A DNA stretch of 64,000 bases from a virus: IMG/VR virus record IMGVR_UViG_3300023174_000152, positions 1 to 64,000 of that record. One strand, 5' to 3'. This document shows positions 1 through 64,000 of this stretch, piece by piece; positions within the stretch are counted from its first letter, which is position 1; the number at the start of each line of letters is the position of its first letter. The position numbers were made by a program, and so were the translations under genes. The notes beneath the pieces were generated by a model. It did no database searches. It was not told the origin of the DNA and saw nothing but the letters and a program-made list of their open reading frames with translations.

Positions 1-295
1 TGTCAGATCCTTAAACACGTGATGATACCATTTATCATTTCGACATAGACAGACAGTGATGCATTATTATATTCCCAGGTAGTATTAGTAAAATCCTGGG
101 GCCACTCACTGCTATGTTTAGCCACACTAGATCGATCCGAGTATACGGTAGTTTTCTAGTCACTGGCAACCCTAATCGGTCTGGGCTAGTCCCTGTGCTC
201 TGTATGATCGGCCTGAACAGCTGACCCTCTTCATCACCGGACGAATACGAGCATCAACACAGACTCCGCATAATCGTAAGCGGAACATATACTGA
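1..295. other. No gene recognised
   Basis: No convincing coding region, tRNA or terminator is seen before the first tRNA. The only open frames are short ones antisense to the tRNA region. The stretch may be the 3' part of a tRNA or RNA region that starts to the left of the window. Confidence 0.4.
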
Positions 296-369
296 CGCGG
301 AGTATAGAAACGGTATCTTACCAGTCTCATAAGCTGGTGTTGGGGGTTCGATTCCCTCCTCCGCAACCA
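296..369 (+). tRNA. tRNA-Met (CAT), initiator-like
   Basis: The cloverleaf folds by eye. The acceptor strand CGCGGAG pairs with CTCCGCA except for a C1 x A72 mismatch, the hallmark of bacterial initiator tRNA. The anticodon CAT sits in a 7-base loop on a CCAGT/GCTGG stem. The T arm is GGGGG-TTCGATT-CCCTC, and CCA is encoded at 367-369. The D stem has A11-T24, also typical of initiators. The three consecutive G-C pairs at the base of the anticodon stem, normal in initiators, are missing. It could therefore be a diverged initiator or an elongator with a chance mismatch. It is followed after 4 bases by tRNA-Gly. Confidence 0.88.
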
Positions 370-373
370 ACGT

Positions 374-447
374 GCAGGATTAGTTTAGTGGTAAAACGAG
401 AGCCTTCCAAGCTCACGTCATCAGTTCGATTCTGATATCCTGCTCCA
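374..447 (+). tRNA. tRNA-Gly (TCC)
   Basis: The acceptor arm GCAGGAT/ATCCTGC pairs fully. The anticodon loop is CTTCCAA with anticodon TCC, reading GGA/GGG codons. The T arm is ATCAG-TTCGATT-CTGAT, the discriminator is T, and CCA is encoded at 445-447. The outermost anticodon-stem pair looks mismatched (A-A). It lies 4 bases after tRNA-Met, so the two are probably processed from one transcript. Confidence 0.92.
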
Positions 448-703
448 GAACGTGCTGTGTAGCAACAGCTAGTCCGACCCAGACGATCGAAGTGGTGTAG
501 CACCCACGGGTGGTAGTCTTTGAACCGAAAGGCCGCTGGCAATGCGTGAACGGACCCTGCGTGTAGCGGGAACATTAACGACCTTAGATTATCCTGCTGA
601 GGGACCGGAAGCCGATGGGTGGATGGGAATATGTGAAACCAACCAGGATGTCGTTGTGTATTGACCGCCGAGGGTCGCAGAGCATTTTTATAAGGAGAAT
701 AGC
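448..703 (+). other. Untranslated stretch between tRNA-Gly and the omega gene
   Basis: No credible ORF is seen on either strand; the 127-codon minus frame runs across both tRNAs and is treated as a shadow. Small inverted repeats occur (for example near 453-470 and 505-520) but no recognised RNA fold. The last bases hold a good ribosome site (AAGGAG, 692-697) for the next gene. A TTGACC at 661-666 has no well-spaced -10 box. Confidence 0.4.
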
Positions 704-931
704 ATGGCAAGGATCACTTCAGAAAAAGCAGTAGAACAAGTAGGTAATCGTTATGACTTGGTGTTGATCGCCAGTCGTCGAGCACGTGAACTCAAGCATA
801 ACTATGCTCCTCACATTAACACCGATGATAGTTATACTGTCAAAGCCATACGAGAAATAGAACAAGGTCACATTGGCAGAGACTATCTTTTAAAGAGCCA
901 AGACATTGACCGCAAACGTACAAAATCTTAG
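704..931 (+). CDS. rpoZ: RNA polymerase omega subunit homologue
   Basis: A 75-residue protein whose N-terminus MARIT..AVEQVGNRYDLV and central RRAREL and AIREIEQG segments match the omega subunit of bacterial RNA polymerase. Omega binds the beta-prime C-terminus and aids assembly of the enzyme. The part after RRAREL (NYAPHIN...IREIEQGHIG) resembles the short betaproteobacterial omega more than the 91-residue E. coli protein. A strong ribosome site AAGGAG precedes the ATG. The likely role is to join or replace host omega and so alter host polymerase during infection, which is an inference. Omega is rarely encoded by phages. The next ORF starts 31 bases downstream. Confidence 0.86.
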   Translation: MARITSEKAVEQVGNRYDLVLIASRRARELKHNYAPHINTDDSYTVKAIREIEQGHIGRDYLLKSQDIDRKRTKS

Positions 932-962
932 TTTTTTACCAAAAGAGATATATACACATATT

Positions 963-1397
963 ATGTTGTCATTCATACGTGAACTTACCGATCCACTGTT
1001 AGATTATCTCAAAGACGACCCTGTGCGTCCTGAGATCCCTCGTGAGTTCCGTGTAAGCGGACAACGATTTGTTTCGGCCCTGATAGAAGAAAAACCACGT
1101 GCCATGGTCTGTGTGAGCCTGCACGATTTTGTTCCTGCCACTGTGGAAGACCTTGCACGTGATCCCAGCGAACCTGACACTGCCATATTCTACACTATCT
1201 GGAGCTATGTTCCTGGTGCCGCAGGCGAACTGCTGTTTGCCACAGTTGATGAAATACGTCGGCAGTTTCCCACTGTGAAACGTTTTGTCACGCTGAGTCC
1301 AAAGACCGAAATGGCTCGTAGATTCCACATCAAAAATGGTGCTCAGGTACTGAAAGAAAATACAGATACCGTGAACTACGAATACATAATAGCATGA
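963..1397 (+). CDS. GNAT-fold acyltransferase-like protein
   Basis: A 144-residue protein. The ATG at 963 is chosen over an upstream in-frame TTG because the first residues after it (MLSFIREL) look like a normal start and a purine-rich AAAAGAGA lies before it. The C-terminal part (FVTLSPKTEMARRFHIKNGA) resembles the last strands of GNAT acetyltransferases, where a residue string ending in F-x-x-x-N-G-A is common. The acetyl-CoA loop (R/Q-x-x-G-x-G/A) is not clear, so activity is uncertain. Its stop overlaps the next start (ATGA), which indicates translational coupling. The substrate is unknown. Confidence 0.55.
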   Translation: MLSFIRELTDPLLDYLKDDPVRPEIPREFRVSGQRFVSALIEEKPRAMVCVSLHDFVPATVEDLARDPSEPDTAIFYTIWSYVPGAAGELLFATVDEIRRQFPTVKRFVTLSPKTEMARRFHIKNGAQVLKENTDTVNYEYIIA

Positions 1398-1561
1398 GCA
1401 AGTTCACAGACACTCTAAAAGCCGCGCTAGAGAAAAAACATGCCGCGGCACATCCTGACACCAAGTCAGATACCAAAGAGGACAGCAAGTCCAAACCCAA
1501 GCGATCACCACCGGTGATCACAGGAAAACCAGTCAAGAAAGTCACTGGACGCGGCCGTTAA
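1394..1561 (+). CDS. Small basic protein of unknown function
   Basis: A 55-residue ORF too short for most gene callers. It starts at an ATG overlapping the previous stop by four bases (ATGA) and ends just before a strong promoter. It is rich in Lys, Ser, Pro and Asp (KHAAAHPDTKSDTKED, then KPKRSPP and a terminal GRGR), looks unfolded, and could bind nucleic acid through its basic tail. No family is recognised. The coupled start and clean end support it as a gene. Confidence 0.6.
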   Translation: MSKFTDTLKAALEKKHAAAHPDTKSDTKEDSKSKPKRSPPVITGKPVKKVTGRGR

Positions 1562-1566
1562 AACGG

Positions 1567-1595
1567 TTGACATCTAACTCCTTTTCTGGTATAAT
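1567..1595 (+). promoter_or_regulatory. Consensus sigma70 promoter
   Basis: TTGACA (1567-1572), 17 bp, TATAAT (1590-1595): both hexamers are perfect consensus. Transcription should start near 1602 and drive the metallophosphoesterase gene, whose ribosome site AAAGGAGG lies at 1611-1618. Confidence 0.9.
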
Positions 1596-1623
1596 ATAAT
1601 GTTAAATCAGAAAGGAGGGCACT

Positions 1624-2214
1624 ATGCCTAGCGTATTTTTAGTCAGTGACACGCACTTTGGCCACGCTGGTGTGTGCCGCTTCGTTCGCAATGATGGGGT
1701 CACGAAGTTACGGCCATGGGACAACGCTGACGAGATGGACGAAGAAATGGTCCGTCGTTGGAACGAACGTGTGAAACCCACAGACAAGGTTTACCATTTG
1801 GGTGACGTTGTGATCAACCGCAAGGCCCTGGGTATCATGCGCAGGCTCAACGGTGACAAGGTCTTGATCCGCGGTAACCACGATATCTTCAAAGACGAAG
1901 ACTATCGTGAACACTTCCGAGAACTTCGTGCCTACCATGTCATGAACGGAATGATCTTGAGTCACATTCCTATCCACCCTGAAAGCCTTGGTCGTTTTGG
2001 TGTAAATATCCATGGACACTTACATGCCAATCGTGTGATGAAATCCATGCCACCAGCCTACAGACCTGACATGATCGATCCACGCTATCATTGCGTTTGT
2101 GTAGAGCAAACTGACTTTGCACCAATCTTGTTTGAAGATGTGATCGCTCGTATCAAGGAAGAAGGTGGTACCATAGGTTTCACCAATGGCAACGGTCCGC
2201 AAGGAGCAGACTGA
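1624..2214 (+). CDS. Calcineurin-like metallophosphoesterase
   Basis: A 196-residue protein with all five motifs of the binuclear metallophosphoesterase fold in order: DTHFGH (D9, H11), GDV (60-62), GNHD (84-87), SHIPIH (113-118) and HGHLH (130-134). These ligate two metal ions and hydrolyse phosphoester bonds. The short single-domain form is common in phages; the substrate (nucleotide, nucleic acid end or phosphoprotein) cannot be told from sequence. It has a perfect promoter and a strong Shine-Dalgarno, so it should be highly expressed early by host polymerase. Its stop overlaps the next start by one base (TGATG). Confidence 0.92.
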   Translation: MPSVFLVSDTHFGHAGVCRFVRNDGVTKLRPWDNADEMDEEMVRRWNERVKPTDKVYHLGDVVINRKALGIMRRLNGDKVLIRGNHDIFKDEDYREHFRELRAYHVMNGMILSHIPIHPESLGRFGVNIHGHLHANRVMKSMPPAYRPDMIDPRYHCVCVEQTDFAPILFEDVIARIKEEGGTIGFTNGNGPQGAD

Positions 2215-2381
2215 TGACATATCCAAGAATCAAACTTTGGGAAGCGACCATCCGTACACCAGATGGTAAAGAGTTCAAAGATCGTGTGGGTGCTGACACA
2301 GCCGAACAGGCTCGTAGATTGCTACAAGAACGCCACGGGCCACGTGCAGTGCCATATATACCACACATGATTCCCAGCTAG
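2214..2381 (+). CDS. Small protein of unknown function
   Basis: A 55-residue ORF with its ATG sharing one base with the phosphoesterase stop, so translation is probably coupled. An AAGGAG lies 9-14 bases upstream. The N-terminus (KLWEATIRTPDGKEFKD) and a DTAEQARRLLQERHG helix look like a small alpha/beta fold of the type that reads as a beta hairpin followed by a helix. No family is named with confidence. It ends just before the inverted-repeat region at 2386. Confidence 0.6.
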   Translation: MTYPRIKLWEATIRTPDGKEFKDRVGADTAEQARRLLQERHGPRAVPYIPHMIPS

Positions 2382-2385
2382 GGTC

Positions 2386-2509
2386 GCCGGCTACCCAGCT
2401 CACTGGACCAACGCCAATAAGTGTCTATAGCGCAGTGCCGGGGTGACGATTGCCGCGAGGTAACAAGAGCCGCAGATACCATAAGTCTGCGCCGGACTGG
2501 GTAACCGGC
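2386..2509 (+). ncRNA. Candidate structured RNA closed by a 13-bp helix
   Basis: The segment is bounded by GCCGGCTACCCAG (2386-2398) and CTGGGTAACCGGC (2497-2509), which pair over 13 positions with a single C x A mismatch. Inside is a second clear hairpin, CGCAGA (2471-2476) with TCTGCG (2486-2491) and a 9-base loop, plus a possible CACTG/CAGTG pairing. It contains no credible ORF and lies in the gap between a small gene and the tRNA-Thr promoter. It does not match a tRNA, a simple terminator or a ribozyme class I recognise. It could be a regulatory RNA, a self-cleaving or splicing remnant, or a tRNA-region spacer. Confidence 0.5.
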
Positions 2510-2520
2510 AATCTTGATCG

Positions 2521-2549
2521 TTGCGATCCAAATCGGTGTAGTGTATAAT
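2521..2549 (+). promoter_or_regulatory. Sigma70-type promoter for tRNA-Thr
   Basis: TTGCGA (2521-2526), 17 bp, TATAAT (2544-2549). The predicted start falls about at the first base of the tRNA (2556-2558), so the tRNA would have almost no leader. Confidence 0.75.
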
Positions 2550-2557
2550 AACTATTC

Positions 2558-2631
2558 GCCCTTTTAGTTAAATGGTATAACAGTTGATTTGTAATCATCA
2601 GTTGGCAGTTCGATTCTGTCAAGGGGCACCA
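2558..2631 (+). tRNA. tRNA-Thr (TGT)
   Basis: The acceptor GCCCTTT pairs with AAGGGGC (one T-G pair). The anticodon loop TTTGTAA carries TGT (reads ACA). The T arm is TGGCAG-TTCGATT-CTGTCA-like, the discriminator is A and CCA is encoded at 2629-2631. One mismatch is seen in the anticodon stem (T-T). It has its own promoter, unlike the tRNA pair at the left end. Confidence 0.9.
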
Positions 2632-2650
2632 ACCAACACAAAGGAAAACC

Positions 2651-2809
2651 ATGAGACCAGGCCCAAACTTTAAAATGAGCAAACAAAGCAAGAGATTTTT
2701 GGCTACCATTATTGACCCACACCGTCGCGGTGAAATCAAACGTGGCACTGTACAAGCAGAACTGTCAGGCCAACAACAAGTGCGCCAACCTCGTGGCGAT
2801 AGAAAATAA
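2651..2809 (+). CDS. Small conserved-looking phage protein
   Basis: A 52-residue ORF with AAGGAAA before its ATG. It is strongly basic: PGPNFKMSKQSKRFLAT, then HRRGEIKRGTVQAEL and a basic end. The style is like small proteins found next to tRNAs in T4-like aquatic phages, but no function is known to me. It is followed after one base by the next ORF, so they form a pair, possibly cotranscribed with tRNA-Thr. Confidence 0.6.
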   Translation: MRPGPNFKMSKQSKRFLATIIDPHRRGEIKRGTVQAELSGQQQVRQPRGDRK

Positions 2810-2810
2810 C

Positions 2811-3044
2811 ATGCCCATACCCGGCTGGGACGATCGCTGGGCTCTCTACAATCGAGTGATCCGTTGGGATCTCGTATTTGCCATATGGCCACGGCGTTGC
2901 AAAATAACTGATCGTAAGATATGGCTGGAATGGTGTTACCGAGGCAATATTTTTATCACAGGTCCTGGAGATCCAGTGGATGAATACGAATATCTTACCA
3001 AAGAATCTTTTATAGTAGAAAGACTAGCAGGCCGTATTAAATAA
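2811..3044 (+). CDS. Hypothetical protein
   Basis: A 77-residue protein. The ATG at 2811 directly follows the previous stop and is preferred to an upstream in-frame ATG that would overlap the neighbouring gene by about 100 bases. It is rich in aromatic residues (GWDDRWALYNRVIRWD, KIWLEWCYRG) with a YRGNIFITGPGDPVDEYEYL segment. No family is recognised. It lies immediately before the oxygenase-like gene. Confidence 0.55.
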   Translation: MPIPGWDDRWALYNRVIRWDLVFAIWPRRCKITDRKIWLEWCYRGNIFITGPGDPVDEYEYLTKESFIVERLAGRIK

Positions 3045-3048
3045 TGGC

Positions 3049-3621
3049 ATGCTACACACAGATCAAGCACAGATACTAGGACCGGGTCTTTGGTATCTGC
3101 CTCAAGTTTTTGACAGCACAACCTATCGGGAAATACGTCGATGTTATCGTGAGACTGCCACAGGTTGGCAATGTCTCGTCCCCAACAGGCTCATGAGCCT
3201 GCCCAACAATCCAGACTACCACTATCTAGCCGAAGTGGCACAGGACATCAACCTCGCTGTCAGCGAACTCACCGGGCACCAACTACGCCCACTCAATCAA
3301 GAAATATTCATAGACCTTCCAGGACATCAACTCTCCTGGCATTTTGACTCAGACAACTATCAAGTCCTACTACAAGTTTACTGTGGCGACACAGCACAGC
3401 CCAACATGGGAACACAATGGTATGTGGGTGATAAAAACCCTACATTATTCGCCCAGCACGGTGTGGATTCCATCGTAGATGTAAAAGGATTAAATACAGT
3501 TGAAACTGCGTATGCACCCAACGCAGGTTATATCAACGACAACACTGTCAAAAAAGCACACGGAACACGGCGTGTGGCGGCAGGACTCAGCAGAGAAAGC
3601 GTTTTGTTTACTTTTGGCTAA
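3049..3621 (+). CDS. 2-oxoglutarate/Fe(II) oxygenase-like protein
   Basis: A 190-residue protein with the layout of the prolyl-hydroxylase/2OG-Fe(II) dioxygenase double-stranded beta-helix. The iron-binding HxD is at H98-F-D100 (LSWHFDSDNY), the distal histidine is H171 (KKAHGTRR), and an arginine suited to binding 2-oxoglutarate lies 11 residues on (R182, GLSRESVLFTF). This family hydroxylates amino acids, proteins, sugars or nucleic acids. Phages of aquatic bacteria often carry several uncharacterised members. The spacing of the facial triad agrees with the family; the substrate is unknown. A second, distinct member is at 8395. Confidence 0.75.
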   Translation: MLHTDQAQILGPGLWYLPQVFDSTTYREIRRCYRETATGWQCLVPNRLMSLPNNPDYHYLAEVAQDINLAVSELTGHQLRPLNQEIFIDLPGHQLSWHFDSDNYQVLLQVYCGDTAQPNMGTQWYVGDKNPTLFAQHGVDSIVDVKGLNTVETAYAPNAGYINDNTVKKAHGTRRVAAGLSRESVLFTFG

Positions 3622-3638
3622 AAAAACAGCCTGCTGTG

Positions 3639-3668
3639 TTGACTCTTGCTAAGTAATCCTGTTACAAT
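3639..3668 (+). promoter_or_regulatory. Sigma70-type promoter for the porin
   Basis: TTGACT (3639-3644), 18 bp, TACAAT (3663-3668). Predicted transcription start is near 3675; the ribosome site GAAAGGA lies about 7 bases before the porin ATG. Confidence 0.8.
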
Positions 3669-3708
3669 AACTCAGTTACACAGTAACAACTTTCGAAAGG
3701 AAAAATAA

Positions 3709-4866
3709 ATGTTTAAAAAATCTGTTATCGCAGTAGCATTGTTGGCGGCCGCCGCAGGCACTGCCCTAGCACAATCTAATCTCTCTTCAGGAGTGCAGAT
3801 CTATGGTATCATGGACGCAGGTGTTGTGTCTGCAACCAATGTTGGTTCAGCCAACAGCCGTATTACCGCTTTCAACAGCGGTGTTGACCAAACCAGCAGA
3901 TTGGGCTTCCGGGCCACAGAAGATCTAGGTGGTGGACTCAAAGCAGGTGCTGTGCTAGAAAATCAAGTCGATCTTGGCAACGGATCGCAAGGTCTTTCAG
4001 CTGGATCAGGTGCTGCCAATGCTGTGTTCAGCCGTGGCGCCAACATCTTCCTGGAACATGGAACTTACGGTAAGATCACTCTAGGTCGTCAAGCCAATGC
4101 GGCTTGGGGCACCTATCAACAGTTTGATGGTCGCAACAACTCAAACTTTGGCTCAGTGACCAACATCATCAATGACGGTTCTAGCTTTGGTGGTACTTCC
4201 ACAGCCAAGACTGGTATTGCTTCACTCACAGGTACTTCATGGTTCAACAATGCCATCCGCTATGACACTCCAAAATGGAACGGTGTCAATGCCACATACG
4301 CTCGAGTATTTGGTAACACAGCCGGTGACATTGATTTTGGCAAAGCTGATCAGTATGTGTTGCGCTACGACAACAATGGTTCAGTGTTTGGTGCACTAGG
4401 TTACTACTCAGCCAACAACTCTACTGGTGTTGAAACTGCTCGCACTAAGTGGTATGGTGCTGGCTACCGCGCTACCAAAGATTTGACATTGACAGCTAAC
4501 CTGTTCCAGATGGAAAATCCTAGTAGCACAGCGGCCAATACCAAGTTTGACTTGAAGTCAATCGGTGCTCGCTATCAGATCAACGGTAAGTGGTATGCCA
4601 ATGCTGGCTACTATATGTTGGACGACAAAGTTACTTCTACCAATGGTATGAAGATGACTTCTGCTTCGTTGAACTATGATCTCAGCAAGCGTACTTCGTT
4701 GTTCTTTGGTGTGTCTAAGAGCACAGTTGACGGAACCACAGGTATTTCAGCCTGGGGCAACGGTGGCGGTGCCAACTATGACAGCCTGGGGCAGTCAGCT
4801 AACAAACTAGGCGCTCAAGGTCAAGACCAAACAGCCTATGCTGTATCCATGCGTCATTCGTTCTAA
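3709..4866 (+). CDS. Gram-negative outer-membrane porin
   Basis: A 385-residue protein of the Burkholderiales-type general porin family. It has an N-terminal signal peptide (MFKKSVIAVALLAAAAGTALA, cut before Q) and the opening strand SSGVQIYGIMDAGV. Further motifs are TSRLGFRATEDLGGGLKAG, FLEHGTYGKITLGRQ, alternating beta strands, and a final AVSMRHSF ending in Phe as needed for BAM-dependent insertion. Full length matches a 16-strand trimeric porin. It has its own promoter and a terminator 23 bases after its stop. It stands next to two genes for organic-acid uptake, so it may widen entry of small anions during infection. Its source is probably a host genome. Confidence 0.93.
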   Translation: MFKKSVIAVALLAAAAGTALAQSNLSSGVQIYGIMDAGVVSATNVGSANSRITAFNSGVDQTSRLGFRATEDLGGGLKAGAVLENQVDLGNGSQGLSAGSGAANAVFSRGANIFLEHGTYGKITLGRQANAAWGTYQQFDGRNNSNFGSVTNIINDGSSFGGTSTAKTGIASLTGTSWFNNAIRYDTPKWNGVNATYARVFGNTAGDIDFGKADQYVLRYDNNGSVFGALGYYSANNSTGVETARTKWYGAGYRATKDLTLTANLFQMENPSSTAANTKFDLKSIGARYQINGKWYANAGYYMLDDKVTSTNGMKMTSASLNYDLSKRTSLFFGVSKSTVDGTTGISAWGNGGGANYDSLGQSANKLGAQGQDQTAYAVSMRHSF

Positions 4867-4888
4867 TCTCAGAACTTGATAACCAAAA

Positions 4889-4919
4889 ACACACAGGCAA
4901 CCACCTGTGTGTTTTTTTT
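4889..4919 (+). terminator. Rho-independent terminator after the porin
   Basis: A 9-bp perfect stem ACACACAGG/CCTGTGTGT with a 6-base loop, followed by eight T residues (4912-4919). It ends only 5 bases before the tctA start codon. Confidence 0.92.
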
Positions 4920-4924
4920 GACCT

Positions 4925-6262
4925 ATGATTGACATATTATCTTTTGCACTATTAGGCAGCCTGGCCGGAGTGGTAGTTGGCTTGGTGCCCGGAATCGGTC
5001 CAGCACAACTGCTGGCCATTGCTTACTTGGCTTTGCTGTCCATGGATCCTGTACAGTTGGCTGTGTTCTACATTGGCTTGATCACTGCCAGTCAGTATCT
5101 CGATTCCGTGCCAGCCACATACTTTGGTGTGCCCGGGGAAACCAGTGCTGTTCCAGCCAGCTACGAAGGTCCACGACTCATGGCCCAAGGGCTGGGCCAA
5201 CAAAGTATCAGACTCACTGCCATTGGAAGACTTGTCGCCAGCATGATCGCTGTGGGGCTAGGTTTGGCCTTGCTGGGCGTGATCATGCAAAGCACTTGGA
5301 TATTCAAAAACAATGTTCAACTGGTGTTGCTGGCACTGGCGTTGTTGGGTGTGGCCATCACTAGCCAATGCAACTGGTGGAAAACCATGATTGCCATGAC
5401 TTTAGGCTATGTGATAGGCAAAATAGGATTTGATTACACTACCGGTCAAGATGTACTGACCTTTGGTATAGCCCAACTGCAAGAAGGTGTTCCACTGATA
5501 TCAGTGTTGATGGGTATCTATGTTGTTCCGTTGTTGTTGGTAGAACTAAAAAAATCAATACGGTTAGATCGTGCTTCTGTGCCAGCACAGCAGACCAGCA
5601 TGGATGTGCGTCCTTATGTTCCTGTGATGTTGCGTAGCAGTATCCTGGGATGGTTCCTGGGTCTAATACCAGGATTGAGTTACATACTCAGCGCCACTGG
5701 GTGTTATGCCTATGAAAAGTGGCAACGTATCAAACATTCATTGTATCGTCCTGGTGACATGCACACCATTGTGGCCGCAGAAACAGGCAACACCAGTGGT
5801 GCTTTCAGTACCATGATACCTTTGATGATTTTTGGCATACCGATCACTATATCTGAAACCATACTGTACAATGTCATGGTTACCAATGGTGCAGATTTCA
5901 GTAGAGGTACGTTTTTATATGCCAACTATCCGTGGTTACTGGGTGCATTTGCAATGGCCAATGTGATTGGTTTGATTTTTTGCTGGCCCATGGCCATGCA
6001 TATGGCTCGCTGGGTGCGCAAAATAAATCTCCGGATGACCTGGATCTCTATAATTATTGTTGTCTTGTTTGGAGTGATATGGCAAGGCTATTATAATCAA
6101 ATGCTATTGCTGTATCTTGTTGTATTTGTTATAATGATACTATGTGGTTTGATCTGCTTGCGATATAAAATAGATCTATTACCAGTGTTGTTTGTTTTCC
6201 TGCTACAGGGCAACATTGATCAAGCAGTTTTCAATCTGTGGCAGATATATTTTAAAGGGTAA
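4925..6262 (+). CDS. tctA: TctA-family permease of a tripartite tricarboxylate transporter
   Basis: A 445-residue, very hydrophobic protein with the paired signatures of the TctA family: GSLAGVVVGLVPGIGPAQ at the N-terminus and GWFLGLIPGLSYILSATG near residue 240. It also has AAETGNTSGAFSTMIPL and FGIPIT, typical of the substrate-site region. TctA is the large membrane subunit (about 500 residues, 12 helices) that imports citrate or other carboxylates with a periplasmic binding protein. The start lies straight after the porin terminator and has no Shine-Dalgarno, so expression must come from read-through or a weak start. The small subunit TctB is not seen nearby; the host may supply it. It is followed 2 bases later by the binding protein. 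Confidence 0.88.
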   Translation: MIDILSFALLGSLAGVVVGLVPGIGPAQLLAIAYLALLSMDPVQLAVFYIGLITASQYLDSVPATYFGVPGETSAVPASYEGPRLMAQGLGQQSIRLTAIGRLVASMIAVGLGLALLGVIMQSTWIFKNNVQLVLLALALLGVAITSQCNWWKTMIAMTLGYVIGKIGFDYTTGQDVLTFGIAQLQEGVPLISVLMGIYVVPLLLVELKKSIRLDRASVPAQQTSMDVRPYVPVMLRSSILGWFLGLIPGLSYILSATGCYAYEKWQRIKHSLYRPGDMHTIVAAETGNTSGAFSTMIPLMIFGIPITISETILYNVMVTNGADFSRGTFLYANYPWLLGAFAMANVIGLIFCWPMAMHMARWVRKINLRMTWISIIIVVLFGVIWQGYYNQMLLLYLVVFVIMILCGLICLRYKIDLLPVLFVFLLQGNIDQAVFNLWQIYFKG

Positions 6263-6264
6263 AA

Positions 6265-7161
6265 ATGCTTAAGATTTATGCGTTAATGTTATCAATGTTT
6301 TTGATCGCGGGAGCACAGGCCAACCCACGTCAGATCTCTGTGATATATTCCAGTCCTCCTGGAGGACTGATAGACAGTCAGAACAAAGCCATGCAAGAAC
6401 ATCTTGAAAAAAACAACTGGCGGGTAGAAGCTGTACGAGCTCCCAACTGTAGAGCTGCCAAGACCTGGTTAGATGGCAATCCTGGCAAACCGGCTGTGAT
6501 GGCGTTCCAAGTAGAAGAAGATGCTTACAATCGCATAGCACCTGGTGCTGCCGATGCCTGCGGCATGGAGATCACGCAACGGTCTGTGTCAGCGATCAGC
6601 ATATCTAATCACTATCTAGTGTGTAGCATGTTGCCTCCGGACAAGGCCTTGCCAAAGTTCCTAGCTGGTGGTAATCGAGTTGGTGTGACATTCTTTGCCA
6701 GCACCAATGTCATTGTTGCTGAAAGTCTAGTTAGATCAATGAATCTCAAGGACACCAAGGTCTTGAGATTCCAAGGACAGCCCAAACTCACACAGGCCTT
6801 GGTCAGTGGCGATGTGGATTTCACTGTCAACACCAATGCCAGCAGTATCACCAGTGCTGGTGGTCAGTGCTTCTTAAGCACCGCGCCAAAGAATATAGCA
6901 GAAAAGAACGGATGGAAGAGTATAGCTGAGTTTGATCCTAAGAATCCTTGGATTGGCAGTGGACAGATGTATGTGTATCTAGCATTTAACACTGACCGTC
7001 AGACCATTGCACGGGATACTGTGGAACTGATCAAAACTCATCCTATCTTGATTGACATTTATAAAAACAATGCCTATCGTGATGGAATAGCTGCCGGGCA
7101 AACTGAAGAACAACAATGGAAAACCATCACTAATCACATCAACCGATATCTAGCCAAATGA
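6265..7161 (+). CDS. tctC: TctC/Bug-like periplasmic solute-binding protein
   Basis: A 298-residue protein with a signal peptide (residues about 1-19, ending AGAQA). The mature start has the family-like pattern PRQISVIYSSPPGGLIDSQN, where TctC proteins normally have a P-x-x-P-G-G-x-x-D segment contacting the ligand. Later VGVTFFASTNVIVAESL and ALVSGDVDFTVNTNAS fit the second lobe. It would capture a carboxylate in the periplasm and deliver it to the TctA protein encoded immediately upstream. It contains more cysteines than usual (positions around 62, 100, 130, 195), which could form disulfides. It overlaps the next gene by 4 bases (ATGATG). Confidence 0.78.
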   Translation: MLKIYALMLSMFLIAGAQANPRQISVIYSSPPGGLIDSQNKAMQEHLEKNNWRVEAVRAPNCRAAKTWLDGNPGKPAVMAFQVEEDAYNRIAPGAADACGMEITQRSVSAISISNHYLVCSMLPPDKALPKFLAGGNRVGVTFFASTNVIVAESLVRSMNLKDTKVLRFQGQPKLTQALVSGDVDFTVNTNASSITSAGGQCFLSTAPKNIAEKNGWKSIAEFDPKNPWIGSGQMYVYLAFNTDRQTIARDTVELIKTHPILIDIYKNNAYRDGIAAGQTEEQQWKTITNHINRYLAK

Positions 7162-8393
7162 TGCAATACCCCAAATTCATTCCCGACGGAAAGTTCAATC
7201 ACTTTGGATTCTTCCGTGTGGGTGATGAATGTTTCTATAGCAAACTAGATGCTGTGCATCACAGCATAGCCACCGGCCACGAAGTCGAATGGGATTTCAA
7301 CAATCAGCTGTTTGAATCCTTGGACTGGAAAACAGAACCCACAGAATCTATCCAAGAGTTGTATCGCCAACGTGCCCAACAGATCCGAGATCGCTATGAC
7401 TATGTTGTTGTAATGTTTAGCGGAGGATGTGACAGCACCTGTGTGCTTGACAGTTTCATCGACAATGACATACATGTAGACGAGGTATTCCATCTGCACA
7501 CACTGGATGGGCATAAGGGCAACATGCATGCCTTTATGACCGCAGAAACATTTCATTTAGCCATTCCGCATGCTTTGGAAAAACTTAAAAAGTGTCCCAA
7601 CACACGTTTTACTTTGCATGACAACAGTGACTGGGAACGGCAAAATCTCAAAGATCCTTATGTGAGAGAATATGCCTGGCGAGCTTTCAATAACATACAC
7701 AATCTAGCTATGACTGGATTTTATCACAGTCCTACCGTGGGATTCCATCGTAGATTCCAGCACTGGCGAGATATCCAAGACAGTGGTAGAACTATGTGTT
7801 TTGTCATAGCCGAGGCCAAACCTAACTTAACCTTAGATAAAGAAACAGGTAAACACTATTACACCGTCATGGATCACTACGCTTCACAACCTAGTCCGCA
7901 TACACAATGGGTCAATGATCCCAAAGAAAACTACGAAAACTTTTTCCTACAACCTGACTTGCCTGAGCTCATGATCAAACAAGCTCATCTTTGCTTGAAT
8001 GCAGTTCGTGACATAGACAGCGAACCAAATAAGTTTTGGCGATACAAAGAAACTCCAAAAAATGTGATTAGTCCCTGGGGATTTGAAGCCACTGATCCAA
8101 GATACTCGCCGGTGTTTACAATCAAGGACGGTGTTGATTATATGATGACGTACGAGGATTTTCATAAAATGGTTTATCCCAGTCACAAATCTGGGTACAC
8201 ACAATGGAAACAAAAAGGTCGCGCGGTACATCCATGGCATCAATGGTTAGCTGAAGAAATGCCAGCAGAAGCCAAGGATTGGTACAAAGCATACATTTCA
8301 ACATACTCTCAACTCCCTGACAGTTGGACCCAACATCGTGGCGGTCTAGAACAGAACATAGCTCGTCTTGAAATAAAATATTTTGTTGAATAA
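7158..8393 (+). CDS. PP-loop (adenylating) ATPase
   Basis: A 411-residue protein with the ATP-pyrophosphatase loop SGGCDS (VVVMFSGGCDSTCVLDSF, about residues 83-100). This loop is used by enzymes such as asparagine synthetase, PAPS reductase-like proteins, QueC and tRNA thiolases to activate a substrate by adenylation. The rest (about 300 residues) does not match one I can name. It contains many His, Trp and Tyr and a PFxxxxxSP-like string. It may adenylate a carboxylate or amide for transfer to another molecule. It is in one operon with the transporter upstream and an oxygenase and SDR downstream. Confidence 0.75.
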   Translation: MMQYPKFIPDGKFNHFGFFRVGDECFYSKLDAVHHSIATGHEVEWDFNNQLFESLDWKTEPTESIQELYRQRAQQIRDRYDYVVVMFSGGCDSTCVLDSFIDNDIHVDEVFHLHTLDGHKGNMHAFMTAETFHLAIPHALEKLKKCPNTRFTLHDNSDWERQNLKDPYVREYAWRAFNNIHNLAMTGFYHSPTVGFHRRFQHWRDIQDSGRTMCFVIAEAKPNLTLDKETGKHYYTVMDHYASQPSPHTQWVNDPKENYENFFLQPDLPELMIKQAHLCLNAVRDIDSEPNKFWRYKETPKNVISPWGFEATDPRYSPVFTIKDGVDYMMTYEDFHKMVYPSHKSGYTQWKQKGRAVHPWHQWLAEEMPAEAKDWYKAYISTYSQLPDSWTQHRGGLEQNIARLEIKYFVE

Positions 8394-8394
8394 C

Positions 8395-8988
8395 ATGTTT
8401 ACACACTTATCATTGTCACTGCCGTTACCGCCACAGGCCCTTGTAGATCAGCTGGTATCATATCACCAAGATCAAAAACTTGCATGGGATCCAGCTCAAC
8501 GAGAAAGATTTAAAAAACACGAAACTGGCTACTTGGAAAGAAAACTAACATGGCAGAATCAAGAGTATCAAACTAGAGTTCAATACAGATACGTTTTACC
8601 GCAAGAAATTTTACAGTGGATAGATGATCATTTTCCCAAGGACTATCTTGCCGCAAGTCTGGCAGTAAGCTCAGGACAAGGTCCTTTGCACGGCCCGCAT
8701 ATTGATTTTAACAGGCACTATATATTCTATCTAAGTTTGGACACAGGTGGCCAAGATGTTACTACTAGTTTTTGGCGAAGGCCCAACAATCCTGTTGAGT
8801 TTCTCAGTCCAGAATGGCCCGGTACATCTCAGGACTATCCCGGATTGGAACACATAGAGTCTGTGGTACTTCAACCCAACCAATGGTATGTACTCAATGG
8901 ATGGGTGTATCACAGTGTAGAAAATATGACTGGCACAAGACTCAGTCTGCAAGTTGATTACGATCGCATAAATCTCACAGTCAAATGA
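8395..8988 (+). CDS. 2OG-Fe(II)/cupin-type oxygenase-like protein
   Basis: A 197-residue protein. The ATG at 8395 follows the previous stop by one base and is used rather than an upstream in-frame TTG. Features of a double-stranded beta-helix oxygenase are H102-x-D104 (GPHIDFNRHYIFYLSL), distal H173 (LNGWVYHSVEN) and R182 (TGTRLSLQVDY). These are spaced as in aspartyl-hydroxylase-like and phage 2OG enzymes. It differs from the oxygenase at 3049 outside the motif. It ends overlapping the SDR gene by 4 bases (ATGA), so it probably acts in the same pathway as the PP-loop protein and the SDR. Confidence 0.68.
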   Translation: MFTHLSLSLPLPPQALVDQLVSYHQDQKLAWDPAQRERFKKHETGYLERKLTWQNQEYQTRVQYRYVLPQEILQWIDDHFPKDYLAASLAVSSGQGPLHGPHIDFNRHYIFYLSLDTGGQDVTTSFWRRPNNPVEFLSPEWPGTSQDYPGLEHIESVVLQPNQWYVLNGWVYHSVENMTGTRLSLQVDYDRINLTVK

Positions 8989-9590
8989 AACTAGGCATCA
9001 CCGGAACCAGTCAAGGACTAGGACAACATCTCAAACAAGTGTTTGAACACCACGGCCACGAAGTGTTAGAGTTTAATCGTAGCAACGGATATGACATCAA
9101 ACAACCACAGCGTATTGTTGATGCTGTCCAAGACTGTGAACTGTTTATCAACAATGCCTACGATGGGTATGGACAAGTAGATCTGTTGTATGCGCTCGTT
9201 GACCGTTGGGAACACAAAGAAAATCGTTTTATCATCAACATAGGTAGTGAACAAACACGGCGCTGGACCAATCACATGGCTGAAGGTATAACGCCGTTTG
9301 ATTGGCGTGAAGGACAACGTGCTATCAACTATCGCACACACAAACTCAGCCTAACTGAAGCCACGCACTATCTGTATCAAATGGTCACATGGCCACAGCT
9401 CATGTTGGTTGACATTGGCATGCTCGATACACAGCCTGCGGGCTATTGGAGTCGACACAGAAAGAATCGAGAACCGGTACGATGTGAGGACGCGGCTAGA
9501 TTGATCTACAACTGTTTTGATCAACGACATTTGCACTTTGTCAGCGAACTAGCAATACGCCCGCTGAACTTTGCTCCTAAAAACCCTTGA
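8985..9590 (+). CDS. Short-chain dehydrogenase/reductase (SDR)
   Basis: A 201-residue classical SDR, slightly short. It has the nucleotide-binding GTSQGLG (7-13), NNAYDG (56-61, in place of NNAG), a candidate catalytic serine in NIGSEQ (S88) and YxxxK (Y116, K120 in INYRTHK). It would oxidise or reduce a hydroxyl/keto group with NAD(P). It is the last gene of the tctA-tctC-PP-loop-oxygenase operon, and its stop codon lies inside the terminator stem. Confidence 0.88.
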   Translation: MKLGITGTSQGLGQHLKQVFEHHGHEVLEFNRSNGYDIKQPQRIVDAVQDCELFINNAYDGYGQVDLLYALVDRWEHKENRFIINIGSEQTRRWTNHMAEGITPFDWREGQRAINYRTHKLSLTEATHYLYQMVTWPQLMLVDIGMLDTQPAGYWSRHRKNREPVRCEDAARLIYNCFDQRHLHFVSELAIRPLNFAPKNP

Positions 9591-9607
9591 AATACAAGGG
9601 TTTTTTT
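9581..9607 (+). terminator. Rho-independent terminator after the SDR gene
   Basis: Stem AACCCTTG/CAAGGGTT with a short AATA-type loop and seven T residues. It overlaps the last codons of the SDR gene. Confidence 0.9.
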
Positions 9608-9633
9608 GTGGCTTTTTTACAACACAACAAAGG

Positions 9634-9662
9634 TTGACCAGAAACAGCCGTCATGCTATACT
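9634..9662 (+). promoter_or_regulatory. Sigma70-type promoter
   Basis: TTGACC (9634-9639), 17 bp, TATACT (9657-9662). It drives the 83-residue gene that starts with GTG at 9696. Confidence 0.8.
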
Positions 9663-9695
9663 ATAGGCTAAGTTAAACAAAACAGGAGCCCTACT

Positions 9696-9947
9696 GTGAA
9701 ATCACTCAAAGCCTATGTAGATCAAAAGAATCAGTGGAATGCTATCTTTGGTGGCAAGCCTTTGGTCATTGGTCGAGACAATCAACGCATCGCCGACATG
9801 ATCGACGGTGATCTTTCTCCAGAAAATCTCACTTGCGATGGCGAACTGCCTCGCAGTCAAGTTCAAGCTCGTTACCGCCAGCTCACTGCCGCGGCCACAG
9901 AACTCCGTCGTCTAGATCCCACAGTGAAGTTTTATGAGTTTTCTTAA
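9696..9947 (+). CDS. Hypothetical phage protein
   Basis: An 83-residue protein starting with GTG, preceded by AGGAG at 9683-9687. It has a mixed alpha/beta look: a helix at KSLKAYVDQKNQW, a G-G-K-P-L-V-I-G-R turn, and a charged helix near the end (SQVQARYRQLTAAATELRRL). No known motif is seen. It sits alone between two promoters, so it is a single-gene unit, suggesting an early takeover protein. That role is inferred only from layout. Confidence 0.7.
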   Translation: MKSLKAYVDQKNQWNAIFGGKPLVIGRDNQRIADMIDGDLSPENLTCDGELPRSQVQARYRQLTAAATELRRLDPTVKFYEFS

Positions 9948-9949
9948 GG

Positions 9950-9978
9950 TTGACGCAGAAATCAACTTCGCATACAAT
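9950..9978 (+). promoter_or_regulatory. Sigma70-type promoter for the MoxR-like gene
   Basis: TTGACG (9950-9955), 17 bp, TACAAT (9973-9978). The preceding bases (AAGG) match those before the 9634 promoter. Confidence 0.8.
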
Positions 9979-10010
9979 AGTAGAATCATCAACAAAAAGG
10001 ACCAAGCCCT

Positions 10011-11105
10011 ATGTCATTTGAACATCGCACCGTAACCGCGGTTGGTGCCCGCAAAGCCATCAAAAAGTGTTTCGCTAAAAAGCGTCCGCTGTTCCTCTGG
10101 GGTCCTCCCGGTATCGGCAAAAGTGAAGTGGTAGCAGATATCACTCGTGAACTCGGTGGTCTCATGATCGACCTCCGTTTGGGCCAAATGGACCCTACCG
10201 ACATCCGTGGTATTCCGTTCTACAACAGAGACAAAAACGTCATGGACTGGGCTCCTCCTATCGACTTGCCTGATACAGAAACTGCTGGTCAGTATCCTGT
10301 TGTGGTATTGTTTATGGACGAGATGAACTCGGCGCCTCCGGCTGTACAGGCCGCGGCCTATCAGCTCGTGTTGAACCGTCGTGTTGGCAAGTATATACTG
10401 CCCGACAATGTGGTGCTGGTTGCCGCTGGTAACCGTGAATCAGACAAAGGTGTTACCTATCGTATGCCTACTCCGTTGGCAAACCGTTTTGTCCACTTGG
10501 AGATGCGAGTTGACTTCCCTGTATGGCAAGAGTGGGCCGTGAGCAATGGTATCCACAAAGACGTTGTGGGTTACTTGAGTTTTGCCAAGCAGGACCTCTA
10601 CGACTTTGATGCCAAGAGTGCAAGTCGTTCGTTCGCTACTCCACGTTCTTGGACTTTCGTCAGCGAGCTGTTGGCAGACGAAGACGTAGATGAGACCACT
10701 TACACCGATCTGATTGCAGGTGCTGTGGGTGAAGGCCTTGCTGTGAAGTTTATGGCGCATCGCAAGATTGCAGGCAAAATGCCCAAGCCCGAAGACATCT
10801 TGTCGGGCAAGGTCAAGGATCTGCAGATCAAAGAAGTCAGTGCCATGTACTCTTTGGTGATCTCTATGTGCTATGAGCTCAAAGGTGCCATCGAGCGCAA
10901 GATTCCAGACAAAGAGTTCCATGCTATGTCTGACAACTTCTTTGCCTACATGATGGCGAACTTTGAAACTGAGCTCGTGGTCATGGGTGCCCGTATTGCA
11001 CTGACCACATACAATCTTCCGTTCCAGCCTACCAAGCTCAAGAACTTTGACGAGTTCCATCAGCGGTATGGCAAGTACATCCTGAGCGCAAGCCAGAATG
11101 CCTGA
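10011..11105 (+). CDS. MoxR-type AAA+ ATPase
   Basis: A 364-residue AAA+ ATPase with Walker A GPPGIGKS (31-38), Walker B VVVLFMDEMN (97-106), and an AAGNRESDKG sensor-1 segment followed by MPTPLANRFVHL (arginine finger). MoxR-family ATPases work as chaperones with VWA-domain partners, inserting metal or remodelling complexes; exactly such a partner lies at 11782. It has its own promoter and an AAGGA ribosome site, and ends in two hairpins. It is probably a phage-encoded remodelling machine acting on a host or virion complex. The target is unknown. Confidence 0.88.
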   Translation: MSFEHRTVTAVGARKAIKKCFAKKRPLFLWGPPGIGKSEVVADITRELGGLMIDLRLGQMDPTDIRGIPFYNRDKNVMDWAPPIDLPDTETAGQYPVVVLFMDEMNSAPPAVQAAAYQLVLNRRVGKYILPDNVVLVAAGNRESDKGVTYRMPTPLANRFVHLEMRVDFPVWQEWAVSNGIHKDVVGYLSFAKQDLYDFDAKSASRSFATPRSWTFVSELLADEDVDETTYTDLIAGAVGEGLAVKFMAHRKIAGKMPKPEDILSGKVKDLQIKEVSAMYSLVISMCYELKGAIERKIPDKEFHAMSDNFFAYMMANFETELVVMGARIALTTYNLPFQPTKLKNFDEFHQRYGKYILSASQNA

Positions 11106-11113
11106 TAGGTCAA

Positions 11114-11199
11114 GGGTTGGGTCCACTATCGGTAACGAGACATAGGGCTATGTCGGATCCAACCCATCTTTTTGATCAACCACCCGTAAGGGTGGTTTT
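11114..11199 (+). terminator. Tandem hairpins after the MoxR-like gene (terminator or regulatory RNA)
   Basis: First element: GGGTTGGGTCC (11114-11124) pairs with GGATCCAACCC (11155-11165), enclosing a 6-bp hairpin GACATA/TATGTC stacked against it, and is followed by CTTTTT. Second element: AACCACCC-GTAA-GGGTGGTT (11178-11197), an 8-bp stem with a GNRA tetraloop followed by TTTTC. Both look like terminators, but they overlap the likely start of the next ORF, so they could instead control its translation. Confidence 0.6.
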
Positions 11200-11389
11200 C
11201 GCACCCTACAGTCACAGCGATGTCCAAGACATGTTGCGAAAAGTAGTGCAAGACTTTGGTCGTCCCGGATCTAGATGGCGGTATCGTAGCCCTGACATAG
11301 GTCAAGCAGAAAACAATGTTTGGCAGTTAGATTTCCATTTCCGTGATCCGCATGATGCAGTCATATTCGGCCTTAAATATCAACGATGA
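11150..11389 (+). CDS. Small hypothetical protein (start uncertain)
   Basis: A frame of up to 79 residues from the ATG at 11150, with in-frame GTG (11192) and ATG (11231) alternatives. None has a clear Shine-Dalgarno, and both hairpins described at 11114-11199 overlap the first part. The C-terminal portion (HSDVQDMLRKVVQDFG, YRSPDIGQAENNVWQLDFHF, DAVIFGLKY) has good protein character and ends with the motif DAVxFGLKY that recurs in the next gene as LTLFQLKYP. The two are therefore probably related small phage proteins. Confidence 0.55.
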   Translation: MSDPTHLFDQPPVRVVFAPYSHSDVQDMLRKVVQDFGRPGSRWRYRSPDIGQAENNVWQLDFHFRDPHDAVIFGLKYQR

Positions 11390-11739
11390 AATACAAGATA
11401 GTCAAACTCGATGGTCGCTGGAGTTACAGAAAATACTTTGAGTATGCTGTGATTTTTTCTGGCCGCATGAGTAACAGCCAAGGACCCATGCAGTTTGCTG
11501 AAGCTCAAAAGTATTTCTTTGACATCTATGGCTGGAGTGCCGAGATCCGCCAATGGGCCGACATCAAAGAATACACCGCAAACATTTTCAAATACATTGG
11601 GCCGAACCCACCGCCAAAGATGCCCGAGTGTGTGAACCCGTATTGGAGTTGGACCAATGGTTATGAAGACCTGCGTATCTACGTGAAAAGCCCGCAAGAA
11701 CTCACGCTTTTCCAGCTGAAATATCCGGTTGACCAATAA
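11386..11739 (+). CDS. Hypothetical phage protein
   Basis: A 117-residue protein overlapping the previous stop by 4 bases (ATGA). It is rich in aromatic residues (WSYRKYFEYAVIF, YWSWTNGYEDLRIYVK) and ends LTLFQLKYPVDQ, like the end of its upstream neighbour. No motif of known function is seen. The next promoter begins inside its last codons (TTGACC at 11729). Confidence 0.65.
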   Translation: MKYKIVKLDGRWSYRKYFEYAVIFSGRMSNSQGPMQFAEAQKYFFDIYGWSAEIRQWADIKEYTANIFKYIGPNPPPKMPECVNPYWSWTNGYEDLRIYVKSPQELTLFQLKYPVDQ

Positions 11740-11757
11740 TCCATTTTCCTGTATAAT
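11729..11757 (+). promoter_or_regulatory. Sigma70-type promoter for the VWA gene
   Basis: TTGACC (11729-11734), 17 bp, TATAAT (11752-11757). The sequence before it (CCGG) and the hexamers closely match the other promoters of this half. AAGGAG lies 7 bases before the ATG at 11782. Confidence 0.85.
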
Positions 11758-11781
11758 ATAAGATATAGTTAAGGAGCACTT

Positions 11782-13068
11782 ATGTCTACAAAAACCGCAA
11801 CTTCCACGCAAAACAAAGACGACGCTAAAAAGTTCGCCAATCTGATTGGACCCATGGATCCAAAGTTAGACAAGATTGTGCGTGAGAAACTGGTCACTGC
11901 CCGTGTGGGACTGTTACTCCGTGCTTCATTTTTTGGCAATCTTGCTACTCGCCTGAAGCTGGTCAATGCCGACGAGTGGTGTGCCACTGCCGCCACAGAC
12001 GGACGTCATTTCTACTACAATAGTCGCTTCATTGAACTGCTCAAACCCAAAGAGATTGAGTTCTTGTTTGGGCATGAAGTCTTGCATTGTGTATATGATC
12101 ACTTCGGTCGTCGTGGAGATCGCGACCCGCAGTTATTCAATATCGCCAATGACTTCTGCGTCAATGCAGATTTGAAGAAACATCGTGTAGGCGAGTTTAT
12201 TACTTCGGTGCCTTGCTTGTATGATTCAAAGTTTGAAGGCAAGAGCTCTGAAGAGATCTATGATATTTTGTATGAGAATGCAGAAAAAATCAGTCTCAGC
12301 GATCTTATCGACAAGTTACTAGACGAGCATTTGGATGGCGAAGGTGACGGAGATGGGTCAGATAGCCAGGATGGCGACAAGCCCGGCAAAGGACGTCCCA
12401 AGCTGTCAGCAGAAGAGCGTCAAAAGATCCGCGATGAAATCAAGGAAGCCATGTTGGCGGCCGCACAAGCGTCAGATGCAGGATCGATTCCGTTGGGCGT
12501 CAAACGTCTGATCAGTGATCTCACCGATCCTAAGATGAACTGGCGTGAACTGCTCCGTATGCAGTTAGAGTCAACCATCAAGAGTGACTACACTTGGATG
12601 AAAACTAGCCGTCGTGGCTGGGACATGGATGCTGTGATGCCTGGTATGAATCGTACTGACGCCATTGACATCGCTGTGTACATCGACATGTCAGGCTCCA
12701 TTGGAGAAGCTCAAGGCAAAGATTTCCTTAGCGAAGTCAAAGGTATCATGGAATCGTTTGAATCTTACAAGATCCATGTCGCTTGTTTTGATACCGAAGT
12801 GTACAACCTGCAACAATACAACTCAGAAAATCTTGATTCAATCGAAGACTACGAGTTAGCCGGTGGCGGTGGTACTGATTTTGATTGCATCTTCAAGCAC
12901 TTGAAAGACGAACAAATCGAACCCAAGCGTCTGGTAGTATTCACTGATGGTTATCCATGTGGTAGCTGGGGTGACCCCAACTACTGTGATACTGTATGGA
13001 TCATCCATGGTGACAAGAATCCCAACCCACCCTTTGGTACGTTCGCCCTGTACGAGGAGGACAAATAA
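11782..13068 (+). CDS. VWA-domain protein with HExxH metallopeptidase-like N-domain
   Basis: A 428-residue protein that looks like the metallopeptidase/VWA family often paired with MoxR. Its N-terminal half carries FLFGHEVLHCVYDHF with HEVLH at 98-102, the zinc-peptidase signature. An acidic, low-complexity linker (GDGDGSDSQDGDK) follows. The C-terminal half has a VWA metal-ion site DMSGSIG (about 302-308), GGGGTDFD and FTDGYP. It is the expected partner of the MoxR-like ATPase at 10011, although it has a separate promoter. Its role may be ATP-driven remodelling or cleavage of a protein target. The HExxH is intact, so catalysis is possible but unproven. Confidence 0.85.
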   Translation: MSTKTATSTQNKDDAKKFANLIGPMDPKLDKIVREKLVTARVGLLLRASFFGNLATRLKLVNADEWCATAATDGRHFYYNSRFIELLKPKEIEFLFGHEVLHCVYDHFGRRGDRDPQLFNIANDFCVNADLKKHRVGEFITSVPCLYDSKFEGKSSEEIYDILYENAEKISLSDLIDKLLDEHLDGEGDGDGSDSQDGDKPGKGRPKLSAEERQKIRDEIKEAMLAAAQASDAGSIPLGVKRLISDLTDPKMNWRELLRMQLESTIKSDYTWMKTSRRGWDMDAVMPGMNRTDAIDIAVYIDMSGSIGEAQGKDFLSEVKGIMESFESYKIHVACFDTEVYNLQQYNSENLDSIEDYELAGGGGTDFDCIFKHLKDEQIEPKRLVVFTDGYPCGSWGDPNYCDTVWIIHGDKNPNPPFGTFALYEEDK

Positions 13069-13194
13069 ATGACCTTTGTGAACTTCTTATACCTTGCGGC
13101 AGGGTTTTGGTTGGGTTGGTTTATTGGTCAACCCATCATAGACTTTATTCCCAAACTTATTCGTGAGATTCGTGAAACACGCTGGAGGCAGTAA
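13069..13194 (+). CDS. Small single-span membrane protein
   Basis: A 41-residue ORF placed exactly between two stop/start junctions (it starts one base after the VWA stop and ends one base before the next ATG). A GAGGA ribosome site lies in the VWA gene end. Residues about 4-24 (VNFLYLAAGFWLGWFIGQPII) form one hydrophobic helix, followed by a basic, cytoplasmic-type tail (KLIREIRETRWRQ). The function is unknown; a membrane anchor or regulator of the VWA/MoxR pair is possible. Confidence 0.65.
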   Translation: MTFVNFLYLAAGFWLGWFIGQPIIDFIPKLIREIRETRWRQ

Positions 13195-13536
13195 ATGAAA
13201 TGGTTTGATCGATACTTGTACCGCAAACTTCGCGATATGTGGGACAACAAAGAAAAGTACAATCACTATCTTGAGGATGACGGTAGCATTCCTGTTAGTA
13301 AAATGAGAGGTGCAAGCATGGGACTGGTAGCAGTGGCAGAAGACTCAGTGGGTTGGGAAGACGGCCTGCGTATCAATGTCAAAAAAGTCATCGGTGGATT
13401 CATCGTAAGTTTCCGAAGCTATGATCGCAAAACAGATCGTAACAATGAGCGGCATTACATCATCACTGACGATCAAGAGTTTGAAAAAGAACTAGGCAAG
13501 TTCATTACTTTAGAATCAATGCGGCAAACAGGATGA
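13195..13536 (+). CDS. Hypothetical protein
   Basis: A 113-residue protein that starts directly after the previous stop (TAAATG). It has an N-terminal basic helix (RYLYRKLRDMWDNKEKY) and a beta-rich middle (LVAVAEDSVGWEDGLRINVK, IGGFIVSFRSYD). It then has YIITDDQEFEKELGKFI near the end. No known family; the style suggests a small cytosolic phage protein cotranscribed with the VWA gene. Confidence 0.7.
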   Translation: MKWFDRYLYRKLRDMWDNKEKYNHYLEDDGSIPVSKMRGASMGLVAVAEDSVGWEDGLRINVKKVIGGFIVSFRSYDRKTDRNNERHYIITDDQEFEKELGKFITLESMRQTG

Positions 13537-13877
13537 TCAAAGGTATTTCAACTCAAAGCCCGCGATGGATGTCAGTGTACAGTCCATCGCAAAGTCCGTA
13601 CATTAGCCCAGGATCCATGAGTGCCGGGATGGTGCGCTACAATAGCAGTTCGCAGAATCTCGAAGTCTATGATGGTAATGCTTGGTTAAGTCTCAGCGGA
13701 TCAGCAGATGTTGGACTTAGTCCTGAAGCACAGGCTACATTAGAGTGGGCATATCGGAAAATGAAAGAAGACGAAGAGCTGGAACTGCTGATGGCTAAAC
13801 ACCCCGGGTTGAAGGATCTACACGAAAAATTCACGCTGATGAAGGCCTTGGTAGCAGAAAACCACAAAAACCCGTGA
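13533..13877 (+). CDS. Small protein with a fibre-like N-segment
   Basis: A 114-residue protein overlapping the previous stop by 4 bases (ATGA). It contains GMVRYNSSSQNLEVYDGNAW, a short string seen in many phage tail-fibre and virion proteins (M-R-Y-N-x-x-x-x-x-L-E-V-Y-D-G-x-x-W). The rest is a charged helix (AYRKMKEDEELELLMAKHPG). It could be a small structural protein or a diverged remnant of a fibre module; its position far from the tail genes is unusual. It ends before a terminator. Confidence 0.65.
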   Translation: MIKGISTQSPRWMSVYSPSQSPYISPGSMSAGMVRYNSSSQNLEVYDGNAWLSLSGSADVGLSPEAQATLEWAYRKMKEDEELELLMAKHPGLKDLHEKFTLMKALVAENHKNP

Positions 13878-13920
13878 AATAAAGATCAAAAAGGTAAAAC
13901 TGATCTAAAACCTTTTCTAC

Positions 13921-13943
13921 AACCGCCGCAAAGGCGGTTTTTT
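13921..13943 (+). terminator. Rho-independent terminator
   Basis: A 7-bp stem AACCGCC/GGCGGTT with loop GCAAA, followed by TTTTTT. It closes the VWA operon. Confidence 0.9.
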
Positions 13944-13989
13944 CTTGGCATAAACTACGTCTATTTCTTTTTTGCCATTAAATAGATGT

Positions 13990-14205
13990 ATGGAAAATCA
14001 AAACGTAAACCTATCAGTATCAGACCTTATTATGTTACAAAACATAGTACAGGTAGCCTGTGAACGTGGTGCTTTCCGTGCTGAAGAAATGAGCCAGATT
14101 GGTCAATGTTATGATCGATTGTCAGCTTGGTTGGCGCAGATGCAACCAGCCTCTGAACAGCCCGACTCACAACCACAGCAACCCGAACAACCTCAAGGAG
14201 AATGA
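13990..14205 (+). CDS. Hypothetical phage protein
   Basis: A 71-residue protein. The ATG at 13990 (MENQNVNLSVSDLIML) is preferred to an upstream in-frame TTG. It has a helix-rich N-part (SDLIMLQNIVQVACERGAF, RAEEMSQIGQCYDRLSAW) and a Gln/Pro-rich tail (QPDSQPQQPEQPQGE). It resembles small conserved phage proteins that precede a larger coiled-coil protein. The sequence TTAAATAG lies 6 bases before the ATG, close to a T4-type late box, but the position is too near for a leader. Confidence 0.65.
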   Translation: MENQNVNLSVSDLIMLQNIVQVACERGAFRAEEMSQIGQCYDRLSAWLAQMQPASEQPDSQPQQPEQPQGE

Positions 14206-14207
14206 CA

Positions 14208-14894
14208 ATGTTCATCAAACACGTAGGCAAACATGGTGACCGTAAGGTTGCTATATTATTTAGAGAAGTACCCGGTGAAGACCACATGTGCTTGGTAGTG
14301 TATCCAGATGTGATGCCCAGCCATATGCACGATGCTCTTATCAAGGCCATCGAAACACCCGAAGCACAACAAGCTGAACAGTTGGCCGATGCTGTACACA
14401 GCAAACTGTTCCCTGATGGTCGTCCCATGCTCACAGCATTACACGCCGAAGGCATGATCAAGAAAGTACAGACCGAACAGGTTGTAGTAACTCCTACACC
14501 CACTGCCACAGTCAAACTCAGCGAGCTCAACAATATCTTGAGAGAGATGAAAACAGGTGAGCAAGCTATCAGTAAGTTGGCTGAACTGGATGCTAACTCT
14601 GGCTATACAGGCAAAGCCATTCGTAGAGATGATTTTGGTCGCGAGCTACGTCCACCTCCAGCCGCACGTAATAATCTTATGGGTAGCAATCAAGCATTGG
14701 ATGACAGTGCTTTGGCTGCTAACTTCCGTCAGCAAGCCGCTAAGATGGAAGCCGAAGCCAAAGGCTTATTGGCCGAGAGTGCCAGATTAGCCAAAGAAGC
14801 CGCGGCTCTTGAAGGAGCTCCAGCAGAAACCACCACTGCGCCCAAGCGCGGTCGTCCAGCGAAAGCGAAGGTGGCGGATGCAACTCAAGGTTGA
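14208..14894 (+). CDS. Coiled-coil phage protein with an AT-hook-like tail
   Basis: A 228-residue protein. Of two ATGs at 14202 and 14208, the second is 7 bases after GGAG and is preferred. An N-domain of about 75 residues (FIKHVGKHGDRKVAILFREV... CLVVYPDVMP) is followed by a helical middle. A long coiled coil (AANFRQQAAKMEAEAKGLL) and a Pro/Lys tail containing PKRGRPAKAK complete it. The RGRP core is the AT-hook minor-groove-binding motif, so DNA binding is possible. The function is otherwise unknown; it fits a conserved phage protein that accompanies its two neighbours. Confidence 0.65.
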   Translation: MFIKHVGKHGDRKVAILFREVPGEDHMCLVVYPDVMPSHMHDALIKAIETPEAQQAEQLADAVHSKLFPDGRPMLTALHAEGMIKKVQTEQVVVTPTPTATVKLSELNNILREMKTGEQAISKLAELDANSGYTGKAIRRDDFGRELRPPPAARNNLMGSNQALDDSALAANFRQQAAKMEAEAKGLLAESARLAKEAAALEGAPAETTTAPKRGRPAKAKVADATQG

Positions 14895-15180
14895 TGAAAT
14901 CGAAAAATGGGAAGATGTTGTAAGTTCGGTTGACAAAGAACATATTCCCATTGACTGTGTCAAGAAAGTTACGTTAAAATTACGTGGTGGCCGTCAAAAG
15001 ACCATCAACTTAGAAACGCTGAGACGCAACGGTCTTGATGTCGAAGACATCGAAGGAGTGGTAGCACGAGCCATGGCAGAACGTGGTCGTGATATCATCA
15101 ACGTAGATTTTGTCATCGACGTCAAAACTGTAGCACAGCACATACAACCTTACACAGATAAAATCTTAAGTAAACTATGA
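14878..15180 (+). CDS. Hypothetical phage protein
   Basis: A 100-residue protein. The ATG at 14878 overlaps the previous gene by 17 bases and gives a compact alpha/beta sequence (MQLKVDEIEKWEDVV, KKVTLKLRGGRQKTINLETLRRNGLDVEDIEGV). A longer frame from a GTG-like upstream codon would overlap more and is not supported. No catalytic motif is seen. It overlaps thyX by 4 bases (ATGA), so it is probably cotranscribed with it. Confidence 0.7.
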   Translation: MQLKVDEIEKWEDVVSSVDKEHIPIDCVKKVTLKLRGGRQKTINLETLRRNGLDVEDIEGVVARAMAERGRDIINVDFVIDVKTVAQHIQPYTDKILSKL

Positions 15181-15851
15181 ATGTTAAACTTGTCTCTTAC
15201 TCCCAGCCCACTGGTGAGTTTAGAGACATGGGCATCGCAGATGCGCAGGAACTCATTGCGTATTGCGCCCGTGTCTCCAATCCATCAAACCAACTCAACA
15301 CTGAATCATCAGAAAAACTCATCCGATACCTCATCCGACACCAACACTGGAGCCCGCTCGAAATGGTCTCAGCCTGTTGCGAAATCACCACAACCAGAGA
15401 TATCGCCCGACAGATCTTGCGACATAGATCTTTTAGCTTTCAAGAATTTTCTCAACGATACGCAGACCCTACTAAAGACCTTAACTTTGTCACAAGAGAA
15501 GCCCGACTGCAAGACACCAAGAACCGTCAGAACAGCATTGCCGTGGATGATCAACTGTTACAAAATGAATGGTATAGAGCTCAACAACGAGTCATCTATG
15601 CGGCCCAACGAGAATACGAGTGGGCTATCGCTAATGGCATAGCCAAAGAGCAAGCTCGTGCTGTGTTACCAGAAGGTCTAATAGAAAGCCGACTTTACAT
15701 GAATGGTACACTGAGATCGTGGATACACTTTATTGAACTACGCTCAGGACACGGAACACAAAAAGAACACATGGAAGTGGCTCGTGCCTGTGCTGAAGTC
15801 ATAGCTACCGTATTTCCCATGAGTGCCGAATTCGTAGATCAATCAACATAA
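15177..15851 (+). CDS. thyX: Flavin-dependent thymidylate synthase ThyX
   Basis: A 224-residue enzyme with the ThyX signature RHRSFSFQEFSQRYA (82-96 region) and the conserved HQHWSPLEM segment upstream. It makes dTMP from dUMP using methylene-THF, NAD(P)H and FAD. Many phages carry thyX to supply dTTP for replication, and the protein length is normal for the family. It is the last gene of a four-gene unit; a second unit starts at an extended -10 promoter a few bases downstream. Confidence 0.97.
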   Translation: MNVKLVSYSQPTGEFRDMGIADAQELIAYCARVSNPSNQLNTESSEKLIRYLIRHQHWSPLEMVSACCEITTTRDIARQILRHRSFSFQEFSQRYADPTKDLNFVTREARLQDTKNRQNSIAVDDQLLQNEWYRAQQRVIYAAQREYEWAIANGIAKEQARAVLPEGLIESRLYMNGTLRSWIHFIELRSGHGTQKEHMEVARACAEVIATVFPMSAEFVDQST

Positions 15852-15854
15852 ATC

Positions 15855-15863
15855 TGCTATAAT
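15855..15863 (+). promoter_or_regulatory. Extended -10 promoter
   Basis: TGCTATAAT is an exact extended -10 element (TG-N-TATAAT). No good -35 box is seen 17 bp upstream. The expected transcription start (about 15870) coincides with the GTG start at 15871, which would give a leaderless message. Confidence 0.6.
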
Positions 15864-15870
15864 CATAGTA

Positions 15871-16119
15871 GTGCAAAAAATAGTATTTCATTCATTCTCC
15901 ATGGGCGACGTAGACGATCCTGAACTCTACGCCGCCTTTCCTTTGGGTGAGTTTATGGCAACAGAAAAAGGCCAATGGATAAAATCTCACTGCCTAGATC
16001 CTTGCTACATAATACGTCCAGATCCAGACTCCTATGGAGTTCGATGTATAGTTTATGGATCTGTGGAAGACAAATCAGCAACGGAGTATTATCTAAGATG
16101 GAATCAAGAAAAATCATAG
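15871..16119 (+). CDS. Conserved hypothetical phage protein
   Basis: An 82-residue protein starting with GTG at 15871 (MQKIVFHSFSMGDVDDPELY), with a downstream ATG at 15901 as an alternative. It has the look of a small family seen in T4-like phages, KIVFHSF-x-x-G-D-V-x-D-P-E-x-Y followed by a C-terminal TEYxL strand (here SATEYYLRWNQ). The function is unknown; sequences of this kind fold as a small alpha/beta domain. Its last 22 bases overlap the epimerase gene. Confidence 0.72.
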   Translation: MQKIVFHSFSMGDVDDPELYAAFPLGEFMATEKGQWIKSHCLDPCYIIRPDPDSYGVRCIVYGSVEDKSATEYYLRWNQEKS

Positions 16120-17075
16120 TAACAGGCGGACTAGGCCTGATTGGACACAATGTAGTTCAGCGGTTAATGGCGCAAGGCCACCAAGTTGCTGTAACAGATA
16201 TCAAAACAAACTACGGTCTAGTTCCGCAGGACGAGCTGGATTATCTAATGTCTGAACGCAGGAAAAAAATACCCGATGCCAGGGTTCATGGCATTGACAT
16301 CGCAGATCAGGATGGTATAGATTGGATGTTTAGAGAATACAAACCCGATACTGTAATACACCTGGCCAGCTTTCCTAGACAAAAAGTAGTCAATGTAAAT
16401 CCTATGATTGGCTCACGTGCTATGAGTGAAGGACTTCTTAATCTACTAGAAGCTTCCAAACGCAATAATGTGTGTAAATTCATATATATTAGTAGCAGTA
16501 TGGTCTATGGAGACTTCACCGATGATGTCACAGAAGATGCTGTTTGCCGTCCACAAGGACAATACGGCATCATGAAACTTGCAGGAGAATGGCTTGTCCG
16601 AGATTATAGTAGGCGTGGTCTTTTTGATCATGTCATTATTCGTCCTTCCGCTGTATACGGAGAATACGATGTTGAAGATCGTGTTGTTTCAAAGTTTCTG
16701 TTGACTGCTATGCGCAACGGTGTGATCAAGGTCAACGGTGCTAACGAAACACTTGACTTCACTTATGTAGAAGATGCCGCTGATGGTATAGTAGCGGCCG
16801 CACTGAGTCATAATACATCAAACAAAACCTACAACATCACCAAAAGTCACAGCCGTACATTGTCGGATGCGGCCAATCTTGCTGTAAAGATTGTAGGCCA
16901 GGGAACCATAGAAGTCAAAGACAAAGATGCAGACTTTCCCAGCCGCGGCGCACTGAACATTGATGCCGCACGTAGAGATTTTGGCTACGATCCCAAGGTA
17001 GATGTAGAAGAAGGCTTCCAAAGGTACTATGAGTGGCTTAACCATTCCGTTTACTGGTCTAAAAAAACAGTATAA
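16098..17075 (+). CDS. NAD-dependent sugar epimerase/dehydratase (extended SDR)
   Basis: A 325-residue protein. The start at 16098 gives IIVTGGLGLIGHNVVQ, the N-terminal Rossmann loop GGLGLIG (10-16), so the ORF further upstream is not used. It has ISSSMVYG (S in 132-134), catalytic Y156 and K160 (QYGIMK) and the usual RPSAVYGEYD strand. Extended SDRs act on nucleotide sugars (4-epimerase, 4,6-dehydratase or 4-reductase). The following aminotransferase suggests it makes the keto sugar that is aminated. The exact reaction is not predictable by eye. Confidence 0.9.
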   Translation: MESRKIIVTGGLGLIGHNVVQRLMAQGHQVAVTDIKTNYGLVPQDELDYLMSERRKKIPDARVHGIDIADQDGIDWMFREYKPDTVIHLASFPRQKVVNVNPMIGSRAMSEGLLNLLEASKRNNVCKFIYISSSMVYGDFTDDVTEDAVCRPQGQYGIMKLAGEWLVRDYSRRGLFDHVIIRPSAVYGEYDVEDRVVSKFLLTAMRNGVIKVNGANETLDFTYVEDAADGIVAAALSHNTSNKTYNITKSHSRTLSDAANLAVKIVGQGTIEVKDKDADFPSRGALNIDAARRDFGYDPKVDVEEGFQRYYEWLNHSVYWSKKTV

Positions 17076-18123
17076 CAACCTCCGGCAGGAGATCTTAGAC
17101 ACCACTGATGAAGTGTTGCGCAGTGGCCAACTCATGAACGGTAACTTCACTGCCGAGTTTGAAAACTGGTTGGCTAAAAAAAACAAAACCAAGTATGCGA
17201 TCTGTGTTCATTCAGGAACTTCTGCGCTGGAAGCTATTGCTGAATATTGCATAGATGATCCTGGTATGCCCGCTCCTCCTCGGGTGTTGATGCCTAGCCT
17301 AACCTATGCGGCCACGGCCAATGCGTTTATACGAGCCGGGTGGGAAGTACACTTCATTGACACTGACCATCACGGTATATTTGATGTTAAAAAAATACCC
17401 GATATCAGTTACCAAGCTGTAGTTTTAGTTGGACTGTATGGTGCCAGCATAGCTCACATGGGTGATATCAGCACATGGCGCCATTGGTCACATAACAACA
17501 AAATCATCATAGAAGATGCCGCACAACATTGGTTGGCCGCTGACTGTGCAAGGATTGGAAACGCGGCTGCCATTTCATTTGATCCTATGAAAAACTTACC
17601 CGCTTATGGCAACGGTGGTGCAGTGGTCACAAACGATAGAGACATGTTTGATTTTGTACGGGCCTGGAGAGACAACGGTAAAAGCACACACAACGAAACA
17701 GGCACCAATAGTCGTATGAGTGAGTTAGATTGTGCTCACATGTTGGTCAAAACAAAATACATCGATACCTGGCAAACTCGTAGATCCAAGATAGCCGGTT
17801 ACTGGCGCGAACGCTTAAACAAAACAGAAATACGTTGTTTGATAGATCAAGATAACTGCCACGATCATGCCTATCATAAGTTTGTGATCGACGTCAACAA
17901 CAGAGATATCTTACAAAAGAATCTTGCCATACGCAAAATAGAAACAAAAGTACATTATACACAGCCGTTACACGAGCTGGGCACCTTCCGCCAGTATCAA
18001 GGACCAGACATCCTTAGCTGTGCGTCGGCGCTGGCTCGACGTGTGCTGACGTTGCCTTTATATCCTGAGCTAACAGATCTCGAAGTTGAGTATGTTATTG
18101 ATCAGGTTCTCGATTGCGTTTAG
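17029..18123 (+). CDS. DegT/DnrJ/EryC1/StrS-type sugar aminotransferase
   Basis: A 364-residue PLP enzyme. It has the N-terminal IPFTGLKKQYNNLRQ, HSGTSALEAI, and EDAAQHW (D163 binds the PLP nitrogen). SFDPMKNLPAYGNGGAV carries the Schiff-base lysine K188. The family transfers an amino group to a keto sugar; members near epimerases make amino-sugar precursors. The start overlaps the epimerase end by 47 bases and the first residues (TIPFTGLK) match the family start. The gene ends convergent with the homing endonuclease, overlapping it by 29 bases. Confidence 0.92.
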   Translation: MSGLTIPFTGLKKQYNNLRQEILDTTDEVLRSGQLMNGNFTAEFENWLAKKNKTKYAICVHSGTSALEAIAEYCIDDPGMPAPPRVLMPSLTYAATANAFIRAGWEVHFIDTDHHGIFDVKKIPDISYQAVVLVGLYGASIAHMGDISTWRHWSHNNKIIIEDAAQHWLAADCARIGNAAAISFDPMKNLPAYGNGGAVVTNDRDMFDFVRAWRDNGKSTHNETGTNSRMSELDCAHMLVKTKYIDTWQTRRSKIAGYWRERLNKTEIRCLIDQDNCHDHAYHKFVIDVNNRDILQKNLAIRKIETKVHYTQPLHELGTFRQYQGPDILSCASALARRVLTLPLYPELTDLEVEYVIDQVLDCV

Positions 18124-18616
18124 CCCATCTGGCTAACTGAGAAGCTCGCATTTTTTCTTTAGTCTCTTCGGATCTGGGCTTGCCAGGTTTTCCTTTCTTT
18201 GCTTTGCTTATTTTTTGACCTGTTTCGGCACTGACTATTTTTCCTAAGTTACAATCTCTTAATTTTTGTTTCTGTTCAGCAGACATAGTTTTTCCAAGGT
18301 TAGTTGGTTTGCCCAATCTTGCCTGAGAGATTTTCTTTTTAGTTTCTGTAGAATGTTTGTGACCCATGATTCCGTCGCCACCATCTGTCATATTTCTTAA
18401 GATACCTGTACCAATGTCTTTTCGGCCGTATTGCTGAATGTATTTTGTTTCTAGCCGAAGAGCTAGTTCTTTAGTTAAATTAGATTCTAAGATTAGGATT
18501 TTATCGTTACTAGGAACTCTATGATACTTGTGCTTTTGCCAAGCTCTATTATTTTGTCCTTTACCTATATAGTAAGGAGTTCCGTCGTCTCTTAAGTAAG
18601 CATATACATAATACAT
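18095..18616 (-). CDS. GIY-YIG homing endonuclease with NUMOD3-like repeats
   Basis: A 173-residue protein. The ATG at 18616 (MYYVYAYLRDDGTPYYIGKG) gives an intact GIY-YIG core (YVY at 3-5, YIG at 16-18, R24). The C-terminal half has repeated short units of the NUMOD3 type: STETKKKISQARLGKP, SAEQKQKLRD, SAETGQKISKAKKGKP and SEETKEKM, which bind DNA. Such free-standing genes move by cutting intron- or gene-less alleles. It lies between a plus-strand gene and a minus-strand gene and overlaps the aminotransferase end by 29 bases, so its insertion cost little space. Confidence 0.9.
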   Translation of the reverse strand: MYYVYAYLRDDGTPYYIGKGQNNRAWQKHKYHRVPSNDKILILESNLTKELALRLETKYIQQYGRKDIGTGILRNMTDGGDGIMGHKHSTETKKKISQARLGKPTNLGKTMSAEQKQKLRDCNLGKIVSAETGQKISKAKKGKPGKPRSEETKEKMRASQLARWAKRNREPDQ

Positions 18617-18627
18617 GCTCTTATTTA

Positions 18628-20229
18628 TTATTGATCTGGTGTTAGATTTCTCTTTAAAAGGGCATAACTGGCCAACCATGACCACTCGTAGCTTTTCTTG
18701 AGCTCATCAAAATCGCCATTGACACTTTCATAGTATTCAACAGCATCCTCTGCACCATAGATTGACCATTGCCCGTTGGGCTGGCCTATGGCCACTGTGA
18801 GCCATTTCTTAAGCCTGTGCTGGCTTTCGATATCTGATTGACCGCGCAGTTTGATACATTCGCGGAAGGCTGTGCGCCAGGCTGACCATTTGGTATCAGC
18901 ATACTCCGCTGTGCCTGACAATATCGGTACCACTTCGTGTTCATCATCTAGTGTAAAGTCTAGTCCACGACCAGGGTTGGCCAAAACCAATCGTTTGTTA
19001 TATGCGATCATGGCTTGGTGGCCATATGTCAGAGTATTGATAGGATTAAACGCATGGAAGATATAATGTTTGGCCGCTTGCATGCGATCAGGCTGCCAGG
19101 ACCAATCAAACTTGGAATCAACTCTGAGTTTAGCAAACACAGCAAAGAACCAATCAGTGGTTGATGCTTCAGCCGCGGCATGATATGCGGCCGCACGACC
19201 GTTGACTCTATCGCTACGCACAAGATTGTTGGGTTTCATATACAATGCTTCTTGTAGCGTGGTCCAGTGTCGTTCGGCATTGGGCTCACCGTTTGAGATA
19301 AACACCACATCTAAGGGTTGGTCTTCTCCTAGCGTCTTATAAGTCTTGTCTATGTTGGGATAATCGTAGAGTTGCTTCTTAAGATAGTTCTTGGCTTCTC
19401 TGGGTACTAGCACACTACTGGCTCCCGGAGTAAGAGGTACTATGGTCTTCATCTTCTCTCGCCATAAGTTAATGGCAGGAGGATTTTCTATTGCACCGTG
19501 TCTGACAAACTGTACCACAGGATACTGGAAATCATGTGCCCATACTGCAGGTACTTGGCTGTCTTGTTCGTGCTTGATGACAGGCACCGGTAGTCTAGGA
19601 ACAGATTTATCTTCTATAAAATGTATGGTATCAAACCATTCAAGCAAGGCCAACTCATTGGTCTTGGCAAGAAAAGATTCTACATTCACATAAAACGTAT
19701 CACCAAACTTTTGTTCGTTGCTGGCAAATACATGCAACATGTCTTGTTGCCATTCTGAAGGATGCCAGGTGAAATCAAAACGACTGTAATCACATACACT
19801 ACTCACTATCCAGACATTTTTGTAAGTACATTTGCTGAGTATTCTTCGTAAGGTTCCTAGATAATCTGAGATATATCTTGTTTTTTCTTTGCAAGCGATG
19901 CCAAGACCGTTGCCGTGATCTATGCCAATGCGTGGCACAGTACCGATGCGTGGCACCACTGGATGATTACGATTGATTTCGCTGACACCTGTTTTGGGTA
20001 TCAAGTATGTTCCACCATTTTCTTGGTGCTGGCTGGGCCATACATGAGTCTGATGACTTTCCCAAGGCACAGGTTCCCACAACCAATCGAAGTGAGAATA
20101 GTCATTGAGCCCATCAACTACCCATAAGTATCTTGTGCGACTAAGTTCGCAAGCATGCTCGATGCTGTCGGCCCGGCGTTCGTGAGGCCAACGATAGGTA
20201 GGAGTGGTTAGGTAAAAGACGTCAAACAT
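18628..20229 (-). CDS. Glycosyltransferase-like protein with three repeated modules
   Basis: A 533-residue protein without signal peptide. Three related stretches recur: DYSHFDWLWEP..WE near residue 44, DYSRFDFTWHPSEW near 145 and SKFDWSWQPDRM near 370. Each is preceded by a short hydrophobic strand (VWVVDG, VWIVSS, WFFAVF) and followed by a HVxxSxxQxxGxTY-like strand. The third module also has VRSDRVNGRAAAYHAAAEAS, which resembles the 309-residue protein at 35179 and GT2-like proteins. A role in sugar transfer is inferred. It starts on the same four bases (CATG) as the divergent gene at 20228. Confidence 0.5.
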   Translation of the reverse strand: MFDVFYLTTPTYRWPHERRADSIEHACELSRTRYLWVVDGLNDYSHFDWLWEPVPWESHQTHVWPSQHQENGGTYLIPKTGVSEINRNHPVVPRIGTVPRIGIDHGNGLGIACKEKTRYISDYLGTLRRILSKCTYKNVWIVSSVCDYSRFDFTWHPSEWQQDMLHVFASNEQKFGDTFYVNVESFLAKTNELALLEWFDTIHFIEDKSVPRLPVPVIKHEQDSQVPAVWAHDFQYPVVQFVRHGAIENPPAINLWREKMKTIVPLTPGASSVLVPREAKNYLKKQLYDYPNIDKTYKTLGEDQPLDVVFISNGEPNAERHWTTLQEALYMKPNNLVRSDRVNGRAAAYHAAAEASTTDWFFAVFAKLRVDSKFDWSWQPDRMQAAKHYIFHAFNPINTLTYGHQAMIAYNKRLVLANPGRGLDFTLDDEHEVVPILSGTAEYADTKWSAWRTAFRECIKLRGQSDIESQHRLKKWLTVAIGQPNGQWSIYGAEDAVEYYESVNGDFDELKKSYEWSWLASYALLKRNLTPDQ

Positions 20230-21277
20230 GATTCGTATCGATGAAATATATTATAACGTATTTGTGTCTGCTTTGCAACACCGACCTCGTGTAGGCTTGC
20301 ATTGGTTTGATCCTTTTGGTTCCACATCATTTGGCGATATATGCAACGTTCCTCGAGTTGACAACATAGCAGAAAAACGACTGGTATTCTGGGATCAAGA
20401 ACCTCTGCACCAAGAACGAGTCAAAGATTTCTTTGATCAGTATATCAAACATTACTGGGGCCCTACCACTATAGTCACTTCTGAATACAATAGCAAGGCA
20501 GTAGACTGGGCATGTGATACTTATGGGCTTGATTGTTCTTACTATTTCTTTCATGCCTGGGCCGCCCTGGATTGGTACAGAGGCTACAATCATACTTTCC
20601 TTTGCAAACCATTCCAAGACAGGCAAATAGAGCGTACATTTTTGTGTCCAAACAATATCATTGGCGGAAAAAGACATCATAGACTGGCATTATTAAACGA
20701 GTTTGTTGATCGGGAACTTATTGACAACAACTTTATCAGTTTTCCTGAACGTTGCCCATATGAAAACAAAACAGTCACAGAGTTATGCCAAGAATACGAT
20801 ATCCCATTGGGACATGTCGAACTGCCATTGATCATTGATCATGGGGCCAATCATGCTGGTAATAGTCATCGTATAGATATGTGGTCGTTGGCTGAAAAAA
20901 GTTTGCTCAATGTAGTAACCGAAACCCTGTATGATGGGCACAGACAACACCTCACTGAAAAAACATTCAAACCCATCGTGATGCAACAGCCATTTGTGTT
21001 GGTATCATGCAAGGGCAGTCTTGAATACCTCAGACGCTATGGATTCAAAACCTTTGGTGAATTCTGGAATGAAGACTACGATGACAAAGACGATGACTTC
21101 CGTATCATTCGCATTGGGAAACTACTAGCCGACATTGATGCATTGAGTATCAAAGAAAAACAACAACTACAGCAACACATGACACCGATAGTTGAACATA
21201 ACTTCAACTGGTTCTATTCCAAAGAGTTTGAAAACTTGTTATGGCACGAACTAACTGATATGATCAAGCAATGGTAA
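20228..21277 (+). CDS. Glycosyltransferase-like protein, (T)EKTFKP family, copy 1
   Basis: A 349-residue protein. The C-terminal half carries VVTETLYDGH, HLTEKTFKPI, QPFVLV, GSLEYLRRYGFKTFGEFWNEDYDD. The same order of motifs occurs in the genes at 21271, 27398 and 32202. An E-K-x-F/Y segment followed by a hydrophobic strand and G-x-L resembles the C-terminal donor site of GT10-type (fucosyltransferase-like) GT-B enzymes, so sugar transfer is a reasonable guess. The N-terminal half is not recognised. Its ATG overlaps the ATG of the divergent gene. Confidence 0.5.
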   Translation: MIRIDEIYYNVFVSALQHRPRVGLHWFDPFGSTSFGDICNVPRVDNIAEKRLVFWDQEPLHQERVKDFFDQYIKHYWGPTTIVTSEYNSKAVDWACDTYGLDCSYYFFHAWAALDWYRGYNHTFLCKPFQDRQIERTFLCPNNIIGGKRHHRLALLNEFVDRELIDNNFISFPERCPYENKTVTELCQEYDIPLGHVELPLIIDHGANHAGNSHRIDMWSLAEKSLLNVVTETLYDGHRQHLTEKTFKPIVMQQPFVLVSCKGSLEYLRRYGFKTFGEFWNEDYDDKDDDFRIIRIGKLLADIDALSIKEKQQLQQHMTPIVEHNFNWFYSKEFENLLWHELTDMIKQW

Positions 21278-22455
21278 CTTTTTGTGTTGACCGTACGGTA
21301 GATGGTCGCCCGTATCCAAATCTAGCTCAGTGGGAGGCTCGCCCTTACACTCCAGAATGGTGGCAGTTCAGTAGGCAATGGCCTTACAGCGAGCCTGTGC
21401 ATTTTTTTGACTATCTTGATCGACACAATGTTGAATATAAAATAGTTGAGTGGACACAAGCAACCAAGCACACCTTGTACCCCATCAGCCTGAGTTATTT
21501 TGATTTCAGTATAAACTGGTTTGAGCTGTTGCCAGTTTTTATTAGAGAAAAGCTCAGAACTAAAAGTTTGACCTTGTGGTTTTTCTACAGTGAAGGTGAC
21601 AACCCACAACGCATACAGGAACATTTACTGGCACAGTTTGCTAATCAAGACATTGATCTTGATCGCATTAAGTTTACCAGTGCAAATAGTTCTGCAGAAT
21701 CTATCAAAAATTTTTCTCACTTTGTTGATGATGAGTGTTTGTATCAACTACGTAATAAAGAATCTCCTATACCGTTTGACCATCAAACGATCCGTAGAAA
21801 AAAATACACAGCATTAGTTAGGACTCACAAATGGTGGCGTGCCACTACCATGGCCAGACTGTGGCGGCAAGGTCTTCACCAGCAAGGGTATTTTTCTTAC
21901 AACACACAAGAGCTTATCAATGACGACGAGCACCTTGACAATCCCATTGAAGTTGATCTATTTGATGGTTTACGTGCTGATACTCATAGATTCCTGGCCA
22001 GCGGTCCATTCCATGCTGATGAGCTAGATTCAGCCACGCACAATCTTTATGCTACTACAGTACATCAACATTTCAATGACAGTTATTTGAACGTGATCTT
22101 GGAAACTCATTTAGATGCTGATCAAAGCGGTGGAACTTTTCTAACTGAAAAAACTTTCAAACCTATCAAGAACTGTCAACCGTTTGTGCTGGTGGCACCA
22201 GCAGGCAGTATCGCACAACTGCAACAGCTGGGCTACCGTACATTTGATCACGTGATCAACCATGCTTACGATCGAGAAATGGATAACACCAAAAGATGGA
22301 ACATGGCCTGTACCGAAATAGAAAGATTAATAACCAACGTTGATCTGCATCAGCTCTATATTGATTGCAAGCAAGACCTACTACACAATCAAGCATTATT
22401 TTTAAGTGACAAGAAGGATCGTTTAAATAGTTTGATCGCAAAGCTCACACAATGA
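21271..22455 (+). CDS. Glycosyltransferase-like protein, (T)EKTFKP family, copy 2
   Basis: A 394-residue protein overlapping copy 1 by 7 bases. It has VILETHLDADQSGGTF, LTEKTFKPIKNCQPFVLV, GSIAQLQQLGYRTFDHVINHAYDR, matching the copy 1 C-terminus. The N-terminal ~170 residues differ (RPYTPEWWQFSRQWP, ELLPVFIREKLRTKSLT). Adjacent, same-strand and overlapping, the two probably arose by duplication and act on the same acceptor. Confidence 0.5.
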   Translation: MVTFCVDRTVDGRPYPNLAQWEARPYTPEWWQFSRQWPYSEPVHFFDYLDRHNVEYKIVEWTQATKHTLYPISLSYFDFSINWFELLPVFIREKLRTKSLTLWFFYSEGDNPQRIQEHLLAQFANQDIDLDRIKFTSANSSAESIKNFSHFVDDECLYQLRNKESPIPFDHQTIRRKKYTALVRTHKWWRATTMARLWRQGLHQQGYFSYNTQELINDDEHLDNPIEVDLFDGLRADTHRFLASGPFHADELDSATHNLYATTVHQHFNDSYLNVILETHLDADQSGGTFLTEKTFKPIKNCQPFVLVAPAGSIAQLQQLGYRTFDHVINHAYDREMDNTKRWNMACTEIERLITNVDLHQLYIDCKQDLLHNQALFLSDKKDRLNSLIAKLTQ

Positions 22456-23480
22456 CAAATATCGTAAACAGTTATACCAGTTGGCAACCTCTTGAAGAGG
22501 TCATAGTAGGTCGCGCCTACGACCCGGATTACTTTGATTTCATCGATGACTCCCAAGTCAGGAATCAGCTACAACAGATTCTAGCAGAAACTGCTGAAGA
22601 TTTAAACAATCTTCAACGCACCATAGAAAGTTATGGTGCTACAGTTTTGAGGCCCGAGTTACCCAATCGAGATCAGTTCCAAACTTGGCAAACGTCTGGA
22701 GAAGGTGCTCCTCTCCCACCTCTTACACCAAGAGATTGGCAAATCACGCTGGGTCAAAAACTTCTGCGTGTCCTGCCTGTTGTAGAACTCGATGACATCT
22801 GTGCTCGCTATGGCGATCAAGTCATAGACCCGCACGGTGGTAAATGGGATCCCGACTGCATACTAAATGGTGCATCAGCTTCGTGTATTGTGCGTGTGGG
22901 TCGTGATGTGTTTTTTGACAACTCAGACTTTTTAAAACCCGAACAAACACGTTGGATCATAGACAATGTACTGGGTCCAGAGTATCGAGTACACGAAGCC
23001 ATCACCGACGGACATGGAGATGCTGTGTTTGCAATTCTAAAGCCTGGTGTCATCTTATCAAGTAAACATGATGTTAACTTAGATCTTGCCGGAGACTTTC
23101 CTGGATGGGATGTATGCAAGATATGGGACAGCTCGATCTGGGCCGCTATGGAAGTTGGCAAGTTCAAAGAAGAAAACTTCAACGGTGCTTGGTATGTGCA
23201 AGGGCAGACCCCCACTGAACAGTTTACTAAGTTTGTAGATACCTATCTAAAGAGTTGGACTGGATTTGTCAGCGAAACCGTTTTTGATGTCAACTGTCTT
23301 GTGTTAGATGAAAGTCATGTAATCTTTAGTGCTTATAACAAAGAAGTGTTTGACTTTTGTAAACGACATCGGATTGAACCTATTATCTCTGAATTGCGTC
23401 ACAGTTATTTCTGGGATGGCGGTGTTAGTTGTTGCACACAAGACATACGTCGACGTGGCGGTCTAGAGACTTACCTCTAA
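22452..23480 (+). CDS. Amidinotransferase
   Basis: A 342-residue protein of the glycine/inosamine amidinotransferase fold. It keeps the catalytic residues in place: D156 in FFDNSDF, H188 in TDGHGDAVF and the nucleophile cysteine in GGVSCCTQDIRRRG (C327 or C328). That C-terminal motif is the family hallmark. The reaction moves an amidino group from arginine to an amine, giving a guanidino product; in the streptomycin pathway the acceptor is an amino-cyclitol phosphate. Here the DegT-type aminotransferase could supply the amine. It is coupled to copy 2 by ATGA, and its stop overlaps the stop of the carbamoyltransferase on the other strand. Confidence 0.85.
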   Translation: MTNIVNSYTSWQPLEEVIVGRAYDPDYFDFIDDSQVRNQLQQILAETAEDLNNLQRTIESYGATVLRPELPNRDQFQTWQTSGEGAPLPPLTPRDWQITLGQKLLRVLPVVELDDICARYGDQVIDPHGGKWDPDCILNGASASCIVRVGRDVFFDNSDFLKPEQTRWIIDNVLGPEYRVHEAITDGHGDAVFAILKPGVILSSKHDVNLDLAGDFPGWDVCKIWDSSIWAAMEVGKFKEENFNGAWYVQGQTPTEQFTKFVDTYLKSWTGFVSETVFDVNCLVLDESHVIFSAYNKEVFDFCKRHRIEPIISELRHSYFWDGGVSCCTQDIRRRGGLETYL

Positions 23481-24964
23481 CTACAGACTTTTACTCCATA
23501 CTGCTGTTCAAATCTGTCAGCATCTGCACGATCATTGACCATGGGCTCACCACGTATGTTGAGACTGGTGTTGAGTAGCATAGGACAACCTGTTTCCACA
23601 TACCAACGTTCTAGTAGTTGGCGGATACCAGACCCACAATCTTTGCTCACAGTTTGAACACGGCTGGTCTTATCTACGTGTATGATGGCAGGAAAGTGAT
23701 CTGGATGGCGACAACGTGCCACTACTTGCATGTACGGACTATTGGTATATCCTTTGGGCATTTCAAAATAGTCGTTGACACATTCTTCCAATATCACAGG
23801 TGCGAACGGTCTGAACTGTTGTCTGCGTTTGATTTCATTGACTCGTTCCTTGATCGTGCTGCCTCTAGGGTCCGCAAGGAGGCTACGGTTTCCAAGTGCG
23901 CGGGGGCCGAACTCGGCTCGTCCTGATGCAACCCCCACAATCTGTTCAGCAAGTAGCCTAGCCACAAGCTCATCAACGGGATAAGGCCCAGGAATATCAT
24001 GCCCCAGATAAGCACTTCTCCAGTTAACTCTATGTCCATGAGCCAAAGCGGCAGCACCAAGGCTGCTACCAGCATCACCAGGATTAGGCATAATCCAAAT
24101 ATTTTCATAAATCTCTCCCAGGTTTCTATTGGCCAAACAGTTTAATGCGACTCCGCCCATGTACACAAGATTGGTTTCGTTTGTTAGTTCCCAGGCTTTT
24201 TTCATCACACTCATTATGAGGTCTTCGGCAACTAACTGTGCGGCGCAGGCAATGTCTTCGTTGGTAGCAGATTCTAAAAAAGTTTTATCGACTCCTACAT
24301 GGAAGTTTTCTGTCAATGTTATGTTATGATAGTCCTTGACCACTTGATTACTTAAACTTTGATACCAACTATCTTTGCCCCAAGCGGCCATGCCCATGGT
24401 GATGTATTCTTCGTCCATGGGTCTAAGACCCACACGATCTGTCATGGCACTATAAAATAATCCAATGCTGTGTGGGTAACCCTGGCGCCATACTCTCCGA
24501 TACTGTGCTCGTCCTTGACTATCATACCAAGCACGATAGATACTGATAGTGTCTAACTCACCTATAGCGTCGATCACGACAACCACTGCACGTTCAAATG
24601 GACTGGTTTGGAATCCAGCGGCCGCATGACTTAGATGATGATTGGCGCTGACTTCCCGCCGAGCAGGTGTTTGATACCAGGATCCTAGATGTTTTTTTAA
24701 AGCACCATGTGTGGTCCAAGGTCCAAAGTTGCGTTGTCCAGAAAATATTTGCTGTATGTTGTGCATCCAAGGGCGTTCATAGAAGGCCACTGTGTCGTAC
24801 TCCCACTCACACAGTTCCTTGAGTAGGTCAGGTGCGATGTCAGCATCATTTTTCTTTTTACTGTAGCGTTCTGAGTGGCCGGCAAAGACTATTTCACCAT
24901 CTGATCTGATGACTGTGGCTGCCGCATCATGGAACCCTGCACTAATGCCAAGTATATGTTTCAT
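23477..24964 (-). CDS. NodU/CmcH-type carbamoyltransferase
   Basis: A 495-residue protein with the two domains of O-carbamoyltransferases. The N-terminal Kae1-like domain has LGISAGFHDAAA (5-16) and metal-binding HHLSHAAAGF (109-118). The C-terminal domain has FGPRALGNRSLLADPR, SRVQTV and LLNTSLNIRGEPMV. The family transfers carbamoyl from carbamoyl phosphate, via adenylate, to hydroxyls of sugars or natural products. It is common in phages of aquatic bacteria, where the acceptor is not known. It faces the amidinotransferase and follows the small gene at 24961. Confidence 0.93.
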   Translation of the reverse strand: MKHILGISAGFHDAAATVIRSDGEIVFAGHSERYSKKKNDADIAPDLLKELCEWEYDTVAFYERPWMHNIQQIFSGQRNFGPWTTHGALKKHLGSWYQTPARREVSANHHLSHAAAGFQTSPFERAVVVVIDAIGELDTISIYRAWYDSQGRAQYRRVWRQGYPHSIGLFYSAMTDRVGLRPMDEEYITMGMAAWGKDSWYQSLSNQVVKDYHNITLTENFHVGVDKTFLESATNEDIACAAQLVAEDLIMSVMKKAWELTNETNLVYMGGVALNCLANRNLGEIYENIWIMPNPGDAGSSLGAAALAHGHRVNWRSAYLGHDIPGPYPVDELVARLLAEQIVGVASGRAEFGPRALGNRSLLADPRGSTIKERVNEIKRRQQFRPFAPVILEECVNDYFEMPKGYTNSPYMQVVARCRHPDHFPAIIHVDKTSRVQTVSKDCGSGIRQLLERWYVETGCPMLLNTSLNIRGEPMVNDRADADRFEQQYGVKVCS

Positions 24965-25062
24965 TTATAGATAAATGGATCTCTTTTGCGTAGCTCTTTG
25001 AGTTTTTTGCGATAACGTATTTCTAGTTTGATCCTGTTGATCAAGTTGCGTAACCATTTCAT
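24961..25062 (-). CDS. Tiny basic protein
   Basis: A 33-residue ORF that fits exactly by ATGA overlaps on both sides (upstream stop at 25059, downstream start at 24964). GGAGG lies just before its start. It is a single basic amphipathic helix (NLINRIKLEIRYRKKL, then KRDPFIYK). A very similar ending, K-R-D-P-F-I-Y-K, is what I recall from small proteins of T4-like aquatic phages, so it is probably a real conserved gene. The function is unknown. Confidence 0.7.
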   Translation of the reverse strand: MKWLRNLINRIKLEIRYRKKLKELRKRDPFIYK

Positions 25063-26159
25063 TTGTTGCCTCCTATGATCTCGATCTGACGTTGTGTATA
25101 ATCCCAATCACTCCAGCAGTAATCATACACTGCCCGGGCGTCACTGGTACGCACACTGTACACATCAAGATGTGTATTTAGGCGTTTCCAGATGGCTTGA
25201 TGATCATTTGTCCAAAACGTATCTATCAGGTCGACTTGCCCGATCTGTGGATGACCAATGGTCAGGCTTTTGTCCTCGGGGTCAAACCCATTGACTGTTA
25301 ACCATTCACGAAACTCTTGTAGCTTTATCTTTTGCCACTCGTAGTTGCCGGGATTGTTGGCCCACTCTATGTCAAAATCTCCGGCAGCTTCTGTTTGACT
25401 GCGCAGGGTAGTTGACACTAACTCCCCTATCCTACTGTCTCGTCCTTCGTCTTGGAATACTTCCCAATGATGTTTGCCCACTGCTTTGTTTACTCCAACA
25501 AACACTCCGCCTAAGGGCCTATTGATAGTTTCGACTCCAAACAGTTCATAATCCTCTTCGTCTAACAAGAATCGTGGAGCATTAAGCCAACACATCAGTT
25601 GGCTGGGTCGTTGCCATTCGGGTGCTTCTATCTGCTTGCGGTAACTCAATGCCCATGATTCAAACTCATGACACAGCAAGTTGAGCTGTCGTATGTGCCA
25701 GCGTGTGGCAGGGTCAGCTCGCAGATAATATTCTTTTGGGGCACCACTGACTCCTTGCAGGTCTTCAAAGTATCTATGTAACCAGTTAAGTTTTTCTTGG
25801 CGTATGTTTCGACCTGCTGTGCGTCCATCGATAGGTTCGTCGGTGACAGTGTTGCTCATGTCAAAATAATCATTGATACGATACCCAAGGTCAGCACGAT
25901 TGATAGCATCAATGCTACGATTGACTTGATTTAGGATGTACCAACCATTGCGTTCATGATCAACAAAGCCAAAGAAACAGTAGTTCTTTTCCAAATGATA
26001 GTTTTGTTGTAAAAGCTCATTGAGAGCCGCGAGCCATTTACGACTCAACGAGTTGTCAAACACATTGATATGTACAGGAAACAGTTCTTGTGTTTTCCTG
26101 TTTTTTAGTTCAATGGTTATCCGGTCTAATGTCTTGCCACCAGCGATATATGTCTGCAT
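25059..26159 (-). CDS. Hypothetical protein next to the radical SAM genes
   Basis: A 366-residue protein without a motif I can name. It starts inside the end of the radical SAM gene (50-base overlap; no other start codon fits before ITIELKNRKTQELF). Sequence features are a beta-rich N-terminus, long helices with many Trp/Tyr (RWHIRQLNLLCHEFESW), and a C-terminal LTIGHPQIGQVDLIDTFWTN. There is no signal peptide or membrane segment. Its place suggests an accessory or substrate-handling protein for the neighbouring radical SAM enzyme. Confidence 0.65.
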   Translation of the reverse strand: MQTYIAGGKTLDRITIELKNRKTQELFPVHINVFDNSLSRKWLAALNELLQQNYHLEKNYCFFGFVDHERNGWYILNQVNRSIDAINRADLGYRINDYFDMSNTVTDEPIDGRTAGRNIRQEKLNWLHRYFEDLQGVSGAPKEYYLRADPATRWHIRQLNLLCHEFESWALSYRKQIEAPEWQRPSQLMCWLNAPRFLLDEEDYELFGVETINRPLGGVFVGVNKAVGKHHWEVFQDEGRDSRIGELVSTTLRSQTEAAGDFDIEWANNPGNYEWQKIKLQEFREWLTVNGFDPEDKSLTIGHPQIGQVDLIDTFWTNDHQAIWKRLNTHLDVYSVRTSDARAVYDYCWSDWDYTQRQIEIIGGNK

Positions 26160-27408
26160 CTGTTGCCAATATGTCGTTCATAGTGAACGAATCATTCCTT
26201 ATCTGTTCTAATTTTAACACACGAGCCTTGCCTCGAGCAAGACCTGTTTGATATTGATCGGGCCATTGTTCTGCAAATGTAGGCCGCTGTTTGAGCTGTA
26301 GTAACACGTCACGTAGTGCGCCGCGAGTGGCAGGCACCAGCTCATCTATTTTCCGATCTAGTATCTCTCTTGGCAATGCCAGCGGACTCATCACGATGTC
26401 AGGTGTAAATGAGAACACCACTTTGGCCAATATATCCACTCCCAGTTCGTCTGCTGTGCGTTGCATGGGTTCTACTTCAAACAAGCCTGGCAAGGTCAGA
26501 GTAAAATCTAATCGCATCTGTCTGCGATAACGAGCTATCTCTAGACCTCGTTTAAAGTTTTCTAAAAATACGGGCCAGGCCAGGCCTGTGCGGATGTATT
26601 CTCCGATTCTTCCTGTTCCGTCGATGCTTGCACAGATTTGGAAGTCACGTATATTTGCCAACAAATCGCGATAAAGACTAATCCCATTATAATCCACGCG
26701 AGATAAGTTTGTATTGTATCTTGCATAAAGCTGTGGTCCATCCCCTAGTTCAATGATACGTTGCATGTACCGCCAATGCTGTTCGTACATCAGTGGTTCA
26801 CCGCCAACCCAATAAATCTCTTCAACTCTGTGTTCTTCGACTGCTTGGGCAAACTCTGCTTCTATCTGGGTGTCCTGGAACTGTGTGATTTCACGTTTGA
26901 CCTCGGGACGCATCCAGTTGTTTTTGGGATTTGACCAGTCCACCATGTCATGCTTCTTCTCTTCGGTTTCCCAAGAGCTCGATAGCATGTCACCACACAT
27001 ACGACATTTGAAGTTGCAAAGATTACTGAATCTGTAATCCCAACTCACTGGCTTCATTGTAGTGAAACCATTGGGTGTAGTTTCTCGCATGGCTTGCTCG
27101 TACTTGTGACCGAACAGTCCCCAAAAATAACTGCGATAGACATCTGTATTTAATAACTTGCTGTTGCATACATCACATTCTGGCAGTGTCTCTCCGGCTA
27201 TCATGCGACGTCGCACACTCATCATGTGTTCACTGTTCCAGTGTTCATCCAGTGTGATGGGGATATAACGACCTGTGCCAGCGGCTGTGTCTATGTATTG
27301 CTCAAAGTTTTGTGCAGGTTCTCTTGACGCACAGCACATACGTCTTTCTGTTTGTGGACTTAGATAGGTATGTGTCCAGGGCGCCATACACAAGGTGTCA
27401 GGACGCAT
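26110..27408 (-). CDS. Radical SAM enzyme 1 (N-terminal Cys-rich/twitch-like segment)
   Basis: A 432-residue protein. The 4Fe-4S/SAM site is CNFKCRMC (C131, C135, C138), followed by YWVGGEP (GGEP at 202-205). Before it is a Cys-rich segment with C7 (TLCMAPWTHTYLS), CC at 25-26 and CDVC at 78-81. This has the spacing of a SPASM/twitch auxiliary-cluster domain but lies N-terminal to the core. The enzyme should generate a 5'-deoxyadenosyl radical; the substrate is unknown. It overlaps the gene at 27398 by 11 bases and is one of five related enzymes. Confidence 0.85.
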   Translation of the reverse strand: MRPDTLCMAPWTHTYLSPQTERRMCCASREPAQNFEQYIDTAAGTGRYIPITLDEHWNSEHMMSVRRRMIAGETLPECDVCNSKLLNTDVYRSYFWGLFGHKYEQAMRETTPNGFTTMKPVSWDYRFSNLCNFKCRMCGDMLSSSWETEEKKHDMVDWSNPKNNWMRPEVKREITQFQDTQIEAEFAQAVEEHRVEEIYWVGGEPLMYEQHWRYMQRIIELGDGPQLYARYNTNLSRVDYNGISLYRDLLANIRDFQICASIDGTGRIGEYIRTGLAWPVFLENFKRGLEIARYRRQMRLDFTLTLPGLFEVEPMQRTADELGVDILAKVVFSFTPDIVMSPLALPREILDRKIDELVPATRGALRDVLLQLKQRPTFAEQWPDQYQTGLARGKARVLKLEQIRNDSFTMNDILATDADIYRWWQDIRPDNH

Positions 27409-28303
27409 CGATATACTCCTGCAAAGGATTGATTATGTCCTGTTTGATAAAGTTCTTCATGACATTGGTACTAAAGAATCTGTTTTTGTTATAGGCCACA
27501 CGATCTCTAGTTTCATCGTCAAACTGTGCTATTTCGTAGTTCTTTATGTTGTTGGCAATGATATCGAGTTTGCCTTGATTAAATTCAACATCGTCATAGC
27601 TCTCATCAAATAGATTATCAAAGGTTTCAAACCCCCAACTGCGAAGGTGCTTCAATGTTCCAAGAGTGCCCACTACCATGAAAGGGTGCATGTAAGCAAT
27701 GGGTTTCCAAGTTTTCTCAGTGATAAAACCACGTCCAGTGACCAGGGTTTCTACTGCTATAGTAAATGATGTGGAATCGTACCATTCAGGATTAAAGTAT
27801 CTTTGCCAGTTGATAAAATCACCAGGTTCTCTCTGCTCCAATGGTAGATCGTTGGGCAACATCTTGTTATGGTAACTCCAGATAAATCTATCCAGCCACG
27901 GTGCAAACTTTTCCAACGTCATGTCTCTGTGTGGTCTTTTGCGACACATAGGCATGAGTGCAAGTTTGCTATAGTTTCTAGTGGGATAATATTTTTCGTA
28001 TCCAAGATTGATATACCAAGGTGCTTCGTTGAACCAAAACCATTTGAGAGAACTTATGGTATGGAATGTTGGATGAGGATCTCGATATTCCCATAACTCC
28101 TCTACTGCTACTTTATATCCTTGTTCCCACAGTTGTGTGGCCAATTCTTTGTCTGAGTTATGATGTGTCACAAACACACAGTTTTTTTGATAGGTCTTTG
28201 AAGCGTCCCATTGAGAAAACTTAAACCATTGAGAAAACACTGGCAACACATGTCGTGCCATGAAAGCAGATTTATATTCAGGAAGTAATACCAAATCAAT
28301 CAT
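27398..28303 (-). CDS. Glycosyltransferase-like protein, EKTWKP variant, copy 3
   Basis: A 301-residue protein with TSFTIAVETLVTGRGF, ITEKTWKPIAYMHPFMVV, GTLKHLRSWGFETFDNLFDESYDD, matching copies 1, 2 and 4. The N-terminal ~150 residues have unrelated sequence and no signal peptide. It lies between radical SAM enzymes 1 and 2, overlapping both by a few bases, which suggests cotranscription and a linked function. Confidence 0.5.
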   Translation of the reverse strand: MIDLVLLPEYKSAFMARHVLPVFSQWFKFSQWDASKTYQKNCVFVTHHNSDKELATQLWEQGYKVAVEELWEYRDPHPTFHTISSLKWFWFNEAPWYINLGYEKYYPTRNYSKLALMPMCRKRPHRDMTLEKFAPWLDRFIWSYHNKMLPNDLPLEQREPGDFINWQRYFNPEWYDSTSFTIAVETLVTGRGFITEKTWKPIAYMHPFMVVGTLGTLKHLRSWGFETFDNLFDESYDDVEFNQGKLDIIANNIKNYEIAQFDDETRDRVAYNKNRFFSTNVMKNFIKQDIINPLQEYIDAS

Positions 28304-29508
28304 TGATATCCAATGGCCTGTGCTAGTTCTGGGAGGTAATCTCCAAGTCGTTGCTGGCGTTTAAAATCTAGATCTTCGATCTTCATGCGCAACAACTGCC
28401 CGTCTAGACTAGCACCGTTGTTCATGAAATCAATGATTCGATCAACTTCGGCACGGAACTTGTCTGGTATTTTGGCTTGTTGCAACCGTTGAGTCGTCAG
28501 TTTTTTAGCTTCCGTGGGCATGGTTCCTATACTAAAATAGTAAGCATCATGCAACATGTTCCAATATACAAAATCAAAATCCTGGGTGTCGATCCACTGT
28601 GCCACGTCTTCAAGGTACATTACATTGAACACATTAATTGTACAACAAACTTGTAAAGTCATGTTGAGATTGCGCTCTCTCATGTCCTTAAAACGCTTGA
28701 TGTTGTTGCAGACTTCTGACCATACAGCATTGGTGCGCTGATACTCAAAACGACTGCCAATATCATCGATACTGAATGCAACTTCAACGTGCTTGAAATA
28801 TTGCCAAATCTCTTCGGCCTGTTCAGGATACTGGGTGCCGTTGGTATTATAATGTATTTCAATCTGGTGTGCATGCCCTCGGTCAATCAATCGTTGTAAC
28901 AAATCAAAATGTTCTCGGATCATGAATGGTTCACCGCCTGTGAACTCTATGTAACGTACTTCACTCATAGCCGAATCCAACTGCGACCAAAACTGCTCGC
29001 TTTCTCTGGGCCAGGCGCCATCTCGTAACATTTGATAATGGAAGGAGTTTTTCTTTTCTTCTTTGTCGATGATAAAATTTAGTTCTTCTGTGGCGAACTG
29101 ACTAGAACTCCAGGATCCACAAATACGGCATTTTAGATTACAAATGTTACCTAGTTTAAGATCCAAGAACATAAGTGGTTTAGCATCTGTGGTCCAGTCT
29201 TCACTGATACCCATGTGCTTGAGTCTGTCTAGAGTGTGCATGCGTTTGCTGGTACGGCCTGCACGTTCCTCATTCCAGCAACGGCGACAGGTCTGTGGCT
29301 GTTTGCCTTGTAAAAACTCTTGGCGTAAACTTACCATGTGTTTGCTATTTTGTATTTCCTGGAATGAGGCTTGATTGAGTTTGAACTTGTTGCCTGAATC
29401 ATCTACTATTTCGTCTATGGCCAAACAACATGGCCGTACTGTACCAATGGGGCTGGCTTCTATTGATACCCAAGGCAATACGCAAAACTTAGAATGTGGT
29501 ATTTTCAT
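28300..29508 (-). CDS. Radical SAM enzyme 2
   Basis: A 402-residue protein. Radical SAM site CNLKCRIC (C123, C127, C130), GGEP near residue 165 (YIEFTGGEPF). N-terminal Cys-rich segment: C9 (KFCVLPWVS), CC at 27-28 (RPCCLA), C74 and C77 (CRRC). This arrangement equals that of enzymes 1 and 3. ATGA overlaps join it to copy 3 (downstream) and to enzyme 3 (upstream). Confidence 0.85.
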   Translation of the reverse strand: MKIPHSKFCVLPWVSIEASPIGTVRPCCLAIDEIVDDSGNKFKLNQASFQEIQNSKHMVSLRQEFLQGKQPQTCRRCWNEERAGRTSKRMHTLDRLKHMGISEDWTTDAKPLMFLDLKLGNICNLKCRICGSWSSSQFATEELNFIIDKEEKKNSFHYQMLRDGAWPRESEQFWSQLDSAMSEVRYIEFTGGEPFMIREHFDLLQRLIDRGHAHQIEIHYNTNGTQYPEQAEEIWQYFKHVEVAFSIDDIGSRFEYQRTNAVWSEVCNNIKRFKDMRERNLNMTLQVCCTINVFNVMYLEDVAQWIDTQDFDFVYWNMLHDAYYFSIGTMPTEAKKLTTQRLQQAKIPDKFRAEVDRIIDFMNNGASLDGQLLRMKIEDLDFKRQQRLGDYLPELAQAIGYQ

Positions 29509-30860
29509 GCTTTTAAAATCCTATGTGTTCGGCCTGGGGGTAACTGAGCATCTTCTTTCCTATATTGATATATCTCTTGGAGCTCTGGAACCACAGACAT
29601 CAAACTTTCATTCCTCGCCCAGTCTAGATCTTCTACTGTTCGCCAAAACTCTGGCAGCAAATGGCTGTTGTCCGTAGACATCATGAAAGCAACAGCGGCT
29701 TGGAACCCACCGACTGCACGTTGGATAGGATCTCTAGGCATCAGCCACTCAATGTGTTCTTCGAACTCTTTCTTGAATCTTAGTTTAATATCCATTGGCA
29801 ATAGGTCAATGCGATAGTTCATAGGTCCTTGTAGGATATTGAGATTGAAGTCTTTGGGTTCAATGAACCCTTGGTCAATCATGTAACGATGATATTTTAC
29901 AAAGTTCCAGATATTCATTAAACTCAGTGTGGGACTGATCATAAAATCAATGTGTGGGCATTCGCGTTTGATGTCTCGTATGTTTTGTTCCACATCAGCC
30001 CACTTGGTTCCTGAACGTATAACTGCGGCACGCTCACCCATGTCATCTAAACTAGCAGCCACACAAACATTGGGAAAGTGTTTCCAAAGATCTATTACAC
30101 TTTCACGTTTAAATCGTAGTTCAGTTAAGTTAGTGTTGTAGATCAAACGTACATTGGTATTGCCTTTTTCAATCAAGAGCTTGAGAATACGATTATGCTC
30201 TTCCATGATCAAAGGTTCGCCACCGGCAAAATAGATCTGATCTAGGTGTGGGACATGCTCTTGCATTTGTTCCCAAACGTCTTCTTCGTGGCGGCCAGCA
30301 AACTGTACACGAGGGCGAAGTTCTTTGCCCCACAGTTTGATGTCATCATCGTACCAACGACTTGAAAAGATTGATCCACAACTGCGACATTTCAAGTTAC
30401 AGATGTTAGAAAAACGCACATCCCAATAGTGTAATCGCATGTCAGGTAACGAACCATCGGGCAATGTTTGATCAACTAGGTCAATGTGTTGCCCAAAGTT
30501 CTTATTTGAGTTATTGCGCATGGATGCAAATCCTGCTGATTCTTGTTCGTAGCAGTCGCCGCATTCCTTGCAGGGCAGATCACTTAGCATGTTGCGGCGC
30601 ATTTGTCGCATAGGCTCGTCGTTCCAGATTTCCTTCATTGACTTTTCTTTGAAGTTGCCCACAGGATGTTCGGCCTTGCCCAAACAACAAGGATATGCAC
30701 GACCATCGGGCCAAGCATGCAAGTGTATCCAAGGAATGATACAGAACGTATCTGAGTGCATGAGCCTGTGTTGTTGTTTTTCGGTCAGATGTTCCAGAGG
30801 AATCCAACTGGGAACACGGTCTTTCCAGTTATAGTTACTAAGATTACTTTTCTTTGTCAT
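29505..30860 (-). CDS. Radical SAM enzyme 3
   Basis: A 451-residue protein. The ATG at 30860 overlaps the stop of the upstream gene (ATGA) and is preferred to an alternative upstream start. Site CNLKCRSC (C154, C158, C161); GGEP follows (YFAGGEPLI). N-terminal Cys-rich segment: C40 (TFCIIPWIHLHAWPDG), CC near 58-59, then CKEC and C103. It shows the WPDG turn typical of SPASM-like sequences. It probably acts with enzymes 2 and 4, the three being translated as coupled neighbours. Confidence 0.85.
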   Translation of the reverse strand: MTKKSNLSNYNWKDRVPSWIPLEHLTEKQQHRLMHSDTFCIIPWIHLHAWPDGRAYPCCLGKAEHPVGNFKEKSMKEIWNDEPMRQMRRNMLSDLPCKECGDCYEQESAGFASMRNNSNKNFGQHIDLVDQTLPDGSLPDMRLHYWDVRFSNICNLKCRSCGSIFSSRWYDDDIKLWGKELRPRVQFAGRHEEDVWEQMQEHVPHLDQIYFAGGEPLIMEEHNRILKLLIEKGNTNVRLIYNTNLTELRFKRESVIDLWKHFPNVCVAASLDDMGERAAVIRSGTKWADVEQNIRDIKRECPHIDFMISPTLSLMNIWNFVKYHRYMIDQGFIEPKDFNLNILQGPMNYRIDLLPMDIKLRFKKEFEEHIEWLMPRDPIQRAVGGFQAAVAFMMSTDNSHLLPEFWRTVEDLDWARNESLMSVVPELQEIYQYRKEDAQLPPGRTHRILKA

Positions 30861-32209
30861 AGTGATCGATACCAAGAAGCCAACATTGGAAATGTGGCAC
30901 AAAAATCTTTTCCTCTACGCTGATCGTATTGCTCATGGAACTTTTTAAAATCATTATACAAGCTCGCACGATCAAAGGTGTCTGAGTGTGGTGTTTTGAC
31001 CACGTCTAAATAATCAATCAAGCGTTGAACTTGATTGAGTTCCATTTGATGTAAGAATTCATTGTCCTTGTTTTCATCGTACCACTCCTGTAGTTGTTGT
31101 CCGCGAGCTTGACGTATGTCTTCCGGCAATACCAGTGGGCTTTGAAAACTTGGAAAGCGTAATATGTTCAATGTAAATGTTGGAAAGTCTCGACCATATT
31201 GTTTTTTAAACATCATCATGATGTCAAGGAAATCAGTTAAACTTTCCAAACAAAGAGCGTTAATAGTACACATTACATGTAGGCCCCGTAGACGTTTGCT
31301 ACCAGCCAGCATGTGCATATTGGTCATCCATTGTGTCCAATCTAATCCATCTCGAATATATTCAGCATGCCCATTCACGCTTTCGTTGCTGGTGTACAGA
31401 TCTAATGTAACACCTTCTGCACGATCCAATAGCTTGAGCACATCTTCTGTGGTCATGCCCAAGTTAGAGTTAATGGCTAGTCGTGTATCACTTTTGCCGC
31501 GATTCTCTTTGAACCAGTCCAACAGTTTCCAAGTGTAACCGCTCATCAATGGTTCACCGCCAGTTATTCGGAGTTCTTTGAGTGTTCTGTGGAGGTCAGA
31601 CTCCCACCAAGCGAAAAATGCGTCCACATAAGGATTCCGATCATTGAATGTATAGAGCTGACTGCTATCATGAGCGTGAGTAAAATGATTACGCCCGTCT
31701 GATACCAAGCCATGGTATGGACCGTGTTTGTTGATGTCTCGGACCCAGGTGCTACTAAAAGCAGGATTACAATAAGAACAAGCGAATTGGCAAGTCCTAT
31801 CAAAGGCGATTTCCAAGGTCTGTAGATCCACGTCTTGATCGCTGGCAGTATTGAAAGCATGATTTAAATCCTCGTCTGAGTATATAACAGTTTTATAGAC
31901 ACGGTCAGATATGTTATCGCGTCCGATATCTTCAATCTTCCAGCAATATTCACAGCCTGCTGGTCGTTGTCCCTGTTGCATCATTGCACGTTCTGATTTC
32001 TTTTTAGGGGTATTGTGCAAGGCCTTGGGATTGGCTTCTACTTCTTCTACACTTACTTTGTGTGGCAATGGGTGATGGCAACTTGTGGTCATGCCCGATC
32101 CTAACCAAATGGTAGCGTTGTACCATTTAGCTCCACAAAAGCTGGCCGACTTGATGTCAATGACTCTGCGTTTGTATTCTAAGTCTGTTTCGTTGTCTAT
32201 TCTAGGCAT
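30857..32209 (-). CDS. Radical SAM enzyme 4
   Basis: A 450-residue protein. The ATG at 32209 is used; a TTG further upstream would start inside the neighbour. Site CQFACSYC (C140, C144, C147), with RITGGEPLM later. Its N-terminal Cys pattern (FCGAKW...TSCHHPLPHK...CEYCW) is like enzyme 5 and different from 1 to 3, so 4 and 5 form a second subgroup. It ends IYDQRRGKDF-like, as does enzyme 5 (NEHDQRRGTRFLKVFP). The substrate is unknown. Confidence 0.82.
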   Translation of the reverse strand: MPRIDNETDLEYKRRVIDIKSASFCGAKWYNATIWLGSGMTTSCHHPLPHKVSVEEVEANPKALHNTPKKKSERAMMQQGQRPAGCEYCWKIEDIGRDNISDRVYKTVIYSDEDLNHAFNTASDQDVDLQTLEIAFDRTCQFACSYCNPAFSSTWVRDINKHGPYHGLVSDGRNHFTHAHDSSQLYTFNDRNPYVDAFFAWWESDLHRTLKELRITGGEPLMSGYTWKLLDWFKENRGKSDTRLAINSNLGMTTEDVLKLLDRAEGVTLDLYTSNESVNGHAEYIRDGLDWTQWMTNMHMLAGSKRLRGLHVMCTINALCLESLTDFLDIMMMFKKQYGRDFPTFTLNILRFPSFQSPLVLPEDIRQARGQQLQEWYDENKDNEFLHQMELNQVQRLIDYLDVVKTPHSDTFDRASLYNDFKKFHEQYDQRRGKDFCATFPMLASWYRSL

Positions 32210-33212
32210 TGACAAAATCTTTCATTTGTTGTGTAAATGTATCACGTTGATTACTATGTATCGCAAATGCATGGCGCAGATTATATAAACGTGTTTCTTT
32301 GGATTCTTCCCAAAACTTTGGCAGATCTTGTTTGACCAGCCAGGCCACTTCATGCACTAGACGTTGTATTCTTTCTTGCCCATCTTCAATGTCATCAAAT
32401 GATTCGTCGATCCATTGACCGTATGTCTGGAAACCAAGACGTTTTATGTCTCGATAAAACCCGCGATTGGCACATACCAAGAAAGGATGTGTAGCCAACA
32501 CAGGTTTGTAAAACTTTTCCGTCCTAAAACTCGAAGGATGTTCAAACACAGTTTCTGTGACCAAAGTAAACCAAGTGTCAAGGTGCTGTGCTGGAACTAT
32601 GACACCATCGATCCATCCAGGATTTTCTACATCGTATCCTGGAGGTAAAGTTTGTGTTGGTACTTTGTGTTCGGAGTATATTCGATTAAAATCAGGATGG
32701 CCCCAGGTGATGTCTGCATCGTGATTACACCAGAGTGCGCGATCAAGAAGTTGTTGCTGTTGTAAAAGATGTATAAGATACTGTCTATGTGGTCTTAGTT
32801 TCCGATTGGTGAACAAAAAACTATATTTTCTCGAATGTCTATTGTAATCCATGAGTGGAACACCATAGTTTTGGCTACCTAAAGTAGCGGACAGAAAATG
32901 TTCTGAATTTAGATTGACTATGTCGTTGGGTGCATCTCCACCAGTGATCCAACGTATCTGTCCTGATTGCATTTTAGACAAATAGTGTGGACTAGATGCT
33001 ATGTGCCATTGCGTTATTACACTTTCATCTGTCTTTTCAATCACTGCACGACCGCCCATGGACAGCATGTCATATACTCTAGGCCACTGTTGCACAAATG
33101 TTTTTAAACTCATGACATAGATATCCGCAGTCAATGCTAGATTTCCTGTTTCGATCTCATTGTCAGGTCTGAGATAGTTTAGGGCTACACCTGGTTCAAC
33201 TATGATTCGCAT
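32202..33212 (-). CDS. Glycosyltransferase-like protein, EKFYKP variant, copy 4
   Basis: A 336-residue protein. The ATG at 33212 (MRIIVEPGVALNYL) is preferred to a start 27 bases further upstream. The C-terminal half has LVTETVFEH, FRTEKFYKPVLATHPFLV, GFYRDIKRLGFQTYGQWIDESFDD, matching the other copies. The N-terminal part is distinct. It lies between radical SAM enzymes 4 and 5. Confidence 0.5.
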   Translation of the reverse strand: MRIIVEPGVALNYLRPDNEIETGNLALTADIYVMSLKTFVQQWPRVYDMLSMGGRAVIEKTDESVITQWHIASSPHYLSKMQSGQIRWITGGDAPNDIVNLNSEHFLSATLGSQNYGVPLMDYNRHSRKYSFLFTNRKLRPHRQYLIHLLQQQQLLDRALWCNHDADITWGHPDFNRIYSEHKVPTQTLPPGYDVENPGWIDGVIVPAQHLDTWFTLVTETVFEHPSSFRTEKFYKPVLATHPFLVCANRGFYRDIKRLGFQTYGQWIDESFDDIEDGQERIQRLVHEVAWLVKQDLPKFWEESKETRLYNLRHAFAIHSNQRDTFTQQMKDFVNA

Positions 33213-34599
33213 AATAACCGCATTGAGTCCACCACTCAACCATTTCAGGAAAAACTTTTAGAAATCTTGTACCTCTACGTTGATCGTGTTCATTAAAGAA
33301 TCTATAAAAATCTGCTTGTTGTCTGCGTACATAGTCTGGATCTAGTTTGGCACCATCACGCATCCAAGCTATGTCTCTGTCAAGCCTACTGAGTTCATAG
33401 TCTTTGAATCCTTTGAATCTTTTTTCTTCGGTCTCGATATTTTTTAACATCCATGCCCAGGTTTTTTCTAGTTCGTCGGCATAGCTCTCAGGTAACAGTT
33501 GCATACTTTGCCATGTTGGTGTGCGTAACACAGGAGTATCAAACCATACACGTTGATAGGTCTTTGAATATATCTGTCTTAGCCCCAGTATAGCTACCAT
33601 GAGATCACCAAAACTGGTCACTGATAGGTTATTCATCGTGATAATAAAAGTGATAGAACTGCGACTGGGTACCTCTGTTAGGAACTGGTTTACTCTATCC
33701 CATAGCAATCTAAAATCAAGTCCGTTGCGAATGTATTCGGCCTTGTCCATCCAGGCATCAAGACTCACATATTGCATGAAGTGTTCGACTTTTTCACCCT
33801 CACACAGCATCTTGACATAACCCAAATATCGTTGCCAAAGTTTTTCTTCCACTGAGAAGTTGCTTGTAACATTGAGATGTAATCGAGGATTGTGATTAGT
33901 CAGCACATAATCAAACACACGGTAGGTGTTTTTATCCATCATTGGTTCACCACCAGTCATACGGAAGTGTTCTAGTTCTGGATAGAGCCGAGGCCACCAA
34001 CTCCAAAAAGCGTCAAGGTATGGATTATCATCTCGGGCAGGTATAGGCCTACGCTCACCAACAAAATACTCAGGGGCATTGTGAGGTACACTAGTAGGGA
34101 AAGCGCCGAAAGTCTCGGCTTCTTGCATCCATGAACTACTAAACTGTGGACTACAGTAACTACATTTAAGATTGCAAGCATTACTAAAATTAACTTCAAC
34201 GTAACTGGGTAAAACATCTTCATCTCCTGTAGAGTTTACAATGCTATCAAAATCCTTGGCGGCCCATGGCTCGCCTGATCTATAATGTCTATCGCTGAGC
34301 TTGCCATTGTCTTCCATGGTCCAACAATAACTGCATTCACTGGGTCTTGTTCCTGTCAGCATGAGTCGGCGCTGTTCTTTCTTGTGTTCAGTGTTATGAA
34401 TGCCCGACGGGGATCTCTGGATATCTTCGATGCGTATTTTATGCAGTGGGGGGTGATAGCATGAGTTGGTGTGACCTGTGGTCAGGTGCAAACTTACTTG
34501 TTTCCACTTGGCCAAACACATGCTGGGACTCACCGAATCCAGTTTCTCTTTCATTATCTCAGCGTCACTGAGAAACTTTGATTTGAAATCTGTAGTCAC
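33196..34599 (-). CDS. Radical SAM enzyme 5
   Basis: A 467-residue protein starting with GTG at 34599, which has AAAGG 7 bases upstream and makes the N-terminus align with enzyme 4; a longer TTG start overlaps the SGNH gene and is less likely. Site CNLKCSYC (C142, C146, C149), then MTGGEPMM. N-terminal Cys-rich part: C28 (SMCLAKW), C47 (TNSCYHP), CSYCW near 90. It belongs to the enzyme 4 subgroup by sequence and by its DQRRGxxF end. Confidence 0.82.
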   Translation of the reverse strand: MTTDFKSKFLSDAEIMKEKLDSVSPSMCLAKWKQVSLHLTTGHTNSCYHPPLHKIRIEDIQRSPSGIHNTEHKKEQRRLMLTGTRPSECSYCWTMEDNGKLSDRHYRSGEPWAAKDFDSIVNSTGDEDVLPSYVEVNFSNACNLKCSYCSPQFSSSWMQEAETFGAFPTSVPHNAPEYFVGERRPIPARDDNPYLDAFWSWWPRLYPELEHFRMTGGEPMMDKNTYRVFDYVLTNHNPRLHLNVTSNFSVEEKLWQRYLGYVKMLCEGEKVEHFMQYVSLDAWMDKAEYIRNGLDFRLLWDRVNQFLTEVPSRSSITFIITMNNLSVTSFGDLMVAILGLRQIYSKTYQRVWFDTPVLRTPTWQSMQLLPESYADELEKTWAWMLKNIETEEKRFKGFKDYELSRLDRDIAWMRDGAKLDPDYVRRQQADFYRFFNEHDQRRGTRFLKVFPEMVEWWTQCGYYANHS

Positions 34600-34612
34600 T
34601 TCGTCGCCTTTG

Positions 34613-35185
34613 TTATTTGCCAACTTGATCTCCCAAATAATCAAATAGTTTTATCATTCCTTCTTTGTTAAGATGGCCATCAGGTAACCTGTCTAAAGGT
34701 CTTATATAGGGATAATGTATAGTTGATTTAACATTTCTTTGTTCCCAAGAAAAAGCAATCACCTCTTTGTTTTGTTCTAGCAAAAATGTTATTAAACAAT
34801 CAACTAGCATGTCGCTGAGTTGATCACAATAAGGATGCCCAAATACTGTATAAAAATATTTGTAAACTTCTAAATGTGCCTTGTCGAGTTCTTCTGGAGT
34901 TAAATCAAATCCTTTTCCATGAGATCCTGCAAAGAAGTCAAGATCCTGATCATTGTATTTGATACCAAATCGAGAACTGAATGTAAACCCTAGAACAAAA
35001 ACGTCATGCTCTGAAAAGTTTTGATACGCATCAAATACTATTGCTAGATTGCTTTTTCCTGGGCGAGATTTATCTTTGACATTATACCCACCGATGGTTT
35101 GATATAAACTACCTAAAGATTGATCTCGGGGCAAACCTTGACCGTATGTCATACTACATCCGTCAAGATAAAGTTTTTTTACCAT
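34613..35185 (-). CDS. SGNH-hydrolase-like protein
   Basis: A 190-residue protein with the first block LDGCSMTYGQG (S11 at the nucleophile position) and the last block DGHLNKEG (D169, H171) of SGNH/GDSL esterases. Members remove or add acyl groups on sugars and lipids, or act as acetyltransferases. In phages, very similar LDGCS-type proteins occur next to glycan genes. The middle oxyanion residues (G and N) are not obvious. It is coupled to the GT2-like gene upstream by a 7-base overlap. Confidence 0.75.
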   Translation of the reverse strand: MVKKLYLDGCSMTYGQGLPRDQSLGSLYQTIGGYNVKDKSRPGKSNLAIVFDAYQNFSEHDVFVLGFTFSSRFGIKYNDQDLDFFAGSHGKGFDLTPEELDKAHLEVYKYFYTVFGHPYCDQLSDMLVDCLITFLLEQNKEVIAFSWEQRNVKSTIHYPYIRPLDRLPDGHLNKEGMIKLFDYLGDQVGK

Positions 35186-36108
35186 CCTTCTTGACTCCGT
35201 ATAACATCAATCTCTCTGGTCATTACGCCGCGGTTATGCCAGTTTGATCTGTAATGATCTTTGAAGAATGCACTTTGAAACGGAGGCATAAACGCCATTG
35301 GTAATCCTAGCTGTGTGAGCAAAGGTTCATGATACTGATCAATGAGTTCAGCTGGTGCCCTGGGTGCTGCCACGGCTTCCCAGATATTTTTTAAACAGTC
35401 AAAGTTCTGCACTTCTCTGTGGTCCCATTCGCTGAGCATGGTCATGAATGTGCCTTGCCGTGCACCGGCTATGGCCCAGAATCCATTTTCTACATCGCAT
35501 CCCACGTTGTGCCAGATACTGAGATGATCGAAGTTGCGTTTGTGTACACGATCTTTAAATTCTGCCACTGTGGGTTTCTTGCCACGATCTAGACACATCT
35601 TTACACCTTCACGGAACCCTGCTCGCCAGGCCTGGAACGGCGAACCATTGGGATAGGTTGTTGAGTAACAATCATACATGGGCCAATACAGTGGATCAAA
35701 GCAAAACTCTACTTCGGTTTCTGTACGACCGTCGGTATTTTCGTGTGTTTTCATACGCCACACAAACTCGCGTGTCCAAGAACTCAATCCGCCATTACCA
35801 TACATCAGGCCATTGACATGATTTCGAGCTCGCCAACGATACACCGCCTGCTCCCATTCTTCGTTGGGATATTCTAATGTAAGGTTGAAAAACTTTTCAT
35901 CAGGTAAGTTGTCACCGTCGATGAGTATAAAGCGTTCTGTGTCACTGGCATCAGCCGCGGCTTTGTGTGCGGCGTCTGATCCTTTGACTCCATCTACCCG
36001 TTTGGCCCAAGGCACCATGTTTTTGATTCGCACCCAGAACTCTTCTTTCTGTGGCTCATCGTAGCTCAAATAAATGCAATCTAAATCTGCTATGTCAATC
36101 TGATTCAT
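35179..36108 (-). CDS. GT2-like glycosyltransferase-like protein
   Basis: A 309-residue protein. IADLDCIYLSYDEPQ, VKGSDAAHKAAADAS and FILIDGDNLPD (D64-G-D66) give the layout of a GT-A family 2 glycosyltransferase with its DxD metal site. VKGSDAAHKAAADAS is close to VNGRAAAYHAAAEAS in the three-module protein at 18628, so the two share a domain. It overlaps the 114-residue gene by 14 bases. Confidence 0.6.
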   Translation of the reverse strand: MNQIDIADLDCIYLSYDEPQKEEFWVRIKNMVPWAKRVDGVKGSDAAHKAAADASDTERFILIDGDNLPDEKFFNLTLEYPNEEWEQAVYRWRARNHVNGLMYGNGGLSSWTREFVWRMKTHENTDGRTETEVEFCFDPLYWPMYDCYSTTYPNGSPFQAWRAGFREGVKMCLDRGKKPTVAEFKDRVHKRNFDHLSIWHNVGCDVENGFWAIAGARQGTFMTMLSEWDHREVQNFDCLKNIWEAVAAPRAPAELIDQYHEPLLTQLGLPMAFMPPFQSAFFKDHYRSNWHNRGVMTREIDVIRSQEGW

Positions 36109-36439
36109 ATGTTGTTTTTACTTCCCAATGTTGTTTGTTTTCTGCGTTGTTGTCAACAACGATAGTGATATCTTTAGGATGGCAAGGTGTTCCTTGGTCC
36201 GCAGGAGCCAGCTTCCAACTGGCAGGGTGATTTAACTTTACTATTTTGCCATCTTTGATTCGGATATCAAATCGTTGTTGGTCGAATGTCAATCGATCAA
36301 TCACTATAAACGTGCCAGGTAAATCTTCCATGCTATAGTGCAACACGTTGCCTGACTCATCGTGATACAGTCTAAACTCTTGCTTGACTTCTGGTTGTTC
36401 CCAGTTGTGTGCGTTAGCGGCCTGCCAAAAGGCGTCCAT
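36095..36439 (-). CDS. Small conserved-looking phage protein
   Basis: A 114-residue protein of unknown function. It has a strand-rich sequence (YHDESGNVLHYSMEDLPGTFIVI, RFDIRIKDGKIVKLNHPASW) with a DNNAENKQHWEVKT C-terminus. Proteins of this size and style accompany phage glycosyltransferase-like genes. Its end overlaps the gene at 35179, and its start lies within the end of the gene at 36414 (26-base overlap), which indicates tight coupling. Confidence 0.6.
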   Translation of the reverse strand: MDAFWQAANAHNWEQPEVKQEFRLYHDESGNVLHYSMEDLPGTFIVIDRLTFDQQRFDIRIKDGKIVKLNHPASWKLAPADQGTPCHPKDITIVVDNNAENKQHWEVKTTYESD

Positions 36440-37244
36440 AGTGTTCCTCTAAATCTTGGGCAAATGATTTGTGATGATAGTGTACAATGCCCTGTTGCTC
36501 CACTGTGTTGATGCGAAGACGTCCTTCTATCAACTCCCAAACCATTTCTGCTGTCCACGGTCTGGCATCGGTTTTTAAAAAGTTTACAGCTGGTTTCATG
36601 TGTGTCATAGCGGGCCAGGTATAGGGTAATGTAACTCTTTCGACCCCCATGTACTTGGCTGCCATGGCATAGATCATGTCTGTGTTGGCAGATATCGAAT
36701 CACAATATTTCAATGTTTGTCTTGCTGTAGACCACTGTTCAAAAAAACTTCTCACAAGATAAAAAAACTCTGCGGCAGTTTGACTCAGTCTCCAATATGT
36801 CACAGCATTATACACATCAGGCAAATCGTTGTCATCAAACAGTCTGCGATACACTCTACATTCGCTGGTCTCATTGAGATAGTTTTTTATCCCACGGCTG
36901 ATTACAACATCTCTATGTTCGAACCAAGACCACCAATGATCTATGTTTTCAACTATCACAGTATCGGCTTCCAGTTTGATAGTTTCTCGGAAAGGTGAAG
37001 CATGAAATGCTTGCCAATCGTTGCTGAGTTTCCAGGTGCCGTTGGGATCTTGATCTCCGTAAGGAAAAGATCTAACAATATCAAACACCGGATCATGTTC
37101 GTCGGCGTCCGTGACCAAACATATCTTGCAGTCGGGCATCCACCAACGTAGACTTTTGGCCAAAGCTCTAGCGCAGGCCACGTAATCATCCTGTCCGTTG
37201 TTTGACGCTAAGATCAGATAGCCACGTTCAAATTCTACTGCCAC
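36414..37244 (-). CDS. GT-A-like glycosyltransferase, member 1
   Basis: A 276-residue protein starting with GTG, with a GGGG tract 7 bases upstream. It has an N-terminal Rossmann-like strand (RGYLILASNNG), KICLVTD at 40-46 and a short ETIKLEADTVIVEN motif with E92-A-D94 in the DxD position. It matches member 2 at 37228 in order and spacing (SPFRETIKLEAD vs SPYNETIVLDTD), so they are paralogues. It probably transfers a sugar from a nucleotide sugar. Confidence 0.65.
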   Translation of the reverse strand: MAVEFERGYLILASNNGQDDYVACARALAKSLRWWMPDCKICLVTDADEHDPVFDIVRSFPYGDQDPNGTWKLSNDWQAFHASPFRETIKLEADTVIVENIDHWWSWFEHRDVVISRGIKNYLNETSECRVYRRLFDDNDLPDVYNAVTYWRLSQTAAEFFYLVRSFFEQWSTARQTLKYCDSISANTDMIYAMAAKYMGVERVTLPYTWPAMTHMKPAVNFLKTDARPWTAEMVWELIEGRLRINTVEQQGIVHYHHKSFAQDLEEHYGRLLAGR

Positions 37245-38049
37245 AGATTTTCCCCAAGTCAGGTTTGTTCATTACATGAAGATCGCAATCACGCAAGATC
37301 ATTCTAAAGTGCTTGGCATGATTGTCGACCATGCGCACATAGTTGAGTTGGAACACATCTTCTTCTAGTTGATTTAAATACACGTCATAAAAACTAGTAA
37401 ACAAAGGCCAAGGTATGTTTGGCACAGCGTTGGGCAAATGTCCATGAACTGTGTTAAGTGCTATGCTGATTGCATAGTCATTGCGATAAGGCTCTTGACT
37501 GAACTTATAGAGCCGACTGTAGTGATACCAGTTATCTTCGATCATGTTCATCATATCAAACACAGATTCGGACAATCTTGTGCGGCGGAAATATAGCACA
37601 GTGGCCCACCACATAGGAAACTCAGTTTCTCCAAATCTTGTATCTCTAGCAAAGTTTCTGCGATCAGTGACATCTAACACATCTCTGTGGCAAAGCAAAT
37701 CCTGCCCGCAATCAAATAAAACTTTTAATCGATCACAAGAAACAATGTAATCTGTGTCTAGCACTATGGTTTCATTGTATGGTGATACATCAAATGCACG
37801 ACAGCGTCCTCGATTAAACCATGTGGCCGACGAGTCAGCATTCATGTGGTCAAACTTGCGTGTGCCACCTGATTTACTCTCACGTATGATCACTTGATCA
37901 AACATGGATGTATCGTTGGGTGCTTGATCAGTGACCAAGGTAACTGGCAGCCCAAGATGCCTGGTGATACGAGGTGCAGACCACTGAGCTTGACTCACGT
38001 AATCTACCTTGTCATTGTTAAAGGCAAATAAAACAGCGCCACGTGTCAT
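37228..38049 (-). CDS. GT-A-like glycosyltransferase, member 2
   Basis: A 273-residue protein with LPVTLVTD at 34-41 and ETIVLDTDYIV, where DTD (98-100) is the metal and nucleotide-sugar site. It is paralogous to member 1 (17-base overlap). No membrane anchor or signal peptide, so it acts in the cytosol. It is coupled to the 101-residue gene upstream (ATGA). Confidence 0.68.
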   Translation of the reverse strand: MTRGAVLFAFNNDKVDYVSQAQWSAPRITRHLGLPVTLVTDQAPNDTSMFDQVIIRESKSGGTRKFDHMNADSSATWFNRGRCRAFDVSPYNETIVLDTDYIVSCDRLKVLFDCGQDLLCHRDVLDVTDRRNFARDTRFGETEFPMWWATVLYFRRTRLSESVFDMMNMIEDNWYHYSRLYKFSQEPYRNDYAISIALNTVHGHLPNAVPNIPWPLFTSFYDVYLNQLEEDVFQLNYVRMVDNHAKHFRMILRDCDLHVMNKPDLGKICGSRI

Positions 38050-38351
38050 CTATTTTTGCTCAACGTTTCTAACTCTATCATCCAAGCAGTGAGTTGTTCT
38101 TGCCAGCGATCATGCGCTAGATGTTGTAATTCTAATACATTGATTTTTACTGGTGTGTCATACATGTCTAACAAGACAGCATCTTCTGTGGGGCAGGATT
38201 GCAATAAAGCCAATAGTTCTGGCCCGGCACACCACATGCCGCCGCCGTGGGCAAAGGTCATTTTGCTTTGGTATTTTTCTTTGAGCAGTTTTTTCTGCGT
38301 GGCGTGATCAAATCGGCTTTTGATCTCTTGTGTTAGTTTTTCTGTGTCCAT
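38046..38351 (-). CDS. Hypothetical phage protein
   Basis: A 101-residue protein. The second ATG (38351), 8 bases after GGAG, is preferred to one at 38357. KMTFAHGGGMWCAGPELLALL and VLLDMYDTPVKINVLEL resemble a small phage family with a F-A-H-x-G-G-M-F/W pattern whose role is unknown. It is the first gene of the long minus-strand enzyme operon and sits just after a promoter. Confidence 0.65.
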   Translation of the reverse strand: MDTEKLTQEIKSRFDHATQKKLLKEKYQSKMTFAHGGGMWCAGPELLALLQSCPTEDAVLLDMYDTPVKINVLELQHLAHDRWQEQLTAWMIELETLSKNR

Positions 38352-38362
38352 GGTCATACTCC

Positions 38363-38391
38363 ATTATAACAGAGTATGTACCAAAAGTAAA
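38363..38391 (-). promoter_or_regulatory. Sigma70-type promoter for the minus-strand enzyme operon
   Basis: On the minus strand: TTTACT (38391-38386), 17 bp, TATAAT (38368-38363). The predicted start at about 38356 lies at the first ATG of the next gene, giving little or no leader. It is the only promoter seen for the operon from 38351 to 23477. Confidence 0.72.
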
Positions 38392-38407
38392 GGGCCCGGA
38401 GGCCCTT
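38390..38407 (-). terminator. Hairpin after the tail-fibre genes
   Basis: AAGGGCC (38390-38396) pairs with GGCCCTT (38401-38407), loop CGGA on the plus strand. On the minus strand it is followed by TTTACTTTT, an imperfect T tract. It is placed 22 bases after the last fibre-like gene; reading plus, it is followed by TTTTTG and could end plus transcription too. Confidence 0.7.
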
Positions 38408-38428
38408 TTTGTTTGCCAATATTACCTA

Positions 38429-39400
38429 TTATGCATTCGAACCTGACATCGTTGGAGTTCCCCAACTTGTAGTAGTCAAGTTTGTAGTTTCGCTTGGGAT
38501 AAGAGTCATTGTAGAAGTCAGTGTACCATCAACTGTGGTTAAGCCACCTGATTTGGCTACAGTTGTGTACACAGTGATTACAGAACCTGTATCAGCATTT
38601 GAGCCTTGGGTACCATTTGATTTGACGTTAATAGTTATACTGTTGCCTTCATAACCATAGTAAGAACTGGATGACTGAGTAAACACTTGTACGTTGGCCG
38701 TGGTAAGATCATAATAACCTGTAGTTGAAGCTATAGTTGGCGAACCAGAACCACCGGTTTTGTTTGTTCCTGTAAAGCTACCACCGGCGATTGTTGCTGT
38801 ACCCGAGCCACCTGTGATAGTGATCGTTCCAACTGCTGTACACAAATCGGTAATGGCAGTGTTCTGTGAGTTTACGCTACCACCTGTACGGCTGTAACTC
38901 AATGTAACGCGGCCACCTGCATTAAAGAAATAACGTGCGGCATCGCCTGATGAAAAAGTAATAGTTTGAGTAAATATCGTGCTCGAAGTCCAACCAGTTG
39001 TTCGACTTACCGCACCACCTGTGGTAATCGATGTCCCTGATGACACACAGTTTAATCTGTTGTTGTAGATTGACGTGATGTTGGTTGACAACGCGGCATA
39101 GGCTGAAATGGTATCTCCAGCCACTGGACTGGAAATAGGAGTGATTGTGGTACTTTGATGCGTGGCTGCTGAAGAAATACGAGCCAACATTGTTGACCAT
39201 TGTGTTGCTGTAACTGTCTGGCCTACTGTGACTGCACTCAATACCGGAAGAGTGGTCTGACCATATCCTTTGTCACCGTTGCCAATGCCCCACACGGTGT
39301 TTACGTTTGCGACGTTGTTGTCACCTGTGCCAGAAGCATTGCCTGTGGCAAAAATGTTATAGTCGTCGTCTAATATTACTGAACCGGTTGAATAGGTCAT
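38429..39400 (-). CDS. Tail-fibre-like virion protein
   Basis: A 323-residue protein rich in Ser, Thr, Gly and Asn with repeated short beta strands (GTITITGGSGTATIAGGSF, SSSYYGYEGNSITINVKS). This is typical of phage fibre or decoration proteins and has no enzyme motif. It starts right after the next fibre gene (AAGGA ribosome site) and is the last gene of the tail module. A receptor-binding role is likely from position and composition only. Confidence 0.6.
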   Translation of the reverse strand: MTYSTGSVILDDDYNIFATGNASGTGDNNVANVNTVWGIGNGDKGYGQTTLPVLSAVTVGQTVTATQWSTMLARISSAATHQSTTITPISSPVAGDTISAYAALSTNITSIYNNRLNCVSSGTSITTGGAVSRTTGWTSSTIFTQTITFSSGDAARYFFNAGGRVTLSYSRTGGSVNSQNTAITDLCTAVGTITITGGSGTATIAGGSFTGTNKTGGSGSPTIASTTGYYDLTTANVQVFTQSSSSYYGYEGNSITINVKSNGTQGSNADTGSVITVYTTVAKSGGLTTVDGTLTSTMTLIPSETTNLTTTSWGTPTMSGSNA

Positions 39401-39410
39401 TGCTTAATCC

Positions 39411-40844
39411 TTAGTTAATGGTCACAATGGCTTCAACGGTTCCTTCATCTTCGGTATTCTTAGATGTAAGGGCACGTCCTATGACATTGAACGCTGTAGC
39501 TTCACCTTGGCGAGCCGCCCTGGCCAACCCGTGTCCTGCGCTAATCAAGCGATCACCTTTGCGAACTCGGCCAACAACCAATACTGGAACACGACCTGTC
39601 ATAGCAACAGGTGGGTGTGTGGCATTGTCGCCGGCTGCACCATTCATGGTGTAAGCTGGTCTAGTACTGATAACTCCAAATACTTCGTCGGTGGCTTCTT
39701 CCATTGCGGCTGTGATTTCTTTCGCTCCGCCTAACATAACAACTGTGCCAGGAGGATATGCGGCATCTGCTTCAAAACGTTCTGCCAAGTCAGCGTATTC
39801 AGCTGATGTTGCTTTGGCAAATATGGTGTTGAAGTAACCACCTGTGCTACCAATGTTGCCAACACCGTTGGCATTGTTATTGATGATACTACCCAGTGAC
39901 ACAGCGGCTGTGCCAAAGTTTACAGAACCACCAGTTGATGAAATGGTTCCGCCAACTGTTAGACCATCTAGGATGGTAACGTTGCTGGTGGCACCGTCGA
40001 TCACGATTGGGGATGTAGTTGATCCACCATCATTGACTTGTATGTAGATGTCGCCGTTTAGTGTTTGATTACGGAAATATACGTCAGTTCCTTGTACAAA
40101 GAATCTGCCGTCTGAATCGCCACCGACATATAAACCAGTGTCATTGAGAACGCTCAAGGTACCGCTGGTTGATGTATTTGTGTCTGAACGCATGAACTGA
40201 CTGGATGTCAATCCATCAACTGTGTCAGCATTGGTAGCTGTACCGTTGAATACTGCACCAGCCACTGTGGTGCTCATGTTTAGACCAGGACCTATTGTGG
40301 GGAATCCTGACAGTGCGGCAGCTGGAGTGAATGTAGCGTCTTTAGAGAATATAGAAACGATAGTGTTGTTGACAAACATTTTGACAACAACGTGATCGGC
40401 ACCTGGTGATGAGTCAGTTACCGTGTCAACGATGGCACCGGACGTACCTGTGCCTGCTGTAAATGCAGGACCAACCAGGATGAATCCTGAACCATTATAA
40501 ACTTTGAGCTGTGCGTTGACTGTGTCAAACCATAGATCACCGGTGACATTAGATGTTGGAGTAGTTGCACTGGCTGTGGTTGATGAAATGACCTTGAACT
40601 GTGTACCGTTGTACACTTTCATCTGTCCATTGGTCTTATCCCACCAAAGCTGGCCAATCAATGGATCGCCAGGCGCTGTGGTATTGCTACTGTTTTCCAG
40701 TAAGTGGATGAAGTTTTCATCCAAGAATTCACCGTAACCAGCATAGTTTTTGCCCACCAGGGTCATGCTGGAATCAGTGTTAATAGTACCGTCCGCGATT
40801 ACCGCAAAAATAGTACCATCAGTTAGGTTGATTGTATATGCCAT
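39411..40844 (-). CDS. Tail fibre with conserved C-terminal assembly domain
   Basis: A 477-residue protein. The N-terminal half has repeats of the form IGQLWWDKTNGQMKVYNGTQF and LWFDTVNAQLKVYNGSGF (twice, about 57 residues apart). The C-terminal 130 residues (DLAERFEADAAYPPGTVVML, VFGVISTRPAYTMN, PVAMTGRVPVLVVGRVRKGD) match the ending common to tail fibres of T4-like phages from aquatic bacteria. Such a domain may act as an intramolecular folding domain. It is preceded by two CATAAATA boxes. Confidence 0.82.
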   Translation of the reverse strand: MAYTINLTDGTIFAVIADGTINTDSSMTLVGKNYAGYGEFLDENFIHLLENSSNTTAPGDPLIGQLWWDKTNGQMKVYNGTQFKVISSTTASATTPTSNVTGDLWFDTVNAQLKVYNGSGFILVGPAFTAGTGTSGAIVDTVTDSSPGADHVVVKMFVNNTIVSIFSKDATFTPAAALSGFPTIGPGLNMSTTVAGAVFNGTATNADTVDGLTSSQFMRSDTNTSTSGTLSVLNDTGLYVGGDSDGRFFVQGTDVYFRNQTLNGDIYIQVNDGGSTTSPIVIDGATSNVTILDGLTVGGTISSTGGSVNFGTAAVSLGSIINNNANGVGNIGSTGGYFNTIFAKATSAEYADLAERFEADAAYPPGTVVMLGGAKEITAAMEEATDEVFGVISTRPAYTMNGAAGDNATHPPVAMTGRVPVLVVGRVRKGDRLISAGHGLARAARQGEATAFNVIGRALTSKNTEDEGTVEAIVTIN

Positions 40845-40866
40845 CTGTTCTACTCCGCTTTAGAGA

Positions 40867-40874
40867 TATTTATG
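40867..40874 (-). promoter_or_regulatory. Late-promoter-like box CATAAATA
   Basis: CATAAATA read on the minus strand, 22 bases before the fibre gene start at 40844. Compare TATAAATA, the T4 late promoter core. A second copy is at 40892-40899, in a 33-base stretch that repeats ATAAATAT with 25-base spacing. Confidence 0.5.
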
Positions 40875-40891
40875 ATATCTTAATATATCCA

Positions 40892-40899
40892 TATTTATG
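40892..40899 (-). promoter_or_regulatory. Late-promoter-like box CATAAATA, second copy
   Basis: CATAAATA on the minus strand, 47 bases before the fibre start and overlapping the stop of the upstream gene. Same motif and orientation as the copy at 40867. Confidence 0.45.
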
Positions 40900-41497
40900 T
40901 GCTACTTAGATTAGTCAGTGTTTGGATACGCACTGTGTAATCTATCTGGATCTGACGGTTCAAGCTCTTTTGCACAGGGTGAAAAATCACGTGTGTAATC
41001 AAGCGCAGATCCGTCGGGCTCCCGTTCCAAGTTTTTAAACCCAACTCATCAAACACATACTCACCGTTAAAGTTGGTTGAGTTATCAAATGCTTGCTGTC
41101 CTGCAGGCTCACCATAGTCCAGCAAACAACTGACCAGGATATCTGTATACACAGTTCCTGTGGTGTGTAAAACTGTAAGATTGTTTCTGCTAGGGTCGGT
41201 ATTGGCCGCAGAATTATCATCTACTACTTTGGCGTAAGTAGGATTGTAAAGGTCTGCATTCTGACCCGTGGTGTTGGGCGGAAGATAAGTGATCACTCCA
41301 GTGGGATCCACTGAGCTGCCGCCATTGCCAAATGCCATGAGATATATCTGTCCAATGCGCTTGTTGGCCAAACTGTTGGCCATGCTCACCGAAATGTTCT
41401 CATAGTGTATAGCGTTCTTTTTGTCCACAAACACTTCTTGGGTGTTTGGGTCAAATATCTTGACAAAACCTTCGATTTTTACTGGTACTTGCATCAT
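40895..41497 (-). CDS. Virion-associated protein
   Basis: A 200-residue protein. The N-terminus VKIEGFVKIFDPNTQEVFVD is followed by KKNAIHYENISVSMANSLAN, a motif found in small tail-associated proteins of T4-like phages. The C-terminal part is beta-rich (RLITHVIFHP, IQIDYTVRIQ). It is tied by ATGA to the 57-residue gene, whose C-terminus repeats the same FDPNT motif. A likely position is the baseplate or a fibre attachment; no enzyme motif. Confidence 0.65.
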   Translation of the reverse strand: MMQVPVKIEGFVKIFDPNTQEVFVDKKNAIHYENISVSMANSLANKRIGQIYLMAFGNGGSSVDPTGVITYLPPNTTGQNADLYNPTYAKVVDDNSAANTDPSRNNLTVLHTTGTVYTDILVSCLLDYGEPAGQQAFDNSTNFNGEYVFDELGLKTWNGSPTDLRLITHVIFHPVQKSLNRQIQIDYTVRIQTLTNLSST

Positions 41498-41667
41498 GCT
41501 CGTGTCTCCACAATCACTTCTTTGGTGTTAGGATCGAAGATTTTCACGTGACCCATCACAGCGAAACCAGCCCGTTCATTGGGCTTGGTCTGTGGCTTTT
41601 TTTGCACTGGATCAACTTTGGGTTCTTGTACGGATTTATCGTTCATAGAACTATTTAGCTCGTGCAT
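41494..41667 (-). CDS. Short protein repeating the N-terminus of its neighbour
   Basis: A 57-residue ORF whose ATG overlaps the stop of the 4854-residue gene by one base (TAATG). A good ribosome site (GGAAGGG) precedes it. A low-complexity Lys/Pro/Gln stretch is followed by MGHVKIFDPNTKEVIVETRA, nearly identical to the start of the next protein (EGFVKIFDPNTQEVFVDKKN). It then stops at an ATGA overlap. Probably a partial duplication or a small assembly partner. It is too short to appear in most gene calls. Confidence 0.65.
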   Translation of the reverse strand: MHELNSSMNDKSVQEPKVDPVQKKPQTKPNERAGFAVMGHVKIFDPNTKEVIVETRA

Positions 41668-44600
41668 TATGCCCTTCCTTCTATAAACCTAGCGGCCTGG
41701 GTGTTTTGTTCCTGCAATGGCCTTCCATTGCTGGCTGTATCAATGCCCTGTTCATACATTACTCGTGCTTGCTCGATGTAGATTTCCACTTCAGATCCTT
41801 TGGCGGGCGCAACATTGAACGTTATGACGATTGGGTTCACAGACGATACTGAGTACGTGGTACTGTCTACCAGCGTTCCTCCTACTTTGACCTGCACCGG
41901 ACGAGTCACAGATATGTCTGTGACAAATGTTGTTGTGGCAACATCTAGCTGACTGATAAAGAAAGTGTTGCTGTTTAAGTCGTTGATTACCACTACTCGT
42001 TTCACTGGCACAGGGGTGTCAAATACCACTGTGATTGGGTTGAGATTTGTTATGACGTAATCATCTTCGGACTGTAACACCAAATCTGTGGCAGAGAAAG
42101 TGGCCGCCCATTGGCTGGTTGAGCCAGTTGTTGGCACATTGAACACTGATGGTGATCCCACAGTTGGAGTATAAGTGATTTGGAATACTAGTCCTGGTGG
42201 AGGAATAAAATCAAGTTGCACAGTTATAGGATCCACACTGATGATACTGAAATCGTCTTGCGGGATTTCAACCAGTGAGCCCAGTGTGTTACCAATGTAG
42301 CATCGTACAGATCCGCCTAGATATACATCGATATCGTTGACATACCCAATGTCTGTAGAGTAAGTCTGTGTGGTTCCATCTCCAAGGAACACATTTGATT
42401 TTGTTTGTTCTTGATATTGTGGTGGCAATAGTTCACCAAACCCAATGTCTATGACCACGCTGCCAACTGTGTGAGAATCTATAGCAGTACCGGCTGTGCC
42501 ACGACGCAGGCCGGATACGGTGTTGTTGACAACGTCTCGATTGCGATAAGTGATTCTTTCACCATTGATCGTGAGCTGTCCAAAAATATTGGCAGCTGGA
42601 TTGGGTTGGCTCAACTCGTTGGCATTCAACACATAGATCACATCGTCGGTCTCGCTCAGTGGCTGTGTCAATACTGTACTGTTTTCAGGTGTGATGCGAT
42701 ATATCCGTTGATTGCCCAACATGTCCTGGAAGATGCGGAAGGATATAGCTTCAGGAACCACGCTTTGTGTGAAGGAAGTAATCACTACCACATCAGCTGG
42801 GCCTATGATACTGCCGCCAATGGTAACAACGCTGCCGGATGTGGTAAAGTCTTCGCCTGGTACCAGTCTCCATCCATTGAGTGTTACCCACAATCTGCCA
42901 GAATCTACTATGATTCGTCCAGTGTCAAAGTTGTTGCTAGAAACCACTGTGCCTGTGCCATAGTCAAAAGATCCTGGATCTCCAGTGACATTACCTTCAT
43001 CAAAGGTAGTGTCGTCGTAGGGTTGGCCAACACTGACTCCGCTCTGTGTAGGACCTTGGAACACTTGTGTCAATATACCTTGCTCTGAAGTATCGTTCCA
43101 GGTAGTCACAGCAAACACAGCACCAGTTGCGGCACCAACTCTCAATATGAGTTGATCATTGTTGATTATGTAATCAGCGTCTGTGGTCACTGCTATTTTG
43201 ATAACTGATCCTGTGGCAGGAGCTGTTGCAAACTCTACATAACGATCACTGCTGCCATCCCAAGGACTCACGGTATAATCAACGCTGAGATTGTACAATA
43301 CTTCGTCCACGTAGACCACAACGTCATTGTCAGATATCAGCCCTTGTGGAGTTCCACCTCGTGTTGGCAAATAGAAAGGTCCAGCAGAACTACCATCTCC
43401 AAGGTATTCAATGCTTTCGGGCGGACGTAAGCGAGAGCCTTCGCGTTCGACGATGGCGTCAATGGGGTTAGTTCCTTGCAAACTGTTTGTCAAGGTGTAA
43501 TCTGTGGTGCTGCCATCGTATACTAGATATTGTGTTACAGGGAAACTCCAGCTCTTCTGCGGAGTTGTTGGACCCAGAGCAGTGACCACTACCCAATCGG
43601 TAGCATCGTATGTGTTGTCAAACAGTATTCTTGTTTCGTAGCCATTGATTGGCGCATAGGTGTAGTTGGTGATGATTTCACCGTTGACCAATATCAGCAG
43701 TTCTTCGAGTATGCTGTCTCCATCAATGATAGTGTAGAAAGCAACATCAAAAGATGAACCGCTGTTGATCGTCCTATTTACTCTGTAAACATTGTTGTTG
43801 AACTCAACATAGGTACCTTGTGCATAGATCGTAAATGTTGTCCAGGTCACAGCAGTGATCACTGGAATGACCAATGAGTTGCCGACTACATCGCCTGGAT
43901 AACTTTCTTTGAACAGTTGGCTTCCGCCGCCTACGCCATACACATTGACCTCAACTATGTCTCCGTAGTTTGTAGCGGCTCCGTTGACAATGGTCAAAGT
44001 GCGGGCTGGCCAATCAACTGTGTAGTCAACTTCAGGCACCAGTGAAACACGATTTGTGACGTTGACTGCACGTACAGCCACGGCATGAGCCATGACTTCT
44101 GAAAAATCTATCGAATCGTCTGTGGCTGTATATTCCAGATTGATCTGTTTGATGTTAAACCCGTGCCCATCCCCTTCCCAGTCTGCACCTGGACGAGTAT
44201 AAACACGGAAATCCAGTGTGTCAAAAGTAGACCCAGGCACTAGTTCTTCAGGAGCATGGCTCGAGTATGTGTCAATGAATGCACCACCATCTACGTTGAT
44301 ATCTGTGGGTCTGGTTCCAAGATAGGTGTCAGTAAACGAGCTTTGATAGATCGCATCAAGTATGCTTTCAGCATAGGTTGGTTTGCCTTCAGGACCGTAG
44401 TCAATGTTATCATATGGGTTGACATCAAAGTTGCCCACATCATATCCGGTGTTCTGGTTAAAGTTGGGCCCCATGACCTGTACACCTGGGTAGTCAATGC
44501 CAACCATGACCTGCGCAAGTTCTCTACCTGGTTCGTTGGGAGATGGGGTGTATAAGCCAATCACGCGGTCTGCCGCGTCCAGTGTGGCTTGATCTACCAA

Positions 44601-47600
44601 TGTATATTGCGCGGGGTTGAAAATAGATCCACTGTCTAGCTCAATGCTGTCATCAACTTGATTGACACTGTAGACTTGATCGCGGAAACGAACCAGTTGT
44701 CCCTCAGTGTATTTGGTATTGGGCTGCCAATCTAATACCTGACTGGTGTAGTTGTAACGATCGTACTTGAGTGTGGTAGTGATAGTTCTTACCAGCTGAC
44801 TTTCTAACACCGCTACAGCTCGTGCGCCCACTCCGTTACCGCCTTCGATAGTGATGATAGGAGTGGTAGTGTATCCTGATCCAGAATCAATCACGATCAG
44901 TTCTACGACTTGTCCGGCAGTGTTTATTCTAGCCACTAGTTCAGCTTCTCTCACAGCATCACCAGTGACTGTGACCACTGGTGGTACTGTATATCCTGCA
45001 CCTTGATCAATTATTGTGGCACTGGTCAACAACAGTTTGTAGTTGTCAAACCATTGTTGCCAAGGTATTTCTTGCCAAATCGGTGCTGTGCTTGGTTCGC
45101 TGTTTGAATACTTAGGAGGAACCGAATCATCAAGCGCAGGTGCTTCAAACTCTTGTAACTCACTGTCGTAATACGCAGGGCAGTCAAAGTCTGTGACATT
45201 GCCATCATAGGTATCAAAACCATCATAGCGTAGGTTAAACTCTTTGATCTTGACGTGATAAGGTTTGACTTCCTTGATGTAATCAAGCACAAAGTCCTGA
45301 TTATCAGTGCGGAAGATTTGGTACGGCAACAGATCACGGATCTTGTGTGTGACATCAATCAGTGAGGTCTTAAACAACCAATCAGGTGCTATCTGCTCTG
45401 TGAGTATGAAATCAAACACCAGCAACAGCAATTCGTTGCGGAATATAGCCCATTCGTCGACTAATATTTCTTCGTTGATGGCCTTGATGATTTGGCGTGT
45501 TTCAATGGCTGGGTATTGATCGAATCGTTGGCTGTCAAAAGTTTCAACGTCAAATCCAAATCGTCCAAGATCATAGTTCCAGATTTCTTCTTTGATACGC
45601 ACCGTACCATCTTGCAAGACCACACGAGTCCAAGTGCCGTTGAGGTACTGGTATATTTCATATTTGGCAAAACTATTACGGGTGACTTTGGCGCTGGCAC
45701 CTTCGGGCACAGTGAGTCGTGATAGGTCGCTGAACGTAGCAACTTCGGCCACTGGCTTGACTCCGGCATTGTATCCAGGCTTCACCCAGTCGATGTATTC
45801 CCAGTATAGTTTGGTGTCATAGTTTTGCACACGGCTCAGCAATAGTTGTTTACGTATGCCATCAAGGCTGAGAATCACTGTGTAGATAGTCCATAGGCCG
45901 TCATTGGTAGAATCAGATGCTACCAAATACTTGTATCCCACCGGAACTTCTGACAGATCTTGGAATGTGAGCTCTTGATAATCCAGTACTCTCTTGTTCC
46001 ATGCACCCGATGCCGAAGTCGGTTCAGGTTCTGCACTGTTCAACAGATTAAAAGGACGACTATCTGTGATAGGGAACTGTGCCATTATGGCATTGGCACG
46101 TTTGAGATAGTTTTGCAAGGCCAAGAATCGATCAACAAAGAAGCTCTGGCGTGGGCGGAACTGCACACCGTAACGATCTGCTGGGCTCAGTGTTGGGTCG
46201 GGAACTTTATTGCCCAGCGTATCTTCGCCACAGAAGCTGTCAAGCATTTTGCGGAACAAGCCAGCGACCAAGAAACTGTCAGGATTATTTGATGCTATCA
46301 AATCATACTCAGCGTGTACATTGTCATCGTTAGCGATCTTGTCAAACTCAACATTGAGTATGGTATCTTGTGCGCTGATATATGGTCTACCGTTGTAGAT
46401 TGCAATGGTGCTGGGTCCAAGGAAAGCCACGTATGGCAGTCCTGAACTACGAGGGTGCTCAATGTACTGAGAGATAGCTTGAACACTCAAAGTTTTCTTG
46501 GCACGTGATACTACTTCTGGTATACCTTTGACCCAGAAAGAGTAAAGAGATGTAAACAATCCATCGGTATTGAGTTTGCTGGATACCACAAAACTTGTGG
46601 TGCTATAAACTGTACCAGGGCCAGTGTATTCTGCTGGTGGAACAGGACTTTCAATCCACTGATATACATCTACTGAGCTACCTGGGAATACCTGGCTCCA
46701 ACGTTGGCTTTCATAAGCTATGGTTGATTGATGGTAATCGATAAAGCGCACTGTGGATAGATCCCACCAGATTTGTCCAAGATGTGTTTCATTCCAAGTG
46801 TCACCATAGTTGTTGACCTCACCAACATTGTAAGCGGCAGGATCTACAGCGCCAATGTAATCGATGTTTTGACGTGCTACTCCTAGGATTTTGCCTTGCA
46901 GTGGATCGATGAAATCAAAATACTGTGTCACTTTGCTTTCAAGCCTGTCGTACATGTACACAGAGTTGATCAACTTGACATCAACTATGGGTTTTTGTCT
47001 GTACACAATGTCCCAGGCCGCTAGACGATCTGGATTGTTGAGCTGTGATATTCTTCCATAGTCTCCTACAGAGTCGCCAAGGTCGTCTTGCGGACTACCA
47101 ACCAATAATATACCATTGCGATAGCTCACAGCAGTACCAAAGTTATCCAAAGAGTTTACATCGTCATCATAGATCTGAGCACCGAACACAAACTTGCTGG
47201 GGTTGCTCACGCTGGGGTTAGCGGCACTGAGTAAATCGTAGGTATAAGCAACACCGCTTTCGGGCAGTAGGTCAAAGAAGTTAGTGGCCTTGCTGTCAAA
47301 GAATGTGGTTCCACCGTCGAACGTTGTGGGTTTGGCCGCAGTTCCCTGTGGAGAACCCACGACCAATGTTCTTGAATCATCACTGATATCCAGTGACGCT
47401 CCAAAGTGTGCATAGGCCAGTTGATTTGGGGCTTCCACTGTTTGTGCATAAACCTGTGGATTGAATCCAAGATCATAGTAAGCTGTGCCCAGTCCTGGCA
47501 ACACAGTCAACTGTGTAAACGGTACAGCGGCATCTGAATTCTTGATGCTGATTGTCAAGTATCCGTTGCTGACAATGGCCTGTACATTGGGTACTTCGAC

Positions 47601-50600
47601 CAGTCCAATGTTGTTTGGCTCTGCTGCCACATTGATATCGTTGGCAAATAACTCAACCCAACTTGACAGTTTCCAGTAACTGGTGTCGTTGATGCTGGTA
47701 GACACCGGAACATTTCTCAAGGCTTGATAGATTGTAGAACCACTGATCACGAATGTTCCTGACGCCCAATCTATTGAACTATTCCAAGGAGTTGGGGTCG
47801 ACACTTCTACATCGACCTGCTGTATACGCACAGTATTGCCCGGTGTCAGTGTTGGATTTTGGCTGTCGCCGGTGATTATTCCATACAGTCTTGACTGATT
47901 GGTAAATCTTTCAACACTGCCGCCTTGTGGAACCACGCGAGAGTCATTGGGCTGACCAATGTACAAACTACAGTTGGTTGGGCATTGTTGTACCACTGAA
48001 CCAAAACTTGCTCCTTCCGAAGGAGAGTTTGACGCAACTTCTTGTATCAAGGCGAATGTATTGGTGTCTATTTCAATGGTGTCACCGACATTTAGTACCA
48101 CAGTGATATTGACAGTGTTTGCATCAACCTCTGAGAACTGTCCATTGTTGTTTGATCCATCAGGTATGAGATAGGTAGCATTGACTTTTACACTAGCTGG
48201 TCCATTAAAATTTCTCAATGTTGAATATAAAGTTTGTGTGGTATCAGTGACAGTAAATCTTTCAACGCTTCGGTCGATCGCATACACTTGTCCGGCTAAG
48301 AGTTTACCATTAGCTGTGTCGTTGGGGGCGCCGATCACAATCTGACGACCGTCTGTGGTTGTCGTTATCGACTGACCAAATCTTGCGCCTGTGATTGCAC
48401 CCAATGTGTTACCGTCAACATAATCTACATACCGGAAATATGAACCGGCGTTTACCAACACAGTACCTACTTGTCCTCCCAACACAAAAGTTATTATTTT
48501 GGTTGTAGGATTGAAAGAATAGTCCATGTTAGGACGTTGTAATATACTATTAACGTACACACTAAAACTGTCAATGTCCGAAACAGTATATAGATCTTCG
48601 AGAGGAAATGTAGTAGTTGGACTGGTAGGGAAGAATGTTTTACTTTGTAATCTTATAATTCTTATTTCGTCGTCACCGTTTGGTGGTGAATTGAATATCA
48701 CAGTACCATTGGCATAGTTATAATCTACGCCTGGTATTTTTGGCAGATCATTGACGGTTATACCAATCTGTTGTTCACCAATACCCCCATCGGCTGAATC
48801 CTCATCTACTATGATTACATCAGCGATGTAAAAATCTGTTGTTTCACCGTCACCTACAAAGTTTTTGACCTGCGACTGTATGTCTACACGATTGTAAGCA
48901 TACACGCGATTACCGGCAGGAGCACCCACGTACATCCAACGTTCATCGTTGCTGATCGTTACGCTATATCCATATTCGTCGTAGTTGAAAATATTGATCA
49001 GTGATCCCGGGGCAGGCGGTGTTGTAAACACCACTGTGGATCCTATAACATTCCAGTCAGTACCTCTTGTTTTGACAACATCGCTGATCACTACACTGAC
49101 TTTGTTAGGGTCTGCCAGAGTCACTCCACTGGGAGTATATGTAAATGTCACACCATTGCCTGTGGCTTGATACAATCTATAAGGTACTTCGGTAAGCAGT
49201 TGGCTCTGAATAAAGTCACCTGAGTTGAGATTGCGATTGACTGTTGCCGCATATCCTTGCTTGGCCCAAGAGTTACCTGCACCAACTACACCCCACTGAC
49301 TGCCACCCGATGCCACTGCGGCACCATAGTTTACAAAGTTTGCGGCGCCCATGGTCAGTACACCAGTTTCTACATAGTCAACTGTGCCACCCTTGGTAAA
49401 TGTGTAAACTGCACCAATCTCACCGCTATAACCAGGCGCACCCATCAGTGCGGCTAGGCCACCAAAGCCTTGAGAAATGGCAGCGCCAAATCTTGAACTG
49501 ATCACTGGCTCGGCTGGAACGATTCCTGGTGTGGTGGTAAAGGGATTGATTTTTTCGTAGACTGTCCAGTGACCTGTACCGTCGTCGTCGACCCAGGCAC
49601 GATTTCCTGGCAATAAACTGTTGGCATAAACCAGATTGGACACATCTGATGCTTGCTTTACTCGCATGGTTTCGAGCACAAAGCAAATACCGGTGCCTGT
49701 GACTTGTGTAACAGCACCGCCCAATGTAAGCGCAACAGTTACCGTGGTAAGGCTGGGCACAGAAAGCACCGTGTATGCTCCGTCGATGCCTTGCCCAAAA
49801 TACTTGATCACTATTTTTTCATTGATATACAGACCGTGTTGTCCTGCAAACTGCAAAGTGCAAGTCCCGTTGAGGTTATCACGCACTTGTACCAACGAAT
49901 AGATCACCAAGTTGTTGCGATAGATATTCCAATCATAGGCATTGTCTTTGGCTACCCATACACTGGTACCTACATAGATATTTTCAATGTCATTGATTAT
50001 GTTGTCAAGGTCGGTAAAGTTGAATAGCTTGATGTCAGCATCATCCCAGTTTACATAACCAGCACTGGGCAACTGCACATCGGTCGCATCCAGGAATGTG
50101 GTGGGCAATATGTTGGGATTAGTTATAGGATAACTTTGTTTCCAAATATCACTGACTAAAACTGTCTGATCAGCGTCGCTGAACTGTTGAGGTTCTATGA
50201 TCTGTATGGTCGATGGATTGCCCAACAAATCAGCTTCGTTGAGTCTGAGTTCAAAATAACTACGGTTGGCATTGGCACCATAGATAGCACGTTGGATAGC
50301 CCAGTTTTCAAATATCTCATACTCAGCGACTTCTTTGCCAAGGTTGGCCTTGGTGAATATGTCTGTGGCCTGCGTGGTTCCTTTGACCCCAATAAACTCT
50401 TGATAGAGATTGACTTGACTGATGTCATCAAGATTCAAGTTCTGCATGTAGCGACGTGGTCTAAAACCAATCAAGCCAAATGCAAACAAGTCAGCGTCTC
50501 GCTCAAGATTAGCTTGATTAGTGTTGTAGAATCCACGTATTTGTTCTGAACTGGTGGCGGCGTTGGGCAACAGACCTTTTTGTATCTGTGCGTAGTCGCT

Positions 50601-53600
50601 CTTGAGCCAGAACTCAAAATCAAACTTTTCGCTGGGCGGAATGATTTTTACAGCAGACCAATATGAATCTTTATACTTGACGATCTGTCCTTTGGTATAG
50701 CTTCTGTTGGGCGACCATTGTTGTATGTTGTCCTGATTAAGTATGAAACCCTGTGCATCAAGGCTGCCGTTCCAGTCATAGGTTGTATAGCCCACAAATA
50801 ACAGGCGACTCTGACGAGCACCTGTGATTGGATCATAGATCAAATCATTGAACACACTGGTATTGTCAAGCACGATGAGATGTTCGAACTCAGTAAACTT
50901 AGCTGCCAGATAGCTGAAGGTGCTGTTGTTGATACCACGCAAAGTGAGATCGTTTTCAAAACGTTCTACCACGTATTCTTGTGATTGCAATGGCTCTTTG
51001 TTTTGATTCAATAAAATATCTTCTGGTGCCACAGTGCTCAAAGGCTCAGCAACCAAGCCAGGTTTCAGAACATTCAGTATATTGGCAGCAGGATTGATGT
51101 TGATCAAGCTACCTGGGGCCCAGCCTTGCTGACTCCAGTAGATAAACTCTTGTACCATCTGGCTCCAGTTCAAGATACGTCCACGATCTTGATCATTGAA
51201 TGTCATCCCTTGTCGAGTCAAGCAGGCACCATAGCTCATCAAAAAGTCTGCCACAGAGTTGATTCCGACAAACTCATATCCGTAGGGGATCTGTACCACG
51301 GTGTCACTGTAGTCATTGAGCACTCGAACTGTTTTATCCGCTACTGTGATCGTACGGTAGTTACCGTTGGGAATGCTAGACAATATTTCAAAATAAGGTC
51401 TGGTGGTTGAATAGCCGTAGACTGCGTAGCCTAACTCTGTTTTTTGTATTACCACCGAACTCCAAACCAAAGTGTCTATGGTTGGGTTTTTATACAGCAG
51501 GATCTGATAGCTTTCGTCGGGCAATAGCAAACTGGTATTCAAGCTGTTGGGGCTTGATTTTTCTGTAAACAGTTTGATATACTGTTTGTCAGAGAACGCT
51601 GCCATACGATAGCAAAGTCTAACATCAGTCCATATCAATACCTCGCCAAGTTCTACTGAACTGTCTCTACCTTGTAGTTTGTTGTAGTCTACGATAAAGT
51701 TTAGGTACCCATGTTTTGCAGAACCTGTACCATAGATTTCATAAAATCCTGTACCGCTAGATCTAGACCGCCCAGCAAAAACAAACTGTTGCAATTCTGG
51801 ATCTAAGCGGTAGTCATCTCGGAGAGCAAAATATGTAAAGAACTGTGCTGGTTTCGTCAACGCCAACAATCGCATCACAGCAAATGGCCATGCGCTGGAT
51901 TTCTGCCAAGACGCTTCAACTGGACCATCGTCGCCTACTGTCCAACTCTTACGGAAACTGTTAGGAGCATACTCTCCCACAACAACATCAAATGGTGACA
52001 GCAACATGCCTTCAGAATCACTTGGTATGACTTTGGTCAGTCCTGGGCGTATGTATTTTTCAACGATGTAAGATCCTGCTGGATCCATCACGCGGCCAGC
52101 TTCAAGGTCTTGCCACAACACCAAGTTACCAGATGTATAAGGTGCCGGACCATACTCGTCCTCCCACCACGATGGTTTTTCTGTGATGCCCAACATTTCC
52201 CAAGGTCTAGTGTTGGGAGCGTCTGTGTCGTAGAAATAGTTGTAGATACCTCGCCAGTTGCCCAATAACTCTGTGCCGTCTAGCTTGCTTTGACATGCGG
52301 TATAGTTCCAGGTAAACTGATTGTTGGCATTGTATTCTTGCTCTCGATAGTTGAGTTTGTTTGCTCCCACCCAAGCCAAGAAGCTGACGGACATTATCTG
52401 TGTGATCTCTTCCTGGGTATAATCTGTTTTACGGAACTCTCCTGGAGACACATCTTCATAGACCAAAGGCACAGGATTGCCTACTAACTTGAGGTTGTTA
52501 TAGATGCGTTTTTCAAACTCTAACAATACTTCATCACGGATATCTTGATAGGCCACTGTGATTGACCCATCGTGCCCACGGATCACAGGAGTAGGATCAA
52601 CGTATGTGTCATCAACAAATGCTTCAGGCACATAGGCTGGATACATTCCTAGTTTGGTTGGAGTTGAAGGTACGAAGTTACCAACTGTTGATGTATATTC
52701 TCTCAGTGTCACTGTGTCACCAAGTTGCAAAGGCACATCAATGGTCACCCGAGGACCATCCACGGCCACGGTGTATTCTATACCATTGCCCAATAGCTGT
52801 CGACCATTCAGATACACCAATATGGCTCTGTAGTTGGCTTCGGTGAAGTTGTAGGTGTACAGAGTGTCAAACGTGTTGCCAGTGATGGGAGTCACTGTGT
52901 AGTTTGTTTCCTGGAAGGTCTCGCCCGAAGGCACTGTGTCTGTCCAGTAAAATGCAGCCAGTTCATTTTTGCCGTAGTTGATGATGGTCATACAATCATC
53001 AAGGATCTCAGCAGGAGTCATATTTTGGAAGTTGTTTCTGACCACAGCATCCATTATGAGATTCTTGTATTTTTCGTACTCTCTTGATGAAAACTCAAGA
53101 GCGCGGAAAAAATCATACTGTGAGTTATTGGCAAACAATGCAGATAAAATCACTGGAGCACTGTTTTGTATGATTGAGTCGCCGTAGGGTATGAGGTTAC
53201 CAAGATCTCTTGTGTTATTTTGTCCGTTGATTGTGCCAGAGAATGTCTTTAAGTTTTGACAAATACTGCCATAGTAGTTTCTCACAGTTCCCAAAGTAAC
53301 TTCTGTGACTTGGTCATTGTTTGGATTGTTTTCAAGGTTCAGCGGAACGCTATAAAAACCAGTGGGGCTGGCCACATCACTGATCACGCTGACCTCCACA
53401 GTAGAATCCAGCGCAGGAGGATTTATAAATGTTATCACTGTGCTGTTATTGTCTTTGACTTCATAGGTGTAGTTGTCTGTGGTCAAAAACACAGCATTGA
53501 CAAACACTTTGACTGGGACTGCTGTACTGTTTGTTTTTACAGGAATGTCAATGACCAGCGGAATACCAGTATAGGTAAACGAGAAACTTTGTCTTGATAC

Positions 53601-56231
53601 TGTAGTAGTATATGCTGTTTCCCAACCAATGAGCTTGTCAAACTCAAGACGACTGTAATATTGTCTTATAAATCCTGTGCCAATGGGCTGTTCCACTGTG
53701 ATAGTATCTTCAACATAGTTGAAACTGTCTATGTAGAGATTGTTCTCAAATACAATATCGCCTACGTTGTTGATTGTAAGGTATTTCAGTGGTTGCCCAA
53801 TGATCTTGTCTGTGACGCCTTCACCTAACGCATAGCTAAACAGTTTGGTACCAGTGAACGATGTTCCAGGGTACACCATACGATCGCCAAAACTAAATCC
53901 ATTGCCGTCAAACACATCAAACAATGGTGCTTGATTGATTCCGGTCTTTTGCTGTGCTGGCACCCAGACCTCGCCGTCGAACCAAAAAGTCTTGCCTTGC
54001 AAAGTGACACCACTGGTGACCACTGTGGTTTGCCCGTAGAGCTGGTCGGGAGAATTTAGGTCAGCAGGCTGTAAGTCAATGATAGGTACACCTGATCCGG
54101 TGGGCAATATAAACTCAACCACATAGACTTTGTTGCGTACTTCGGGATCGATGTCAGCGGCAAAAATAACTCTTGTGCCATTGGTAAATGAGTACCCATC
54201 TACGCTGTAACCAATGGTTCCGTTGATGTTGCTGAGCGCATCAGTTTCACGGAAGTCAATGATATTGACTGGAGCGATGGCTTCGGTTCCATAATCAAAC
54301 AGTTTGAGATTGGGTATAAACTCTAAGATTGGTCGTTTGGCTCGGTATAAGTTGTCTAAGAACGGTACTGTGCCGTTGTATTCGGCAGTGGCGTTGATGA
54401 TGTCTACGTGGAACCAGCGATTGCTACGGCTCCAGGAATTGTGATCTTGGCTGGCTCTGTTGATGGTAAGATAGTCAGGATCCAAAGGTGCATTCAATGA
54501 TTCGTCAAATGGTGTAGCATCATACGGAACAGAATCATAGGGAACCGTGGTTGATCTTGTGTAGAGCTCAGGAGTAATAAAATCTGTTACTGGCAGTAAC
54601 TGGATCGATGATCCTACCCCTTCTACATAGTAGGTATTTCCTGAATAGCTGGCCGGCACAGTTGGACCTTCGAACTGTACTTTGAGACCATTAGAGAATA
54701 CCACACCATTGGGGCTGGTATAATATCTTGATCCAATGATATCAACTATCTGTGCTGTGTTTGGCTGTCCAGTGGCTTGCTGGTTCAGCAACCAAGTGTT
54801 GTCGCCCAGTGAACTTACGAGATATGTGCCATCAGTGACGCCGCCGCCACTGAGCACCATTCCTGGCAAAAGTGTGCCACCCAGAGCTGTGGTAAAAGTC
54901 AATACATCGTCATTGATAGCAGAGTTGACCAGAGTAACCACCGGAATGGTTTCGTCGTTGACAACAATGGGTGCGCTGTTGGGATTGTCAACCAATCGTA
55001 TCAAGCCAAACAAAGCAGGATTGTCTTGATCCTGATAGTACAGCACGTCAAGATTGGCTGTGATCAACGGTACTCGTTCAAACAAACCCGAAGCGTTCTT
55101 GTAAAAGCTGATGTTTGAATACTGAGTTCCATACTCTACCAACAATCTGCTGAGATTGTTCACTGGCCGATCGACAGTGAGTTTTATGTAAGGGTTGGTT
55201 GGATCATCATAGATGTAGTTGATGCGCCACACAGAATATTTTTGGCTGTCCAGTGTTATTTCTATGGTTTCATCAAATGGAGTTGAATCATAGGGTTGGC
55301 CAGCACTGTCATAGAGTCCGGTGTAGAACCACCCAGCATTGTTTAAGAAAATCAGTGTGCGGCCATCAAGGTCAGTGACTCCGTCAATGCCGCCATATTT
55401 GGCAAAAAATTCACTGACATATTGATTGTTGATTTGATCAAACTCGATGTCTGTGGCAAAGGCCACTGAACCTGCGTCAGCCAGTGTGTAGTAAAAGTTT
55501 TGTGCTGATTTCTCGGGCACATTGAAAGTTATAGTACCGTTGTCGTCACCGTTATTGACCACGCCCAGTACTTCGCGACTGCTTTGATTTGGGGTCTGTG
55601 GCAACACTCCGGATATTCCTGGTACTGCTTGGATCCAAAAACGATGGCCTGTTTGCTGTACATTGAACTCGTAGCTACCTTGTCTGGCCAAGGTAATGGT
55701 TGGATTCTGTCCCGGAACACCGCTGAATGTGTAGTTTGTGCTGTTGCGTGTGACTGTGAAATCATCTGTGAGTGGAATAGGATCAGCAAATACGTCCACA
55801 GAATCTGGGCCGCCTGGCAACCAATAATACTGACTGAAGTTGATAAACTTGTCAAGATCTATAAATGGATCCCAGCTGTAGTATTCACTTTCCCACAGGC
55901 GATCTTGTCTTGTGACATTGCCTCCTTTGACTTTGATAGAATCTATCAGGCCAGGATATGTCACTGCTGATTCTACTTCGTTGGTATTGGGTTTTAAAAA
56001 TACCACACCTGGTTCTAACTGATAATCAGTTCTTGTCTTGGTAGGTTCTAGTACGTAGTTGTCATTGGGGTTGACACCGGGGCCAACTCGTCGTCCAATG
56101 AACCCCTGCGTAGGTTTGAGTTTGGGGTCTTGTACCAGTTGATCCAAGGTCGCGCCAAGGAACTGCCGATTGGTAGCAGTGCGGAAAATCTCTGGTAGAA
56201 AATCTACAGTACGAATTCTTGTGTTAGCCAT
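41667..56231 (-). CDS. Giant virion structural protein (4854 residues)
   Basis: A 4854-residue protein, one continuous frame, directly after the gp6-like wedge gene (start 2 bases after its stop). The N-terminus (RTVDFLPEIFRTATNRQFLGA, then WDPFIDLDKFINFSQYYWLP) is of the kind seen in large tail proteins of T4-like aquatic phages. Residues about 2250-3050 hold about six FG-GAP/propeller-like units (RFGAAI..LMGAPGYSG, DGRQIVIGAPND, SRTLVVGSPQG, NGILLVGSPQDD). About 3735-3810 has two GxGYTxxPxVT units. The C-terminal third repeats an Ig-like module V-x-V-N-G...G-x-D-Y...F-x-x-P-P. It is probably part of the tail fibre or baseplate periphery; the start has no unusual RBS. Confidence 0.75.
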   Translation of the reverse strand: MANTRIRTVDFLPEIFRTATNRQFLGATLDQLVQDPKLKPTQGFIGRRVGPGVNPNDNYVLEPTKTRTDYQLEPGVVFLKPNTNEVESAVTYPGLIDSIKVKGGNVTRQDRLWESEYYSWDPFIDLDKFINFSQYYWLPGGPDSVDVFADPIPLTDDFTVTRNSTNYTFSGVPGQNPTITLARQGSYEFNVQQTGHRFWIQAVPGISGVLPQTPNQSSREVLGVVNNGDDNGTITFNVPEKSAQNFYYTLADAGSVAFATDIEFDQINNQYVSEFFAKYGGIDGVTDLDGRTLIFLNNAGWFYTGLYDSAGQPYDSTPFDETIEITLDSQKYSVWRINYIYDDPTNPYIKLTVDRPVNNLSRLLVEYGTQYSNISFYKNASGLFERVPLITANLDVLYYQDQDNPALFGLIRLVDNPNSAPIVVNDETIPVVTLVNSAINDDVLTFTTALGGTLLPGMVLSGGGVTDGTYLVSSLGDNTWLLNQQATGQPNTAQIVDIIGSRYYTSPNGVVFSNGLKVQFEGPTVPASYSGNTYYVEGVGSSIQLLPVTDFITPELYTRSTTVPYDSVPYDATPFDESLNAPLDPDYLTINRASQDHNSWSRSNRWFHVDIINATAEYNGTVPFLDNLYRAKRPILEFIPNLKLFDYGTEAIAPVNIIDFRETDALSNINGTIGYSVDGYSFTNGTRVIFAADIDPEVRNKVYVVEFILPTGSGVPIIDLQPADLNSPDQLYGQTTVVTSGVTLQGKTFWFDGEVWVPAQQKTGINQAPLFDVFDGNGFSFGDRMVYPGTSFTGTKLFSYALGEGVTDKIIGQPLKYLTINNVGDIVFENNLYIDSFNYVEDTITVEQPIGTGFIRQYYSRLEFDKLIGWETAYTTTVSRQSFSFTYTGIPLVIDIPVKTNSTAVPVKVFVNAVFLTTDNYTYEVKDNNSTVITFINPPALDSTVEVSVISDVASPTGFYSVPLNLENNPNNDQVTEVTLGTVRNYYGSICQNLKTFSGTINGQNNTRDLGNLIPYGDSIIQNSAPVILSALFANNSQYDFFRALEFSSREYEKYKNLIMDAVVRNNFQNMTPAEILDDCMTIINYGKNELAAFYWTDTVPSGETFQETNYTVTPITGNTFDTLYTYNFTEANYRAILVYLNGRQLLGNGIEYTVAVDGPRVTIDVPLQLGDTVTLREYTSTVGNFVPSTPTKLGMYPAYVPEAFVDDTYVDPTPVIRGHDGSITVAYQDIRDEVLLEFEKRIYNNLKLVGNPVPLVYEDVSPGEFRKTDYTQEEITQIMSVSFLAWVGANKLNYREQEYNANNQFTWNYTACQSKLDGTELLGNWRGIYNYFYDTDAPNTRPWEMLGITEKPSWWEDEYGPAPYTSGNLVLWQDLEAGRVMDPAGSYIVEKYIRPGLTKVIPSDSEGMLLSPFDVVVGEYAPNSFRKSWTVGDDGPVEASWQKSSAWPFAVMRLLALTKPAQFFTYFALRDDYRLDPELQQFVFAGRSRSSGTGFYEIYGTGSAKHGYLNFIVDYNKLQGRDSSVELGEVLIWTDVRLCYRMAAFSDKQYIKLFTEKSSPNSLNTSLLLPDESYQILLYKNPTIDTLVWSSVVIQKTELGYAVYGYSTTRPYFEILSSIPNGNYRTITVADKTVRVLNDYSDTVVQIPYGYEFVGINSVADFLMSYGACLTRQGMTFNDQDRGRILNWSQMVQEFIYWSQQGWAPGSLININPAANILNVLKPGLVAEPLSTVAPEDILLNQNKEPLQSQEYVVERFENDLTLRGINNSTFSYLAAKFTEFEHLIVLDNTSVFNDLIYDPITGARQSRLLFVGYTTYDWNGSLDAQGFILNQDNIQQWSPNRSYTKGQIVKYKDSYWSAVKIIPPSEKFDFEFWLKSDYAQIQKGLLPNAATSSEQIRGFYNTNQANLERDADLFAFGLIGFRPRRYMQNLNLDDISQVNLYQEFIGVKGTTQATDIFTKANLGKEVAEYEIFENWAIQRAIYGANANRSYFELRLNEADLLGNPSTIQIIEPQQFSDADQTVLVSDIWKQSYPITNPNILPTTFLDATDVQLPSAGYVNWDDADIKLFNFTDLDNIINDIENIYVGTSVWVAKDNAYDWNIYRNNLVIYSLVQVRDNLNGTCTLQFAGQHGLYINEKIVIKYFGQGIDGAYTVLSVPSLTTVTVALTLGGAVTQVTGTGICFVLETMRVKQASDVSNLVYANSLLPGNRAWVDDDGTGHWTVYEKINPFTTTPGIVPAEPVISSRFGAAISQGFGGLAALMGAPGYSGEIGAVYTFTKGGTVDYVETGVLTMGAANFVNYGAAVASGGSQWGVVGAGNSWAKQGYAATVNRNLNSGDFIQSQLLTEVPYRLYQATGNGVTFTYTPSGVTLADPNKVSVVISDVVKTRGTDWNVIGSTVVFTTPPAPGSLINIFNYDEYGYSVTISNDERWMYVGAPAGNRVYAYNRVDIQSQVKNFVGDGETTDFYIADVIIVDEDSADGGIGEQQIGITVNDLPKIPGVDYNYANGTVIFNSPPNGDDEIRIIRLQSKTFFPTSPTTTFPLEDLYTVSDIDSFSVYVNSILQRPNMDYSFNPTTKIITFVLGGQVGTVLVNAGSYFRYVDYVDGNTLGAITGARFGQSITTTTDGRQIVIGAPNDTANGKLLAGQVYAIDRSVERFTVTDTTQTLYSTLRNFNGPASVKVNATYLIPDGSNNNGQFSEVDANTVNITVVLNVGDTIEIDTNTFALIQEVASNSPSEGASFGSVVQQCPTNCSLYIGQPNDSRVVPQGGSVERFTNQSRLYGIITGDSQNPTLTPGNTVRIQQVDVEVSTPTPWNSSIDWASGTFVISGSTIYQALRNVPVSTSINDTSYWKLSSWVELFANDINVAAEPNNIGLVEVPNVQAIVSNGYLTISIKNSDAAVPFTQLTVLPGLGTAYYDLGFNPQVYAQTVEAPNQLAYAHFGASLDISDDSRTLVVGSPQGTAAKPTTFDGGTTFFDSKATNFFDLLPESGVAYTYDLLSAANPSVSNPSKFVFGAQIYDDDVNSLDNFGTAVSYRNGILLVGSPQDDLGDSVGDYGRISQLNNPDRLAAWDIVYRQKPIVDVKLINSVYMYDRLESKVTQYFDFIDPLQGKILGVARQNIDYIGAVDPAAYNVGEVNNYGDTWNETHLGQIWWDLSTVRFIDYHQSTIAYESQRWSQVFPGSSVDVYQWIESPVPPAEYTGPGTVYSTTSFVVSSKLNTDGLFTSLYSFWVKGIPEVVSRAKKTLSVQAISQYIEHPRSSGLPYVAFLGPSTIAIYNGRPYISAQDTILNVEFDKIANDDNVHAEYDLIASNNPDSFLVAGLFRKMLDSFCGEDTLGNKVPDPTLSPADRYGVQFRPRQSFFVDRFLALQNYLKRANAIMAQFPITDSRPFNLLNSAEPEPTSASGAWNKRVLDYQELTFQDLSEVPVGYKYLVASDSTNDGLWTIYTVILSLDGIRKQLLLSRVQNYDTKLYWEYIDWVKPGYNAGVKPVAEVATFSDLSRLTVPEGASAKVTRNSFAKYEIYQYLNGTWTRVVLQDGTVRIKEEIWNYDLGRFGFDVETFDSQRFDQYPAIETRQIIKAINEEILVDEWAIFRNELLLLVFDFILTEQIAPDWLFKTSLIDVTHKIRDLLPYQIFRTDNQDFVLDYIKEVKPYHVKIKEFNLRYDGFDTYDGNVTDFDCPAYYDSELQEFEAPALDDSVPPKYSNSEPSTAPIWQEIPWQQWFDNYKLLLTSATIIDQGAGYTVPPVVTVTGDAVREAELVARINTAGQVVELIVIDSGSGYTTTPIITIEGGNGVGARAVAVLESQLVRTITTTLKYDRYNYTSQVLDWQPNTKYTEGQLVRFRDQVYSVNQVDDSIELDSGSIFNPAQYTLVDQATLDAADRVIGLYTPSPNEPGRELAQVMVGIDYPGVQVMGPNFNQNTGYDVGNFDVNPYDNIDYGPEGKPTYAESILDAIYQSSFTDTYLGTRPTDINVDGGAFIDTYSSHAPEELVPGSTFDTLDFRVYTRPGADWEGDGHGFNIKQINLEYTATDDSIDFSEVMAHAVAVRAVNVTNRVSLVPEVDYTVDWPARTLTIVNGAATNYGDIVEVNVYGVGGGSQLFKESYPGDVVGNSLVIPVITAVTWTTFTIYAQGTYVEFNNNVYRVNRTINSGSSFDVAFYTIIDGDSILEELLILVNGEIITNYTYAPINGYETRILFDNTYDATDWVVVTALGPTTPQKSWSFPVTQYLVYDGSTTDYTLTNSLQGTNPIDAIVEREGSRLRPPESIEYLGDGSSAGPFYLPTRGGTPQGLISDNDVVVYVDEVLYNLSVDYTVSPWDGSSDRYVEFATAPATGSVIKIAVTTDADYIINNDQLILRVGAATGAVFAVTTWNDTSEQGILTQVFQGPTQSGVSVGQPYDDTTFDEGNVTGDPGSFDYGTGTVVSSNNFDTGRIIVDSGRLWVTLNGWRLVPGEDFTTSGSVVTIGGSIIGPADVVVITSFTQSVVPEAISFRIFQDMLGNQRIYRITPENSTVLTQPLSETDDVIYVLNANELSQPNPAANIFGQLTINGERITYRNRDVVNNTVSGLRRGTAGTAIDSHTVGSVVIDIGFGELLPPQYQEQTKSNVFLGDGTTQTYSTDIGYVNDIDVYLGGSVRCYIGNTLGSLVEIPQDDFSIISVDPITVQLDFIPPPGLVFQITYTPTVGSPSVFNVPTTGSTSQWAATFSATDLVLQSEDDYVITNLNPITVVFDTPVPVKRVVVINDLNSNTFFISQLDVATTTFVTDISVTRPVQVKVGGTLVDSTTYSVSSVNPIVITFNVAPAKGSEVEIYIEQARVMYEQGIDTASNGRPLQEQNTQAARFIEGRA

Positions 56232-56233
56232 TG

Positions 56234-59200
56234 TTATACAACACCACTGTTGGGCGCGGTTCTAAGTTCACTGCTGGTCAATGCATCGATCACGTCAATG
56301 TCTGTGACTGTGGCCGCATTGACAAATATTTCGTTGGCTTGACTGCGTATCTCGTACAGATCACCAAAACTCTTAAGCGGATCTTGTGGTACCAATACCA
56401 CTGTGGAAATAATATCGCCTAGCTCTTTGTGTAGATATGCGGCCAACTCTGAGAAGTAAAAGGTCAATCCAAAATCCCATTTGTCAATGGTAAAGTATTC
56501 ATTGAGAGCGGCAACCATGCGACTCTTGATTTCACTGACACTGACCACAGAGTTTGAACTGCGGATTACCTTTAGTGTGGCACGTAGCTCAGGTGAGGAT
56601 TTGATACCAAACAAAGGTTTGAATACCACGGAGTTAAGAATCACGTTGTCAGAAATCATCTTGTACTTTTGCAGACTGTTGTAGGCCGCTGACAGCTCAT
56701 CAATGGTGGGCGGTTGTGGCTCAGGCACTGTGTTGGTTGAATCTTTGATATAGTTTTGGTAAGCTGTGTAGTAGGCCTGGGTGACCAAGTATATGTCAAT
56801 GATGTTGGATGAGCCAGGGTCGATGCGTCTGCTCAGTGGAGCATTATGTCTGTATTGGAACGACAGTCCTTGTCGACCGGTCCTGGCCAATAGATCCTTG
56901 ACCTGTGTCAAAGTACGCACACCGTTGTAGGCGATGTCTAGTTCATAGAACACTAACTCGTTGGTGGCATAAAAGTATTGTCCGTCGGCGTATTCTGCTT
57001 TGACCAACTCGATCTGATCCAGGGTAGCATATTCGCTGACTACCTGTCCTGCCTCCAGGGGCAGATATCTTTCAAGGTTGTCAAAGTCCACGGTTCTTTG
57101 GAAGAACACATATTTTTCTGTGGGGTTCACTGTGGGTGCCACAATGGTTTCAAAATAATCTGGATCGTCGGCCACGCCGTCATTGTCAAAGTCTTTGAAA
57201 CTGATCCGTACCTGGAAATCATCAATGTAGCCATCGCTTTCCACAGGCTGACCAATGATGTCCATTACGATATCAGAGTTTTGTGGTAAGCTGACATCGG
57301 GTTTGTTGTTGGTCTTCAAGCAGTTGATAAAATCGTTGATCACTGTACCTGTGCGTGGATCGTAGACTGCTTGTGATCCATCATAGAAGAACCGTGTCTG
57401 CAGAATACTGCCCCAAAAACGTTGCAGTGATCGATAGCTAACTGTATAAGTTACTCCGTCGGTTTCAAATGCCACTAACCAAGAGTTATCAAGTCCCTGT
57501 CCCGATTGGTCTTGCGCATAGTCAAGGCTAAATGTTGTTGCAGGGTTTAAGTTATTGGCAGTGATCACGTACCAAGTGGCTGTGAGATTGTCAAAGCCTA
57601 TGCCAAAGTTTCTATAAAGTTCTATCTGTTCAGTCATTGACTGCTCAACCGAAGTTGGCAAGTCTGTTACAAACTTGGGTATTACCTGCACAGGTATGGC
57701 ATCTGTGGGTATAAAGTTGTTGAGTGTAACTGGCCCCACACCGTCAGCAAAGTTACCTGTGCCAAAGTTAGTGCCATCCAATACCAGTGCGCTCACTGTG
57801 GCCCAAAGTATTACCTTGTCATTGGGCTGTGAAGGAGTTCCTAACTTCAATCTGTTGTTTTGATCAAAGTAGTATCCAGCAGGTGGCACAAACTTGATCA
57901 ATGACCCTTGGGTCATGTATTTTTTATTGTCACTGGTCTGCGGACCAATAGGAGCAGGAGCTCCACTGGCTTTGAACTTGAAATAACCTGTGGTTTCGTT
58001 GGCTGCTGTGGTACTTTGTTGCCACTCTATGTTTATTGTTGTTAAGTTGGGTCTTGGAAAGTTTTGATAGTAAAACTCCAGCATGCCTCGACTGCCCAGT
58101 GCAGGTTCAACTTCATTGATGATGGCATTGGCAATGTCATTTTGATCAATAAAGGTAAAAGTAAAACTTGGAGTGGCTGTGTTTTCCCAAATCAATCCGT
58201 CACTGGCAAAAATGTTTGTTGATGAGTATTTGCCTGTGATGTCTACTAAGTCAAGATACCGGCTGGTACCAATGGAACTGCGATTCACTGCCTTTGATTT
58301 GATGATAGTGCCAAACAGTGTGTAAGGCAAGTTGCTGTAGTCTTCGCCGTTGACCATGCGATTCTGTGTGTAGTAACGGGCAGGAGCTCGTTGCTTGATG
58401 GCTGCAATAGTTTCTCTTGAGGCAGCATTGGATACGGGTTGGCTCAGACCACAGGTAAATGTGATATTTTCGAGACGTCCTGTGCGGCTCACATAACCAA
58501 TGGATATCTGTACGGCTTGCATTTCATCAGGCGTGATGATATACTGTAGACCATTGGATGCTCGCACATAGCTACGGAACTGTCCCACTGGGATTTCTGT
58601 AAACACACCATCACCAAAGTTGAGATTGATTTGGTCATTGGCTCTTGATGTCACTGAAAAGAATTTTCTAGCATCTGGGGCCAGTTGCTCTACAGCCGCT
58701 GAATAGATTGAGTCAACTTTGTCCCACTCGTACTGTATATTACCAACGTCATCGAGTTGATACAACCACACGTCATCGTTGTTGATACCTTCAATGTTGA
58801 CTGCTACCACGCGATTAGAAATACGCTCGCCGAGATTGAAGTCTTGATTTTGTAATGTGCCTTGTTTGAAATAGAAAAAGAATCCGGTGTTAGGGCTACC
58901 AAATCCTAATCTGTCATTGCGGAAAAGGATGTTAAACACACCCGATGGACGTGGAGGTGGTTCATACACATAATCTTCGTTTTGGAAAGTAGAACTCACT
59001 GCCTCAAAACTCATCGATGTTCCGTCTACAGTGGCAGTGAATGGCACCACTGGCAAATAACCCGGCACAAGATTTAAACTGTATTCTTGTGTTTCAATAC
59101 CTAGGATATTTTTTGTAGCGCCTGGCTTGCCAAATCGTTGGCTGTCTGCCAAGGCCGCGTTGATGATCACTGTGAACTGTTCTTGCCAGTTGGGGTTTGT

Positions 59201-59641
59201 GACGTCATTCCAGTTGATGGTAACGCCACTGAGATTTTGACCGTTGTAGTCTACCACATTTTCAGTGGTGCTGACGTTGAAAACTTTGAGATATCCTTGA
59301 GCTTCTTGGTTACGCTTGGGAGTGTAGCTCACCAGATTGGCCAGTTGTACTACAGAATCTCTGCGTTCGGCTGTGTCTAAGAAGTTTTCACGGATGTTTA
59401 AATCGTTGCGGAAAGCCAGGGCCTGGCCCATGAACGCCATGACGTCCAACAGAGCCACGAACTCTGAAGATTCAATGTAGTCATTGAAGGTTTCGGGATA
59501 ATAGATCCGAATATAGTCAACAAAACTCTTGCGTAGCGTTTCAAAATCATAACTTTGAAAGTCAGCTTCGCGGTAAGTCGTGTAGATCCGTTTCCAGTCT
59601 TCTACCCCAAATATTGCTGTTTGTCTAGTAGTCTTGGCCAT
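56234..59641 (-). CDS. gp6-like baseplate wedge protein
   Basis: An 1135-residue protein of the T4 gp6/J-like baseplate wedge family. The N-terminus has FDYETLRKSFVDYIRIYYPETF-like residues (about 25-50) and SEFVALLDVMAFMGQALAFRND. The C-terminus has VSVSEIKSRMVAALNEYF and FYFSELAAYLHKELGDIIS. In T4, gp6 forms the ring around the hub with gp25 and gp53. The length is well above the 660 residues of T4 gp6, with an added middle. A CATAAATA box lies 17 bases before the start. It is followed by the giant gene after 2 bases. Confidence 0.88.
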   Translation of the reverse strand: MAKTTRQTAIFGVEDWKRIYTTYREADFQSYDFETLRKSFVDYIRIYYPETFNDYIESSEFVALLDVMAFMGQALAFRNDLNIRENFLDTAERRDSVVQLANLVSYTPKRNQEAQGYLKVFNVSTTENVVDYNGQNLSGVTINWNDVTNPNWQEQFTVIINAALADSQRFGKPGATKNILGIETQEYSLNLVPGYLPVVPFTATVDGTSMSFEAVSSTFQNEDYVYEPPPRPSGVFNILFRNDRLGFGSPNTGFFFYFKQGTLQNQDFNLGERISNRVVAVNIEGINNDDVWLYQLDDVGNIQYEWDKVDSIYSAAVEQLAPDARKFFSVTSRANDQINLNFGDGVFTEIPVGQFRSYVRASNGLQYIITPDEMQAVQISIGYVSRTGRLENITFTCGLSQPVSNAASRETIAAIKQRAPARYYTQNRMVNGEDYSNLPYTLFGTIIKSKAVNRSSIGTSRYLDLVDITGKYSSTNIFASDGLIWENTATPSFTFTFIDQNDIANAIINEVEPALGSRGMLEFYYQNFPRPNLTTINIEWQQSTTAANETTGYFKFKASGAPAPIGPQTSDNKKYMTQGSLIKFVPPAGYYFDQNNRLKLGTPSQPNDKVILWATVSALVLDGTNFGTGNFADGVGPVTLNNFIPTDAIPVQVIPKFVTDLPTSVEQSMTEQIELYRNFGIGFDNLTATWYVITANNLNPATTFSLDYAQDQSGQGLDNSWLVAFETDGVTYTVSYRSLQRFWGSILQTRFFYDGSQAVYDPRTGTVINDFINCLKTNNKPDVSLPQNSDIVMDIIGQPVESDGYIDDFQVRISFKDFDNDGVADDPDYFETIVAPTVNPTEKYVFFQRTVDFDNLERYLPLEAGQVVSEYATLDQIELVKAEYADGQYFYATNELVFYELDIAYNGVRTLTQVKDLLARTGRQGLSFQYRHNAPLSRRIDPGSSNIIDIYLVTQAYYTAYQNYIKDSTNTVPEPQPPTIDELSAAYNSLQKYKMISDNVILNSVVFKPLFGIKSSPELRATLKVIRSSNSVVSVSEIKSRMVAALNEYFTIDKWDFGLTFYFSELAAYLHKELGDIISTVVLVPQDPLKSFGDLYEIRSQANEIFVNAATVTDIDVIDALTSSELRTAPNSGVV

Positions 59642-59657
59642 AATACCTTCCGTGAAG

Positions 59658-59665
59658 TATTTATG
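59658..59665 (-). promoter_or_regulatory. Late-promoter-like box CATAAATA before the gp6-like gene
   Basis: CATAAATA on the minus strand in the 45-base gap between the gp25-like stop and gp6-like start, the only sizeable gap in the module. A ribosome site GGAAGG lies between it and the ATG. Confidence 0.5.
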
Positions 59666-59686
59666 GTTTGAATAAACGGCTTAGTT

Positions 59687-60061
59687 TTAGATGTATGAAG
59701 CTTGTCGTGTCTGTTGATCAAAGAACACTGACAATAGTTCGGCTGTGGTGCCTTGCACGGTCTGTATTTCTAGCTCAACCAAGATACCATTGACCTGTGG
59801 ATACGCTTCGGCGCTGGAAAGATAAATCCTTGGATCTTGACCGACTATTCGTTGCATTTCTTGCACAATAAGGGCCGCTGTTTGTTCGGTCTGTGGTTCA
59901 AATATCAAGTTCCACATGGTAGTGCCCACACCAGGGCGGCCCACGAGTTGACCTTGTGGTATATTAAAATAGTTTAATAAGTCTCGCTTGATCAGAGCAA
60001 AGTCCACAAGAGTAAACTTCTTGTACTGATCAACTGTGCTGAATCCGATAAAAGTGGCCAT
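59687..60061 (-). CDS. gp25-like baseplate wedge protein
   Basis: A 124-residue protein of the gp25/lysozyme-like baseplate wedge family. IKRDLLNYFNIPQGQLVGRPGVGTTMWNLIF-type residues carry the conserved R-x-G-x-G-T motif, followed by IVQEMQRIVGQDPRIYL. It has the normal size of T4 gp25. It attaches the tail tube base to gp6 in the baseplate wedge; it is not an active lysozyme. It sits between the gp5-like gene and the gp6-like gene, the usual T4-like order. Confidence 0.93.
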   Translation of the reverse strand: MATFIGFSTVDQYKKFTLVDFALIKRDLLNYFNIPQGQLVGRPGVGTTMWNLIFEPQTEQTAALIVQEMQRIVGQDPRIYLSSAEAYPQVNGILVELEIQTVQGTTAELLSVFFDQQTRQASYI

Positions 60062-60071
60062 GGTCTAGTAT

Positions 60072-62402
60072 TTAAGCCGTTTGGATGGGCGGTAATCCGC
60101 GGCGTCGACGTTCAGCATTGATATTGGCCAATATTATAGGGTCGCTGCCGGCATAGGTCAAATCTGCATCGACTACATTGGAGTATATGTTAAACTGCGT
60201 TGTATAGTTGGGTGTGGTGATTTTGGCATCGCCGATCACTGCTGACACAGCGGCATCAACTCCACTGCGATTTATCGTTGAAGTAGATCCTATGCCCGCG
60301 GTGCTGTAGCCTTTGAGAGCGTCACTGATTTTTTGGTTGGCTAGGTCTACAGCATATTGTGCCCCACGCACCAGTTGGCTGATATTTGAATTCAATGCTG
60401 AGTCGCCCACTGTTCCTTGCACCCATTTTTTGACTACTTCTGCACCGTATTTGGATCCTGCTTGTACTAGTCCTGCAAGTTTGGCAGGATCTTCGCCACC
60501 GGTGACCACTCCTGCGGATCTCAGTTGTTGCAAAGACAACGTGTACAGGTCTGTTTGCACCGCGGCCTGTAGTTTGGGGTCGGCCAACAACGAAGTCACA
60601 TTGTTGACTCCGGCCTGACCTGTCCAAACTGAAGGGCTTTTTAATATGTCTACTGCGGTGGCAGTTCCATCTGTGAGATAAAACTCCACTGTGCCGGGCT
60701 TGAGATAGCCCGCGGCTTCTAACTGTCTTGGGGTGAGCTTGTAGGCGCCGACTCCTTCATCGCTGAGCTCCAATGGATCTTGATTGGCCAACAGTTTGGT
60801 CTGTGCCAACATGCCAGTGACTTGTTCGGGTTCTATCGATCCCACGCTGACTGTAGCTGGCGTTTGAGTTTCATACTGTTCGGCCTGTATTGGGTCAAAC
60901 TCAACGTTTTGTATTTCTGAGAACTTGACGTCTACTTCTCCAGAAACTGCCACTGGTGCTGCCGAAGCCTGTAGTTCTGTTTGATTATTGACTCCGCGGC
61001 TCTGCAATGGATAGGGTTGATGTGTGGGAGCTCGTGTGACGATGGTAGTCAACGCACCATTTTGTACCACCCATCCCTGGCTTTGTTCGAACTTGACATC
61101 GGGCAAGCTCTGTTTGATTATATCGCTGGGTTTTGGCACATCTGGTGCGCTGCCGCCATTCAATGATATGCACCCAGCACTGAGTACCATGTTGCTACCC
61201 GCATCCCAGGTTCCTGATTTTGAAGACTTCAGACTCAGTGTGCCGTCACTTTTGATACCCACATAACTGTCACTGTATAAAAGCATGGCCTTGGTAGATT
61301 TGGCAGTGATCAACTCGGATTCCATGGCAATGGATCTTTCGCCTTTGACGTTGATCACTCCTTTGGCATTCATGTTGATGTTGCGATCGGCATGCAAGTT
61401 GATGTCGCCGTTGCTACGCAGGTTGATAGAGTTGGTACTATAGATATCTACTGTGCCTTGGCTGCCAAACTCCAACCAAGTTTGTCCATTGGCATGTATG
61501 ATAAAGAAACAGTCTCCCGAATCACTCATGGTGATTTGATGACCTTTGGCTGTGCGCAAACGTACTAGAGCATCGTTGCCTGATAAATCACCATCATCCA
61601 TGACAAATGAGTGCCCGCCACGACGTGCAATGACTGTGGCATCTTGAGGAGTCAAACTGCCCGATTGTGCTCGCTGGCGCACATCAGCATCTGTCATTCC
61701 GCCTAGATAGATGGGTCTGCCTGGAGTGCTGATGCCATATACTGTGCTGGGACTTTCACGTTGCGCATTGGATCCAATGGGTCCACGTACAGGATCTTTG
61801 ATGAGACCTTGCTGTAGCAACACTGCGGCCACTACACTATGCACAGGTTTTTTGCTGTCATAGAACTTGGGATTTTCAGCTATTTGCTGATTGTTGACGT
61901 TGAGCTCGACCACTGGCAGTTGAGGAGCGCCATTGAAGTAAGGTTGTTGTGCGCTGTTGTCAAGTTTGTAGTTACGCGAAGCACCAATGGCTGGTAACAT
62001 ATGATTCACGCCGGGCTCAATCACTGCACCAAGATAATATCCATAGTTAGAATCTCCTGATGCAAAAAAACATATCAGCTGTGTACCAATGTCAGGTGGA
62101 GTAAACCACATTCCATAGCTCTGTTTGTTGAGTATGTAGGATCCTTCACCACTTTGTTGGTCTGTGGGAGGATTGGTGGTGCCATAAAACGGACTGACCG
62201 GGCTCACTGTTCTCCAAACATCTGGATTGGTTTTGTCAGGGCCAGCAAAATCTTCAATGTAGACTTTGACTTGTCCACTGCGAGTACCGTCTAATACCTG
62301 ACGTACTTCGCCCACATACATGCCCACTTGTGTAGGAGCATTGCCTCGATCTAGTTTATAGGCACCCGGGGTGCCTGCGGTGCGTTGTTGATTGTCTGCC
62401 AT
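60072..62402 (-). CDS. gp5-like baseplate hub/spike protein
   Basis: A 776-residue protein. Residues about 25-150 form the OB-fold of gp5/VgrG (VGMYVGEVRQVLDGTRSGQV, YGMWFTPPDIGTQLICFFA, YYLGAVIEPG). A long triple-stranded beta-helix follows (HSFVMDDGDLSGNDALVRLR, INLRSNGDINLHADRNINM, MLLYSDSYVGIKSDGTLSLK). There is no lysozyme domain, unlike T4 gp5. The C-terminal part (QLEAAGYLKPGTVEFYL) is helical and similar to other spike proteins of aquatic T4-like phages. It forms the central puncturing spike. Confidence 0.88.
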   Translation of the reverse strand: MADNQQRTAGTPGAYKLDRGNAPTQVGMYVGEVRQVLDGTRSGQVKVYIEDFAGPDKTNPDVWRTVSPVSPFYGTTNPPTDQQSGEGSYILNKQSYGMWFTPPDIGTQLICFFASGDSNYGYYLGAVIEPGVNHMLPAIGASRNYKLDNSAQQPYFNGAPQLPVVELNVNNQQIAENPKFYDSKKPVHSVVAAVLLQQGLIKDPVRGPIGSNAQRESPSTVYGISTPGRPIYLGGMTDADVRQRAQSGSLTPQDATVIARRGGHSFVMDDGDLSGNDALVRLRTAKGHQITMSDSGDCFFIIHANGQTWLEFGSQGTVDIYSTNSINLRSNGDINLHADRNINMNAKGVINVKGERSIAMESELITAKSTKAMLLYSDSYVGIKSDGTLSLKSSKSGTWDAGSNMVLSAGCISLNGGSAPDVPKPSDIIKQSLPDVKFEQSQGWVVQNGALTTIVTRAPTHQPYPLQSRGVNNQTELQASAAPVAVSGEVDVKFSEIQNVEFDPIQAEQYETQTPATVSVGSIEPEQVTGMLAQTKLLANQDPLELSDEGVGAYKLTPRQLEAAGYLKPGTVEFYLTDGTATAVDILKSPSVWTGQAGVNNVTSLLADPKLQAAVQTDLYTLSLQQLRSAGVVTGGEDPAKLAGLVQAGSKYGAEVVKKWVQGTVGDSALNSNISQLVRGAQYAVDLANQKISDALKGYSTAGIGSTSTINRSGVDAAVSAVIGDAKITTPNYTTQFNIYSNVVDADLTYAGSDPIILANINAERRRRGLPPIQTA

Positions 62403-62415
62403 GGTCGTCTACTTA

Positions 62416-64000
62416 TTATGGTCCGCCGGGAACAGGAGTAGAAGTGTCGGTGGCATCTTCCCCGTTGCCAGTGGCCGATCTTCTCAACAGTTGTAGCGCA
62501 TTCTGTCTCAATGCAGATGTGTCGTTTGTGGTAGTTGCTGGCGGATTTGGTGTGCGCAAAGTATTGGTGCTGTATTTTGCCCGATCTGCGGCTGTCCTAT
62601 TTCCCAGTGCCAGCATGGCAGCGCCTGTGTCTGCATCTTCTTGATCGGCCGCTGTCCATAGTCTATTGCGTTCGGCTGCAACAGACACGGTGGCCTTGGC
62701 AGCATTGAACTGGCGTAGTGCGCCATTTATTCGTTGCGTAAATTTTCCTTGTCGAAAGTTACTGTCTACGGTCAGCGCATTAAACACTGTGCTCTGTGGT
62801 TCCAATATGATATTTGATGTGTTTTGTCCATACAATCCACCATTGGAGTTGATCGTGGCCAACCCATCAAGAAGATTATAGTCATTGACTGGGTTAATCT
62901 TGATTTCGTACAGCACTTCGCTGGCAGCGGTGTTGACTGATCCATCAGGCATGAAAGGGCTGAGATATACTGTGGTTGGATCGGTATAAAAAACTTCACT
63001 TTGCTGTATCCAATCTGGATCGCCTAATATGGTTACTGTGGATTTCTGGAGATCTTGATCCTGATACAGTCTGGCGGCCAATTCTGCGGCTGGAGTGGTT
63101 GTGTCACCTTGGCCGCCCGTGCCTTCAGAGTTAGGTTTGGTTTGGAAATAGCGTTTTTCATAGATCCTGGCGCTGGAAGTCCATTCGTCACCTTGAGGCA
63201 GTCCGCCTTGATTGGCCGCGAAACTCATGGTATAGTTAAAGTTTGTTTGTATTTCGAGATCTAACAGCTCGGCATTTTCTCCGGTGAACCAATAGTTATA
63301 AACTTTGTGAGTTCCTCTAAAAGCTGCCGTCGGAAATGCAGGAACCTTGGGATCATTGATTTGATAAGGTGTCACTGTGTAGACTATTTTGTAAGAGTTG
63401 GTGCGTCTTATGTTGTCATATTCCAAGGGTGTGGATTGGCATTGTATCCGATACCACTGCACAGTGGCCACTGGTGTTTGGGTATACCATTTTTGTGTGG
63501 TTTCATCTTGTCGTATATTTTGTTGGCTAGTGATATAAGAACTGTTGCGCATCACTAAGTCAATCAACTGGACTATCTGAGTACCACGTGTGACATTCCA
63601 TGTTTTTGAATTATTGTTATAACTACTGGCCTGTGGATTCAATGTCTGATTGGCCGTGGCAGGCGGTGCTGTGGACGCTCGTTTTTTATCTTGCCTGCCA
63701 GGGCGAGCTACTTTGGCGTCAGCCAGTCCTTTGACATTGGCCAAAATGATTTCATACTGGTCTGCTTTTTCTTGTTGTTTTTTTGCCACTAGTTCTCGTT
63801 GATACTCATTGAGTGCTTCGGCTAGACCATTGGTATATTGTTTTATAGCAGAAAGAGGTACAGCGTTGGGCGGTGGTTGGCTTGATCCTTCTCGATCTCT
63901 AACTTCATCTTCTGTGGCATTGGCTTGTCTAGTCAAGCTGGTTTTGCCATTGAGCAAGGTGGCCACATCTGGAGCTTGTAGTTCAAAGTCAAAGGGAATG
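62416..64000 (-). CDS. Virion structural protein, N-terminus beyond the window
   Basis: The frame stays open to the right edge (codons from 64000 inward read IPFDFELQAPDVATLLNGK), so the apparent GTG start at 63966 is not the real start and only the C-terminal part is present. It has a helix with repeated KQQEKADQYEIILAN, a beta-rich middle (YKIVYTVTPYQINDPKV, THKVYNYWFTGENAEL) and a Thr/Asn-rich end. Position before the spike and wedge genes points to a hub or tail-tube-associated baseplate protein, but the exact T4 equivalent is unclear. Confidence 0.7.
   Translation of the reverse strand, partial: IPFDFELQAPDVATLLNGKTSLTRQANATEDEVRDREGSSQPPPNAVPLSAIKQYTNGLAEALNEYQRELVAKKQQEKADQYEIILANVKGLADAKVARPGRQDKKRASTAPPATANQTLNPQASSYNNNSKTWNVTRGTQIVQLIDLVMRNSSYITSQQNIRQDETTQKWYTQTPVATVQWYRIQCQSTPLEYDNIRRTNSYKIVYTVTPYQINDPKVPAFPTAAFRGTHKVYNYWFTGENAELLDLEIQTNFNYTMSFAANQGGLPQGDEWTSSARIYEKRYFQTKPNSEGTGGQGDTTTPAAELAARLYQDQDLQKSTVTILGDPDWIQQSEVFYTDPTTVYLSPFMPDGSVNTAASEVLYEIKINPVNDYNLLDGLATINSNGGLYGQNTSNIILEPQSTVFNALTVDSNFRQGKFTQRINGALRQFNAAKATVSVAAERNRLWTAADQEDADTGAAMLALGNRTAADRAKYSTNTLRTPNPPATTTNDTSALRQNALQLLRRSATGNGEDATDTSTPVPGGP

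Follow-up and report, generated by a model that had tools for sequence, protein, structure and literature searches.

A clade of uncultured huge phages with its own RNA polymerase omega subunit, apparently diverging at the ppGpp-binding site

Results

The omega gene of the window

The analysed DNA (the window, 64,000 bases, corresponding to bases 1-64000 of a linear IMG/VR record of 72,065 bases) encodes a genuine RNA polymerase omega subunit at positions 704-931. The protein family itself is known; what appears to be new, as far as the sequences indicate, is an uncultured clade of huge phages that has its own omega and diverges where ppGpp binds. We consider it fairly probable that this protein serves as a drop-in omega of the host polymerase, for most of the clade probably with an altered ppGpp Site 1. 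The features of the region are listed in Table 1.

Table 1. Features of the omega region of the window
Feature	Position	Strand	Evidence
tRNA-Met (CAT), end of phage tRNA array	296..369	+	ARAGORN, Rfam RF00005
tRNA-Gly (TCC)	374..447	+	ARAGORN, Rfam RF00005
RNA-A 5' domain, covarying structured RNA between tRNA-Gly and omega	446..578	+	covariance model R1
RNA-A probable 3' domain, pairing less certain	579..690	+	conserved in L003, L004, L005, L007
Shine-Dalgarno AAGGAG, 6 nt before ATG	692..697	+	read directly; conserved in L003, L004, L007
Phage rpoZ, RNA polymerase omega subunit, 75 aa	704..931, stop included	+	TIGR00690, PF01192, PDB sequence and fold matches, dN/dS
Conserved neighbour, 144 aa, weak malonyl-CoA decarboxylase C-terminal domain match	963..1397	+	PF05292 4e-8; neighbourhood clustering
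Perfect sigma70-type promoter TTGACA-17-TATAAT, ahead of phosphoesterase, not omega	1567..1595	+	12 of 12
Phage phosphoesterase	1624..2214	+	phrog_547 2e-49; neighbourhood clustering

The product scores above the curated cut-offs of NCBIfam TIGR00690 rpoZ (E 1e-14, 54.2 bits, cut-off 23.6) and Pfam PF01192, RNA_pol_Rpb6 (E 9e-14, 51.6 bits, cut-off 26). Only rpoZ/Rpb6 models exceed their cut-offs, with no homology to modifiers of the sigma, anti-sigma or DksA type, and PHROGs contain no noteworthy family for this protein. Comparison with PDB sequences matches it to E. coli omega (E 1e-11). An AlphaFold2 model (pLDDT 82.8), for which 19 phage sequences were aligned, has the omega chains of E. 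coli polymerase as its best Foldseek PDB matches, with TM about 0.75. The phage omega gene proposed in the initial annotation is thus confirmed, and so are the details given with it: the conserved omega N-terminus (here MARITSEKAVEQVGNRYDLVL) and the REIE segment (within AIREIEQG) are both present in the translation, and the start codon, ATG, is preceded by a strong ribosome site. The gene had also been called complete. This holds for the conserved domain, which is whole, but the tail is shorter than the variable C-terminal tail of the 91-aa E. coli omega; in its short tail the window protein resembles betaproteobacterial omegas, which have about 66-73 aa.

Compared with four relatives having 77-84% protein identity, the window omega differs mostly at third codon positions. 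The dN/dS values are 0.09 (L003), 0.16 (L004), 0.08 (L005) and 0.16 (L007), all of them rough because dS is at or above 1. The gene is under purifying selection in the range 0.08-0.16, which rules out a decayed pseudogene; the mutant pattern of decay, named at the outset as one observation that would count against omega, was looked for in these values and was absent.

Genomic context

Phage baseplate, tail and virion proteins are encoded at 39-64 kb of the window. The omega gene follows two tRNA genes and precedes the phosphoesterase gene. The host omega copies inspected for comparison have the arrangement gmk-rpoZ-spoT; this order is not observed at the window omega, which lies between the tRNAs with the adjoining RNA-A and a phage gene cluster. 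Among the genes near phage omegas a phosphoesterase is the most frequent, at 51 loci, followed by a phosphatase-like protein, at 49; both share the strand of omega throughout, and relatives of the conserved 144-aa neighbour lie close to omega in 19 loci.

Omega-bearing IMG/VR contigs include records of 316, 323, 344 and 367 kb. Each of the 29 records searched contains exactly one omega. The terminase large subunit TerL was found in seven of the 29, including the 316-367 kb ones; omega records with no TerL match are fragments, or would require another model. The 344-kb record has a TerL that shares 53% identity with PA5oct-like Pseudomonas jumbo phages and 42-53% with Phosso, Atu_ph07, CBB and GAP32. 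Judged by sequence, the omega phages belong in the T4-superfamily jumbo-phage setting (T4/PA5oct-like group).

Several other genes of the window deserve mention. Region 3709-7161 encodes a Gram-negative porin (Porin_4, 4e-36), TctA (4e-61) and a TctC-like secreted protein, the latter assigned by eye with no Pfam match; together they possibly form a tripartite tricarboxylate transporter set. Genes of the porin/TctA type were also noted in G002, G003, G005, G006 and G509, and almost nothing similar to the set was found in INPHARED. At about 23.5-34.6 kb there are at least four radical SAM proteins and a Nol-like carbamoyltransferase (23477-24964), perhaps a cluster for modification of surface sugars or the virion. 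A single ORF of 4854 aa occupies 41667-56231 on the minus strand, between virion and baseplate genes.

Distribution and phylogeny

A scan of IMG/VR yielded 83 close relatives of the window omega, the nearest being 77-84% identical. A wider pattern scan yielded 529 contigs with an omega-like match, some of which may be cellular because the pattern also fits enterobacterial omegas. By contrast, tblastn of the 50,697 deposited phage records of INPHARED produced host-like omegas only, among them those in phage-labelled records CAKLQH020000003.1, MG065691.1, MG065686.1, OR845831.1 and OR851528.1. The one match inspected, in the record of Acinetobacter phage MD-2021a, lies in the order gmk-rpoZ-spoT with pilus genes beside it, which identifies this record as mislabelled bacterial DNA; the 4.4-kb faecal record MT839270 was among the other matches. 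A phage omega had been considered rare. This is true of the deposited records, whereas among uncultured huge phages the gene is common. No description of a phage omega was found in the open-access literature, and the main text of a survey of huge phages (PMC7162821) does not mention omega.

In a tree with 68 omegas of Pseudomonadota, the phage omegas, 39 after dereplication, group in a single clade (support 100/99; recovered in 200 of 200 bootstrap trees), an outcome favoured by the sampling, as the phage sequences were chosen by similarity to the window copy. The clade is placed, weakly, beside enterobacterial omegas in a tree of 75 columns, which are too few to fix the donor. From its long stem (0.85) one can conclude only that the gene does not seem to have been acquired recently; recent theft from a host is not supported, as a long branch leads to every sampled bacterium.

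Residue pattern and ppGpp Site 1

Residues were compared, in E. coli numbering, between 103 distinct phage and 93 bacterial omegas (in a smaller set, 39 and 68). N15, R16, R26, R28 and E53 are fixed in phages (about 100%) and in bacteria, and all of them are present in the window copy. The situation is different for six other residues conserved in 98-100% of the 93 bacterial omegas. In the 103 phage proteins A2 is retained in 37%, R3 in 64%, T5 in 62%, D8 in 14%, R52 in 20%, and K45 in 8%, the last being an empirical mark, invariant in the sampled bacteria, and not a published defining feature of RpoZ. Both A2 and R3 are retained in 35 of the 103, and at least seven changes are needed to explain their presence on the tree. 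N-terminal extensions occur in 61 of the 103 proteins; many have a Shine-Dalgarno box of their own, and several contain no alternative start codon in the extended stretch.

On the other hand, A9, G14, D18, E29, E55 and Y63 are newly fixed in phages, with E29 in 100% and Y63 in 97% of the 103 sequences. The phage-specific tail is G-R-E/D-Y-L-x-K, in which, among the 39 dereplicated omegas, G60 and R61 are each conserved in 92% and K66 in 87%. Betaproteobacterial omegas have a related tail, G-x-E-M-L-K-K.

In E. coli, omega residues 2-5 coordinate phosphates at ppGpp Site 1 and ppGpp no longer binds there once they are deleted (PMC7676912). The 3' terminal phosphate of ppGpp is bound by the main chain of residues A2, R3 and V4 (PMC10191844). 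Site 1 controls elongation, backtracking and repair and is reported to be dispensable for the stringent response (PMC10191844). With the core fixed and the N-terminus varied, it follows that the part expected to hold omega on the polymerase is constrained, whereas the N-terminus facing ppGpp is unconstrained or changed. Site 1 of the polymerase is probably altered by most members of the phage omega clade. The loss of K45, R52 and D8 could have causes other than ppGpp.

The window copy has A2-R3-I4-T5 (MARIT), in agreement with the proteobacterial Site-1 N-terminus A2-R3-(V/I)4-T5, and R52; K45 (replaced by S) and D8 are absent. It represents a conservative branch of the phage omegas and may still form Site 1.

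Structured RNA upstream of omega

About 250 bases between tRNA-Gly and omega (RNA-A) align in L003, L004, L005 and L007 and contain hairpins with compensatory changes. Folding of the single sequence was no better than that of shuffles (z 0.46), and it was the covariation test that revealed the structure. In the 5' domain 96.5% of cells are paired, with 66 two-sided changes, in an alignment that leans towards the model; none of 500 shuffles had pairing as high, and all slid controls were far lower. The 5' model strongly matches L037, L048 and L072, none of which were used in its construction.

Of 33 long records, 13 contain RNA-A. A loose DNA pattern of 14 bases brought up 80 contigs, 36 of them with a convincing copy. 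It occupies 446-690 in the window, 7739-8000 in L003, 3644-3828 in L037 and 3706-3844 in L072, with further copies in other records. In L037 and L038 it lies about 4 to 7 kb from omega. Since it does not always adjoin omega, RNA-A is better explained as an independent RNA belonging to the tRNA array; a leader of the omega gene is the less likely reading. It is a new structured RNA of huge-phage tRNA arrays, with no Rfam match in the window or in the other carriers.

The arrays of the nearest relatives contain 21-31 tRNA and tmRNA genes. The tmRNAs are of the beta/permuted phage type (L003 6103-6479, L004 5455-5851, L005 6449-6862, L007 6611-6909), which points to betaproteobacterial hosts, and the tags in the relatives are ANDEQFVLAA, ANDEVYALAA and ANDELYALAA. 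GOLLD RNA was found in L005, L028 and L037. A second nearly invariant non-coding block of about 110 nt, with no Rfam match over it, precedes tRNA-Thr (window about 2395-2515, L003 about 9130-9250, L005 about 10105-10220); it is conserved in L003, L004, L005 and L007.

Promoters

The scan of positions 1-18000 detected 42 promoter-like sites, compared with 30.5 +/- 5.4 in shuffles, and no promoter match directly ahead of omega. The initial annotation described the sigma70 promoters of this half of the window as very clean; one site is indeed perfect, but the overall enrichment is mild. A change of promoter choice caused by omega, suggested on the same grounds, is not borne out, as the sites are only mildly more frequent than in shuffles and none directly precedes omega.

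Discussion

Proposed role

No beta-prime domain was found in the 29 omega-phage records, and therefore the phage omega should act on the host polymerase, as had been proposed initially. On the same observation, a polymerase of the phage's own that includes omega is rejected for these records. No DksA/TraR domain was found in the 29 records, so a partner of this kind is rejected, and a sigma factor partner is likewise rejected, with only weak matches to sigma70 region 2 in two of the 29.

The proposed mechanism is as follows. Firstly, the phage omega, folded like the host one, would join the host RNA polymerase during infection by clasping beta-prime, entering in place of the host omega or beside it. 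Secondly, with its omega supplied or replaced in this way, the polymerase would remain assembled for the whole of a long infection and be controlled by the phage. Finally, in most phage omegas residues 2-5 are substituted or extended, and Site 1 would be altered or absent; such a polymerase may be less prone to pausing and backtracking driven by ppGpp. For the window copy, which retains most Site-1 residues, simple supply or replacement of the subunit is the safer claim. What the phage would gain is not obvious, since E. coli can do without its own omega and Site 1 is reportedly not required for the stringent response (PMC10191844).

A stronger form of this proposal is that the clade has repeatedly removed or masked the omega residues contacting ppGpp, leaving Site 1 of the polymerase in infected cells blind to the alarmone in elongation. 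We regard it as a tentative possibility; if true, it would be a phage route to ppGpp-blind elongation through the swap of a core-enzyme subunit.

One alternative is pure supply: omega would chaperone and stabilize the host polymerase with regulation unchanged, the residue losses being drift after release from ppGpp signalling. The retention of MARIT and R52 in the window copy is consistent with it, and so are the description of omega as a chaperone in the folding of beta-prime (PMC5811629) and the location of the gene with tRNAs, and in relatives with tmRNA, that is, with other housekeeping supplements. However, most phages have lost residues that never vary in the sampled bacteria, with the core remaining constant, extensions with their own starts recur, and drift alone leaves the new fixed residues (E29, the GREYLxK tail) unexplained. 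On balance we find this alternative rather unlikely. These same residues suggest another one, a docking handle, in which the omega swap would allow E29 and the GREYLxK-type tail to recruit a phage transcription or RNA factor to the polymerase. The residues are specific to phages and nearly fixed, but no partner was identified, and part of the tail motif may be inherited, given the related betaproteobacterial tail; this explanation seems improbable. As for a host fragment or a chimera misbinned as a virus, the window record is only a linear 72-kb fragment and its porin and TctA genes resemble bacterial ones, but phage genes flank omega, TerL-bearing records of 316-367 kb have the same arrangement, TctA recurs in six of 33 such omega-phage records, and gmk and spoT are absent here, unlike in true host copies, so that the chance of it is negligible and host contamination is ruled out by phage context and recurrence across records.

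Comparison with known systems

The phage omegas share with bacterial RpoZ (E. coli, Burkholderiales) the family, the fold and the core NR..L......R.R, and the window copy also the REIE segment and the MAR-type N-terminus. They differ in the site, the tRNA array instead of gmk-rpoZ-spoT; in forming a clade of their own; in the loss of K45 and D8 in the window copy and of Site-1 residues in most relatives; and in the gain of E29 and GREYLxK.

The T4 superfamily modifies the host polymerase by AsiA, gp33, the gp55 sigma and RpbA. The phage omega would likewise be a small phage protein attaching to polymerase, but it has no homology to these proteins, being a copy of a core-enzyme subunit and not a sigma, an anti-sigma or an inhibitor. 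The multi-subunit polymerases of the phiKZ type are another case of phage genes with relatives among the polymerase subunits of cells; phiKZ, however, brings its own catalytic subunits, whereas the omega phages, with no beta-prime domain in the 29 records, carry omega only. With TraR of the F element and DksA-like proteins the shared principle would be the change of the ppGpp response of host polymerase by a mobile element (PMC7676912). However, TraR acts at the secondary channel, and the omega phages have no DksA/TraR domain in the 29 records.

Several consequences follow. An rpoZ gene on a viral contig should not automatically be dismissed as contamination by annotation pipelines, as phage omegas are not rare in nature and are only absent from cultured phages. 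The role of Site 1 is debated, as it is reported to be dispensable for the stringent response and needed for elongation control and repair; the natural variants at residues 2-5, 45 and 52 are a ready set of omegas for probing its function. Phages are known to use sigma factors, covalent marks and inhibitors to reprogram host RNA polymerase; a family of phages that maintains a core-enzyme subunit under selection would represent a different route to the host polymerase.

Follow-up and report, generated by a model that had tools for sequence, protein, structure and literature searches.

A candidate glycan-assembly island of soluble enzymes beside the tail-fiber genes of uncultured jumbo phages

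Gene content of the block

The window, the 64-kb stretch of DNA analyzed here, is part of a linear IMG/VR virus record of 72,065 bases. It harbors a block of about 20 genes for soluble enzymes (positions 16098–38357), with no predicted membrane protein, flanked by three tail-fiber-like genes, tf1, tf2 and tf3 (38429–41497, minus strand). The original prediction had the block run from the epimerase start at 16098, which holds, to 38049; the operon reaches the end of a further small gene, h103, at 38357. Next to the tail-fiber genes are the genes for a giant structural protein of 4854 amino acids and a gp6-like baseplate wedge (41667–59641, minus strand), and T4-type baseplate and recombination genes are found downstream of the block. 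The gp6-like protein is 33% identical to baseplate proteins of 121Q and Atu_ph07 over 98–99% of its length, and by this homology the phage is predicted to be a relative of these jumbo phages. Porin and TctA genes upstream of the block point to a Gram-negative host, and 6 of 19 further clade records likewise encode a Gram-negative porin. A ThyX homolog lies directly upstream of the block.

All enzyme classes named in the original prediction were recovered at the coordinates given there, through Pfam, NCBIfam, PHROGs, structure matches or sequence motifs. On the plus strand, the block begins with an SDR sugar-nucleotide epimerase-like gene (16098–17075; PF01370, E 8e-43) containing YxxxK and TGGxGxxG. 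It reads SSSMVYGD where dTDP-glucose 4,6-dehydratase reads STDEVYGD and is therefore epimerase-like, the Asp-Glu pair of the 4,6-dehydratases being absent. A DegT/DnrJ/EryC1/StrS aminotransferase follows (17029–18123, plus strand; PF01041, 2e-62), for which the best PDB matches are 7b0d, QdtB and WbpE.

Four paralogs, here called GTp1 (20228–21277, plus strand), GTp2 (21271–22455, plus strand), GTp3 (27398–28303, minus strand) and GTp4 (32202–33239, minus strand), have no significant Pfam match. The AlphaFold2 model of GTp1 (pLDDT 92) has a GT-B fold, and its best PDB matches are GT-B enzymes; the nearest solved fold in Foldseek is T4 beta-glucosyltransferase (BGT; E 2e-5, TM 0.47), with SdgB, TarM and SenB among the other neighbors. 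GTp2, which carries a TEKTFKPI motif and belongs to aligned family A2, is conserved in 65 of 71 loci, and GTp3 occupies a variable slot. Judged from the model, the paralogs are putative GT-B glycosyltransferases without a CAZy family assignment.

The amidinotransferase AMT (22452–23480, plus strand) has no Pfam match, and its profile matches the structures of AGAT, StrB, HsvA and SxtG (best 5.9e-19). Residues D95, H188, D190 and C327, equivalent to human D170, H303, D305 and C407, are invariant in 19 sequences. At the position aligned with the third acid of the AGAT triad (human D254), none of the 19 AMT relatives, including that of cyanophage S-SCSM2R, has an acid. AMT is classed as AGAT-like, with a putative activity; an acid shifted from the D254 position is possible. 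The NodU-type O-carbamoyltransferase (23477–24964, minus strand; phrog_1601, 8e-96) has the two domains of its family, a Kae1-like N-terminal domain with HHxxH (PF02543, 1e-35) and a YrdC-like C-terminal domain (PF16861, 2e-51). H109, H110 and H113 are invariant among its homologs, and of the proteins with solved structures NovN, GdmN and TobZ are closest to it. The adjacent h366 (25059–26159, minus strand) is a conserved protein with no assigned function; its confident model (pLDDT 85) has no PDB match, and its BFVD matches are exclusively phage proteins without assigned function.

All five radical SAM genes, on the minus strand, belong to a single NCBIfam family, NF033640, and exceed its cut-off of 170 bits: rS1 (26110–27408, 282 bits), rS2 (28300–29508, 336 bits), rS3 (29505–30902, 411 bits), rS4 (30857–32215, 298 bits) and rS5 (33196–34644, 321 bits). 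In these N-twitch enzymes the auxiliary-cluster domain, which resembles the twitch domain of BtrN, is N-terminal to the radical SAM core, and its cysteines are invariant. CX3CX2C is intact in every homolog examined (64, 63, 55, 40 and 29 sequences; 64/64 for rS1). When active sites were checked for mutation, as originally proposed, the radical SAM motifs and the NodU histidines were intact, and AMT lacked D254. Matches of the radical SAM proteins to pVip were weak, far below their N_Twi scores, and a viperin-type defense was rejected.

The labels GT2/GT-A-like and SGNH-like given in the original prediction stand on sequence motifs, which are present, while profile searches returned nothing significant for them. 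They apply to GT2a, a repeated glycosyltransferase-like protein without a Pfam match (18628–20229, minus strand), to an SGNH-hydrolase-like protein (34613–35185) with GCSxTxG and HxNxxG motifs recognized by eye and no Pfam or PHROG match, and to GT2b (35179–36108; DGDN motif), which has no profile match and is 69–78% identical in 13 relatives. They also apply to GTA1 (36414–37244; LEADTV), which resembles a PHROG without assigned function (phrog_1903, 2e-8), and to GTA2 (37228–38049; LDTDYIV, DxD), for which the A4 profile is weakly like glycogenin (E 0.4). The last four and two small conserved genes, h114 (36095–36439) and h103 (38046–38357), are all on the minus strand. GTA1, GTA2, h114 and h103 occur in 19/19 downstream regions and the SGNH-like gene in only 1/19. 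GT2a and GTp1 have the start CATG in common.

The minus-strand genes from h103, the first, to h366 overlap end to start, suggesting one operon. Between tf1 and h103 is a terminator-like hairpin (38363–38408, minus strand) with compensatory changes. In an alignment of rows hand-picked from records showing the hairpin (11 of about 20), 97.7% of cells are paired and covariation is 0.43, versus 0.13 in the shuffled control and no more than 0.16 after sliding, which supports the structure in those records and not its universality; in four loci (L208, L209, L212 and L213) the hairpin differs or is absent. In the window, a sigma70-like −10 element (TATAAT) is found 20 nt past the hairpin, and in relatives a TATAAT-like −10 usually lies 16–20 nt past it. 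Promoter-like matches over the whole tf1–h103 region are no commoner than in shuffled sequence. From this layout, transcription of the block probably starts at a sigma70-type promoter of its own rather than being mere read-through of the tail operon.

Conservation, linkage and exchange at a fixed position

Relatives of AMT are found in at least 112 candidate stretches of IMG/VR, and in at least 250 when a profile is used, on contigs of up to 364 kb. Of these, 80 stretches were kept each time, with 75–93% identity in the kept set, and gene order and strand are conserved across the 80 related loci. Among loci whose contig is long enough to include the gene in question, AMT occurs together with NodU in 63/63, h366 in 62/62, rS1 in 61/61, GT2a in 61/61, GTp1 in 70/70, the epimerase in 55/58 and the DegT aminotransferase in 54/59. 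The proposed co-occurrence of amidinotransferase, carbamoyltransferase and radical SAM genes in related phages is therefore near total. This linkage partly reflects descent, the loci forming one clade; divergence is nonetheless large, and median identities among loci are 68% for NodU, 72% for rS1 and about 53% for GTp1 and GTp2. Comparison of the window with the relative nearest to it gives a dN/dS of 0.04–0.06 where computable, at a dS near saturation. The conserved gene order in 80 loci and these dN/dS values indicate that the block is not a chance assembly.

A 344-kb relative allows the block to be compared with core phage genes. The block enzymes are 81% (AMT), 80% (rS3), 73% (rS1), 67% (h366) and 66% (NodU) identical between the two phages, compared with 78% for gp46 and 74% for gp47, which serve replication, and 63% for gp6 and 60% for gp25 of the baseplate. 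In this comparison the block enzymes are conserved like gp46 and gp47, and mostly more than gp6 and gp25; this core-level conservation rules out a recent moron. The block meets the tail-fiber genes at the same end in 20/20 records (the 344-kb relative and 19 others), in each of which the right end reads GT2b-h114-GTA1-GTA2-h103 and then the tail-fiber genes. Single genes of the block do look like host polysaccharide genes, as they would if a mis-binned host locus had been taken for a phage trait. However, block and tail/baseplate genes share one contig in all 20 records, and the block genes have diverged to the same degree as core genes. Synteny refutes the mis-binned host locus, to which we attach next to no probability, and rules out mis-assembly or host origin. 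The genes are, as first proposed, phage-borne and a real linked set, on the evidence of conserved order and this synteny.

NF033640 genes number 5 to 19 per record, the 19 occurring in one 320-kb phage record. A scan of genome contigs from cellular sources with h366 returned one phage-like MAG contig. Among 245 genomes from the phylum of that MAG, two, G127 and G206, matched NF033640 at E ≤ 1e-60; the contig in G127 is itself a jumbo phage, and the match in G206 was read over 4 kb.

The G127 phage (contig G127:C57, 335 kb, from a MAG bin) is diverged and has the same giant and gp6 genes. Its slot has the same flanks, HNH and h230 genes on the left and GT2b-GTA1-GTA2-h103 and the tail fibers on the right. 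The slot itself holds a UDP-glucose/GDP-mannose dehydrogenase, a hexapeptide acyltransferase, a DegT fragment, an ATP-grasp protein, 2OG oxygenases, a desaturase, further radical SAM proteins and radical SAM-glycosyltransferase pairs. Genes of the rS5 type and GTp genes are retained, and AMT, NodU and h366 were not found in this slot. The exchange is a polysaccharide-locus pattern and connects the radical SAM and GTp genes with the handling of sugars; the swapping in of a UDP-sugar dehydrogenase and a hexapeptide acyltransferase argues for an island that makes a glycan and against a pathway acting on peptides. The clade of giant aquatic phages that carries the block is large, widespread and uncultured, and the phage collection searched yielded no isolate of it.

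Relation to known systems

Flagellin-glycosylation islands of Gram-negative bacteria vary between strains and encode soluble enzymes of sugar-nucleotide metabolism, aminotransferases and glycosyltransferases; they adjoin the structural gene whose product they modify and have no flippase. The block likewise places soluble sugar genes beside a candidate acceptor gene, without a flippase. Unlike those islands, it is phage-borne, adjoins tail fibers, includes radical SAM, AMT and NodU genes and shows no Maf-type transferase, and its acceptor is putative.

Sugar-gene clusters and carbamoyltransferases are already known from phages; we found Nol-like carbamoyltransferases in 134 phage records. Cyanophage LPS/glycan clusters, such as that of S-SCSM2R, combine phage-borne sugar genes with a carbamoyltransferase, and S-SCSM2R also encodes a glycine-amidinotransferase homolog 31% identical to AMT. 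There, however, 2OG oxygenases and Kdo genes replace the N-twitch radical SAM genes, and the glycosyltransferase families are others. The cultured jumbo Vibrio phages K566 and K567 have five N-twitch radical SAM genes, four alternating with glycosyltransferases (GT8/GT4-like in K566). These clusters differ in that the stretch read contains no AMT, NodU, DegT or GTp family gene, two of the five radical SAM proteins pass the NF033640 cut-off, and the neighbors are lipid A genes (PagP and LpxC in K566) rather than tail fibers. In the marine single-cell virus AG-345-D19 (MH319727), a stretch of 8 kb contains an AMT, two SGNH-like genes, a NodU gene and one radical SAM gene of the N-twitch type. 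Its NodU is 49% and its AMT 28% identical to those of the block, from which it differs in that no GTp or h366 was found. The K566 and AG-345-D19 clusters are independent support for a role in sugar modification. Other contigs of the AG-345-D19 sample carry T4-type replication genes. Moraphages were considered and set aside as a different lineage for which amidino, carbamoyl or radical SAM genes are not mentioned (PMC12619734).

The likeness to aminoglycoside-type pathways drawn in the original prediction is fair at the family level: AMT is related to StrB and NodU to TobZ/NovN/GdmN, and the N-terminal domain of the radical SAM proteins is related to BtrN. In contrast to aminoglycoside tailoring, the block has no cyclitol pathway, and no Pfam match to an aminocyclitol-forming enzyme lies within it; relative to BtrN, the domain order of the radical SAM proteins is permuted, with the auxiliary cluster N-terminal. 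Glycan tailoring survives from the original interpretation, while the description as a complete tailoring line does not: the SDR lacks the 4,6-dehydratase Asp-Glu pair, neither a nucleotidyltransferase nor a 4,6-dehydratase was recognized among the block genes, and AMT lacks D254.

In the open-access literature searched, we found no report of amidino, carbamoyl and multiple radical SAM genes together in a phage. The view that no such combination was known in a phage is to be qualified by the smaller AMT-NodU-radical SAM-SGNH set present in AG-345-D19. Within the collections and open-access literature covered, four features appear to be new, with priority uncertain: the enzyme combination, how many radical SAM enzymes there are, a GT-B family that no Pfam model covers, and the conservation of the block as part of the core of a jumbo-phage clade. 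A global-ocean catalog of auxiliary metabolic genes (AMGs) deliberately dropped contigs with glycosyltransferase/epimerase "lipopolysaccharide islands" (PMC11360552), so such islands may be overlooked.

Product and acceptor of the predicted pathway

A decorated glycan is the likely product of the block. As we infer it, host sugar nucleotides would be converted to an amino sugar by the epimerase and the DegT aminotransferase, and sugars would be joined by the GT-B and GT-A type glycosyltransferases. AMT would add an amidino group and NodU a carbamoyl group, and the five N-twitch radical SAM enzymes, whose genes are interspersed with those for glycosyltransferases, would perform radical chemistry on the sugars. 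The glycan could then be transferred, still within the cytoplasm, onto the Ser/Thr-rich tail-fiber protein of the phage itself, the island sitting beside the gene of its acceptor as in a bacterial flagellin-glycosylation island. A phage glycan-assembly island of this kind, made of soluble enzymes and acting on its own tail fiber, is our best explanation, proposed tentatively and at somewhat less than even confidence. That pairs of N-twitch radical SAM enzyme and partner glycosyltransferase edit sugars stepwise, giving a guanidino- and carbamoyl-bearing glycan as a vertically inherited core trait of the clade, is a more doubtful proposal. If the glycan-island reading is true, jumbo phages of a large group that is common in aquatic habitats spend about 20 core genes on one unusual glycan, the purpose of phage-made glycans becomes open to test, and a new glycosyltransferase family and dozens of radical SAM enzymes are on offer.

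The acceptor is less clear than the product; tail-fiber or virion glycosylation is slightly favored, as a provisional choice and at less than even odds, over modification of the host envelope, which is only a little less probable. The enzymes could act on LPS or another envelope glycan precursor of a Gram-negative host, and in that case the infected cell might be masked from further phages or from debris binding. Consistent with this, PagP and LpxC come after the radical SAM-GT8 cluster of K566, the AMT of S-SCSM2R adjoins KdsA and KdsB, clade records encode a Gram-negative porin, and the block probably has its own sigma70-like promoter and has a content swapped within a fixed slot, like an O-antigen locus. 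The K566 neighborhood, not a tail-fiber one, counts against the best explanation, as do the missing nucleotidyltransferase, 4,6-dehydratase and D254, the apparent separate promoter behind a terminator, and Atu_ph07, in which tf2/tf3 homologs lie next to the giant protein with no block beside them. Against the envelope reading, no LpxC was found outside K566, the block has no membrane-bound transferase, and an envelope role leaves the constant tail-fiber adjacency unexplained. The flippase family PF01943 was found in none of 20 related records, all of them possibly fragments, which together with the lack of a membrane protein in the block favors a cytoplasmic acceptor. The adjoining tf1 is 26–34% Ser+Thr in 19/19 relatives measured, compared with 13–19% in most other structural proteins, and it is this composition, together with the lack of a membrane protein and flippase, that puts virion glycosylation slightly ahead. 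The block thus has the features of a structural-protein glycosylation island: a candidate acceptor gene alongside, soluble enzymes and no flippase. Ser/Thr-rich composition is common in tail fibers generally.

Two further readings are improbable. A free guanidino- or carbamoyl-bearing metabolite, or a RiPP-like peptide, acting on the host or on competitors would fit the kinship with StrB, NovN/GdmN/TobZ, BtrN and scyllo-inositol aminotransferase, and SPASM/twitch radical SAM enzymes often have peptides as substrates. This product is unlikely, as the block has at least six glycosyltransferase-like genes and showed neither a precursor peptide nor a cyclitol synthase, carrier or exporter, and the alternative slot content includes a UDP-sugar dehydrogenase and an acyltransferase. 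DNA hypermodification, with modified bases as the substrate of the glycosyltransferases and the sugar then decorated by the remaining enzymes, seems slightly more unlikely still. Phages have DNA-glycan clusters, reportedly described by Pyle in 2024 (cited in PMC12619734), and a ThyX homolog lies directly upstream. Against this reading, cytosine-C5 methyltransferase (PF00145) and ThyA-type (PF00303) genes are absent from 14 records that may be fragments, with positive controls. In a TET search the controls themselves gave no signal, so it carries no weight here. The nearest solved fold to GTp1 is that of T4 BGT, but the match is at the level of fold.

A shared start codon region and a conserved gene within the block

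The gene for the glycosyltransferase-like protein GT2a (18628–20229, minus strand) and that for the first GT-B glycosyltransferase paralogue, GTp1 (20228–21277, plus strand), lie head to head, their starts sharing a single CATG (20227–20230) with zero intergenic DNA between them. This CATG is retained in frame in 69 of 71 relatives, and among the example relatives inspected the core of the junction reads TCAAACATG. The conserved gene h366 (25059–26159, minus strand) is strictly linked to the block. Its predicted structure, a confident model, has no match in the PDB; the structural relatives of the model are proteins of uncultured phages and of Atu_ph07.

Genes upstream of the block

A ThyX-type thymidylate synthase gene (15177–15851) lies directly upstream of the block and is kept in 55 of 80 loci. 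Further upstream (3709–6262), the phage carries adjoining genes for a Gram-negative porin (PF13609, E = 4e-36) and for TctA, the membrane subunit of a tripartite tricarboxylate transporter (PF01970, E = 4e-61), which score above the cut-off in 7 and 3, respectively, of the 20 clade records. A PAPS-reductase/PP-loop-like protein (phrog_424, 5e-4) is encoded at 7158–8393; a relative is also found on another stretch, L105, where it adjoins TctA and DegT.

Neighboring genes in two relatives

The alternative island of the 335-kb relative is bordered on the left by a gene for a Major-tropism-determinant N-domain (Mtd_N) protein (L189, 984–2522). The 344-kb relative harbors two additional N-twitch radical SAM genes, which flank its gp47 recombination gene (L088, G017, 74291–78115).
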